Source: Halichondria panicea
Taxonomy: Eukaryota > Porifera > Demospongiae > Suberitida > Halichondriidae
Direction: 5' to 3'
Length of the DNA: 64,000 nt
Assembly (NCBI RefSeq): GCF_963675165.1
Contig: NC_087380.1
Location: 2,161,803 to 2,225,802, forward strand
This document shows positions 1 through 64,000 of this stretch, one piece after another. Under the pieces are notes generated by a model that worked only from the letters and a program-made list of their open reading frames with translations, was not told where the DNA came from and ran no database searches. Both the position numbers and the translations under genes were made by a program. Every line of letters starts with the position of its first letter. Position 1 is the stretch's first letter.

Positions 1-476
1 TGCTAGGATTGGCCAGGGGAACCACAAAAAAGCGTGGAAACAAGAAATCCGACGAGAGCATAACTCCAATCCGTTACAACGTCATAAACATGTACAATAC
101 ATAGTATATAGACTGTGTTCCAGATCCATCTACCAGCTTCCATCCACCACATCATTCCATGCAGGTCACCAGTACGGTCCGTGCATGTTACTACGCATGG
201 ATGGACTGTGTGTACCTGTGCTCAACACTGCATGTATTAGGAACATTAATTCATCACAAATCATCATGATTATATGCCCGCACATTCCAAAATGGATGTA
301 TAATAAAAGGATTGGTCATCACCCACCAGTAAAAATTGCGTATTTATATTATATTGGCCGGGAAAACATGGAAAACTACCAGTACATGTGATTGATGTTG
401 TAACGGATTGGAGTTATGCTCTCGTCGGATTTCTTGTTTCCACGCTTTTTTGTGGTTCCCCTGGCCAATCATAGCA
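1..476. mobile_element. MITE-like element with ~80-bp terminal inverted repeats
   Basis: The first ~80 bases reappear as their reverse complement at 397-476 (ends TGCTAGGATTGGCCAGGGGA and the matching TCCCCTGGCCAATCATAGCA). The interior has no credible transposase frame, so this is a non-autonomous inverted-repeat element. It lies just upstream of the last exon of gene A, presumably in its intron. The left end coincides with the window edge, so the true terminus may lie outside. Confidence 0.8.
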
Positions 477-664
477 ATTTTCACATTGAAATGTTTTTCT
501 AGTCGGATAAACACAGTGCTAGCTATCTGAGTACACACAGAACAACAGACTGACTGACCGACTATATACTATAAAACTCGTGGCGCCGTGGCGCACCTCG
601 GGTTAATTATGTATCTCTCTACTGTTCTGAATTTGTTAACTATATCTACATTTCCCCTCCTCAG

Positions 665-1043
665 ACATGACCTACCACCAGTGTCGCTAAAGGGTGTGGT
701 CAGTACTGGTGAGATACAATCATACGAGATAATGGAAATGGGTCACGAATACGAGGAAGTGTCCAAGTTCCAACGAGCCGTTGGTGGAACACCACCCTTA
801 CATACAAGTGGCTCCGAAAGCAAGTATGTTATAAAAACTGAGTCATCACCACCCACTCCACCCACTCCACTCACTCCACAACCCTCACAAGCGACTAACG
901 CTACTGGAAACGATACTGAGTTTACAGCGTGCGTTGCTTACAGCAGTGCACGACCACCCACAGTCGCCCCCCACATCCCACCAGCTTATGAACTAATACC
1001 CAATCCCCTGTATGCTACTGTTGACTATTTGCATATTGTATAA
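665..1043 (+). CDS. Gene A, last exon: cytoplasmic tail with YxxPhi motifs (partial gene)
   Basis: This is the terminal exon of a receptor whose upstream exons lie outside the window. It follows a CCTCCTCAG acceptor and enters in phase 2, exactly like the tails of genes B (10369) and D (31482), to which it is clearly related (shared LPPVSLKGVVSTGE start). The ~125-residue tail is Pro/Thr/Ser-rich in the middle. It carries tyrosines in SYEIM, EYEEV, AYELI and PLYATV contexts. YEIM fits the YxxM consensus bound by PI3K p85 SH2 domains, and YEEV resembles Src-family SH2 ligands. Only this copy keeps the last ~20 residues with AYELI and PLYATV; B and D are shifted out of that frame. No kinase or phosphatase domain is present, so signalling would need a partner. 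Function is inferred from motifs only. Confidence 0.8.
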
Positions 1044-1285
1044 TCTTGTCTAATGTTTTTGCTTGCATGCATTTCATTTCATTTTACATGGCATTGTCAT
1101 CAATTTTACGCATCCTTGCTATTTGCATGGACTCTACCCAACAACTGTGGATTATCATGCCATGTCGTTGAATGTGGTGGTTATTAGCCGCTAAGAACTC
1201 ATAGCCTCATCTACCATTTGAAAAGCCGTTCTGGTGACAAAAAGTAAATGTGTGGCCTGGTGGCAGAGGAAGATAGCCAGTGTCA

Positions 1286-1434
1286 ATTAAAATCTGCTTC
1301 CGGATGACTTTAAAATTGCATATCGATCGTCTATTCTTTCTTTGTTACCTCCAACCACAGTGAAGTTTACAAGGGAGGAGGTACTAAAGAAAGATTAGAT
1401 GATAGGAAAATGTCCTCCGGAAGCAGATTTTAAC
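1286..1434. repeat. Small inverted-repeat (hairpin) element
   Basis: AAAATCTGCTTCCGGA near 1288 is mirrored by TCCGGAAGCAGATTTT near 1416-1431, with further inner complementarity (TTCTTTCTTTGTTACC against GGTACTAAAGAAAG). No coding potential. It lies in the spacer between genes A and B. Confidence 0.6.
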
Positions 1435-1479
1435 TTTGACCTTGTGACTATCCAGTATCCTGCATATAGCCATCTCTGA

Positions 1480-1560
1480 TTTGAGAGGATGACCCTCGGA
1501 GAGTGGGAGGGGAAAACCAGAGACCACTATATATACGTACCACCCACAGGTATATAGGCA
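1480..1560 (+). pseudogene. Relic of the proline-rich exon of the SH2-type gene
   Basis: GAGAGGATGACCCTCGGAGA and the following bases match the exon at 54030-54183 (KRPPPLRED region), but an extra base breaks the frame. It is one of several leftovers of the same gene scattered between receptor genes, showing that this spacer derives from the same duplication unit. Confidence 0.6.
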
Positions 1561-1982
1561 AAACTAGCTGAGCCAGTGCAAAAGTGACGGTTCGCGAGTG
1601 CGAGTACAAATCTAACGGAGGATCATTGAGAACGGAACTGTGTCCCTCCTAGGGATCTTTGGAGTGTGCATTGTAATAAGTTTTGAGTTTCATACCACAT
1701 GACTATTAGAAAACACAGTAATTATATAGCATAACTACAATACTACAAGCTTACACTATATGTAACTTACATATATTGCCAGCCCTTTCTTTCTATGGAT
1801 GAACCCAAACATACTTAATATCATGAGTCAACCAACATCTCTCTTGAGTGTATAGTCGGCTATACTGAGTATCCCTGTCAGCTTCACTTCAGCCCCACTC
1901 TACCGTATACATATACTATTTCTTACCATTTCAACCACTGTACACATATAGCTACAGCTGTTTACTAGTACTTGTGGGTGCA

Positions 1983-2231
<249 letters not shown>

Positions 2232-2244
2232 TTGCTTTCAATCT

Positions 2245-2375
2245 GATAGAGTACTTTAGTGTTTATTGTGAGCATTGCTTGTTGTGTTGTCCTGAGACAA
2301 TGTTTGTCCACATCTCAATAGCCTAGGGCTGTGATAGTTTAGGAACTCTAGCAAATGGTGCATGTTGCCTTTGTT
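2245..2375. repeat. Repeated intergenic spacer block (copy 1)
   Basis: The stretch containing TTATTGTGAGCATTGCTTGT and the later CTCTAGCAAATGGTGCATGT recurs near 11015-11150, 17755-17875, 34480-34610 and 54690-54840. It is a non-coding part of the duplicated receptor unit. I see no function in it. Confidence 0.7.
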
Positions 2376-2493
2376 TCATTTATCTGTTAACATGCAATAT
2401 GTGTGAAGTACATACAAAGTCTTGCATTGAAATGTATCAGATTCTAAATAATTGTGGGTGACTATATTTACATCGGTCATAGCATTCCCCCGT

Positions 2494-2690
2494 ACAGAGA
2501 TGGAGGCAGGTTCAAGAGGATCCTTGTGTATAGAGACCCTGCTGGGGGTACGGATTTGCATGACTATATTCGAATTTGACTCTCTGCTCAGTAGCTACCA
2601 CCAACACGACAGAGAAACACAACCCTGAACTGGAGACAATGCTTAGCTAGATACCCTGCATTCCATGTGGACAGGGGCCGTTAGTAACTG
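2494..2690 (+). pseudogene. Degenerate SH2 C-terminal-half exon (copy 1)
   Basis: This block aligns with the intact exon at 56050-56239, which encodes the C-terminal half of an SH2 domain. It keeps a recognisable GGCAGGTTCAAGAGGATCC start and the ACACAACCCTGAACTGGAGA segment. Indels around the GGYGF codons and an extra GCTAGA before the YPAF segment destroy the frame. It ends about 400 bp before the start of gene B, the same place its relatives occupy before genes D, E and F. Confidence 0.7.
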
Positions 2691-2731
2691 AACTAGCAGC
2701 TGTACAGTATTGTATGTGTATAGTGTAGGAT

Positions 2732-2952
2732 TACCGTATAGCGTGTAATTTTCGTGGGGCAAAATATTCGTGGTTTTCGTGGTTGGAGGTCTGACCACGA
2801 ATATTTTACCCACAAATGAAGCGACCTTGCCTATACCTTCACCTGCAGTGCTGCCAGTGCAAGCTCCAACCACGAAAATATTACCCACGAAATGTCTCAA
2901 TATTGCTGAACCACGAATATTTTGTCCCCCGAAAATTACCCGCTATACGGTA
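2732..2952. mobile_element. MITE with TACCGTATAGCG termini
   Basis: The ends TACCGTATAGCGTGTAATTT and the reverse complement at 2926-2952 (GAAAATTACCCGCTATACGG) form ~28-bp inverted repeats. Internal TTCGTGG blocks repeat in both orientations. Non-coding. It sits immediately 5' of gene B and could supply promoter sequence, though nothing shows this. Confidence 0.75.
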
Positions 2953-3099
2953 TCTTTCTGTGTTCATGTGATGTATGTATGTGGGTGCATGCACACTTTT
3001 GATGTGTGGAAATTCATTGCAATGATAATTTCAGACTTACTGTTGTCACTGAGATCACTCAACTATAATTTGGAGCATGCATGCATGAACACAACCAAC

Positions 3100-3181
3100 A
3101 TGAAGAAGTTACAAGGTGACTGTGTCTCTTGGCTGGTCCTTTTGATTGGAGTTGCTCAGCTCCTACTAGTGTGTGGAGAGG
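3100..3181 (+). CDS. Gene B exon 1: signal peptide
   Basis: It begins [15 protein letters not shown] and continues through a hydrophobic core ending VCGEG, a typical N-terminal signal peptide. The start was chosen because this ATG and the next ~27 codons are conserved in genes C, D, E and F, whereas sequence upstream is not. The exon ends in phase 1 at a GTATGT donor, matching the phase of all following ectodomain exons. Confidence 0.85.
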
Positions 3182-6100
3182 GTATGTTAACTTATGACCT
3201 CTGCCAGCAATATTCACTATTGATTTCATCCACGATCTCCTTCCAGTTGTGTGCCTGTCTCTCCCTCCCCTGAACAATGGAACAGTCTCATACAGCGACT
3301 TAACACTGGGTCTGAACACTATGGCCACCTACACCTGTATCCCTGGCTACACTCTCAATGGAAATAGTACCAGGACTTGTGGGAATGTTGGAGAGTGGAG
3401 TGGGTTTTCTCCATATTGTCAGCGTAAGTGGAACTGTTTGTGTACAGTACATCCAGTCTAGAGACTAGAAGACCAATATAATTATAGTTGTACTGTATCT
3501 CAAGATTGGAAGAAATTGTGCTGATACCGTAAAAGAATAAGCTACAACATAGATCTAGAGCACTAAAGTGCAAACCCCTGGCATGATTATAAAGAAACCA
3601 GATAGTCAGTGGCGTGTAAAATGGGGGCTTTGGGGGCTTGAGCACCCCCCTGTCCTCCCAGACAACCATGAAACTAATCCTATCACTCATGCAGTAGTTA
3701 GCTATAGCTAGCTAACTGTGCAGCTCCAAAGGTAGAGTAAGTCGCCAAACTCCGTCAGACATCAAAGTGCGTCAGGTAAAAGGGCGTGTAACGCACAAAC
3801 AAAACAAGACTGAGTCAAACTAATTACACACACTAACAGATGGCCATGGGCCTATTATCCAGCGAAAACTTAAATAGGCCAAGTCGCTTCCAGTCAGAAC
3901 AGTGATAACTTGAAAAAAACCACCGAATTTTTCGATTTTTGTCAGAATGTACCGATCGCCGTTTTTGCCAAACTACACAGCTAGAGCTAACTGACACAAG
4001 CTGAGTACAATCTAGATAGAGTGCAGTACAGAGTGGAGCAATTCCCAGAATCAGGCGACCCTGCAAAGCAGAGCTACACTTGTTTCTTTGTGAGGTTGTA
4101 AAGTGCTGAGTCAGCAATATTCTAGCTATAAGCGCTAATGGTATATAGCGCTTATAACTTTAGGCGCTATTATACTAGCGCTTATAGCCAGAATATTGCT
4201 GACTCAGCACTTTACAACCTCACAAAGAAACAAGTGTAGCTCTGCTTTGCAGGGTCGCCTGATTCTGGGAATTGCTCCACTCTGTACTGCACTCTATCTA
4301 AATTGTACTCAGCTTGTGTCAGTTAGTTCTAGCTGTGTAGTTTTTCAAAAACGGCGATCGGTACGTTCTGACAAAAATCGAAAAATTCGGTGGTTTTTTT
4401 CAAGTTATCACTGCTCGGACTGGAAGCGACCTGGCCTATCTAAGTTTTCGCTGGATAATAGGCCCATGGCCATCTGTTAGTGTGTGTAATTAGTTTGACT
4501 CAGTCTTGTTTTGTTTGTGCGTTACACGCCCTTTTACCTGATGCACTTTGATGTCTGACGGAGTTCGACGACTTACTCTACGTACGTGCAGCCATAGATA
4601 CTGTACACTCCGTGGATGTGAAACGTAGGTAGTATACGGGTAGATTACGGAGTATTCGTGTTCACTCACTGCAACGGCACCCAGCTGCAGAAATGGACAC
4701 TTTTAGTGTTGTTTTTCTTGCACAGCTGCGCACTTGTGGCTTCAGTTGAGGAGAAGGCTTGCTGTACTCGTAGGTGGGAGGTAAGTCTATCATAGAGCAT
4801 GTATATTGAGCCTACATTATTAGTGGATAGCCTTTTGGAACTCATTTTTGTCTGTAACTTACTAGGTGACAAGTTTGTGGTTAGGCGATCTTTGGTTGGG
4901 TTTATGGTTGGAACATTTCGCTTTGCTTTCCTGTTAGTCTATGAAGTGAAGTACTGGGAGAATGTGTTCAGCACTTAAGGAAATGTATAAGGCTAGCAGA
5001 AAACTGAATGATAGGTCAAAAATAGGTGTTCAACAGTACCTATCTTGTGGTTAGGCAATCTTGCCAACAAAAAGCTCCATCACTTAAATGATGTGGTCAT
5101 TCAATAATATAGATGTCCTTATACCAGGAGAATCTATTTTGACCCTCAGTAAATGTTTTGTTATTTCAGGAAAGCGTGTCTTTTTGTGGTGAACATGTTT
5201 ACTCATACAAATGTACTGTATGATGATAATGCATACATGATCGTACAACAGCGGCCTGAGTAAATTATTATTACTAACATACTTTTTTAATTTAGGTAAT
5301 GCTCTATCACCAAAGGAAGCGGAAAGGAGCATAATTATTCCCTGATGCAAGACTAACAAACAAGTGTACGAGCACAAGTAGCGATAAGACGAAGAAGAAT
5401 CCTCCTTCAACTTTAAATCAGTTTTAGTGGTCCATTTAGTTGTCTATTACTAAGTCTATCTCCGTGCATGGATGCCTGCCTATATAATATTCTGTGTGCA
5501 TACATGCTGTGCTATATATACAATGTCATCACAAAAATTAAGTCAGCAGTGTACATGTAGCTAGATCAGGTTCCAATATGATTTCTGCATTTCCACTTTC
5601 ATTCATGAACATCTCTCTTGGCTCTCCCTGCGCAGAGAATCAGTTAGCACTGGAAGAACTTGGACTGGGAGCTTCAGTTATCCTATCACTCACACGTAGT
5701 TACTGTTATTATTGTATCCATGCAGTAGATTCCGTATACTATAGGGAATTTCGGATACTCGGTCCGTGTCATCCGTTGCAATGAGTGTTTCAGGACTTTT
5801 GGTAGTGGGCGGAAGTGTTTCACATCCACGGAGTGTACAGTATCTATGGTGCAGCTTTCTATCTCGATTACAAGTCATGACCACGCCCAATTGAGCATGC
5901 GCAATCAGCATTGCCATATTCCAATGTTGTTATGTAATGCATAATAGCTGATCAAGATCCTCTGCACTCTCCCAGTCACCTCTTGCTCCACTGAGAGATT
6001 TTGAGAAGCAATGACTAACACTAGAGTGACTGGACATCCCCATTGCAGTGGTTGACCAGTTTACTAGGATGTACCCCAGAAGAATAGTGATTGGAGATCC

Positions 6101-9100
6101 TACAAGATGACTGACTCATACTTGATACTCTTATTTAATATCACGCTATGCATGTAAAAGACGCGCCGCAATAAATGTGGGGGCGTAAAATCGCGCACTA
6201 TGCACGCGGCGGCCCTATTTTTTTCTGTGCTCTTGAGCACCTCCCTGCTTCAATCTCTAGAAACGCCCCTGATATAGTGATATATAAATGCAGTGCATAT
6301 GTGATGCAATCTGAGAAAAGAGTTTACATATGTTTCAAACAATATGTATAGACATAGGACTGACTGATCCTCCCACCTGCTCTGACCTAACTAATCCGAC
6401 CAATGGAATGATCAACTACAATAATATGGGGACTGTTAGTATGAGACCAGTGGGAACTGTGGCCACCTTCACCTGTGACACTGGCTACATTCTCGATGGA
6501 AACCCCACTAGGACTTGTGGGAGTGATGGAGTGTGGAGTGTGTCAGCTCCTATTTGTCTGCGTAAGTGAAATGGGATTTCGTACAATACAATTTTTTTAA
6601 ATTCTAATTACCCATCTAGAAAAACTGATTTGTTCTGACCTCACTCTCACCAATGGATACGTTACCTATGGCAGTGATAGATCTACTGACAACAGACCAG
6701 TGAACACTGTAGCTTTCTTCCACTGTAATCCTGGCTACACCCTCAATCTCACTGGAGGGAGCTTGCTCAGGGTCTGTATGAGTAGAGGGATCTGGAGTGG
6801 GTCAACTCCAACTTGTCAATGTGAGCTCAGTAAACTCTATATATTCAAAGTTTCAAACAATTGGGTATAGACATAGGACTGACTGATCCTCCACCCACCA
6901 CCTGTTCTGACCTGACTAATCCAACCAATGGAATGATTGGCTACAATATGGGGACTAGTAGTCAGAGACCACTGGATACTATGGCCATCTATACCTGTGA
7001 TACTGGCTACACTCTCAATCATGATACCACACGCAGGGTCTGTGTGAGTGGAGGGATCTGGACTGGGTCAGCTCCAACCTGTCAAAGTTAGTAGTGAAGT
7101 ATATTATTACATGTACAATCATTCAATGAGCAAGTCATTAATAACCTATACAGCCATTGAGTGTCCTCCTCTACCAACCATTACCAATGGTATGATCTCC
7201 TACTCTCCTGATGTCACCCCTGACTATGACCTGGGAACTGAGGCAACCTACACTTGTGAGGCTGGGTTCTATCTTGAGGGTAATGAGGTACGTGTGTGTA
7301 TGGATGATGATGGAATGGACGCCATTGGAGTGTAGAGTGATCAGGAGCCAAGCTGTGTTCGTAAGTTATCAGCGAAAGTGTAATTCATTTGTACTGTACG
7401 AACCGGAAGAACATACATACACATTATTATAGTGCTTGTCAAAGAGAGTTTTGTAGCTCCATAAAAAGTTATATACATGTATGTAGGACCGACTGCTGCT
7501 CCATCCACCACATGCTCTGACCTGACTAAACCAACCAATGGAATGATTGCCTACAATATCGAGACTAATAGTCTGAGACCAGTGGACACTGTGGCCACCT
7601 ACACCTGTGACACTGGCTACACTCTCAATGGAGACACTACCAGGGCTTGTGAGAGTGGTGGAATGTGGAGTGGGTCAGCTCCAGTGTGTCAGTGTAAGTG
7701 GAATGAATTTTCCGTTTTTCATGTTATGTATGGATTCTCATACAGAGATACTCTGTTCCGACCTCACTCTCATCAATGGAAACATTGTCTACAATGTTGG
7801 ATCCCCTGACAACAGACTTATCTTCTCTACAGCTACCTACAGCTGCAATCCTGGCTACACTATCACTGGAGGGAGCACTACTAGGGTCTGTGTGAGTGGA
7901 GGGATCTGGACTGGGTCAGCTCCAACCTGTCAAAGTTAGTAGCAACATTACATGTACAATCATTCAATGAGCAAGTCATTAATAACCTATACAGCTATTG
8001 AGTGTCCTCCTCTACCGACCATTACCAATGGTATGATCTCCTACTCTCCTGATGTCACCCCTGACTATGACCTGGGAACTGAGGCAACCTACACTTGTGA
8101 GGCTGGGTTCTATCTTGAGGGTAATGAGGTACGAGTGTGTATGGATGATGATGGAATGGACGCCATTGGAGGGTGGAGTGGTCGGGAGCCAAGCTGTGTC
8201 CGTAAGTTGTACTCTGTATAATTATTAGTGTTGGTTGATGTGTTTTCTTGTCATGTGGTATTATTACTCTTTATAATTATTATCACAGTCATCACTTGTC
8301 CCCGTCTCCCTGATCATACCCACACTTCAATAACCTACTCTACTGACACCACACCACCTTTCACCATTGGAACACGAGCAATGTACACCATCAACTGTCC
8401 TGAGGGCATGGAGAGAGACGGAGGAGATGATGTGAGGACTTGTACTAGTGATGGCAATAGTATCATAGGGGTGTGGAATGGATCTGCTCCAACCTGTACA
8501 GGTAATTATCTTATACATGTGTACGACAAATGATTGCTTAAGTTTGCTTTTTCCTATAGCTCAGAAGGTGTATCTATCTCATGGGAACACACACTACTAT
8601 GCCAACAACACTGCAGTCATCATTTCAACCATTATGACAACAAATGACACATCCTTGACCTGTCACACTGACTCAACCACCTGCTGTAGAGGTGTTGACA
8701 ATCCAGTGAGATCTAATGGTTTCGGAGAATGGTTTTTTCCTATTGGAGAGAGTATTGCTCGGAACAGTGTCACTGGTGATGGGTTTTATTGGACAAGATT
8801 CTATCAAGCTATCAGACTGTATCGTCAAGGTGATACCCAGACTCCACTGGGAACCTACTGCTGTAGAATACCTTACAATACTGGAGAGATGAGGACATTC
8901 TGTGCTAGTCTTGTTGGTGAATATCTGCTTAGCATGCATGGCATCATTCTAGGCATCATTCTAGGCTATAAAATTATAGTGGTAATATAGAGTCGTGTGG
9001 CTGAAAACATGGCTTATATATTATTCAGTGTAAATAATTGATAATCCTTCTCAGCAACACAATGTGACCCACTGATAAATACTCCTGATAATGGAAATGT

Positions 9101-10708
9101 GATTTACTCAAATCAATTGGACGATGGCAAGTACACCTTTGGAACCGTAGCCACATACACCTGCTCTCCCGGCTATGGTCTGAGAAGTATAGAGAATCGA
9201 ACATGCATCACTGTTGATGATGGAGGTACAGTCGGGATATTCAGTGGAAGTGAACCAACTTGTGATCGTGAGTTAGCTGAATAAATGAGGGATTAGTTGA
9301 CAAACTTTGTAATATTAACGGCAATTACTTTCTTCTACAGCCATTGAGTGTCCTCCTCTACCGACTATTACCAATGGCATGATCTCCTACTCTCCTGATG
9401 TCACCCCTGACTATGACCTGGGAACTAATGCAACCTACACTTGTGAGGCTGGGTTCTATCTTGAGGATAATGGTATACGAATGTGTGTTGATGATAATAG
9501 AATGGACGCCATTGGAGTGTGGAGTGGTCGGGAGGCAAGCTGTGTCTGTAAGTTATCAGCAGAAGCAGTTACAGCATAGGAATATTTGCCACTATTATTT
9601 TTAGCTAGTATACTGCATGTCCCTCTGTACGTCCTTGATCATAATTATACGTAAGTTGCAAAATGTCAGAACAATTGATTGACTAACTGTTTATCATTTT
9701 CCCAGCCGTCCCCCCTCCTGTACGTTCAGTGTTATTCCAGCTCAGACTCACCAACATCAACAACTGTCCTGACTGGGTGGTGAGTGCTAAGAATTTCCTA
9801 AAGCAAACAGTACTGTTTCTCTCTCTACAGGACCAGGATGGGAGGATAGAAGCTGTGATGAGCACATTTGCTGCCGAGGTGGAGAGTCACTGTGGGTGTG
9901 GTTTCTCAAGCATGGTCATGACTGCCCCTCTCTTCCGCTGCTTCCCTGGGTCGGACAGAGCTGTTACATTCCGAGCCACTCTAACCGATTCCAGGCTCCT
10001 CACTCCCATACAAGACTGGATACAAAGCAATGGATTCATTCCCATTCAGAATGTACTGATTGAAATGGACAAGTCTTGTCCAGTACAGATATTGAGCCAT
10101 ACAGACACAGAGTGCACCAATCAGCCTACAGCTGCAGGGAGCAGTGACATAGCCGCTGTGGTCGGTGGAGTGGTGGGAGTGATCATTGTGGTTGTGGTGG
10201 GCGTTGTCATCATAGTGATTGCTGTACTGTTGTTCAAAAGCAGGAGAGAGAATTCGAAGCTGACCGTCCACAGTAGAACAAAGTGAGTCAATAAATTTAA
10301 ATTTTTTGTTACTCTACCGTAAAAAGATTCTGAATTCTCCATACAATAATCTTACATTCCTCCCCCAGGCATGACCTACCACCACCAGTATCGCTAAAGG
10401 GTGTGGTCAGTACTGGTGAGACACAACCATACGAGATGATTGAAATGGGTCACGAATACGAGGAAGTGTCCAAGTTCCAACAGGCCGTCGGTGGAGAGTA
10501 TGACATCATTGGAGCACCCTCACAGACAACTGGCTCCGAGAGCAAGACTCCTATAAAGACTGAGTTGCTACTGCCCACTCCACCCACTCCACCCACTCCA
10601 CAACCCTCACAAGCGACTAAAGCTCCCGGAAATGATATTGAGTTTACAGAGTGCGTTGCTTACAGCACGACCACCCACAGTCGCCCCCCACAGTCCACAA
10701 GCTTGTGA
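3100..10708 (+). CDS. Gene B: CCP/Ig-like single-pass receptor with tyrosine-motif tail
   Basis: Sixteen exons can be placed by GT-AG sites and homology: 3100-3181, 3247-3423, 6358-6561, 6620-6820, 6877-7086, 7154-7360, 7487-7693, 7746-7934, 7995-8201, 8289-8501, 8560-8916, 9055-9267, 9341-9547, 9706-9779, 9831-10282, 10369-10708. The order is signal peptide, nine CCP domains, one Ig-like domain, two CCP domains, a membrane-proximal cysteine domain, a transmembrane helix and a cytoplasmic tail. All ectodomain exons up to 9547 are phase 1-1, so any can be skipped without a frame change. Exon 7154-7360 has an in-frame TAG, so the full-length product needs that exon skipped, or the gene is a recent pseudogene, or the base is wrong. 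Unlike C, D and F it lacks the Ig-like exon after the signal peptide. It is likely a cell-surface recognition receptor; the ligand is unknown. Confidence 0.75.
3247..3423 (+). CDS. Gene B exon 2: CCP domain
   Basis: A CCP/sushi domain of about 59 residues with the four expected cysteines, the LPPLNNGTVSY start, TYTCIPGYTLNG centre and Trp before the last Cys (GEWSG). Close relatives occupy the same early position in genes C (12340), D (19392) and F (57036). Confidence 0.88.
3732..4581. mobile_element. Large fold-back (palindromic) element in gene B intron 2
   Basis: Two arms of about 400 bp, 3732-4130 and 4180-4581, are near-perfect reverse complements (GTAGAGTAAGTCG at the left, CGACTTACTCTAC at the right) around a short centre near 4155. 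Near-identical peptides read from the two strands (3833-4117 and 4196-4480) are a by-product of the palindrome. No transposase is encoded. Confidence 0.9.
4584..5855. mobile_element. TIR element of ~1.27 kb in gene B intron 2
   Basis: CCATAGATACTGTACACTCC at 4592 is mirrored by GGAGTGTACAGTATCTATGG ending at 5850, about 38 bp of inverted repeat. The inside has only short frames that match nothing I recognise. It directly follows the fold-back element, so the two may have moved together. The remaining intron, 5856-6357, shows no feature I can name apart from a GC-rich stretch near 6160-6210. Confidence 0.7.
6358..8501 (+). CDS. Gene B exons 3-10: eight CCP domains
   Basis: Exons 6358-6561, 6620-6820, 6877-7086, 7154-7360, 7487-7693, 7746-7934, 7995-8201 and 8289-8501 each encode one CCP domain and are separated by introns of 50-130 bp. 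Three subtypes alternate. One is short, starting TCSDLTNPTNGM. One is longer, starting IECPPLPTITNGM with a VCMDDDGMDAIG insert before the Trp. The last is CPRLPDHTHTSITY with an acidic GGDDVRTC insert. 7154-7360 and 7995-8201 are near-identical duplicates, but the first has a TAG in place of the conserved Trp codon. CCP domains usually bind proteins or glycans; no ligand is suggested by sequence. Confidence 0.85.
7154..7360 (+). pseudogene. CCP exon with in-frame stop (TAG for Trp)
   Basis: The codon run GGA GTG TAG AGT at 7327-7338 replaces GGA GGG TGG AGT of the sister exon at 7995-8201. Acceptor (CTATACAG) and donor (GTAAGT) are intact. Because the exon is phase 1-1, skipping it would restore a full product. 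Otherwise gene B would give a short secreted CCP protein or be a pseudogene. Confidence 0.85.
8560..8916 (+). CDS. Gene B exon 11: cysteine-rich Ig-like domain
   Basis: About 119 residues with an Ig-V-like skeleton: B-strand Cys in [14 protein letters not shown]-strand Trp in GEWFFP, and F-strand Cys in GTYCCRIP, followed by FCASL. Two adjacent Cys pairs (CC) are unusual for Ig domains and are shared by all copies in the window (11925, 18965, 25813, 36914, 44132, 56562). Ig assignment is by pattern only. Confidence 0.7.
9055..9547 (+). CDS. Gene B exons 12-13: two CCP domains
   Basis: Exons 9055-9267 (CDPLINTPDNGNVIY start, Gly-rich DDGGTVG insert) and 9341-9547 (IECPPLPTITNGM subtype) close the ectodomain repeats. 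The first has its nearest relative at 59955 in gene F. Confidence 0.85.
9706..10282 (+). CDS. Gene B exons 14-15: membrane-proximal Cys domain and TM helix
   Basis: Exons 9706-9779 and 9831-10282 meet in phase 0. They encode a ~110-residue extracellular domain with motifs RLTNINNCPDWV, VESHCGCGFSSMV and RCFPGSDRAVTFRATL, ending LIEMDKSCPV. I do not recognise a named family; position and size recall SEA-type domains, but the cysteines argue against that. A hydrophobic run from IAAVVGGVV to IAVLLF follows, then basic KSRRE, so the N-terminus is outside. The 51-bp intron between the exons has no stop and is a multiple of three, so its retention would add 17 residues. Gene D has the same pair at 30792-31406. 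Confidence 0.8.
10369..10708 (+). CDS. Gene B exon 16: cytoplasmic tail
   Basis: Phase-2 terminal exon homologous to 665-1043. Tyrosine motifs PYEMI, EYEEV and EYDII precede a TPPTPPTP proline stretch. A net two-base loss relative to gene A, just after codons for CVAYS, changes the frame, and translation stops after HSRPPQSTSL. The A-specific AYELI and PLYATV motifs are therefore lost. Confidence 0.85.
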
Positions 10709-11782
10709 ACTATATAAACATGAAACTGCAAACTGATATATACAGAATTTGTGTTGACTGCTCTAGCAATTATTTTAATGATACATTCATTTGCTTGTAT
10801 TTGCATGCATGGGCCTTTTTTTGGCTATTACAAATTTATGTTCAAAGACTTTGGTCTGCATTTGCATTTACACGTTCTTGCATGTGTAATGTCATCACCA
10901 GTCCTTCGTGAATATGAATATGACGAGGTATCCTCATTGTATAGCCATTCCCATTAATTGACACATTGGTATTCATGAGAAGATAGCTTGGAGTGGTTTG
11001 TGCTTGCTTTCAATATGATATAGAGTGCTTTAGTGTTTATTGTGAGCATTGCTTGTTGTGTTGCCTTGAGGCAATGATTTTGCACCTCTCAATTTCTACC
11101 TAGGGCTGTGAGATAGAACTCCAGCAAATGGTGCATGTTGCCTTTGCTCCATCCTAGTCAATCTGTATTTAACAGCTGATCCTATACCATGTAGATCTAT
11201 TGCCAACTCATGTATAATTATATAGACTACCTGTATACTATATAGTGCAATCATTTCACTTTGTTTTGAAGTCATAATTATAACCACCCACCCCACCTCA
11301 AGAGGAGATGGTTCTCGAGACATGCTCACTGGCATGGTAAACCTTTCCTTGGTTCGACCCAAGGATAATGTGGAGGAGTCCTCAACCACGCCTTGTCACA
11401 CACACACCATCGACATTGTAAGTTAAAGGGAAGGGCAGTGCATTGCTGTAGTGACTGTGTCTATAGAGAGAGGCCATTAGCTACATGAAAATTGATTGAC
11501 TACAAGTATGTATCTTGTACTGGTCAATAGAGCTTAAATTGGTACTGTACAGTTCTATGCCTTATGTTGCTTTGAATTGATGCCAATAGCTTGTTGTATA
11601 ATAATGATACAGAGTCTAAATGCTGTGTCTATGTGCTCAAGAGTACTCTTATGCATGTATGTGGGTGCATGTACATTTTATACTTCCTGTTGTCATTAAT
11701 TAAAGTGAATAGATGTAGATCTACATGTAGATTCTAATAGATCTACACTAGAATTACCAATGACTGCATGCAAGAAGACAGC
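10709..11782. other. Spacer between genes B and C
   Basis: It holds the recurring spacer block near 11015-11150 and a relic of the SH2 N-half near 11290-11400. Otherwise I see AT-rich sequence without coding signal. Unlike the spacers before B, D, E and F, it has no SH2 C-half relic. Confidence 0.6.
11290..11400 (+). pseudogene. Relic of SH2 N-terminal-half exon (copy before gene C)
   Basis: SLVRPKDNVEESSTTPCHT can be read around 11345-11402 and matches the better copy at 18020-18103 (GTFLIRPKSNVEESS). About six bases covering the GTF codons are missing, so the FLVR-type motif is incomplete. Confidence 0.5.
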
Positions 11783-11864
11783 ATGAAAAAGCTACAAGGT
11801 GACTGTGTCTCTTGGCTGGTCCTGTTCACTGGAGTTGTTCAGCTCCTACTAGTGTGTGGAGAGG
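11783..11864 (+). CDS. Gene C exon 1: signal peptide
   Basis: [20 protein letters not shown] followed by a hydrophobic stretch to VCGEG. It is nearly identical to exon 1 of gene B and ends in phase 1 at GTATGT. Confidence 0.85.
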
Positions 11865-11924
11865 GTATGTTTTAACTGACCTGCTATAAATGAACATAGA
11901 CTGTACATAATGATATGCATACAG

Positions 11925-12287
11925 GAGTGTACTTATCTCTGGGATCAACCAACATCACCACTAACAACACTGAGATCCTCATCACTGATATTGGAGATGA
12001 TGTTGGGGATGGTCGTCCTTCTCTCATCTGTCACACTGACCTTGTGGCCTGTTGTACACCCAGTGAGACAATGGCAAAAGGTATTGGACTTTGGCGCTAT
12101 CCAAATGGAACTCGTGTTCCTGGTGAATCAGGAGCATCTCGTCCGTATGTGTCATTAAGAAATGGTCAATCCATCAAACTGGCTCGTAGAGAGAGTTTGT
12201 TGTTCTCTCCTCCCCTGAGTCCAACTGGTTCCTACTGTTGTACTATACCAACTAATGAAGGAGTGATGATGTTCTGTGCCAACCTGG
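11925..12287 (+). CDS. Gene C exon 2: cysteine-rich Ig-like domain
   Basis: It carries LSLGSTNITTNNTEILITDI at the start, LICHTDLVACC, WRYPNGT and GSYCCTIP, ending FCANL. This N-terminal position is shared with genes D (18965) and F (56562). NIT and NNT are N-glycosylation sequons. Confidence 0.72.
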
Positions 12288-12339
12288 GTGAGTGGTTCTG
12301 TAATCTTGGATTCCATCCACAATCTGATTCTGTTTCCAG

Positions 12340-13030
12340 TTGTGTGCCTGTCTCTCCCTGCCCTGAACAATGGAATAGTTTCATACAGCCACTTAACACT
12401 GGGTCTGAACACTGTGGCCATCTACACCTGTGACACTGGCTACACTCTCAATGGAGGCACCACCAGGACTTGTGGGAGTGATGGAGTGTGGAGTGGGTCA
12501 GATCTATCTTGTCTTCGTAAGTGAATATTCACTTTTGTGCTGTTTGAATGTTTTTTGTGTGTTTCATATATTCTGAGATAGCAGCCTGTTCTGACCTCAC
12601 TCTCACCAATGGAGACATTGTCTACACTGATGGATCCCCTGACAACAGACCTATCGGCTCTAGAGCTACTTACAGCTGCAATCTTGGCTACACTATCACA
12701 AGAGGGAGCACCACCAGGACCTGTGTGAGTGGAGGGAGATGGGATGGATCACCTTCAACTTGTCAAAGTGAGTTCTGTAACTCGTACACAGTTTGTGTTT
12801 CAAATAATTATGTATAGACACAAGACCGACTGTTGCTCCACCCACAACGTGCTCTGACCTGACTAATCCGACCAGGGGAATGACTGCTTACAATATGGGG
12901 ACTGCTAGTCCAAGACCAGTGGACACTGTGGCCACCTACACCTGTGCCACTGGGTACACTCTCAATGGAGTCACCACCAGAACTTGTGGGAGTGATGGAG
13001 TGTGGAGTGGGTCATCTCCTGTGTGTCAGC
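12340..13030 (+). CDS. Gene C exons 3-5: three CCP domains
   Basis: Exons 12340-12516, 12582-12767 and 12818-13030 each have four CCP cysteines, a TYxC-type centre and a Trp before the last Cys. All are open and phase 1-1. For the third, the best acceptor is TATAG at 12817; it gives a short TRPTVAPPTTC linker before the domain. Confidence 0.82.
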
Positions 13031-13087
13031 GTAAGTGGAATGGAATGTGGACATTCTTGTTTTAGTGTAGTACCCTCTTCTCTACAG

Positions 13088-13760
13088 GTATCGGCTTTGA
13101 CTTACCCTCACTGACCAATGGGATGATCTCCTACAATGGTGGATCCACTAACAACAGACCAGTGGGCACTGTGGCCATCTTCAGCTGTAACACTGGATAT
13201 ACTCTCAATGAAGACGCTACTAAGACTTGTGGGAATGATGGAATGTGGAGTGGATCATCTCCTGTGTGTCAGCGTAAGTGGAATGGAATGTGGACATTCT
13301 GTTTTTGAGTGTACCCTTCTCTACAGGTATCTGCTTTCACTTACCCTTACTGACCAATGGGATGATCTCCTACAATGGTGCTGTATCCACTAACAACAGA
13401 CCAGTGGGCACTGTGGCCATCTTCAGCTGTGACACTGGATATACTCTCAATGAAGACACCACTAAGATTTGTGGGAATGATGGAATATGGAGTGGATCAG
13501 ATCCAGTGTGTCAGCATAAGTGGAATGGAATGTGGACATTATTTTTTTGAGTGTACCCTTCTCTACAGGTATCTGCTTTGACTTACCCTTACTGACCAAT
13601 GGGATGATCTCCTACAATGGTGCTGGATTCACTAACAACAGACCAGTGGACACTGTGGCCATCTTCAGCTGTGACACTGGATACACTCTCAATGAAGACA
13701 CTACTACCAGAACTTGTGGGAATGATGGAACATGGAGTGGGTTAGATCCAACATGTGAAG
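13088..13760 (+). CDS. Gene C exons 6-8: three tandem CCP exons (period ~240 bp)
   Basis: Exons 13088-13273, 13327-13515 and 13569-13760 with their introns are tandem copies (starts 239 and 242 bp apart). The first copy has lost the first CCP cysteine (GFDLPSLTNG where the others have CFDLP or CFHLP). The second copy has ATAAGT in place of the GTAAGT donor at 13516, so it cannot be spliced normally and reads into a stop. The third uses a GTCATA donor. Confidence 0.8.
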
Positions 13761-13820
13761 GTCATAATTATTAGCTGAGTGGTAGTACATGTACCGTGAC
13801 TCCTGAGCTTATTACTACAG

Positions 13821-14431
13821 CCATTGAGTGTTCTCCTCTACCGACCATTACCAATGGCATGATCTCCTACTCTCCTGATGTCACCTCTGACTATGACCTG
13901 GGAACCGAGGCAACCTACACTTGTGAGGCTGGATTCTATCTTGAGGGTAATGAGGTACGAGTGTGTATGGATGATGATGGAATAGACACCATTGTAGTGT
14001 GGAGTGGTCAGGAACCAAGCTGTGTCCGTAAGTTATCAGTGAAAGTGTGTAGGTACTGTACAACCCGAACATGCATGTTTGGTCATATGCAATTAATTAT
14101 CACAGCCATTATTTGTCCTCATCTCCTTGTTCCTACCCACACTTCAATATCTTACCTTCCTCGTACCAGTTCCTTTTCTCCTATGGAACACAAACAACTC
14201 CAATAATAAATATATTGTCCGCAGGTATCACATGTTCTGCTCTCATTAATGTTATGAATGGGACCATCAATTACCTTAGTGGTACTACTGCACCATATGA
14301 CTATGGAACAACAGCTACTTATCAATGCAACTATGGACATATGTTAACAACTGGAGACAGTGAGAGGACCTGTACTGGTGATAGTAGTACTCCTAGTGGT
14401 CAGTGGGATGGTGCTGCTCCTCAATGTCCAC
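13821..14431 (+). CDS. Gene C exons 9-11: CCP, truncated CCP, CCP
   Basis: 13821-14027 is an intact CCP of the CSPLPTITNGM subtype. 14106-~14205 begins like other CPxL-THTSISY CCP exons, but its second half is deleted and fused to the intron before the next exon, so there is no donor. 14225-14431 is an intact CCP (TCSALINVMNGTINY to APQCPR) like 60223 and 61678 in gene F. Confidence 0.75.
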
Positions 14432-14484
14432 GTACGTTCTATTATTGCATTATCGTATCACATGATAATGTACACGCAACATAG

Positions 14485-14653
14485 CTGTGGACTGTGGGAC
14501 TCCTCTGTCTATTACCAATGGATCTCCTGGGATACCAACAACCTCAACATTGGACAGTGACCTACAGCTGTAATGATGGCTATGCACTCTTTGGGATTGC
14601 TACAAGTACTTGTTAGGCAAATGCAACCTGGAGCAGACCACCAGAATGCAGAG
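14485..14653 (+). pseudogene. Broken short CCP exon in gene C
   Basis: The homologue of 45073-45246 and 61939-62112 (VDCGTPLSITNGSPG start). A five-base deletion near 14556 shifts the frame, and a TAG follows in the TSTC-QAN region of the original frame. Splice sites remain, so the exon could only be used if skipped or left untranslated. Confidence 0.8.
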
Positions 14654-14725
14654 GTGTGTGCTTTAATACATTAATTACTGTTTGCATTCACAAGTTTAGC
14701 CCTGTTGTGCTATGATGTTTGTTAG

Positions 14726-14893
14726 AGCGTATATGCCCAGTGGGAACCTATCACGAAGAGTTGTCAACTGGAAAGAGTGTGTGTGTGTCTTGCCCTAGAA
14801 ACACATTCAGCATTGTTGAAAATAGTGTGGAGTGTACCTGTTTTCGCGGCTACTACAGGACAAAACTAGAAGGACCAAACTTTCCATGTTCAT
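14726..14893 (+). CDS. Ephrin-receptor-like Cys-rich domain exon
   Basis: RICPVGTYHEE, CVSCPRNTFS and ECTCFRGYYRTKLEGPNFPC match the Cys-rich region that precedes the FNIII repeats in Eph receptors (CPxGTY, CPxNTxS, ECxCxxGYYR). The next exons encode FNIII domains, as in Eph receptors. Phase 1-1, open. The same module also occurs in other GCC2/GCC3-type proteins, so Eph homology is likely but not proven. Confidence 0.7.
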
Positions 14894-15001
14894 GTAAGAA
14901 TTGCACTCTACATTAATTTCTAGGCATGCATGCATGTGCATGTGCGAGTGGGTGTTTAGTTGTTGAATTGTACATATGAACACGTTAGTTTATCCATATA
15001 G

Positions 15002-15325
15002 CTCCTCCGGTTAGCTGTAAGAGTTTGCAAGTAGTTACTGAGAGGACTCGAGGTAACACAATCACTGTGCGTTGGGAGAGGCCCGAGATTACTGGGAGAG
15101 ACGACTTCTACTACAACATATTCTACTCTGAGGACAACCAGACCTTCACTCAACACAACAGCAGGCCGTATGTCAAACAAGATGCCCTGGTGGACTACTC
15201 AGTGTCTGGTCTGCAGCCACTCACCAGCTACACCATCCGAGTGATCCCTGAGAATGGAGTGAGTGGTCAGGAGGAGGGAGGTCAGAATAGGAGCTGTGAG
15301 GTCGTTGCCATGACTGGAGATACAA
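15002..15325 (+). CDS. Fibronectin type III domain 1 of gene C
   Basis: A ~108-residue FNIII domain: early Trp in TVRWERP, YYNIFYSEDN, then YSVSGLQPLTSYTIRV, with the conserved Leu and Tyr before the F strand. The first strand begins directly after the Cys-rich exon. Phase 1-1 and intact. Confidence 0.88.
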
Positions 15326-15433
15326 GTGAGTGGACTCGCATTTTTTGCTGTTAGTATTGTACTTATTATTTGAAGAACAACATTTAAGTAAAATTTCCAA
15401 TTTCGTAATTAACATTTCTACCTTGCCCTCAAG

Positions 15434-15737
15434 GATCTAATGCCCCCTCCCTGGTGATCGGTTTTTGCACAGTTGTGGTTTGGATCGAGCCCACAAAGTC
15501 GTATGGGAGGGTTCATTCCTCAAGGGTCTGGTTCAGATCTGGTGGTGTCCAAAGGAAGAAAAGAACTTTTCCACGCCATTGGAGATGATACCAGGCTCAT
15601 CAGTACTGATAACGTCATGGTGCAGGTATATGACTATATACACAGTGTATTTCAGCAATGCAATGCAATGTATATTGTTCAGGTGAGAGCAAAAACATCA
15701 GTTGCAGAGGGGAGGTGGAGTGAGCTGGTGCCACTGG
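15434..15737 (+). pseudogene. Second FNIII domain of gene C, frameshifted
   Basis: Exons 15434-15625 and 15683-15737. The first frame reads VVVWIEPTKSYGRVHSSRVW (FNIII B-C strands). One extra A in the AAGAAAAG run at 15555-15561 moves the homologous frame to KELFHAIGDDTRL and on to VRAKTSVAEGRWSEL. The phase-consistent continuation at 15812 adds about a dozen residues and stops at 15847-15849, with no membrane segment. Confidence 0.7.
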
Positions 15738-16293
15738 GTAAGTTTTGTCAGTGTGTGATTACACCAAGTTCCATGTTACTATACACTTTAAATGCATCGT
15801 TCCTTGTACAGGTTGCAAGAATACCGAATGTTCCACTGGCCCTATATGAGTGAATGATGATAAGTATATATAAATGACAGCTTATGTTTAGAACCAAATT
15901 AATATTGTATAGATGATGTAGTAGCAAGATCTTAGAGGTGATATTTTTGTAACCTGTTGAGGAAGTAGAATGGTATAATTAGAACTATCTGGACATTTTT
16001 CGGGCTAATGGAACAGTTTATAGGAATGTGTAGTGGGTTGGTTCCAGTTTGTATGCATATTCGCTGTGTGTTTTTGTGCATTGATGTTTTCACATTGCAT
16101 CAACTCATGCACTTTGTTGTGATTACAGATAAGGTACACACTCAGGCTAATCTGACATCTGGCAACCTTATAGACGGTGCCTCTAATCAATTCATGTGCA
16201 CGATTCAAGGACCTATTGTAGTAACATACTGAATTGACTCATACCTTATGCTTTTGGTGAGCAATAGTCTTGTGAGGAATGCTCCCCAAGTCG

Positions 16294-16336
16294 TCTAACA
16301 ACCCCCTGAGTCCAACTGGGTCCTACGTTCAGTTGT
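16294..16336 (+). pseudogene. Relic of a cysteine-rich Ig-like exon
   Basis: CCCCTGAGTCCAACTGGGTC matches the SPTGSYCC segment of the Ig-like exon at 11925-12287. The Cys pair is replaced and a stop follows. Only about 40 bp are recognisable. Confidence 0.5.
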
Positions 16337-16342
16337 AGACAT

Positions 16343-16414
16343 AGACATAGCCTCAATTCCAGGCCGATTAAAATACGTATTTTAAAATCGGCCTTGAATC
16401 GAGGCTAATATAGA
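16343..16414. mobile_element. Short palindromic element with TAGCCTC ends
   Basis: TAGCCTCAATTCCAGGCCGA and TCGGCCTTGAATCGAGGCTA face each other across an AT-rich centre, about 70 bp in all. Similar termini occur at 19795/20537 and at the centre of the fold-back at 30064. Confidence 0.7.
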
Positions 16415-16526
16415 CATACCGGTACCAACACACACACGACAATATGAAAACGTCGTTATGCAAAACTAAATGTAATGATCTTTATCAAAAATGAACATTG
16501 TTTCATTATTATTATAATAATTATTC

Positions 16527-16925
16527 CTTGTTGCCCAGTGAGTGGGCAGATCAAAGCAATCCAGTGCTCTGTATATGGCATGTTGCATCACTACCATAGC
16601 AACCATATATTGCACTGCATTACTTTTCCACTAGTTGTGGGAACAAAAACTAAAAATTTACTATGAAATTCAGCAAAACTAACGAATTCACTAAAATTCC
16701 GGTTAACCAAAATTCCACTCAAAATACATGTCTTTTATAGGGGAAAATTGACCAATCAGAAGAGTTTAACATCATTGGGCAACAAGTTAGTTATTGCAGG
16801 CGCCCTCGTGCAACATGCCATATATTGCGCTGGATGAATAATGCTCTCGGGGCCGCGGACCTCAGGCATTATGTTGCTCCAGTGCAATATATGGCATGTT
16901 GCACTCGTGCTGGGCAATAACTAAT
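16527..16925. repeat. Repeat-rich inverted segment
   Basis: ATATGGCATGTTGCA-type units and TTGCCCAGTG/GCTGGGCAATAAC ends occur in both orientations across this segment, which suggests a degraded non-autonomous element. No coding signal. Confidence 0.5.
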
Positions 16926-16971
16926 ACTTTATTACTGTACGTATTATGCTAAAAATAATTATTCCGAGTCA

Positions 16972-17050
16972 GGGCCTACAGTCACAGCCCACAAGCTTAT
17001 GAAATACCCAACCCCCTGTATCATTATGCAACTGTTGACTATGTATGTAT
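16972..17050 (+). pseudogene. Relic of a receptor cytoplasmic-tail exon
   Basis: A fragment reads YEIPNPLYHYATVDY, matching the end of the gene A tail (YELIPNPLYATVDY). It follows a CACAGCCCACAAGCTTATGA segment shared with gene D's tail. It shows that the longer tail ending once existed elsewhere in the cluster. Confidence 0.65.
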
Positions 17051-17384
17051 GTGCATGTATAATGTTATTTTGCTAGTTTCTGCCATTTCATTTTGCATGG
17101 CCATGAAACTGAGGGTGGGCACAGTTGCACAGTTACCACCACCCAGGGTCGTCGACTACCCTCACTTCAATGTGAGTCAACTAGCACACATGCACTAACT
17201 GTATGAATGGACAGTATGTAGTAGTTAAGCTGCATTATTGTACAACAATGTGCTATTATAGTGTTCTGTTCTCATTGGTTGGAAGCTGTACGCATTATTG
17301 CTAAAAATTGATTTAGTGCTTTCCTTTTCTTGTCAATGAATGCCTGTTGCTAGTTGTCTCGCATTTATATCCTTAATTCCTTGC

Positions 17385-17482
17385 AGTCGCAACAGCTACA
17401 AGGATCTGAAGGTTTCACGTGATCTGTCACACTTTTTAGAAATCGCTTGGATGAACCCATGCAACATCTCTCGAGTGTTAGA
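17385..17482 (+). pseudogene. Relic of an SH2-gene exon (SYKDLKVS type)
   Basis: After CCTTGCAG the sequence encodes NSYKDLKVSRDLSHFLE and continues to a WMNP segment, as at 52386-52480 and 54394-54482. It is isolated from other intact exons. Confidence 0.6.
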
Positions 17483-17997
17483 TATACTGCTCACCCCATT
17501 GCTTGTAAATGCACAACCTGCAGGAACTCCTATGGTGCAATGCATGTGCACCTTTGCTTTCAATACAGGGTATATATTTCCTAGCTGAATACAGCTGAGT
17601 TGCATATGTATGTATACCCTTCCCACCATGCACTGTGTAGACCAGTGTCTAGCTTATCTACCATTGGCTTTCTTTGACATAATTATTATAGCTGTATACA
17701 GCTGCATGCATGTGTACTCAGTGGGGGTGGTGTGCATGCTGTGTTTGCTTTCATTATAATTGAGGCTTTATTGTTTGTGCATGAGCATTAATGTCATGTT
17801 GTGTTGTCCTGAGGCAATGTTTGTGCACGTTTATAGTTTAGGAACTCTAGCAAATGGTGGATGTTGCCTTTGTTCATTCGTCAATCTGTTCACTGTGTGC
17901 AGTGCTTAGTGATAACATGGAGTGATTATTGATGCCAGTATTAATTATTTTTGTTCAATAGTAATATGCCTTATTATTGAAGTCATAATCACACCCT

Positions 17998-18110
17998 CCT
18001 CATGCAGGACAGATAGTTCTCAAGACATGGTAAACCAAACGGGACTTTCCTGATTCGACCCAAGAGTAATGTGGAGGAGTCCTCAACCACGCCTTGTCAC
18101 ACACCATTGA
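17998..18110 (+). pseudogene. SH2 N-terminal-half exon with GTFLIR motif (relic)
   Basis: HGKPNGTFLIRPKSNVEESS can be read at about 18026-18085. GTFLIR is the SH2 FLVR signature containing the phosphotyrosine-binding Arg. The neighbouring block at 18343-18535 supplies the C-terminal half. A TAG just upstream in the same frame and lesions in the partner exon make this a relic. Human PI3K p85 SH2 domains are the closest match I recall. Confidence 0.6.
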
Positions 18111-18342
18111 TATTGTAAATTAAAGGGAAGAGCAGTGCATGCATTGCTGTAATGACTGTCCATAGAGAGAGGCCATTAGCTACAAACATGTTATTGTACT
18201 GTATCTGTACATTGTCAACAGAGCCCAGTTATATGCTGTATTTTCTTGAATCTAACCACTTGATGCCATTTTTGCTTGTTTTTGTACATGGTTTGCAGAA
18301 ATAGTTTTTGGTCACTGTTTGCATTACATCTCTCTTGTTACC

Positions 18343-18535
18343 GAGATGGAGGCCGGTTCAAAAGGATCCCCGTGTACAGAGACCCTGCTGCGGGGTATGG
18401 ATTTACATCACCATTCGATTGACTCTCTGCTCAGTTTAGTTCTGTACTATGCCAACAAACACGATGGAAAAACACAACCCTGAACTGGAGACAATGCTTA
18501 GATACCCTGCATTCCATGTGGACAGGGGCCGTTAG
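18343..18535 (+). pseudogene. SH2 C-terminal-half exon (copy 2, broken)
   Basis: GGRFKRIPVYRDPAAGYGF is readable, but the AG acceptor is changed (CCG) and one extra base near 18412 leads to a stop. The ATGGAAAAACACAACCCTGA segment and stop position are otherwise as in the intact copy at 56050-56239. Confidence 0.7.
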
Positions 18536-18829
18536 TAACTGAACTAGCAGCTGTACAGTATTGTATATGTATAGTGTATAGGATTCTTTTTCTGTGTATG
18601 TTCTGAAACAAGTATTTATGTGGATACATGCACACTTTTGATGCGCAATCACACTTTCACTTCCTGTTGTCATCATCGATCATTTTTCTGTGTATGTGGG
18701 TGCATGTACACTTTTGATGTGTGGGACCACAGATTGAATAGGTGGGACATTGACAATTCAGACTAACTTCCTGTTGTCATCACTATTAAAGTCAGTTGAT
18801 TTGGAGCATTATGCATGCATGAAGACAGC

Positions 18830-31806
<12,977 letters not shown>

Positions 31807-32208
31807 ACACTGAAATGCCCCCCTTGATGCTGACTGCTATATACATATTATAATTATATATGTATCTGTACATTTATTTGCAAATTGTGTGCATATATTT
31901 GTGAAAACTCTGATAACACGAGTGCTGCAAGCTAAACTATGCTAATGCTTCTCGCCATGTTTTGCTTTGCTAAAAAAGTATTGTGTTATAACTGTTAGAA
32001 AAAGTATTACTTCTTGCTTCGTATATTTATTAGTGTTTGGAATTATTGATGAACCAGTCATTATTATAGAGTGAAACAAAAGTCTTATCTGGTCTTTAAT
32101 TTGTCACTCTCAATACTGTAATACCCACTTGGGGTTTTGGAAAAAAACATTATAAACTCAAGATCATTTCCTTTCACGATAAAAAGTTTATCGATGTCAT
32201 TATTAACT

Positions 32209-33275
32209 TATAGAGCGGTTGCATCGACGTCATCGCATTACGTCATAAAAAGTTTTTGGAGGACAACCTCCCGAAAATTTACATGGCGGCTGCACGAACT
32301 CTCAGTTTAGCTTTGCTCTCTTAGCAGAGAAAGCGAATTAAGCAACGTTAATAGCTATAGACGATCAAAGGACCCCTACCTGAACTGCTGCAGAGGAAAT
32401 GAGTTTGATGTAACTTGTAAGCTCTCATGCGCTTATATTATTATTAATTAAAATTATGGATCAGGAGTGCATGAATAGATCTATGTCAATATCTGCTAGC
32501 TGCCTTTTAGATCTAGTCAGCAGCAGCTTTATATGAAGTACATACACAGTATATCTAAATGATCATAATGGCAGGGGAGAATATAGCGTACTTTTGTACT
32601 CGGATTACCTTCTGATGTATGCACACACAACACATATACAGGGTGTGCTCCTCTCGATGATATGGTACAAAGATTTGGATGCTTGCTTCTGTCATCTTCT
32701 AAGCTCAATAATTAAGAGATGCAGTGTTTTTTGTTGTTATTTACTCTTTTTTTGTCAATCTTGAGTCAACCAACATTCATTAATTGCTCGACCCATTATT
32801 AATGTTTCAGAGACCAGAGACGATGTCGGTAAAGCAGTGGCGTAGGCAGAGGGGGGGCTGAGGGGCTAGAGCCCCCCCCTTTTGTGCTTTATCAACTCCT
32901 ACTCAGCTGCGATCTGTCCATGTATTCTGCACTGTACTGCATGTGTACGTGTATAGCTACTAGAATGCCGGATGTCATTGAATGGAAATGTGGGCAGGGC
33001 CATCTAATGCGCATGCTGACTGCTGAGCAAAAGTGATGGCCTGCTCAACTGATTTGAGCCCTGCCCTTCCCAAAATCCTGGCTACGCCACTGTCAGGTAG
33101 ACTGACAGTTACAATACTAGAGCACTCTGTATCCTGGATCATAGTTCTACTGTGTCAAATGGTGTCCAGTTCTTCGTGTACTTTTACATTGTTTACACCT
33201 GTGTTTTTGGAGGTTGTCCTCCAAAAACTTTTGTGCGTGGGTGGATGACGCGCGATGCAACCGCTCTATAATTAT
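32209..33275. mobile_element. TIR element with TTATAGAGCGGTTGCATCG ends
   Basis: TTATAGAGCGGTTGCATCG at 32209 is mirrored by CGATGCAACCGCTCTATAA ending near 33272. AAGTTTTTGGAGGACAACCT is also mirrored just inside. No transposase frame is evident. Confidence 0.8.
32834..33093. mobile_element. Nested element with CAGTGGCGTAG termini
   Basis: CAGTGGCGTAGGCAG at 32835 and CTGGCTACGCCACTG ending at 33092 form short inverted repeats inside the larger element. Similar CAGTGGCGT starts at 3610 and 29021 hint at further family members. The end sequence resembles hAT-type MITE ends, by memory only. Confidence 0.65.
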
Positions 33276-33679
33276 GTCAGCCCACGGGTAATAATTATTT
33301 TTAATTGAGTGGATTCTCGATTTAAAGCCGCGGTGTATGAGGTTGTTCTGAATGAAAGACTTGAACTGTTCTGGTGACAAACGAGATATGGATGAGAGAG
33401 TGGCCGTCATATCTCAGGGCCGCTTGCTAAGTGGGTACACAGTGCCTCTTAAGCTCCCCCATGCTGTGTAAGCAGCTGGACAACTACAAGTCAGGAACAT
33501 TGATCTAAATTAATGTTGACACTGATTGCAAAATATTAAGTCAGTAGATCTAGACATGCAGTGCGGATTCTTGATGGGTTGTTTCTCCGTGTAACCAATC
33601 CCATCATCTATATACCTTCTTAATGATGGGCTAGGCTATAGTTGGGAGCTCTAGTAGCATTGAGTAGTAGCAGGGTATT

Positions 33680-34640
33680 AAATTAAGCATGTGCCCTATA
33701 CTGCCCATACTGATAAAGTTTTGCTTTGAGTGCTACTCTTGGTATTCCTATCAAGAGTACGTATATCCCTAGCTAGGTATTAATGGGTTTGTCTACGTGT
33801 TACTGTACATACATTTGCTTTCCTTATGAGATCACCCTGTTTGTAGTTTGTATGGAGTATAATGCGGTTGCTTTGAGCAGAGATTAGAGGGATTGGAAAT
33901 GGAAGTGACCTCGAATAACCATCCGTGTTGCCCCCGGTTTTACTCGAGGCTGTCTACTCCAACATGGAAAGAAAACTCAGGCTGGAAACGGTTGAGCAAG
34001 TAAAAGTGTTTCCTGGGGTTTGGCGGGGGGTTTAGGAATAGGCCCCGTCTCCCAATGTAAAGCTAAGGAAAAATCACGTTCGTGGACTCCTGTTTCCCAT
34101 CCTCTTCCTTAATCTATGCTTTGAGGGATGAATGGGTGTGTGCGCTTGCTTTCAATCTGCTTTAGTGCTTATTGCAACTATTTGAGCATTGCCTGAGGCA
34201 TTGTGTTTGTGCACATGTGTGCCCTACTGCCCATAATTTAAATTTTGCTTTGAGTGCTATTCTTGGTATGGGTTGATATTGCAATTTGGTTTCCTATCAA
34301 GAGTACGTATATCCCATTTACTATTCTGCATGTGCACTTAGCCAGGTACGTACGCAATGGGTCTGTCTACGTGTTTTACTTTACATAGATTTGCTTTCCT
34401 TCTGAGATTACTTTGTGCTGCATGTACTGTAGTCTGGTTACTTTGAGGTATGAGTGAGTGGGTGTGTGTGCTTGCTTTCAATCTGCTTTAGTGCTTATTG
34501 TGAGCATTGCCTGAGGCATTGTGTTTGTGCACATGTGTGGCCTTTCAATAGCCTAGGGCTGTGATAGTTTAGGAACTAGCAAACGGTGTATGTTGCCTTT
34601 GCTCCATTAGTCAATCTGTTCACTGTGTACAGTGGGGCTA
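33680..34640. repeat. Locally duplicated spacer sequence
   Basis: TTTTGCTTTGAGTGCTAC and TATCAAGAGTACGTATATCC near 33718-33770 recur near 34248-34310. TTGCTTTCAATCTGCTTTAG near 34147 recurs near 34473. Part of this is the spacer block also found near 2245, 11015, 17755 and 54690. Confidence 0.65.
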
Positions 34641-35249
34641 TCTCAACAAGTGCCCTCTGTTGGTGAGAGTTTGTTCAGAGTCAATCTTTACTATTTTGGC
34701 TTTCTACGTATGTCTGACAATATCATCAGTAGTTGAACAATTAAGTGTACCAATTAAAACTGCATTCTATAATGACCATGATTACCTTGATGTGCCACTC
34801 CGCAATTCATAGGGTTTGGCCTTCCAAGGTGACTTTATTGCCTTAGCTTTCAATTATGAACTGCGCTTACTATTAGATTAGAGGAAGCCATTAGAAGAAA
34901 CCACTACTGGTTTTGAAACCGTTTATCAAATCTCTGCGTTTATATACTCAACCCAGAACTCTCAATATCGCCCACAAAATGCTGAGTGGCTGACAATCCT
35001 TCCGGTCTGATTCGTGTAGTCACATACAGTATTGCTTGTAGGGCTCATGTCAAAGGAGGCTAGCTTAGACCGGTCTTAGTGTACTTACATATAATTATAT
35101 ATATGCTCCTGGTGCATATAGTTGTAGTTCTGGTAACTATATAGTAGAACTAGATCTATTTGATAATGTTAGTTCATTCTGAAGTTACAGTTTCCAACGT
35201 CGAATTTTCCTTAGCACTGACCTAGTTTCTGTAGCCTCACTTTCTAGCC

Positions 35250-35332
35250 CAGCGGGACCTTCCTGCCGGTTGACCCATTGGCAAGGGTAATGTGGAGAAG
35301 TCATCACACTCACACATCATGTATAACAGGTA
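35250..35332 (+). pseudogene. Relic of SH2 N-terminal-half exon (copy before gene E)
   Basis: AGCGGGACCTTCCTGCCGGT encodes SGTFL, then the frame is lost before the Arg codon, while AATGTGGAGAAGTCATCACA corresponds to NVEKSS. It matches the better copy at 17998-18110. Confidence 0.5.
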
Positions 35333-35599
35333 TAGTCCCTTGCTGTGGTTTCTGTATCGAAAACATTGCGTGTAACCTGACTGTATACATGTTTGTAAAT
35401 TCCATTATTTTGCAGTTATATAGCAACTTGTCAATCAACTTGTGCCAGCTACATGTATACTTGCAAATGTTACAATAATCATATAATTAACTGCAATGCA
35501 TTTTTCAATTTAACTCTCTATCAGTTTACTACAATTTGGAATTGTCAACATAATTTATGCCATCTGCAATTAATTAGTCCTGTTATTTTCCCGTGCAGA

Positions 35600-35780
35600 G
35601 ATGGAGGTAGGTTCAAGAGGATCCCGTGTACAGAGATCCTGCTGGGGGGTACAGATTTGCATCACCATTCACTCGCTGCTCAGTTTAGTTCTGTACTATG
35701 CCACCAACACGATGGAGAAACACAACCCTGAACTGGAGACAATGCTTAGATACCCTGCATTCCATGTGAACAGGGGCCAT
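35600..35780 (+). pseudogene. SH2 C-terminal-half exon (copy 3, frameshifted)
   Basis: After CCGTGCAG the sequence reads DGGRFKRIP, then loses one C (ATCCCGTG for ATCCCCGTG). The rest still aligns with the intact exon at 56050-56239, including the stop. It lies ~190 bp before gene E. Confidence 0.72.
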
Positions 35781-35968
35781 TAGTAACTGAACTAGCAGCT
35801 GTACAGTATTGTATGTGTATATGCATGTGCAGGATTCTCTTTCTGTGTATGTAATTGTATGTGGGTGCATGTGCATTTTTGATGTGGAAATTGCAATCAC
35901 AATTTCATACTTCCTGTTGTCATCACTATTAAAGTCAGTTAATTTGGAGCATGTGTGCATGAAACAGT

Positions 35969-36059
35969 ATGAAGAAGTTACAAGGTGACTGTGTCTCTTG
36001 GCTGGTCCTTTTGACTGGAGCAGCTCAGCTCCTACTAGTGTGTGGAGATACTTCACCTG
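35969..36059 (+). CDS. Gene E exon 1: signal peptide
   Basis: [20 protein letters not shown], a hydrophobic core to VCGD, then TSPG before a phase-1 donor. The extra TSPG residues are shared only with gene F, grouping the two phosphatase-type genes. Confidence 0.85.
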
Positions 36060-39000
36060 GTAGATTTATGTATATAACTTTCATAATCCAGGGGTAGAAT
36101 AATAACAAAATGTGCAGTGTATATAATTGTCTCAGGAATCAACTTTCTTTGACTGCCCACATTGATAACTAAATGATATAGTATGGCTATTTGTAGGTCA
36201 AGCCTCAGGTGTGTGTAATTATTGTATGGTTCACTATAGCCGTACAGTGTCCAGAATTGCCATCCATCCCAAATGGATTGATAGAATATGTTGAAGATGA
36301 TGGTGCTCCATTTGACCTGGGTACCATGGCGACGTACATGTGCAACGATGGTTTCTTCCTAGACGGAGACGATGAGAGGAGCTGCACTACTAGAGAAGTA
36401 GGAACTAGTATTGTAATGTGGACAGGCCAAGAACCACAGTGTGTTCGTAAGTTGGCAATTTTGTTGTTTAGACCTTCAATTTCCATTATATAGCTATTCA
36501 GTGTCCTTCCCTTGAGCCAATTACTATAATGCAATGACTACACATGCGTGCCGTGTGAGTGTTCTAATGCATGGTTGTGTATTACGTTTTCTTCACACAG
36601 CTATTATTTGTCGCACTCTACCCGATATTCCCAATGGATTCATCACCTACGCTCCCGACACCACACCTGACTATGATCTGGGCACTGTGGCCACTTATGC
36701 TTGTAACCCTGGGTTTGTACTGGACCTCTCCCTGGGGGGATCTGAGATGAGAACTTGTTTCGATGACATTGAGAATGATGCAGAGGGAGCGTTTGATAGA
36801 CCGGCACCAAGATGTTTTCGTAAGTCTTTAAATTTATAAAATCCGAATTTCAGATTCAGTTCAAAGTGTAAAGGTTGTGTGTACAAAGTTGAAACATATT
36901 CTCTTGTATATAGCTCGAGGAGTTTTTCTGTCCTTTCAAGGAACAACCTACACTACGAACAACAGTAATATTGTACTTACTAGAATTGGAACTACAAATG
37001 ACACATCCTTGACCTGTCACACTGACTCAACCACCTGTTGTAGAGGTAAGGACAAGGAGCCATCTTCAAATATGGGTACTGGAGAGTGGATTCTTCCTAA
37101 TGGAAAAAATATTGTCCGGAAGAAAGTCACTGGTAGTGGGTTCTATTACACTAGGTTTCCTCAAGCTATCAGACTGTATCGTAATGATGATATCCAGACT
37201 CCACTGGGAACCTACTGCTGTAGAATTACCGACAGTGGTGGAGTGATGAGGACATTCTGTGCTAACCTCATCAGTGAGTGGTGTATACATTTACCATAAT
37301 TATTACTAGAATGTTTTGGGAGCATCAAACGTATACAAACTTTGCGCAAAATAATTCGTAAAACACTTGTAATTACACGCAATAGTAAAATCACAAGCGG
37401 TCAATTTTTCTGCTGATTTCGCTCATTCGCAAAGGTTTTTCACTAGCTAGTGATGAGGTATATATAGGTAACAATTTTAATATAATCACTTGCTTACTTA
37501 ACACAGCAGACATTCCATGAAATTTAAGTACCTCGAAAATGTGGTATTAATTAATATTGCAGACAACACCATTCGATGTCCCCCTGATGACTCGTTGATG
37601 GCTCCCACTAATGGGATGGTCTCATACTCTAGTCCAGAGGAAGGTGGGAGTTATGTATTTGGAACGGTGGCCACCTTTTCCTGTTCACCTGGTTTTGGCC
37701 TGAGTACTCTTGAGACGACTAGAACATGTACAGGAATAAATGATGCTGAAATAGGAACCTTCAGTGGCTCAAGTCCAACATGTGATGGTGAGATAGTCAT
37801 TATACTGTATATTACATTTCTTAGGGATCACTTGCCCTGCTCATAAAATTATAGTCTAAGATCTCCTTCATCAGACATACATGTATCATTGATAGACCAT
37901 ATAGCACTTGCTATAGTTGATGACATGGTAGGGTTCACCAGTAACTTTTCTTGTCTCTAGAGGAACACACTGAGAGCCAATATTTTAACTGTTGTGGGTC
38001 CATTGTCACAAGCAGGTCTTCTAGGCATTTGTCAACTTCGTCCTCCTGACTTCTGTTACTGCATTTGTATTGCAGCCATGTTTTAAAATTGTTTACTGAG
38101 ACTCTTGTGTCTTTTGGGGGAACAATAGCGTAGGAAGCTGTTCCTTGCTAGCAAGCCGTACAGAACTGAGAAGCTTGGGCTGGGGGTGGGGCTCGAGTGT
38201 AGGTTTTTTGCACCCTACCATTTGTTGCAGAGAGCTTCCTGCAGAAGGTGAAGTCATAGTTAAAGGGAACACTGTAAAAAAAAAAGTGCGGTGACCACAC
38301 TAAAACCGTCGCATATAGCACACTTTTTCAAAAAAGCGTGCTATATGCGACGGTTTTAGTGTGTCCACCGCACTTTTTTTCAATCATTTTTTACAGTGAA
38401 GGTATACAGGTTTTATTTTTTTGTCTTAAAATTTTCTTTGTGGGGTATAAAATAGCCCTGAGACAAAAAAATTTTTTCTGAAAATTAACTTTTCAGAGAA
38501 ACAGGACTGTAGAAACACAATTTCAGGCTTAAATTTTGCTTCCTGTTGTGGTCAAATGTGGGTGCAGTCAAACGTGACGTCAGAGTAGGCAATTGTGCTG
38601 CATGCAAAATGTGTATTCTGAGTGTGTTGAGTGTGTTGCAGCTGGTTGCTCCAATAGATCTAGCAGTCATACAGTTCTCTCAGTTGAAATATGAGTGGGA
38701 AAAACAAGTCCTATGTACCAGAGCTCACTGGAAAGCAACAGAATCCTGTTTTTGTGTACAGTGAAAACTCACAGATATGACCTCCCTTGCTGCTCAGTTT
38801 GGGATCCAAAAGAGGAAGAAGCTGAGATCTGAGGTCTGCTTGGACCCATGAATGGTGACTCTCCCCCTGGTGTACGCCATCTGTAGCACCCACATATCAA
38901 GGATAAAATCCCTCACACAGATTCTCTATTGGTATAATTATACATTGCTACACAACGTACACCGCATTCACACCTGACACACTCAATTGCATGACTGTAT

Positions 39001-42000
39001 ACTTATACATATGGACCTAGTCTATATACTAATCAGTCAATTAACATTTCCTATCCTGCCTTCATTGTCACCATTATCATCACCACTCGAACTAGCATGG
39101 GAAGGTTTTCTGGCTTATACAGATATGGCTTCACAGCGCTTGTTTCATCTTCACTGCAGCTTTTTTCATGCTCAACAGATGAGAAGGAGTAGGAAAGACT
39201 CAACTGGCCTGAAAAAATCATAGCTAGAAAATCACATGTGTCTGTCAGTCAGACTCATGCAGCCACCAGTATGCAATGTTTACTAGTACCTACTCTGACG
39301 TCACGTTTGACCGCGCCCACATTTGACCTCAAGGAAGTAAAATTTTAAGCCTTTTCTAACAATCCTGTTTCTCAGAAACTTTAATTTCAAAAAATTTTTT
39401 TTTTTTGCATCAAGGTTATTTTATACCTCACAAAGAACATTTTAAGGCAAAAAAATAAAACTTTATTTTTTCATGGTACCTTCCTTCCATTAGCTTGCAC
39501 GCATGTCCATTCCAATGTTGAAGCAGCAGGGCAATTCAAGACCAATGCGAAGGTTTTTTTAGCAGAGAAGTAGAAATCACCCTGTCAGAACATAACAAAG
39601 CTGTTGCTAAGGCTTGCTGTTTTTATAGATAAACTTCTTGCGTACATAGCCAACGAAGTAGGCAGTTAGTACATGTGCATTCGGTATCTATAGTTATAGG
39701 GTCCCTCATCCCTCAGGATTTGGGACACTATAACACGTGGATACCTCATGCCCATGAATTTTGTATAATATAGCAATTGTATAGCAATTTTATAGCAATT
39801 TTGTTGGAGCCATTTTTCCATTCATGGATGGTCCAATTGACAACACTTTTATCTCAACTTTGATAATACCACTTGAAAGGTCTCTTTCTAAGCTTTCAGA
39901 AAATCATAAAAATTATTCTTATATTCCACGGAATTCAAGTAGTTATGGCAACTGAAACAGTCCCCGAACTATCAATTAAGATCGGAGGGGGGGTTGTAAT
40001 TGAACATCAATAACTTTTGTTGATCCATGTCAAAAAATTTTTTATGAACGCTTAAATTAAAAGGAGATATTTCAATGTTCTGACTATGATCTGGGCACAG
40101 TAGCTACTTATGCTTGTAACGCCGGGTTTGTTCTAGACCTCTCCCTGGGGGGATCTGAGATGAGAACTTGTGTGGATGATAATAAAATGAATGCTGTTTG
40201 ATAGGCAGGTTCCAAGATGTGTCCGTAAGTAATCAATTAAAATAATTGCAGATTCAATAATTATGCTTGCATTTGCCGTGTTCTGATTCTAAATTCTCAA
40301 TACAGCTATCAAGTGTCCTGTTCTGCCCGTTTTCACCAATGGAATGATCGTCTATGCCACAGACCTGACCCCTAACTTTGACCTCAATACTACAGCAACT
40401 TATAGCTGCAATGATGGCTACACTTTAGATCTCTCTATTGGTGTTGAGGTAAGGACGTGTATTGACGATGGAAACAATGATGCTGTGGGAGTGTTTAGTG
40501 GCAAGGAGCCTGCTTGTGTTCGTAAGTACTGCAGTAATAAATCTCTCTCATCAATATACATGTACCATGATATAAAGCAACCAAATTCATTTTTTAAATG
40601 GGGCAATCCAACTAAATTTATGGGTGCCCAGAAAACAAATTAGTACGATACTGTGTCTATTATTGCACAATGATTCCCGTCTTGCTTATACTTTGCAGGC
40701 ATTCAATGCACCCCTCTACCTGAAATACCAAATGGCAGGATTGAATATGGTCCAGACATGACTGCCAACTACATGCTCAAGACAACTGCTACTTACATTT
40801 GCAACGACAGATTTTTTATGGACCTATCTGTCGGAAATGAGGCCAGAACTTGTGAGGATGATGATGGATTAGACGATCTAGGAGAGTTCACTGGCTCACA
40901 ACCAACCTGTGTCCGTAAGTATCTTATTTATGTTATAGCATCTTTAATTCAAACTAGCAATTGTACAGGTTGTTAATGGTTTGTTTTTGGGAGTAAATGA
41001 AGCGTTGGGAAATATCTTGGTTATTTGGTGCATTGGAGCTACATCTGCCACTGACTTTATACACCGACTTTATGCACGATGCTGCTTGTGTGTTACAAAT
41101 GTTCGTTTGTTCTTCATACAGTTATTATTTGTCACACTCTACCCAATATTCTCAATGGATTCATCACTTACGCTCCCGACACCACACCAGACTATGATCT
41201 GGACACTGTGGCTATTTATGCTTGTGACACTGGGTTTGTTCTGGACCTCTCCCTAGAAAGATCTGTGACTAGAACTTGTGTGGATGATGATGGACTGGAT
41301 GCTATTGGAGTGTTTGATAGACAGGCTCCAATATGTGTCCGTAAGTTACATTAAAGATTGAGATTATGTTTGCATTTGCCGTGTTCTGATCCTAAATTCT
41401 CAATACAGCTATCGAGTGTCCTGTTCTGCCCGTTTTCACCAATGGAATGATCGTCTATGCCACAGACGTGACCCCTGACTTTGACCTGGGTACTACAGCA
41501 ACTTATGGCTGCAATGATGGCTACACTTTAGAAATCACTATTGGTTTTAAGGTAAGGACGTGTATTGACGATGGAGACAATGATGCTGTGGGAGTGTTTA
41601 GAGGCGAGGAGCCTGCTTGTATCCGTAAGTACTCCAGTAATAAATCTCTCTCATCAACATACATGTACCATGATATAAACAAATTCAAGCTATCTAATCC
41701 ATGAAACTATAATATGTATAAGGTTATGAGTGTCCAGAATAGCTAGCAACGAAGGTTGCATGTAATAATTAATTTAGCAATGTCTCAAACTAGCAATTTC
41801 ACGTGCATGATTTCAATGGTTGGTTTTTGTAAGTATTGATACATTGTGTGGTCTGCCACTGACTTTATATACTGACTGCATGTGAGTGTTTCAATAGTTT
41901 TGTGTGTTACAAACTATTTATTTGTTCTTCACACAGCTATTATTTGTCGCACTCTACCGAATATTCTCAATGGATTCATCACTTACGCTCCCGACACCAC

Positions 42001-45000
42001 ACCGGACTATGATCTGGACACTGTAGCCACTTATGATTGTGACGCTGGGTTTGTTCTGGAACTCTCCCTGGGAGGATCTGAGACGAGAGCTTGTGTGGAT
42101 GATGATGGACTGGATGCTATTGGAGCGTTTGATAGACAGGCTCCAATATGTGTCCGTAAGTTACATTAAAGATTGAGATTATGTTTGCATTTGCCGTGTT
42201 CTGATTCTAAATTCTCAATACAGCTATCGAGTGTCCTGTTCTGTCCGTTTTCACCAATGGAATGATTGTCTATGCCACAGACGTGACCCCTGACTTTGAC
42301 CTGGGTACTACAGCAACTTATAGCTGCAATGATGGCTACACTTTAGAAATCACTATTGGTTTTAAGGTAAGGACGTGTATTGACGATGGAGACAATGATG
42401 CTGTGGGAGTGTTTAGAGGCGAGGAGCCTGCTTGTATCCGTAAGTACTGCAGTAATAAATCTCTCTCATCAACATACATGTACCATGATATAAATAAATT
42501 CAAGCTATCTAATCCATGACACTATAATATGTATAAGGTTATGAGTGTCCAGAATAGCTAGCAACGAAGGTTGCATGTAATAATTAATTTAGCAATGTCT
42601 CAAACTAGCAATTTCACGTGCATGATTTCAATGGTTGGTTTTTGTAAGTATTGATACATTGTGTGGTCTGCCACTGACTTTATAATTATACTGACTGCAT
42701 GCATGTGAGTGTTTCAATAGTTTTGTGTGTTACAAACTATTTATTTGTTCTTCACACAGCTATTATTTGTCGCACTCTACCGAATATTCTCAATGGATTC
42801 ATCACTTACGCTCCCGACACCACACCGGACTATGATCTGGACACTGTAGCCACTTATGATTGTGACGCTGGGTTTGTTCTGGAACTCTCCCTGGGAGGAT
42901 CTGAGACGAGAGCTTGTGTGGATGATGATGGACTGGATGCTATTGGAGTGTTTGATAGACAGGCTCCAATATGTGTCCGTAAGTTACATTAAAGATTGAG
43001 ATTATGTTTGCATTTGCCGTGTTCTAATTCTAAATTCTCAATACAGCTATCGAGTGTCCTGTTCTGCCCCATTTCACCAATGGAATGATCGTCTATGCCA
43101 CAGACGTGACCCCTGACTTTGACCTGGGTACTACAGCAACTTATAGCTGCAATGATGGCTACACTTTAGAAATCACTATTGGTTTTAAGGTAAGGACGTG
43201 TATTGACGATGGAGACAATGATGCTGTGGGAGTGTTTAGAGGCCAGGAGCCTGCTTGTGTTCGTAAGTACTGCAATAATAAATCTCTCTCATCAACATAC
43301 ATGTACCATGATATAACCAAATTCAAACTATCTAATCCATGAAACTGTAATATGTATAAGGTTATGAGTGTCCAGAATAGCTAGCAACGAAGGTTGCATG
43401 TAATAATTAATTTAGCAATGTTTCAAACTAGCAATTTCACGTGCATGATTTCAATGGTTGGTTTTTGTAAGTATTGATACATTGTGTGGTCTGCCACTGA
43501 CTTTATATACTGACTGCATGTGAGTGTTTCAATAGTTTTGTGTGTTACGAACTATTTATTTGTTCTTCACACAGCTATTATTTGTCGCACTCTACCGGAT
43601 ATTCTCAATGGATTCATCACTTACGCTCCCGACACCACACCGGACTATGATCTGGACACTGTAGCCACTTATGATTGTGATGCTGGATTTGTTCTGGAAC
43701 TCTCCCTGGGAGGATCTGAGACGAGAGTTTGTGTGGATGATAATGGACTGGATGCTATTGGAGTGTTTGATGGACAGGCTCCAATATGTATCCGTAAGTC
43801 TTTTTTGTTCTGGTTTCCATAACTTTACATTATGAATTTATTTCTAACCTACTGAATGTGCAGGTATCATTTGCCAACCTCTTTTCCCTTACCCCTATGG
43901 TATGATAACATATCATCTTGAAACTCCACCTTTCTCATACGGAACACGAGCACAGTACGTCGTCTCATGCCCTCCCGAACTAGAGAGAAGGGGAGGAGAT
44001 GATGTGAGGAATTGTACCGCTAATGGAAATAGTGCTGTGGGGGTGTGGTCTGGAGCTGCTCCCATCTGTGCAGGTTTGCAGTGTAAACGTTGTGTGTACA
44101 AAGTTGCAAAAAAATTATGTAATTTGTATAGCTCGAGGAGTTTTCCTTTCATTTCAAGGAATAACCTACACTACGAACAACAGTAATATTGTACTCACCA
44201 GGATTGAGACTACAAATGACACATCCTTGACCTGTCACACTAACTTAACCACCTGCTGTAGAGGTAAGGACAAGGAGTCATCTTCAGGTATGGGTACTGG
44301 AGAGTGGCTGTTTCCTAATGGAACAAGTATTATTCGGAAGAAAGTCTCTAGTAGTGGGTTCTATTATACAAGGTTTCATCAAGTTGTCAGACTGTATCGT
44401 AATGATGATACCCAGACTCCACTGGGAACCTACTGCTGTAGAATACCTGACGGTGCGGGTGGAGTTTTGAGGACATTCTGTGCTAACTTCATTGGTGAGT
44501 GTGTATAGGTCATTAAATATTTTGCTTATTGTTATACTGCAGACGAAAACATTCGATGTCCCTCTGACTCAGTGATGGCTCCTACTAATGGGATGGTCTC
44601 ATACTCTAGCCCAGAGGAAGATGGTAGTTATGTTTTTGGAACTGTGGCCACCTTTTCCTGCTCACCTGGTTTTGGCCTGAGCACTCTTGAGACTAGAACA
44701 TGCACAAGAACAAATGATGTGGGAACTTTCAGTGGCTCAAGTCCAACATGTGATGGTGAGTATAGTCATTGTAGAGTCTATAGTTGCATAATTATAAATT
44801 ATTTCTTAGTGATCACTTGCCCTGCTCCTCCTAATATTTTCAATGGAACGATTGTCTACTCATCTCCTAGTACAACTGAGGTGTTCAATTACACAACAGC
44901 AGCTATTTATCAGTGTAACCCTGGATATAAGTTAATAGATGGAAACAATGTGAGGACCTGTACTGGCAATGATAGTACTCCCAGCGGTCGGTGGAATGGT

Positions 45001-48000
45001 ACTGCCCCCCAGTGTCCACGTATGTTCTATTATTGGAACTCGTTCGTATCACATGATTAAGTACATACACAGCTGTGGATTGTGGGGCTCCTCAGTCTAT
45101 TACCAATGCATCTCCTGGGATACCAACAACCACAACATTCACTGGGACAGTGACCTACAGCTGTAATGATGGCTATGCACTCTTTGGGATTGCTACAAGC
45201 ACTTGTCAGGCAAATGCAACCTGGAGCAGACCACCAGAATGCATAGGTGCATGACGATTATATAATGTGTACATGCATGACATATAGACTAATACAGGTG
45301 TCACTATTGGTGGTATCCACTCTGGTGTGCCCATCTTAATTGGACACTCTGTTACCATCACTTGCACCGCTGCCTCTCCTGCTGACTCAATAATGTTGCT
45401 CCGTGATGGTCGAGCTTTTCATGAAACTCATCAGTCAACCATCTTGGTGTATACTATCTCTTTTGTGAACGATAGCATTCATCAAAACACCTTCAAATGT
45501 GAGGCCCTGCTAACAGGAAGAACAATCGATTCTGATACTGCCTCTGACAGTGTGACTGTCACTATTTCTGTTGAAGGTAAGTCGATAATTGCGTATGGAT
45601 ATTATTCAACACTACCCCACAGTTCCCCAACAACCTATTAATGCTAGTATCAGCCCATCTAGCCTGTCACTTCCACTAATTGGAGAGCCATACATTGTGA
45701 CTTGCACTGTTTCTTTATTGCCTGGACTAACTCGTACACCAACTGCTCAGTGGCTCAAAGTTGCTATGGGAGAAGAACTAAATAATCTTAATCGATCCAC
45801 TCTTAATCTCTCTCCACTGAGAACCTCAGATGCTGGCAGATACCGTTGTCAGGTAAATGTCAGTACTATTGTTCACTCTCAACCCCTCTCAGACAGCAAC
45901 GATATTGACATAATTGTTCAAAGTAAGTCAAATCTCTAATTGCTTTTATTGTCGTATTATTAATATTTTTACAGTACCAACACCAGCAGTGAATATCTCA
46001 AGGTTTCCTTCTACCTCAGCTTTGTTTGCTAACTTCAATATGGTAACATTTACATGTCAATTGTCTATACATGAAGACATTGATACTCCCGTCACTTTGA
46101 GCTTGACTTGGACTCGTGAGGTTTATAGTGATGAAGCCGATACAACCACTGAAGTTATCATGGTGAATAGTACAACCAAAGAAATTATTAGAAAATGGAC
46201 CTATAATGATTTGAGTTCAATGGACCAGAGAGTAACCTGCAATGGGACAATAAGCTCAGCTAGCAGTTTTATTCAAGGCAATAGCATTACAATTGAAGAC
46301 ACGTTATCTGTTGCTGGTGAGTTGCTGTTTTCATCCTATGATAAAAAGTGAACACGTTCTACTTTATTCAGGTGTGTTTCTGTTGTTCAACGACATTGCA
46401 CTTGATGACAACATGACCTCTGTGGCAGCGAGGGACGTACGTGTCATACAATGTCACTCTGACAAGACAGATACATTCGATGAAGACCAACACGGATGGA
46501 CTTTCCCTAATAGCACCAAAATTACTAACCGTACCACACTGGCTGTTGCAACACGGGAGGGAGGACACCTGGCACTCACTCGAGTGGGGAACAGTTCCCT
46601 GCCAGCTGGAGAGTATTGTTGCAAGGCTCAGGACGCCAGGGGAACCAGCCACACCCTCTGTGTGCATGTGAACCCAGGTGAGGGGTGCATGGAGGTAGAT
46701 GTTATGTCCACTAACGCAGCCAGTCTAAATGCTCTAATTACATAGCTTTATTCTTTCAGGCCCTATACTTTCTATTTACTACCCACAGAACCAAGTTCCA
46801 GTGGCAGTGTTGGAGGGATAGCTGCTGCGATTGTCATTTTTGTGGTTACTCTACTGATCATTGGAGCAGTTATTGTCATTGTTGTCAGGTAAACTTAAGT
46901 CAAACACATTCCTGTGAATTAAGTTCTAAATACCATGCAAATCTTCTCTGCATTAATATGATGTACCATGATTCTTTCAGAGCTCGTAGATCTGGAAAGC
47001 ACACTTTCTCTGGCCTTGCATTTGGTGGAGGGAGAGTTAAGCGTAAATCTCTCTTCACTGTGAAAGTTGACCCCTTGACCCCATTGGACATTCCCCTGGA
47101 CGATCACATTGACACCTTGACCCCTGATGCAAATATGTATGTGGGCGTAACCACCTTCAGTAAGGAACCAGATAAAAAAGTTGAAGCAAATCAGCAAGGT
47201 ATCCCTTAAAATAATTGCCCTTAAGTATATATACACAAGGCTCTACTATTTCACAGGATCTGCACTTGGTACAAGCAGTTCATTTTACACCACTGACTTT
47301 CCTGTTCATGTGGACACAATGCACGAGGACACAGACAAGCTCTTTGAGACTGAGTACACGGTGAGCATGTGTGCAGAGTCGAACAATCTTTCTCACTGTT
47401 CACATTTGTTCATCTCAGTCCATCAGCAAGGAGCCCCACTCTCCAAACAACGAGTCAAAGCTGCCTCACAACACAACCAAGAATAGATTCGGAAATGTCT
47501 TCCCTTGTGAGTACACAAATTAATGTCAACTTGTGCTTATTCTGTATACAGATGATTTCAACCGTGTTAAGTTGAAGCTTGTGAAGGACGTCAGAGGATC
47601 AGACTACATCAATGCCAGCTATGTCAATGTGAGTCAATAATAATTCATCATTTTTCATGCATACACTGCATTTATATTTGCAGGGCTATATGACCAACAC
47701 CAAGTACATTGCTGCTCAAGGTGAGCACATCACTCATGCACATTCACAGTGTATCATTGACCCAAACTCAGGTCCTTTGCCCAATACGCTAGAAGATTTC
47801 TGGAAGATGATTATGGAGAACAAACTGCGAACAATTGTCATGCTCACCAAATGTTTTGAGGAGAGGGTGAGCTGCTACACATTCAACCATTGATATCATT
47901 GTGAAAGTTTTCCTTCTAATCTCGTTACCACAACTTATCATTGTAGAAAAAGTGTGAGTGTTACTGGCCCCTGAAGGACAATCAACCTCTTGAGATGGGC

Positions 48001-50583
48001 TGTGGTATCGTGGTCTCTCTGACCAGTATGGTGGCCTTCCCCGACTTCACTGTCAGGAGAATGAAAGTCGATCAAGTCAGTTTGTTTACAGTTTGGAATG
48101 TACTGTGTACACAAACGCCCGCGAATTTTCAAAGTGAAGCCTTATAGCTGTTGATAAACGATAAAGCAGCATACAAAGTTGATAAGTAATTGTGTACACA
48201 AACGCCCACGAATTTTAGTGAAGTGAAGCCTTGATACAAATTATATTGTTGTATCACCAATCATGTATCACTGTTATACACAATTCCAAACAACTATTGA
48301 TACATACTGTAAACTCCACCCCCTATAGCCCACCCTTGGCTCGTCCCCTGTGTTTGAGGTGACTCTGTTCCACTACACCTCCTGGCCAGACCACGGTGTC
48401 CCCTCTAGTGGCATGTCCCTCATCTACTTCACCCGTGCTGTTCGTAAGACACACCCCCAGGATGATCCCCGCCCACTCCTCGTACACTGCAGTGCTGGTG
48501 TCGGACGAACTGGAACGTTCATTGTCTTGGATACGATGTTGGATCGTATGGAGCAGGACGGGATGATACATATCTACGATTGTGTTACTCATATTCGGAA
48601 ACAGAGGGTGCTCCTCGTACAGACTCTGGTATGCTAGGAAGTGGTTTATAGTATTGTATGTATAAAGAACAATGAAGTATACGTAATTTTGCATTTGCTG
48701 CCTGTGTGTGATAAATAAGTTTTGCTATGTTAATGGTTTTCACAACAAAATTCTGCGACCAGCTGTCATTATAATCACCTCCCTCTCCCCTATGTGTCTT
48801 TATCACTTCCTCAGTCCCAGTACATCTTCCTGCATGATGCCCTCAAGGAGCTCATAGTGTGTGGGGAGACAGAGATACCAGCACATGTTCTCATGACAAC
48901 CGTCAACCAGCTCAAAGAACCAGCTGCTACTGATGAGGAGATAGACATGGCTCAGTCTTGGGTAGAGGAGGACACACCCACTGGCTTCCAGCGACAGTTT
49001 AAAGTAGGCTAATCATTTGTTGTTCTTGCCCCAATGTACTTGCCCCATTCTTGAGATCTCACTTTGTGTATTACTGCTATGCTATTATTGCTGTGCTCAA
49101 GCCTGTGTATTTTATGGCTGTGGAATTAATTATTATTATTGTGGATTCATTTTTGGGGAAGTCAACTTGGACTATACTGCATGGTAATGTATATTACTCA
49201 GATTTTGAGTGAGTGTTCTGTGCCTGACGGGACAGAAGACTACTACAGCTCTCAGAATGAGGAGAATGAAGACAAGAACAGATACTCTCAGATTCTGCCA
49301 AGTAAGCTAAAATCACTAATAACTCCACATGCACACGGCGTGCTGCAAAAATTATGCAGTGTTGTAGTCAAATTTGCATTTTATTTTTAGCTTTAAGATT
49401 CCATTTTTCATTTTCAGATGAGATGCATCGAGTCAAGCTTCGATTCTCACCTTCTGGTTCTAACTACATCAATGCCAGCTACATTCATGTGAGGAAGCTA
49501 AACAGTACCGCCCACACACTATTTCTTCACTGTTCATGTGCTACTTCTTGTCCAGGGCTACCATGCACTATGTATTTCTCTAGCGACTTTTTATGTGATT
49601 TAATACTTTAATTGTGAAGTGTTTCTCCCAACAATAATCCACTACTCTCTTGTCCAGGGCTACCAACAGAGGCGAGGGTACATAGCCACTCAAGGTCCCC
49701 TGGAGCACACCACTGGAGACTTGTGGAGGATGGTGGTGGAGAATGAGTGCAGCTGTATCGTCATGCTCTGTACCCTCAGGGAGGGGGAGGAGGTGTGTTG
49801 TATTTATGTATCTTTTTTGTTTATGCTTTCATTTTTAACTTGCATTTAGAAAGTGAATATTTGCACATAAACAGTTTTAACAAAACTTTTTATGCAGCAA
49901 AAAGTACAATGTATACATAACCCTAAACCTCCTATAGCTCTTATATTGAACAGTATATGCACTATACTGTATCTTCACTTATTTTTTTCTTCTTCAACAG
50001 AAGGTGTGCCATCGCTACTGGCCCAAGTTCCAAGGAGAGGCAGGAACTTATGGTGACTTCACTGTCACTCAGCAGACATTCGACGCTTACGGTGACTACG
50101 TTGTCAGGAAGCTATCTGTTGCCATGGCAGCCTCCGATGATATCCCCTCCGAAGTGACACAGTTTCACTTCACCCGCTGGACGGAGAAGGACCCCCCACA
50201 GACCCCTGCCGCTATACTAGACGTTGTGCAGGAAGTGAATGCTGTTCAGATGGCCTCAGGCAATAAACCCATTGTCGTCATGTGCAAGTAAGTGTGTGTA
50301 TGTGTATGCGTGCTTTGATGGTACAGCTATACCTATGCTAAACAAGTATCTCAATGTCTCACTACCCCCCCCCCACATACACACACGCACACACACACAC
50401 ACAGCAACTTATGCATTAAAGTAAACAATGTCTCACTACCCCCCCCCCACATACACACACGCACACACACACACACAGCAACTTATGCAGTAAAGTAAAC
50501 AATGTCTCACTACCCCCCCCCCCCACACACACACGCACACGCAGCAACTTATGTATTAAAGTAAACAATATCTCACTACCCCC

Positions 50584-50617
<34 letters not shown>

Positions 50618-51183
50618 TGTGCACACGCACACGCAGCAACTTATGCGCATTAAAGTAAACAATGTCTCACTACCCCCCCCCCACAAACACACACGCACAC
50701 GCACACGCAGCAACTTATGCATTAAAGTAACTCACTACCCACACTTAATACCTTACTACCTCCCCCTCACACACATGCAGCAATGGGATTGGTCGCACTG
50801 GAGTGTTCATCACCCTGCATGCTCAACTGGAGCGACTCAAGATTGAGGGTGTGGTCGATCTGTTCCAGTTCATCAAGTTTGCTCGCAAACAGAGGGAGGG
50901 GCTCGTTAGCAGTCCTGTAAGTCATTAACAATACAAGTCTATTGGTCTACTGTATTCTCTATTATCTATTCTATGCTGTATAGATCCAATGTTTAGCTAC
51001 TCTGTTTATTTTGAAAAAGTACGTGTGTGCTTTCAGCTTTGTACATTCATTTATTATCTTTAAATATGAAGTAATCACTGTACATCCACCCACTGTGCAG
51101 GAGATGTATGCTTTCTGTCACGAGGCACTGGCTGACTATGTGGACAGTTTTGAAACTTATGCCAACTTCAAAGAACTGGTTTA
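35969..51183 (+). CDS. Gene E: CCP/Ig-like receptor protein tyrosine phosphatase
   Basis: About 40 exons encode a signal peptide, two CCP, Ig-like, CCP, a long CCP run (40306-43793), CCP, Ig-like, three CCP, four Ig-like domains, a transmembrane helix, a juxtamembrane region, and two PTP domains (D1 47419-49003, D2 49202-51183). D1 has every catalytic landmark ([27 protein letters not shown]), so it should dephosphorylate phosphotyrosine. D2 is atypical, as D2 of receptor PTPs usually is. The C-terminus [10 protein letters not shown] matches the YANFK ending of PTPRA/PTPRE. The reading frame can be followed without lesions if two truncated CCP exons (37829 and 40082) are skipped. CCP plus Ig ectodomains on an RPTP are not known to me from vertebrates. 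It probably counteracts kinase signalling at cell contacts, by inference. Confidence 0.82.
36240..36819 (+). CDS. Gene E exons 2-3: two CCP domains
   Basis: 36240-36446 ([16 protein letters not shown]) and 36601-36819 ([19 protein letters not shown]). The second is the founder-like type of the later array in this gene and resembles the nine-unit array of gene D. The N-terminal Ig-like exon of C, D and F is missing here. Confidence 0.85.
36914..37273 (+). CDS. Gene E first cysteine-rich Ig-like exon
   Basis: [55 protein letters not shown] and FCANL landmarks. It ends in phase 1 (ATC A|GT). Confidence 0.75.
37563..37787 (+). CDS. Gene E CCP exon after the first Ig-like exon
   Basis: [19 protein letters not shown] start and [10 protein letters not shown] end, homologous to 26428 (D) and 44543 (E). 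Ig-like exon followed by this subtype recurs in D and twice in E. Confidence 0.85.
37824..37856 (+). pseudogene. 5' stub of a CCP exon
   Basis: TTCTTAGGGATCACTTGCCC matches the acceptor and first codons of the CCP exon at 44810 (ITCPAPP), but only ~25 bp remain before unrelated sequence. The rest appears to have been lost with the rearrangement that brought in the following elements. Confidence 0.65.
38273..39483. mobile_element. Perfect hairpin plus adjoining TIR element in gene E
   Basis: 38273-38397 is a hairpin (CACTGTAAAAAA to TTTTTTACAGTG, arms containing CACACTAAAACCGTCGCATA). Directly next to it, 38398-39483 has ends GAAGGTATACAGGTTTTATT and the mirrored AATAAAACTTTATTTTTTCA, with further inner symmetry (ACGTGACGTCAGAGTAGG against CCTACTCTGACGTCACGT). 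No transposase seen. 39484-40081 has nothing I can name. Confidence 0.72.
40082..40225 (+). pseudogene. 3' fragment of a CCP exon with internal deletion
   Basis: [20 protein letters not shown] is readable at 40082-40141, as in other gene E array exons, but the 5' half and acceptor are missing. A deletion near 40198 leads to TGA. The GTAAGT donor remains. With the stub at 37824 it brackets an inserted or rearranged region. Confidence 0.75.
40306..40914 (+). CDS. Gene E: two CCP exons
   Basis: 40306-40521 ([19 protein letters not shown]) is type B of the two-exon repeat that follows. 40699-40914 ([19 protein letters not shown]) is a separate subtype present once. Confidence 0.85.
41122..43793 (+). 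CDS. Seven CCP exons in a two-exon tandem repeat (period ~820 bp)
   Basis: Type A exons ([19 protein letters not shown]) at 41122-41340, 41937-42155, 42760-42978 and 43575-43793 alternate with type B exons ([19 protein letters not shown]) at 41409-41624, 42224-42439 and 43047-43262. Starts of A are 815, 823 and 815 bp apart, and introns are nearly identical, so the A-B pair was duplicated as a block. All are open, phase 1-1. Confidence 0.92.
43864..44073 (+). CDS. Gene E CCP-like exon preceding the second Ig-like exon
   Basis: [20 protein letters not shown] start, [17 protein letters not shown] with Cys in the expected place, [10 protein letters not shown] end. Almost identical to 25546-25755 of gene D, which suggests gene conversion or recent exchange between D and E. 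Confidence 0.82.
44132..44494 (+). CDS. Gene E second cysteine-rich Ig-like exon
   Basis: [57 protein letters not shown] landmarks. The conserved HTD is HTN here. Very close to 36914 and 25813. Confidence 0.75.
44543..45246 (+). CDS. Gene E: three CCP exons before the Ig block
   Basis: 44543-44755 ([18 protein letters not shown]), 44810-45019 ([16 protein letters not shown]) and 45073-45246 ([15 protein letters not shown], short subtype). The last is an intact version of the exons broken in C and D. Confidence 0.88.
45298..46316 (+). CDS. Gene E: three Ig-like domains (membrane side of ectodomain)
   Basis: 45298-45576 ([20 protein letters not shown]; Leu replaces the usual core Trp), 45623-45922 ([17 protein letters not shown] and the classic DAGRYRC), and 45975-46316 ([16 protein letters not shown] and a later VTCNGT Cys). 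One exon per domain, phase 1-1. Gene F has the same three at 62198, 62512 and 62871. Confidence 0.8.
46372..46677 (+). CDS. Gene E: fourth Ig-like domain, related to the Cys-rich family
   Basis: [17 protein letters not shown] start, [27 protein letters not shown] and [12 protein letters not shown]. It has the same landmarks as the N-terminal Cys-rich Ig-like exons (GVYLSLG, CHTD, W-PNGT, YCC), so it is a divergent member of that family next to the membrane. Confidence 0.75.
46789..46888 (+). CDS. Gene E transmembrane exon
   Basis: [10 protein letters not shown] linker followed by ~24 hydrophobic residues ([20 protein letters not shown] region) and VVR. It ends in phase 2, where the uniform phase 1 of the ectodomain stops. 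Counterpart in gene F at 63752-63857. Confidence 0.9.
46981..47360 (+). CDS. Gene E juxtamembrane exons
   Basis: 46981-47198 ([20 protein letters not shown] and on, with [17 protein letters not shown]) and 47257-47360 ([17 protein letters not shown] to LFETEYT). No named domain. The exon ends in phase 0 and leads into the phosphatase domain. Confidence 0.8.
47419..49003 (+). CDS. Gene E PTP domain D1 (catalytically complete)
   Basis: Exons 47419-47506, 47552-47628, 47684-47720, 47772-47866, 47947-48075, 48329-48628 and 48815-49003. Landmarks in order: [43 protein letters not shown] (general acid Asp at 48389-48391), [13 protein letters not shown] (nucleophile Cys at 48488-48490, Arg at 48506-48508) and [13 protein letters not shown]. 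Every catalytic residue of a classical tyrosine-specific PTP is present. Substrates cannot be read from sequence; the tyrosine tails of A, B and D are candidates. Confidence 0.9.
49202..51183 (+). CDS. Gene E PTP domain D2 (atypical signature)
   Basis: Exons 49202-49301, 49418-49488, 49658-49792, 50001-50287, 50781-50916 and 51101-51183. The fold is clear ([54 protein letters not shown]). In place of WPDHG it has [10 protein letters not shown], and in place of [10 protein letters not shown] it has MCNNGIGRTG, split by an intron after MC. The Cys and Arg remain, but the His and probably the acid Asp are gone, so activity should be low or absent. D2 domains typically regulate or bind. Confidence 0.87.
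50345..50750. repeat. Minisatellite in the intron splitting the D2 signature
   Basis: Five units of about 75-90 bp (AATGTCTCACTACCCCCC, then CA-rich, then GCAACTTATGCATTAAAGTA). The duplicated intron at 52959-53111 has only about two shortened units, so the array expanded after that duplication. Confidence 0.85.
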
Positions 51184-51410
51184 ATTATAACAGTAACTTC
51201 ACAAAAACATTTGATTTTAGATTATACTGCTGCTTTTATAGTTTTTAGATTATTGTACAGACTCAGATTATACCAATAGCAAAACTGTGAATGTGTTTAC
51301 CACTGACTTTTATGATACTGAATTATTGCACTTGCCGTGGTGACAGTGTGTTCTTTAATGAATCCTAATGTGTGTTGTTACCAATTCTCTCCACACCCAC
51401 CATATTACAG

Positions 51411-51545
51411 GTTTCTCCAGCAGCGTGTTTGGCATAACGATGAGATCAATGCTCGTATTGAGCGTATTGAGGCTGACTCTAGTGGAGTGGAGGAGGACGA
51501 GAAACTCTACGCCACCTACGCCATGCTACACACTTATCGCAATGA
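51411..51545 (+). CDS. Exon of SH2-type gene, copy 1: acidic helical segment
   Basis: After CATATTACAG the frame reads FLQQRVWHNDEINARIERIE and on through ADSSGVEEDEKLYATYAMLH to TYRNE, ending before GTGAGT. It looks helical and acidic. It starts 230 bp after the phosphatase stop, so it belongs to another transcription unit. I cannot assign a domain; with the SH2 exon at 56050 a p85-like inter-SH2 piece is one possibility. Confidence 0.5.
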
Positions 51546-51985
51546 GTGAGTGGGGGAGGGGTGGTGGGTACCGTACCTGTACGTCTAGTTATTTTTAAAT
51601 CATGAATTATTAAGACTTGCTTAGGTAATTAGATTGTTGGATTGGACGATTGCATTTACTGGAATTAATCCTTACTAAATTACTTAGTTTAGCACTGCGC
51701 AAAAAGCATACATGGATGGTAGCTAGTCATTTGAAGTATATATAGTGAAGTTGATGTACTTGGATTGCTAGATACTGCCATAGATATTTGGTACCACAGG
51801 TATTAAGTATTCAGTTTCTATGACACATTGTAACTGTGCATGTATCTAATTTTACAGTACATGGGAATATAATTTATGCTAGTAAGAGCTTGCATGAGCA
51901 GATGTTGCATGTTGTCCTTGCTACATCACATGATGTGCATTGTCTTCTTGCAAAAACATTTATGTGTGCCTTTACTTGCATAAAC

Positions 51986-52136
51986 TTTCATTGTCTGACC
52001 TCCTATCCGACTACCAGCGGATATCCCATGGAGCTAAGGAGCGTTGTGTGAAAAGACCACCCCCTCTGAGATAGGACGACCCTCGGAGAGTAGGAGGGGC
52101 CAGACCAGAGACCACCATCACTACCCCATAGGTACA
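51986..52136 (+). pseudogene. Proline-rich exon of SH2-type gene, copy 1 (broken)
   Basis: The homologue of 54030-54183; RISHGAKERCVKRPPPLR is followed by TAG and a frame change. The duplicated second copy is intact. Confidence 0.6.
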
Positions 52137-52385
52137 TGTGTGTGAGGTGGTACTGAGAAGGTTGAAAGATGTAGCTATAATGTGTATAGTTGTACGGTAC
52201 TACCATAATTGCCTACATGCTAAAACTAAAGCCTTTAACTTTGAGTGTATGCATGGGTGCACGTACGTACATGTGCAGCAAATTGCTGTACTGTGACATT
52301 GCTTTTATGGGTACTTCCTATAGAGCCTGTACATACTGTTGTGTTTGAATGACAGTGATTTGCTATTATATCTGTCCCCCTGCAA

Positions 52386-52480
52386 TCTCAACAGTTGATC
52401 AGCTACAAGGATCTGAAGGTGTCACATGACCTGTCGAACTTTTTAGAGTCAGCCTGGATGAACCCAAGCATCTCGCAATC
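52386..52480 (+). pseudogene. SYKDL exon of SH2-type gene, copy 1
   Basis: SYKDLKVSHDLSNFLESAW and MNPSIS are open to a GTGAGT donor, but the acceptor at 52381 reads TGCAA in place of TGCAG. CAACAG at 52388-52393 is an alternative acceptor. Confidence 0.5.
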
Positions 52481-52539
52481 GTGAGTCAACCAACATCTAT
52501 CTTTAGTTAACTATTCTGTCAGTATAACGATCCCCAATT

Positions 52540-53533
52540 GACAGTTTTAACAAAACTTTTTATGCAGCAAAAGTACAGTGTATACATAACCCTAAACCTT
52601 TCCTATAGCTCTTATATTGAACAGTATATGCACTGTACTGTATTTTCACTTATTTTCTTTCTTCTTCAACAGAAGGTGTGCCATCACTACTGGCCCAAGT
52701 TCCAAGGAGAAGCAGGCACTTATGGTGACTTTACTGTCACTCAGCAGACATTTGACGCTTATGGTGACTACGTTGTCAGGAAGCTATCTGTTGCCATGGA
52801 AGCTTCTGATGAGCCCCCTCTGTAGTGACACAGTTCCACTTCACCCACTGGACCGAGAAGGACCCCCCACAGAGCCCTGCCGCTATACTGGACGTTGTGC
52901 AGGAGGTGAATGCTGTTCAGATGGCCTCAGGCAACAAGCCCATTGTTGTCATGTGCAAGTAAGTGAATGTGTGTGTGTGTGTATGCTTTGATTGCATTAC
53001 AATAAACAAGTATCTCAATGTCTCACTACCCCCCCCCACACACACACGCAGCAACTTATGCATTGATGTCTCACTACTACCTTACTATACCTCCCCCTCA
53101 CACACATGCAGCAATGGGATTGGTCGCACTGGAATGTTCATCACCCTGCATACTCAACTGGAGCGACTCAAGATTGAGGGTGTGATCGATGTGTTTCAGT
53201 TCATCAAGTTTGCTCGCAAACAGAGGGAGGGACTCGTTAGCAGTCCTGTAAGTCATTAAGTCTATTACAATACAAGTCTATTGGAAGCTACATTTTACTG
53301 TATTCTACTGTATTCTATTCTCCATTCTATGCTGTATAGATCCAATGTTTAACTACTCCGTTTATTTTAAAAGTACCTGTGTGCTTTGTACATTCATTTA
53401 GATATTATCTTTCAATATGAAGTAATCACCGTGCATCCCCCACTGTGCAGGAGATGTATGCTTTCTGTCACGAGGCACTGGCTGACTATGTGGACAGTTT
53501 TGAAACTTATGCCAACTTCAAAGAACTGGTTTA
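52540..53533 (+). pseudogene. Duplicated PTP D2 exons with frameshift
   Basis: Copies of gene E exons at 52673-52958, 53112-53247 and 53451-53533, including ~130 bp of upstream intron. One base is missing near 52812 (GATGAGCCCCC against GATGATATCCCC), giving a stop at 52823-52825. The rest remains similar to the functional copy. They belong to a tandem duplication of about 2.6 kb (roughly 49.9-52.5 kb to 52.5-54.5 kb) that also copied part of the SH2-type gene. Confidence 0.88.
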
Positions 53534-53746
53534 ATTAACATTAACTCACAGAAACATTTGATTTTATATTATACTGCTGCTTTTATAGTTTTTAGATTGT
53601 AGTACAGACTCAGACTATACCAATAGCAAAACTGTGAATGTGTTTACCACTGACTTTTATGATACTGAATTATTGCACTCGCTGGGGTGAGAGTGTGTTA
53701 TTTAACGTGTGTTATTACCAATTCTCTCCCCACCCACCATATTGCA

Positions 53747-53884
53747 GGTTTCTCCGCAGTGTGGTTGGCGTAACGATGAGATCAATGCTCGTATTGAGCG
53801 TTTTGAGGCAGACTCTAGTGGAGTGGAGGAGGACGAGGGACTCTACGCCACCTACGCCATGCTACACACCTATCGCAATGAGTA
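53747..53884 (+). pseudogene. Acidic helical exon of SH2-type gene, copy 2 (frameshifted)
   Basis: The homologue of 51411-51545; one base is missing in CTCCGCAGTGTGG, so EINARIERFEADSSGVEEDE is only readable in a shifted frame. Confidence 0.65.
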
Positions 53885-54029
53885 AGTGGGGGAGGAGGGG
53901 CTGGGTACAGTGTATAATAGTATTTAAGACTTTGGATTGTTAGTAAGAGCTTGCATGAGCAGATATTGCATGTTGTCTTTGCATGATGTACATTGTCTTC
54001 TGCAAAAACATTTTATGTGTGCCTTTACT

Positions 54030-54183
54030 TGCATAAACGTTCATTGTCTGACCTACTATCCGACTACCAGTGGATATCCCATGGAGCTGAGGAGTGTTGT
54101 ATGAAAAGACCACCCCCTCTGAGAGAGGATGACCTCGGAGAGTGGGAGGGGCCAGACCAGAAACCACCACCACTACCCCATAG
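54030..54183 (+). CDS. Proline-rich exon of SH2-type gene, copy 2 (open)
   Basis: SDLLSDYQWISHGAEE, MKRPPPLREDDLGEWEG and PDQKPPPLPHR are open up to GTACAT. RPPPLR and KPPPLPHR are SH3-ligand-like proline motifs. The 5' boundary is uncertain because no strong acceptor precedes it. Confidence 0.5.
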
Positions 54184-54393
54184 GTACATGTGTGTGAGGT
54201 GGTACTGAGAAGGTTGGTTGTACCATAATTGCCTACATGTATAATTATGCACTAAAACTAAAGCCTTTACTTTGAGTGTATGCACTTACGAACATGTACA
54301 GCAAATTGCTGTAATGTGACATTGCTTTTATGGGTCCGTACATACTGTTGTGTATGAATGACAGTACGTGATTGCTATGTGTCCCCCTTGCAG

Positions 54394-54482
54394 TCTCAAC
54401 AGCTGAGCAGCTACAAGGATCTGAGGGTGTCACCTGACCTGTCGCATTTTTTAGAGTCAGCCTTGATGAACCCAAACATCTC
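54394..54482 (+). CDS. SYKDL exon of SH2-type gene, copy 2
   Basis: After CTTGCAG the frame reads SQQLSSYKDLRVSPDLSHFL and on to MNPNIS, ending before GTGAGT in phase 2. Function unknown; it sits between the proline-rich exon and the SH2 halves in this copy and probably in the ancestral gene. Confidence 0.55.
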
Positions 54483-54689
54483 GTGAGTCAACCAACATCT
54501 CTTGAGTGAACTCCCCGGTTGAGGTTGTTATCTCGCACCCCCTCACTATACCCATGTGTACACATTTGCTTTCAGTTTGGTTTCCCTTCCTTAGCCTCAC
54601 TGCTTTCCATACATTTAGCTATGTGCACAATGGGTATTTGCTTTTCTTCAAAGAGTATAATAGCCTGCATGCATGAGTCTGATAGAGTG

Positions 54690-55840
54690 CTTTAGTGTTT
54701 ACTGTGAACATTATACTTGTTGTGTTGCCCTGAGGGAAATGTTTGTGCACCTGTGTGACCTTACCATTCAATAAAAATAGCTTAGGGCTGTGGTAGTTCA
54801 AGAACTCTAGCAAATGGTGCATGTTGCCTTTGCTCCATTATTCAATCTGTTCACTGTGTACAGTGGGGCTATCTCAACAAGTGCCTTCTGCTGGGACTTT
54901 AATGAGAGTTTGTTCAGAGTCAATCCTTTCTTTCTTTACTACTTTGGCTTGGTATGTATGTCTAACAATAATATTTACTCATCCTAGTATATTTGAATTG
55001 GTGTATCTTATTAGACAAAACATTTTACTTTGATGTATACCACTCAATTCATAGTGTTTGGCCTTCCAAGGTGACCAGCTGTAATTCTACAACCTTAGCT
55101 TTCGATTATGATTTGCACTGACTATTAGAGGAAGCCATTAGAAGAAGCCACTATACTGACTGGTTTTGAAACCGTTTATCAAATCTCTGCGTTTATATAC
55201 TCAACCCACAGATTTCAATAATTATCGCCCATAAATGCTGAGTGGTTGACAATCTCTTTCAGTCTCTTTTGTGCTGTCCCAGAATTGTTTGTTATATCAT
55301 TCATTTGCTGTCAAAGAAGCTAGCTGGTATTTGTGTAAGGCTGCTAGTTGTAGCTCTGCATGGTAACTGCATGCTAATACGTTAGGAACAGTTTCCACTG
55401 TCAGAAGAAAGTGCTGTTTCTCATGAGTTTACGCGGTTTCTATATTCTATAACGCTTTGGCACTGGCTCTGCATGGTTTCTGTAGCCTATACTTTCTTTG
55501 GCTCATCTTTGTTATCACTCACTTCTAAACTCAACAACCAAGGATAATGTGAAGGAGTCCTCTTGTCACACATGCACACGTGTACATTTTAAGTAACAGG
55601 TATAGTCCTTGCTGTGGGTTTTTTGTAAAAATTAAAACACTGCAAGTTTCCAGCTTTGCAATTCTAGCTTGCAACTTGTGGCAACGACTTGCAGTGTGAT
55701 GTGTATTTGATTAGTTTATAGTTCTGTACTAGTCTACAACTTCAGGGTTCCATCCAGACATTTTGAAAATAAGGGGCGAATTGTATATCAGTGTGCTGCT
55801 ATCTCTAAACGGCCACCTAGAAGGGTCTTGGGACATGCTC
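54690..55840. repeat. Spacer block paralogous to 34480-35350
   Basis: TTTACTGTGAACATTATACT near 54697 starts the recurring block. GGTTTTGAAACCGTTTATCA near 55167 and CGTTTATATACTCAACCC match 34906-34960. An SH2 N-half relic (AAGGATAATGTGAAGGAGTC) lies near 55540-55580 without its GTFLIR codons. Confidence 0.65.
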
Positions 55841-56049
55841 CCTCAAGAAGATTATAGTGTTTTTAGGTACGACAGGCGCGTTGCAGCTCAAGGTAATTAG
55901 CCTCTTATTGAACTCGGCAATAACGTTGTACGTGGGCGGATAATTAGCTGCATCGTGCCTGTCGTACTGAAAAATCCCAAGGGGACGAAACCCTGAAGGC
56001 GTAAGTATGCCATGTACCATTTATTCCTCTTACCCCCCCCCCCGTGCAG

Positions 56050-56239
56050 AGATAGAGGTACGTTCAAGAGGATCCCCGTGTACAGAGATCCTGCTGGGGG
56101 GTACGGATTTGCATCATTTAAATTTGACTGTCTGCTCAGTTTAGTTCTGTACTATGCCACCAACACGATGGAGAAACACAACCCTGAACTGGAGACAATG
56201 CTTAGATACCCTGCATTCCATGTGGACAGGCCCTGTTAG
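56050..56239 (+). CDS. SH2 domain C-terminal half, terminal exon (intact copy)
   Basis: After CCCGTGCAG the frame reads DRGTFKRIPVYRDPAGGYGF, then ASFKFDCLLSLVLYYATNTM, EKHNPELETMLRYPAFHVDR and a stop. This aligns with the second half of PI3K p85 SH2 domains (I-hRD-G-YGF, F-S--ELI-HY, hNP-L---L-YP). Three broken copies precede genes B, D and E. The matching N-half in this spacer has lost its GTFLIR codons, so the gene as a whole is probably inactive. Confidence 0.65.
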
Positions 56240-56419
56240 CAACTGAACTAGCAGCTGTACAGTATTGTATGTGTGTATATATGTGTGTGTAGGAGTATAA
56301 TTACTATAGGCTGTATAGGTGTACACTTGATGTGTGGAAATTGCAATCACAATTTCAGACTTCCTGTTGTCACCACTATTATAAAGTCAAAAATGTTTAG
56401 ACATGAATGTAAAGGCAGT

Positions 56420-56504
56420 ATGAAGAAGTTACAAAGTGTCTCTTGGCTGGTCCTTTTAACTGGAGCTGCTCAGCTCCTACTAGTGTGTGGACAAAGTTCA
56501 CCTG
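56420..56504 (+). CDS. Gene F exon 1: signal peptide
   Basis: [18 protein letters not shown] with a two-residue deletion relative to the other genes, then VCGQSSPG before a phase-1 GTATGT donor. An in-frame ATG nine codons upstream exists but is not conserved. Confidence 0.82.
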
Positions 56505-59500
56505 GTATGTTTAAATTTCATGACCTCTGCCAGCCAGTTTATATCAATTGCATACATGCAGGAGTGTACCTATCTCTGGGATCAACCAACATCATCACTA
56601 ACAATACTGAGATCCTCATCACTACTATTGGAGAGGGTGCTCCGGGTGATCTTCCCCTTCTCATCTGTCACACTGATCTAGTGGCCTGTTGTAGAAAATC
56701 TGATACAATAGCAAAGACAAATCCAACGGGAGATTGGCACTATCCAAATGGAATTCCTATTCTTGTTGGAAATAAAGCACCGCCAGATGCATTGTTTTAT
56801 ATACAGAGAAATAAACAAGTGGTTAGACTGCATCGTAATGAGAGTATCAACCCTCAGACTGGTTCCTACTGTTGTACTATACCTACTATTGCAAAGGAAA
56901 TGATCCTCTGTGCCAACCTTGGTGAGTGAACCATGCAGTACCGAGTTCATAAAAGTAATAATAAAGTAATAATGTGGTCTACGCAATGGGTAGAATTCAA
57001 TAAAGTATAATTTCCCCTTTCATATTTCAATGCAGTCGTGTGTCTGTCCCTCCCTCCCCTGACCAATGGAATGATATCCTACTCTGACCCAACACTGGGT
57101 GTGGGGAGTGTGGCCACCTACAGCTGTGAGGCCGGATATATGATAAATGATAACAGTACTAGCACGACATGTGAAGAGGGTGGAGAGTGGAGTCAATCCA
57201 GTCAACCAAACTGCGTTGGTGAGTGCCCTTGTCTTGTTTTATATTTGCTATGCTGCATGCTGTTAACTCTAATTTATGGCCCGGGCCCTTCGATGATTTG
57301 TATATATAATTATTGCACAGTACCTATAGATTAATATATTTCTGCAGCCATTCTAACTGCAATGGTCTGTACTGAATTGATGGATCTAGTCAACGGAACT
57401 ATCACGTATAACATGGATCCCATGGGCCTAAGACCAGTAGTGGGCACTGTGGCCACCTACACCTGTAACCCTGGCTACACTCTCACTGGAGACAACACTA
57501 CGATTTGTGAGAGTGGGGGGAGCTGGAGCAGTTCAGCTCAAACTTGTGAAGGTTGGTTAACTATAGCTATGCTGTAGTACATGTATACATGCAGTCGCAT
57601 AACTGTTCTCAATAAATCAGGCTATTTTCTCCTCAGTGATTGTGTGTCCTCTTCTACCGGCCATTACCAATGGCACCATCTACTACTATCCTGATGTCAG
57701 TACTCTTTACGTTGACCTGGGAACTTATGCAGCCTATATTTGTGAGGCTGGATTCAATATCATTAATCAGGTACGAATGTGTATGGAAGATGATGGATTG
57801 GACGCCATTGGAATGTGGAGTGGCCAGGAACCAAGCTGTGTCTGTAAGTTATCAGCGAAAGTGTATCTTGTATATGTACTGTACGAATCCGAATATGTAT
57901 AGAGTATGGTCATGCATGCATGTGCACATTACACAGTCATCACTTGTCCCTCTCTTCTCCCTGATAATTCTCACACCTCAATAATCTACCTTCATGACAA
58001 TACCACACCACCTTTCCCCTATGGAACACGAGCGAATTACACCATCGACTGCCCTGAGGGCATGGAGAGGGACGGAGAAGACGATGTGAGGACTTGTATT
58101 CGTAATGGCAGTAGTGCAGTGGGTATTTGGAATGGAACTGCTCCAACCTGTACAGGTACGTATATAGGTCAACCAACACCACAGTTATATAGCCAAAAAG
58201 ATCGATCACGTGTTATAATGTTGGTGCATTCGAATGGGCTCAAGGTTAATGTGGTACGAGGTGAACGCTACACAGAATAAATTAACATTATCTTGGTTAT
58301 AGTTATAGGTGTGTTCTATAAATCAATGTTTCGGTCACTTTTCTTCAAGTTTCAACCTCATTATTATGCTTCGGTGTTTGGATGCGGTGAGGTATACAGT
58401 ATATAGTGTGTTGTTTGTGTGTGTGTCTGTGTGTATGTACTGCTATATATAGCTGCTCAATGATAAATAAAGTGCAAGTAAGAGCTTTCATAGGCCTCTT
58501 TAAAATCTTTTTTTACTTGGATTTGAATTTGTAGATTTGCAAAACAATGGAGTTATGGCTACTTTGAAGGCCACTGCAGTATTTTCAGACTCGTGTGTAG
58601 CAAAATCTGTTGATATAACTTACGTTGTAGCTATTCTACTTATAGGAGTTAGCACACTAATTAGCTGCAATAGTGGGGAAAGAGCTGCAGACCTGCACTG
58701 TTTCAAGAATGCAGAAGCCCCATTAATAAATGTACTGGCAACCTTCTTAGCAACAATCAGGGTCAATCCTTTCCCACTCTCTTGCACAATTCTTGCATGT
58801 AAGTAGCTAAAGTATTTAGCTGTGCTGCTATCATTCCACTGAGGCATCATCACCCACAGCGCTGTAATTTTATACAGCCACAGATACAATGGACTGTACT
58901 GATCTGATGGATCCTGTCAATGGAGGTATCACTTACGATATTGGCACCACTGGTAACAGACCAGTGAACACTGTGGCCACGTACGTCTGTGATACTGGCT
59001 ACATGCTCGAGGAAGACGCCAACACCACTAGAACTTGTGAGAGTGCGGGGAGATGGAATGGGTCAGAACCAGAACCATCCTGTATAGGTTAGAAACACAT
59101 ACAACACCAGCTGCGTGAAATTAGTATGCTAAATATTGCTCTGTCCTGCAGCAAAACAGTGTAAAGAATTGCCTCTGCTGAAAAATGGAACAATCATGTA
59201 CAATGCTAGTACTCCTTATTACCTGGATACCACAGCAAAGTACAAGTGTAACAATGGGTATTTCCTGGAGGGACAATTTCAGAGGAACTGCACTGCTGGA
59301 GAGGTGGACAATATCAGTGGGGTGTGGACAGGATACGTACCAACATGTGTCCGTAAGTTGATTTTTGTGGCTTAAATTGCCGTATTATGTACATGTACAT
59401 TCAGCGAGGTATACGGTAGTGTGTTTTTGTGTGTGTGTGTGACGTGTGTGTCTGTCTCTCTGTCTGTCTGTCTGTGTGTGTAGACTGCTAAAGCTGCTCA

Positions 59501-62500
59501 AGGATCAATCAAGTGCAAGTAATAGGCTTCTAGTGATGTTTTCTTGGATTTTAATTTGTGGATTTGCAAAATAATGCTTTGTTCTTGAGTTATGCCTAGT
59601 TTTGCTTACTTAGAGTGCTATTGCAGCCTTTTCAGAAGAGTGCGTAGCAAAACTTGTTCACCGAGTGTTGCTACTCTACTTAGTAGTTAGCTCTGCATTA
59701 GAATACTAGCTATTAGTAGCTGCAAGAGTGAGAAGAGAGCTGCAAGGCTCTGTACTATAGATGCAGCTAGACTTGAACTTTTGGCATCAATCGTTTTTAA
59801 TAACAATTATGATCGATCATTACCCACTCTTTGTGATTCTGGCTCGGATTCTGCCTGCATTCAGCAAAATGTTCATCATGATAAAATAATAATGTGTGTA
59901 GCTTTGGCATTTCCACCGAGGCATTAGCACCCGCGGTGCTTTCATTGTTCTCAGGAATACGATGTGACCCGCTGATGACTGCTTCTGATAATGGAAATGT
60001 TACTTACTCAAATCAATTGGACGATGACAAGTACATCTTTGGCACAGTGGCCACCTACACCTGCTCTCATGGTTATGGTCTGAGCAGTACTGAGAGTCGA
60101 ACATGTATCACTGATAATGGTGGTGGTGGGGCAATCGGGAGATTCAGTGGGAATGAACCAAACTGCGATCGTGAGTTGATTTTACTGATTAATCTAACAA
60201 TTAATTCCTGTATTGTCCATAGGTATCACGTGTTCTGCTCTCCCAAGCATTACAAATGGGTCCATCAGTTACCCTAGTGGTACTACTGCACCATATGACT
60301 ATGAAACAACAGGTAATTATCAGTGCAACGATGGACATGTGTTAACAAGTGGAGACAGTGAAAGGACTTGTACTGGTGATGGTAGCACTTCTAGTGGTCA
60401 GTGGAGTGGTAATGCCCCCAGATGTCCACGTATGTTTTAAGTGTTTTGTTCGTGTCACATGATAATGTACACACACAGCTGTGGACTGTGGGACTCCTCT
60501 GTCTATTAACAATGGATCTCCTGGGATACCAACAACCACAACATTCACAGGAACAGTGACCTACAGCTGTGTTACTGGATATTGGATATCTCCAAGAGTC
60601 ACCACAGCAACGGCTACCTGTAAGGCTGACAGGACCTGGGTACCTCTACCAACTTGTCAATGTACGTGAATTTCTACCCGACTTGTGCATTGACATATCG
60701 TTTTCACTCACTCAGTTGTGGATTGTGGCTCTCTTCCCACCATTATGAATGCATCTCCTGGAACACCCACCAGAACAACCTACCTAGGGACAGTTACCTA
60801 CACCTGTGTCAGTGGATATGAAGTCTCCAATGGAGTTACCACAGCAATGGCAATCTGTCAGGACAACGGAAACTGGAGACCTCTACCAACTTGTACAAGT
60901 ATGGTTCAGGGATTTTTTAACTTCAGAATTGTACGTCATACTGAATTACGTACATACAGTTGTGAACTGTGGTGATCCTCCCACTATTCTCAATGGATCT
61001 CCTGGTACACCATCCAGCTCAACATTTGGAGGGACAGTGTCTTACACATGTAATAGCAATAGATATCACGTGTCAGATCCAGCCACTGTGACTTGTGAGG
61101 CTAGTGGGAGTTGGAGCACAAGACCAATTTGCTCAGGTCTGTGAAACATATTTAATAATTAATTTTTGTGGTGACATGATTGTTAATAGCCATCTGCAAT
61201 GACCATCAAATTGAAAATGGTGACATCAACTATGATTCTAATGCCACACCGAGAGTAGAGGGAGCCATTGCCTTTTACTTGTGTGTGTCTGGTTACCAGC
61301 TGTCTGGTGTGAGATTTAGGATCTGTGCGGACAATGGAAATAGAATGGGTGGTGTATGGACTGGATCAATACCAAGCTGTACAGGTATAAAAACAAAGAA
61401 ATCTCCATTCCCTATTGTATGTACATTTCTAATGTTGCAGCAATCTGCCTTGATCTCACCCTTGCCCATGGAGTGATCAGCTACAGTCCATCTACTACTC
61501 TCAGACTGGAGGATACTGTGGCTACACACAGCTGTGGTGAGGGGCACGGACTGTTTCCTAGTGTGAGAACAAGAACATGTCAGCCCGACAGGACGTGGAG
61601 TGGAGAGGAAATCACTTGCAAACGTAAAGATTGGGTATATCGTAGATGCTATACACTAATGTATGTATTGTCCGCAGGTATCACGTGTTCTCCTCTCCCT
61701 AATGTTACGAATGGGACCATTAATTACCCTAGTGGTACTACTGCACCATATAACTATGAAATAACAGCTACGTATCAATGCAACCACGGACATATGTTAA
61801 CAAGTGGAGGAGACAGAGTGAGGACCTGTACTGGTGATGGTAGTACTCCTAGCGGTCAGTGGAGTGGTACTGCTCTTCAATGTCCACGTATGTTATAATA
61901 TTGTATTGGTCGTATCACATGATAATGTACACACACAGCTATGGACTGTGAGACTCCTCTGTCTATTACCAATGGATCTCCTGGGATACCAACAGCCACA
62001 ACATTCACAGGGACAGTGACCTACAGCTGTGATGATGGCTATGCACTCTTTGGGATTGCTACAAGTACTTGCCAGGCAAATGCAACCTGGAGCAGACAAC
62101 CGAAATGCAGAGGTGTGTACTTACATTAACTCACAAGTTTAGTCCTGCAGAGGTACGTAGTTTACATTATTGGGCATAATAAAATTATACAACACAGGTA
62201 TCACTCTTACTGGTATCCAATCTGGTGTACCCATCTTAATTGGAGGTTCTGTTACCATCAACTGCACAACTATATTTTCTGCTGACTCAATAATATTGCT
62301 CCAAGATAACCACCCTCTTTATGGAACTCGTCAGTCCTCCACCATCTTGACGCATAACATCCCTCTTGTGAACGATAGCATCCATAGAAACACGTTCAAA
62401 TGTGTGGCCAATTTCTCAGAAACTCCAGACACTGCCTTTGACAATGTCACTACTATTATTGGCAGTAAGTTACAGTTTTAGCACTCATGATGATTAAACT

Positions 62501-64000
62501 TCACTCTATAGTACCTGATCAACCTATCAACGCTAGTATCAGCCCATTAATATATTCACTTCCATTAATCGGAGAGCCATACACTGTGACTTGCAATGTG
62601 TCTAAGTTGCCTGGACTAACTCGTACACCAACTGCTCAGTGGATACAAGTTGCCACGGGGACTGGAAGACTAATCTCGCCCACTCCTAGTCAAGCTACTC
62701 TCAAATTTTCTCTACTGAGAACCTCAGATGCTGGTACATATCGTTGTCAGGGTAACCTCAATACCACTATTTACCCTGACCTCCTTTCTGACAACAGTGA
62801 TTTCGACTTAAATGTTCAAAGTAAGTAATCCCCATAGCCCTAATCATCCGTCAATGTTATCATTTTACAGTACCAAAACCAGCAGTGACAATCACAAGGT
62901 CACCCTCCACCTTCTACTTGTTTGCTAACCTCAGTGTGGTAACATTTACATGTCAAGTGTCCATACATACAAACATTGATACTCCTGTCAGTTTGAGCTT
63001 GACTTGGACTCGTGAAATTTATAGTAATGAAGATGATACAACCACTGAAGTGATCATGGTGAATAATACAACCAAAAATATTGAGAGGAGATGGACCTTT
63101 GATGATTTTAGTTCAAAAGACAAGAAAGTAACTTGCAATGGAACAATAAACTCAGCTAGCAGTTTTATTCAAGGCAATAGCATCACAATTGAAGACATGT
63201 TATCTGTTGTTGGTGAGTTGCCGTCTTCATAACCTATAATTATGATAAAGCTAATACACTATTCAGGTGTGTTTCTGATGTTCAACGGCAGTGTACTGGA
63301 CAACACGACCTCTGTACCAGCGAGGGATGTAAATGTCATACAGTGTCACTCTGACAAGACAGATACATTTGATGAAGACCAACATGGATGGAGTTTCCCT
63401 AATGGCACCAAGATTACTAACATCAGCACACTGGCTGTTGCAACACGGGAGGGAGGACACCTGGCACTCACTCGAGTGGGAAACAGTTCCCTGCCAGCTG
63501 GAAAGTATTGTTGCAAGGCTCAGGACGCCAGGGAAACCAGCCACACCCTCTGTGTGCATGTAAACCCAGGTGAGCTAGAGGGTTGAGGTAGATGTTATGT
63601 CATCCGAGCCAGTAGCCATCTAATTGCTCTGAGATTCTTGGGAATGAATGTGAGGCACATGTGTAACCAGCTCCTAGATGGAACAACTAGCGATCTATAC
63701 CTCTAGTTACATAGCCTGGCCTGGCCTACTCTCTATTTTTATTACCCACAGAACCAAGTTCCAGTAGCACTGCCATGGTGGGAGAGATAGCTGCTGCAAT
63801 TGTCATTCTGGTTGTTGCTCTACTGATTATCGGAGCAGTTATTCTCATTGTTGTCAGGTATATAATTAAGTCATTAATTAAACTTTTATCTCTGTAAAGA
63901 ATGCACAACTTAAATAACTATATTAATGGATGTACTATACTTCTTTTAGAGCTCATAGATCTGGAAAGCACACTTTCTCTGGCCTTGCGTTTGGTGGAGG
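56420..64000 (+). CDS. Gene F: second CCP/Ig-like receptor, phosphatase-type (3' partial)
   Basis: Exons: 56420-56504, 56562-56921, 57036-57218, 57348-57551, 57637-57843, 57937-58155, 58878-59087, 59152-59352, 59955-60170, 60223-60429, 60479-60661, 60716-60898, 60960-61136, 61190-61384, 61441-61623, 61678-61887, 61939-62112, 62198-62464, 62512-62820, 62871-63212, 63267-63569, 63752-63857, 63950->64000. The order is signal peptide, Ig-like, fifteen CCP, four Ig-like, transmembrane helix and the start of the juxtamembrane region. The last ten exons follow gene E closely (VDCETPLSITNG CCP, then the four Ig-like exons and the transmembrane exon), so a tandem PTP region is expected downstream. No lesion was found. 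The CCP set differs from gene E: no array, but three short VDCG-type CCP exons in a row. Confidence 0.85.
56562..56921 (+). CDS. Gene F exon 2: cysteine-rich Ig-like domain
   Basis: LSLGSTNIITNNTEILITTI, LICHTDLVACCRKSD, WHYPNGIP, GSYCCTIP and LCANL landmarks. The region after PNG (ILVGNKAPPDALFYIQRNKQ) differs strongly from genes C and D. Confidence 0.75.
57036..58155 (+). CDS. Gene F exons 3-6: four CCP domains
   Basis: 57036-57218, 57348-57551, 57637-57843 and 57937-58155, phase 1-1 and open. The fourth is the CPSLLPDNSHTSIIY subtype with the acidic GEDDVRTC insert, which elsewhere precedes an Ig-like exon; here that Ig-like exon is absent and a repeat element follows. Confidence 0.85.
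58408..58877. mobile_element. TG-headed repeat element in a gene F intron (copy 1)
   Basis: It starts with a TG-rich tract, then CTGCTCAATGATAAATAAAG, TTTGTAGATTTGCAAAACAA and an end with CACTGAGGCATCATCACCCA directly before the next exon acceptor. The same order occurs at 59415-59954 and, reversed, at 20570-21870. A short open frame inside (58537-58806) is not conserved among copies. Confidence 0.65.
58878..59352 (+). CDS. Gene F exons 7-8: two CCP domains
   Basis: 58878-59087 (MDCTDLMDPVNGGITY) and 59152-59352 (KQCKELPLLKNGTIMY), both open, phase 1-1. They are enclosed by two copies of the TG-headed element. Confidence 0.85.
59415..59954. mobile_element. TG-headed repeat element in a gene F intron (copy 2)
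   Basis: TG-rich tract, GCTGCTCAAGGATCAATCAA, TTTGTGGATTTGCAAAATAA and CACCGAGGCATTAGCACCCG, ending at the acceptor of exon 9. Paired with 58408-58877. Confidence 0.68.
59955..62112 (+). CDS. Gene F exons 9-17: nine CCP domains
   Basis: 59955-60170, 60223-60429, 60479-60661, 60716-60898, 60960-61136, 61190-61384, 61441-61623, 61678-61887 and 61939-62112. Three consecutive short exons (VDCGTPLSINNG, VDCGSLPTIMNA, VNCGDPPTILNG) look like an internal duplication. 60223 and 61678 are near-duplicates (TCSALPSITNGSISYPSG and TCSPLPNVTNGTINYPSG). All are phase 1-1 and without stops. Confidence 0.88.
62198..63212 (+). CDS. Gene F: three Ig-like domains
   Basis: 62198-62464, 62512-62820 and 62871-63212 are orthologous in order to 45298, 45623 and 45975 of gene E. 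Landmarks: VTINCTTIFSADSIILLQDN, IQVATGTGRL with DAGTYRC, and VTFTCQVSI with LTWTREI. Confidence 0.82.
63267..63569 (+). CDS. Gene F: fourth Ig-like domain
   Basis: [48 protein letters not shown]. It is the counterpart of 46372-46677 and keeps the WxxPNGT signature that gene E has altered to PNST. Confidence 0.78.
63752..63857 (+). CDS. Gene F transmembrane exon
   Basis: EPSSSSTAMVGE then ~23 hydrophobic residues ([20 protein letters not shown]) and IVVR, phase 2 at the end, as in gene E. Confidence 0.9.
63950..64000 (+). CDS. Gene F juxtamembrane exon (cut by window end)
   Basis: [17 protein letters not shown] matches the start of 46981-47198 of gene E ([17 protein letters not shown]). The exon runs off the window. 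Confidence 0.85.

Follow-up and report, generated by a model that had tools for sequence, protein, structure and literature searches.

A sponge array of CCP/Ig receptor genes in which shared ectodomains are joined to tyrosine-motif tails or tandem tyrosine phosphatases

Results

The window, a stretch of 64,000 nucleotides of Halichondria panicea DNA, is a slice of a larger receptor-gene array. It contains 5 signal-peptide exons and, as called by profiles run on both strands, 69 CCP exons (some of them partial) and 9 exons for an unusual Ig-type domain, IgX, all on the + strand. The preliminary description had reported five genes with a common signal-peptide exon, and five copies are indeed present: the exons starting at 3100, 11783, 18830 and 35969 end in LLLVCGE, and the fifth, at 56420, is shorter (MKKLQSVSWLVLL). 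A genome DNA search with a clean 243-bp upstream block found 38 copies, all on the same chromosome between 1.88 and 2.60 Mb; window positions 2487-3190 also contain a short mobile element. The array is nearly one-directional and holds at least 29 signal-peptide exons of one type, and upstream block and signal peptide are common to most of its genes. In the 264 kb that we mapped, 18 genes lie head-to-tail on the same strand and have three types of endings: nine of them end in tandem tyrosine phosphatases, seven in a tyrosine-motif tail and two in an Ephrin_rec_like/FN3 module. The exons are largely symmetric, with phase 1-1 in our gene models for 209 of 222 CCP, 29 of 32 IgX and 27 of 27 Ig1-3 exons. 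Five genes (2088066, 2115403, B, E and 2233382) are each broken into two by these models, and 2147101 is fused with A. Nine models retain internal stops, ten in all; since each stop is split over an exon junction, we read them as wrong splice choices and not as lesions. Lesions are present in three of the six window genes, A, B and C, and none were found in D, E and F. The open-licence PMC literature yielded no published description of this array.

The tyrosine-motif tails claimed for genes A, B and D could all be located. Of gene A, only the tail (666-959, + strand) lies in the window; its open frame extends to 1040 and ends in VDYLHIV. The 5' part is upstream, with the signal peptide at C4:2157661, and frameshifts affect both this signal peptide and the first IgX. 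Gene B (+ strand) has one of the 38 array-specific upstream blocks (2497-2732) and a signal-peptide exon (3100-3181), followed by profile-called CCP exons and one IgX (8568-8906) between 3252 and 9543, and by a juxtamembrane domain, a transmembrane segment (read by eye, as were all such segments) and the tail (10370-10705) between 9708 and 10705; the CCP exon near 7162-7335 carries an in-frame stop. Gene D (+ strand) has its upstream block at 18343-18585 and extends from 18830 to 31806 with signal peptide, IgX, a CCP array that includes 277-bp tandem units at 23025-25404, a second IgX (25818-26165), a juxtamembrane/transmembrane region and a tail (31483-31803) in which a cysteine takes the place of the first tyrosine.

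Gene C (11783-15324, + strand) comprises signal peptide, IgX, CCPs, Ephrin_rec_like (14731-14871) and FN3 (15004-15324), and no upstream block was found for it. Of the Eph-like/FNIII module attributed to this gene, the fn3 match exceeds its cut-off (E 1.1e-8); the match to Ephrin_rec_like reaches 21.2 bits (E 2.4e-4), slightly below the curated cut-off of 23.1. The last CCP exon (about 14485-14655) contains a 5-bp deletion, which shifts the frame, and a stop. A search for a transmembrane or cytoplasmic domain of gene C identified none, and two downstream open reading frames contain no tyrosine kinase domain. No tyrosine kinase lies within the window among the genome matches listed (129 of 1749 candidates scored). 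Tyrosine kinase genes cluster at C4:2.52-2.76 Mb; at the one neighbouring kinase gene examined a kinase-ended arm of the array is not supported, as the 10 kb upstream of it hold neither CCP nor IgX.

Gene E (+ strand) has the tandem phosphatases ascribed to it. Signal peptide, CCP and IgX exons (35969-45246) are followed by Ig1, Ig2, Ig3 and a membrane-proximal IgX (45298-46677), a transmembrane exon (46789-46888) supported by NCBI protein P0002, and the juxtamembrane region with phosphatase domains D1 and D2 (46976-50916). Once the transmembrane exon is placed, the model is free of internal stops. The D2 domain has WTE where WPD is expected, and a duplicated partial D2 copy with broken frame lies at 52541-53911. 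Gene F (+ strand, 56420-64000) has signal peptide, IgX, 12 CCPs, Ig1-3, IgX, transmembrane exon (63752-63857) and juxtamembrane region. Its phosphatase end, which had been assumed only, is real: D1 and D2 lie just beyond the window end, at C4:2227171-2229946. Tandem D1 and D2 domains are present in gene E and eight neighbours, and the D1 catalytic loop HC(x5)R and the WPD motif are kept in all nine D1 copies. NCBI proteins from the same contig agree with these structures: P0002 joins the signal peptide to the phosphatase and also has a transmembrane segment (transmembrane exons are likewise present in genes E and F), P0002 and P0005 each contain two Y_phosphatase stretches, and P0122 and P0123 join an IgX/CCP/Ig ectodomain to the tail. 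Tandem PTP domains, catalytic and WPD loops, signal peptide and transmembrane segment make the products of the phosphatase-ended genes predicted receptor-type tyrosine phosphatases.

The tails were compared with the general ITIM pattern, [SIVL]xYxx[ILV], and an ITAM-like pattern. The arrangement YEEV-x10-YE/D[IM][IV] is found in six of the seven tails as well as in P0122 and P0123, and the looser Yxx[ILV]x(6-12)Yxx[ILV] in all seven; the fit to an ITAM is loose, and V at +3 is not canonical for this motif. The ITIM pattern occurs once, in the lesioned gene A (VDYLHI), and is absent from the other six tails and from P0122 and P0123.

The proposal that the intracellular modules are interchangeable is supported, and by stronger evidence than could be seen in the window. 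In the hybrid gene 2139696, Ig1-3 of the phosphatase type are joined to a tyrosine tail. Moreover, two pairs of a tail gene and a phosphatase gene, described here for the first time, have the greater part of their 5' DNA in common, at about 88% and 95% identity, when differences in repeat number are allowed for. In both pairs the shared DNA reaches from the upstream region into the CCPs and ends at the 3' end of a conserved CCP block, beyond which the endings differ. This joint block (14400-14655, + strand, in gene C, the copy used as query) is near full length in 15 of the 18 mapped genes and is the point at which ectodomains switch endings. The tail gene 2102637 and the phosphatase gene F are 87.5-88.8% identical in four collinear blocks of 5.7 kb in total, and in either gene the last of these blocks stops where the joint block has its 3' end; among the 136 pairs of 17 mapped genes they have the longest shared ectodomain. 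Gene 2102637 has about 1.3 kb, including a second IgX, that are absent from F, and the models of both genes are free of internal stops. The tail gene 2073776 and the phosphatase gene 2088066 are 94.6-95.2% identical up to the same point, with 20 and 15 CCP exons, respectively, before the break.

Among 13 neighbouring genes, ending type is unrelated to the phylogeny of the heads. In the wider set of 38 heads the ending types do cluster on the tree (9 changes versus a shuffled mean of 14.8, with none of 200 shufflings as low), indicating that switches of ending are episodic and not free. Near-copies group together in the head tree. Selection differs between the two sides of the membrane: dN/dS is 0.04 for the D1 catalytic exon, which is under strong purifying selection, 0.17 for the juxtamembrane region and 0.45 for the tail, against 0.50-0.58 for Ig1-3, 0.67 for CCP and 0.70 for the N-terminal IgX. 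Other phosphatase exons are less constrained, with values up to 0.36-0.60 (PTP1c, PTP2b, PTP2d). No whole module has a dN/dS above 1; within the N-terminal IgX, two loop regions have pN/pS of 1.4-1.9. In 27 of 28 pairs of phosphatase genes, dS is greater in Ig1-3 than in the phosphatase.

Discussion

Clustered receptor genes with near-identical ectodomains and differing cytoplasmic parts are the hallmark of paired receptors, and by their sequences the genes described here may be assigned to this type. The matched heads and the hybrid gene establish a paired architecture. The comparison with activating/inhibitory receptor clusters made in the preliminary description holds for this architecture; the activating and inhibitory functions it invoked are putative. 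KIR, Ly49 and SIRP receptors have near-identical ectodomains with opposing cytoplasmic parts and lie in tandem clusters; their inhibitory arm recruits a phosphatase via an ITIM, whereas in the sponge the receptor itself includes the phosphatase. Of the solved relatives of D1, the receptor phosphatases PTPRS and LAR are the nearest, with CD45 more distant. As in LAR, PTPRS and PTPRD, the sponge proteins are single-pass, with Ig domains, a juxtamembrane region, a D1 whose catalytic loops are intact and a D2 in which WPD is altered. Unlike in these proteins, the outer region consists of IgX and CCP repeats instead of Ig/FN3, and the genes form a tandem array in which ectodomains are shared with non-phosphatase receptors.

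Homologues were searched by region (712 proteins; 7976 candidates scored, the best 120 listed). For the tail, two proteins were found among 897 candidates, both from Halichondria; candidates were limited to proteins whose length is about 0.55-1.75 times that of the query. Receptor phosphatases with Ig domains are also present in Dysidea avara (P0079, CCP/Ig/FN3) and Ephydatia muelleri (Em0011g764a, 766a, 767a and 769a; Ig/FN3, with neighbouring gene numbers and no CCP listed in the records), so that CCP is shared with Dysidea. In these two sponges, tail-ended partners with the same heads did not turn up among the matches of the protein searches. By description, the Botryllus fester co-receptors (FcoR) are comparable in design: these clustered type I proteins have a V-type Ig domain, sushi, two C2 Ig domains, a transmembrane segment and a YxxI/L/V tail (PMC12065747). 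The sponge genes likewise combine Ig, sushi and a YxxI/V tail, in different order and number; FcoR have far fewer CCPs, and the available text describes no phosphatase-ended members (PMC12065747).

On balance, we slightly favour the idea that the array encodes recognition receptors of the paired type, in which a built-in phosphatase forms the opposing arm. In each gene a rapidly changing outer region of IgX and CCP repeats is joined, at the conserved CCP block, to its ending; several kinds of ending occur, most of them either a tyrosine tail with transmembrane segment or the combination Ig1-3-IgX-TM plus tandem tyrosine phosphatases. The ligand of the outer region may be a variable surface molecule of microbes or of conspecifics. 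Receptors of the tail type would be phosphorylated on the YxxI/V motifs and recruit SH2 proteins, and those of the phosphatase type with the same outer region would remove the phosphate upon co-engagement. We propose that in this way one specificity could have an arm that switches signalling on and another that switches it off or tunes it. Unequal recombination could move an existing specificity between endings, helped by the symmetry of the exons, the head-to-tail arrangement of the copies and the joint block. A rather unlikely extension is that this is a sponge locus for telling self or friend from foe, with matched pairs that share a hypervariable IgX/CCP head, an ITAM-like tail arm, a quenching phosphatase arm and recombination at the fixed CCP joint that passes specificities from arm to arm.

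Other explanations have to be weighed against paired recognition. The genes might encode ordinary adhesion or matrix receptors, CCP/Ig/EGF receptor phosphatases that serve cell contact and development in the sponge, happened to expand and have no role towards non-self. The PTPRS/LAR type of D1 and the Ephydatia and Dysidea phosphatases fit this explanation, but the size and turnover of the array, the matched heads with differing endings, and dN/dS values that are low inside and higher outside argue against it, and we consider it unlikely. Neutral churn, in which tandem copies recombine and decay and shared heads are recent accidents with no functional pairing behind them, could account for the lesions in A, B and C, the broken duplicate D2 in E and the grouping of near-copies in the head tree; it is improbable given the constraint on the D1 catalytic exon, the catalytic loop kept in every D1 copy and the stop-free models of 2102637 and F.

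That the array decides fusion or rejection between individuals seems less probable still. In favour of such an allorecognition locus, the array, like the FcoR, combines Ig and sushi domains with tails that bear tyrosine motifs (PMC12065747). The array is described from a single haplotype, and a title in the reference list of the same review names the aggregation factors as a sponge candidate family (PMC12065747). Finally, uncollapsed haplotypes might inflate the array, as the identity of about 95% over kilobases in the second pair could suggest. Such an artefact is very improbable: in each of the 13 mapped heads the N-terminal IgX is separated by 6-19% from its closest counterpart, and the two genes with the longest shared stretch have different endings.

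For the question of how recognition is coupled to restraint in invertebrates that lack adaptive immunity, the array offers genes of known position, two pairs with matched heads and a defined point of switching, in a sponge that is in experimental use: H. panicea has been challenged with LPS, and other receptor families show individual-specific expression in this species (PMC8242945). According to the Botryllus review, how allorecognition works in invertebrates is a "complete mystery", and no candidate proteins are conserved between sponges, cnidarians and ascidians (PMC12065747). If the array does serve to tell self or friend from foe through such matched pairs, on/off paired recognition would have arisen in sponges, with a receptor phosphatase replacing ITIM signalling.

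A receptor array with three kinds of ending

The receptor family is not confined to the window (C4:2161803-2225802) but extends far beyond it. In the 131-Mb genome of the demosponge Halichondria panicea, all 49 matches to the tail, the transmembrane-linked tyrosine-motif end, are located on chromosome C4. The unusual Ig-type exon IgX gave at least 150 matches, nearly all on C4 (best 150 of 275 candidates scored), and the PF00102 profile at least 176, mostly on C4 among the matches listed (best 150 of 361 candidates scored). The block upstream of gene D has 38 copies, one of them a 39-bp fragment, all at C4:1,878,857-2,601,407 (38 of 38 candidates scored), with 37 on the plus strand and one on the minus strand. 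So far, 29 MKKLQ-type signal-peptide exons have been seen, 17 of them in a 264-kb map that spans the window and its surroundings and 12 in additional fetched sequence. The array thus comprises at least 29 genes, of which five start within the window.

The map, built by profile placement, contains 17 signal peptides, 227 CCP (sushi) exons, 35 IgX, nine sets of the phosphatase-type membrane-side exons Ig1-3 and seven tails, all on the plus strand; with the first gene, whose signal peptide was located later, the total is 18 genes. Named by the C4 position of their signal peptides, nine end in phosphatase domains (2088066, E 2197771, F 2218222, 2233382, 2249879, 2264154, 2279070, 2296072 and 2322888), seven in a tail (2102637, 2115403, 2130649, 2139696, A 2157661, B 2164902 and D 2180632) and two in an Ephrin_rec_like/FN3 module (2147101 and C 2173585). 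The map thereby bears out the endings assigned to A to E in the preliminary description, and the phosphatase end of F, previously deduced, is now placed. The shared signal-peptide exon and the common pool of ectodomain exons were also recovered: the five starts lie at window 3100, 11783, 18830, 35969 and 56420, the window carries 69 CCP and nine IgX exons, all on the plus strand, and self-comparison reveals upstream, signal-peptide, ectodomain and tail stretches common to several genes. Among the 18 mapped genes, only the two with Ephrin_rec_like/FN3, C (window 11783) and 2147101, lack the upstream block, which precedes the other 16. Two genes depart from the general order: 2139696 is a hybrid with Ig1-3 and a membrane-proximal IgX followed by a tail, and 2322888 has a phosphatase ending but no Ig1-3.

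The joins between ectodomains and endings find support in NCBI proteins. P0002 runs from an MKKLQGDC start through CCP, EGF, Ig and a transmembrane segment (TM) to two phosphatase domains, and we infer that it is the product of 2296072 since the two share the signal peptide. P0122 and P0123 both comprise IgX, CCP, Ig and FN3, in that order, followed by TM and tail. In these proteins, IgX and TM, as well as the Ig of P0002, were assigned by eye or alignment.

Matched ectodomains switch endings at a conserved CCP block

Two pairs of genes combine closely matching ectodomains with different endings. In the first, 2102637 (tail) and F (phosphatase) are 87.5-88.8% identical in DNA, introns included, over four collinear blocks. 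These total 5.7 kb and extend from the upstream region across signal peptide and IgX into the CCPs; 2102637 also contains about 1.3 kb extra, carrying a second IgX, that is absent from F. Their shared ectodomain (5271 bp, summing pieces of at least 300 bp at 85% identity or more) is the longest among the 136 pairs of 17 mapped genes. The match stops at 2109376 and 2223916, respectively, in both genes exactly at the 3' end of the joint block, a CCP block represented in gene C at window 14400-14655. In the second pair, 2073776 (tail) and 2088066 (phosphatase) are 94.6-95.2% identical; 20 CCP exons precede the break in the former and 15 in the latter, so repeat number differs within the pair. This match stops at 2079353 and 2092432, the latter within 3 bp of the 3' end of the joint block.

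With the gene C copy as query, 15 of 18 genes carry the joint block at nearly its full length; it is partial in 2115403 and absent from A and B. It lies directly 5' of Ig1 in all nine Ig1-bearing genes (the copy of 2279070 being partial, 148 bp), of Ephrin_rec_like in both genes with that module, and of TM in 2322888. Two or three further CCPs and then the juxtamembrane domain follow it in three tail genes. Most exons are symmetric: in the gene models, phase 1-1 holds for 209 of 222 CCP, 29 of 32 IgX and 27 of 27 Ig1-3 exons.

A tree of the 13 heads (N-terminal IgX) of the mapped region requires six changes of ending (minimum two), close to the shuffled mean of 5.8, and 153 of 200 shuffles are as low; here, the head is uninformative on the ending. 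Among 38 heads across C4 there are nine changes (minimum two, shuffled mean 14.8) and none of 200 shuffles is as low; endings thus also cluster by recent duplication. Heads outside the map were labelled by whichever match, to a tail, FN3 or a phosphatase, came next downstream; nine of 35 fetched heads (no label) and the partial head of gene A (length) were excluded from the tree of 38. An MKKLQ-type signal peptide was present in 12 of the 35 fetched stretches, which covered only about 200 bp upstream, all 12 at 1.88-2.60 Mb.

Selection and silent divergence

Summed per module, dN/dS is lowest in the phosphatase: 0.04 for the catalytic exon of D1, the first tandem domain, 0.06 for pooled D1/D2 loop exons and 0.16 for D2. 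Higher values were obtained for the two juxtamembrane exons (0.17 and 0.39), TM (0.24), signal peptide (0.34), tail (0.45), membrane-proximal IgX (0.46), tail-type juxtamembrane/TM (0.48), Ig1-3 (0.50-0.58), middle IgX (0.59), CCP (0.67) and N-terminal IgX (0.70). The remaining phosphatase exons spread from 0.12 to 0.60 (PTP1a 0.23, PTP1b 0.24, PTP1c 0.36, PTP2a 0.12, PTP2b 0.39, PTP2d 0.60), which counts against a smooth gradient. None of the modules exceeds 1. Within the N-terminal IgX, compared in 210 pairs from 23 genes, pN/pS reaches 1.4-1.9 in 11-codon windows around residues 21-29 and 45-51, values given without a significance test, and several strand windows lie at 0.2-0.35. Silent divergence is higher in Ig1-3 than in the phosphatase in 27 of 28 gene pairs (median 0.352 vs 0.170), and higher in the N-terminal IgX than in the phosphatase in 12 of 15; this contrast within genes fits a process, recombination or conversion, by which the 3' ends stay similar.

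Features of the modules

D1 keeps the catalytic-loop motif and WPD in all nine copies; among solved structures, PTPRS and LAR are nearest to a 116-residue piece of it. In D2, WTE replaces WPD in nine of nine full copies, and P0002 retains C(x5)R (VMCNNGIGR); D2 is therefore probably a weak phosphatase. For IgX, no Pfam model scored above the cut-off, and its predicted structure matches Ig domains. All seven tails contain HEYEEVSKF and six GEY[ED]II; the tail of gene D has a cysteine in place of the first tyrosine. Scored with ITAM and ITIM patterns, six of seven tails (YEEV-x10-YE/DII) as well as P0122 and P0123 (YEEV-x10-YEMV) fit the ITAM loosely, and the open frame of gene A ends in a stretch with one ITIM match, VDYLHI. 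This ending (window 960-1040) carries PAYELIPNPLYATVDYLHIV and differs from that of the remaining six tails; downstream of gene C (window 16959-17070) there is a similar stretch, AYEIPNPLYHYATVDYV. The YxxI/L/V core motif follows PMC12065747.

Three genes carry lesions: signal peptide and IgX are frameshifted in A, B has a TAG within one CCP exon, and C a 5-bp deletion and a TAG in the joint exon, which is intact in its paralogue 2147101. E has an additional broken D2 copy. As the exons are symmetric, skipping the lesioned exon of B or C is predicted to keep the frame. The gene models of D and F contain no stop, and E reads through once its TM exon is placed.

In gene D, CCP exon units of 277 bp are repeated in tandem almost unchanged (window 23025-25404; 8.7 copies, 94% matches), a mark of recent expansion. 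The FN3 part of the gene C module (window 14731-15324) recurs at 14 other places on C4, C5, C14 and C1; copies 80-91% identical across chromosomes indicate an unusually recent spread. A short mobile element (window 2732-2953) with ~44-bp inverted ends, and 90-95% identical copies on many contigs, separates the upstream block of gene B from its signal peptide, and a 248-bp nearly pure TG repeat (window 1983-2230) lies between A and B.

Relatives and possible function

Elsewhere on C4, two more IgX-headed arrays lie at 0.12-0.24 Mb and 0.33-0.48 Mb, one with tails and the other with phosphatases as endings; the short stretches fetched from them yielded no MKKLQ signal peptide. Dense CCP clusters occur at C9:5.62-5.68 Mb, C2:6.45-6.48 Mb, C1:11.15 Mb and C15:3.86 Mb. 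Multi-exon tyrosine kinase matches cluster just past the array (C4:2.52-2.76 Mb) and on C10, C15, C2 and C1.

Outside Halichondria, the phosphatase query matched Ephydatia muelleri Em0011g764a, 766a, 767a and 769a, proteins with Ig, most with FN3, for which CCP is not listed. Dysidea avara P0079 has CCP, Ig, FN3 and PTP on one protein, and CCP-bearing phosphatases were also matched in Mercenaria and Branchiostoma; thus, the combination of CCP and phosphatase alone is not new. The apparent novelty lies in heads common to two endings, for which we found no precedent, and searches of the open-licence literature yielded no account of this receptor array.

According to PMC8242945, LPS-responsive genes of H. 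panicea include Sushi and Ig genes, and other receptor families are expressed in an individual-specific manner. In Aplysina aerophoba, microbial cues are followed by changes in Sushi and Ig genes and in one tyrosine phosphatase gene (PMC6208332). None of these genes is tied to this array in the two papers. An immune role of the array is therefore a plausible inference, and allorecognition would be a special case of such a role.
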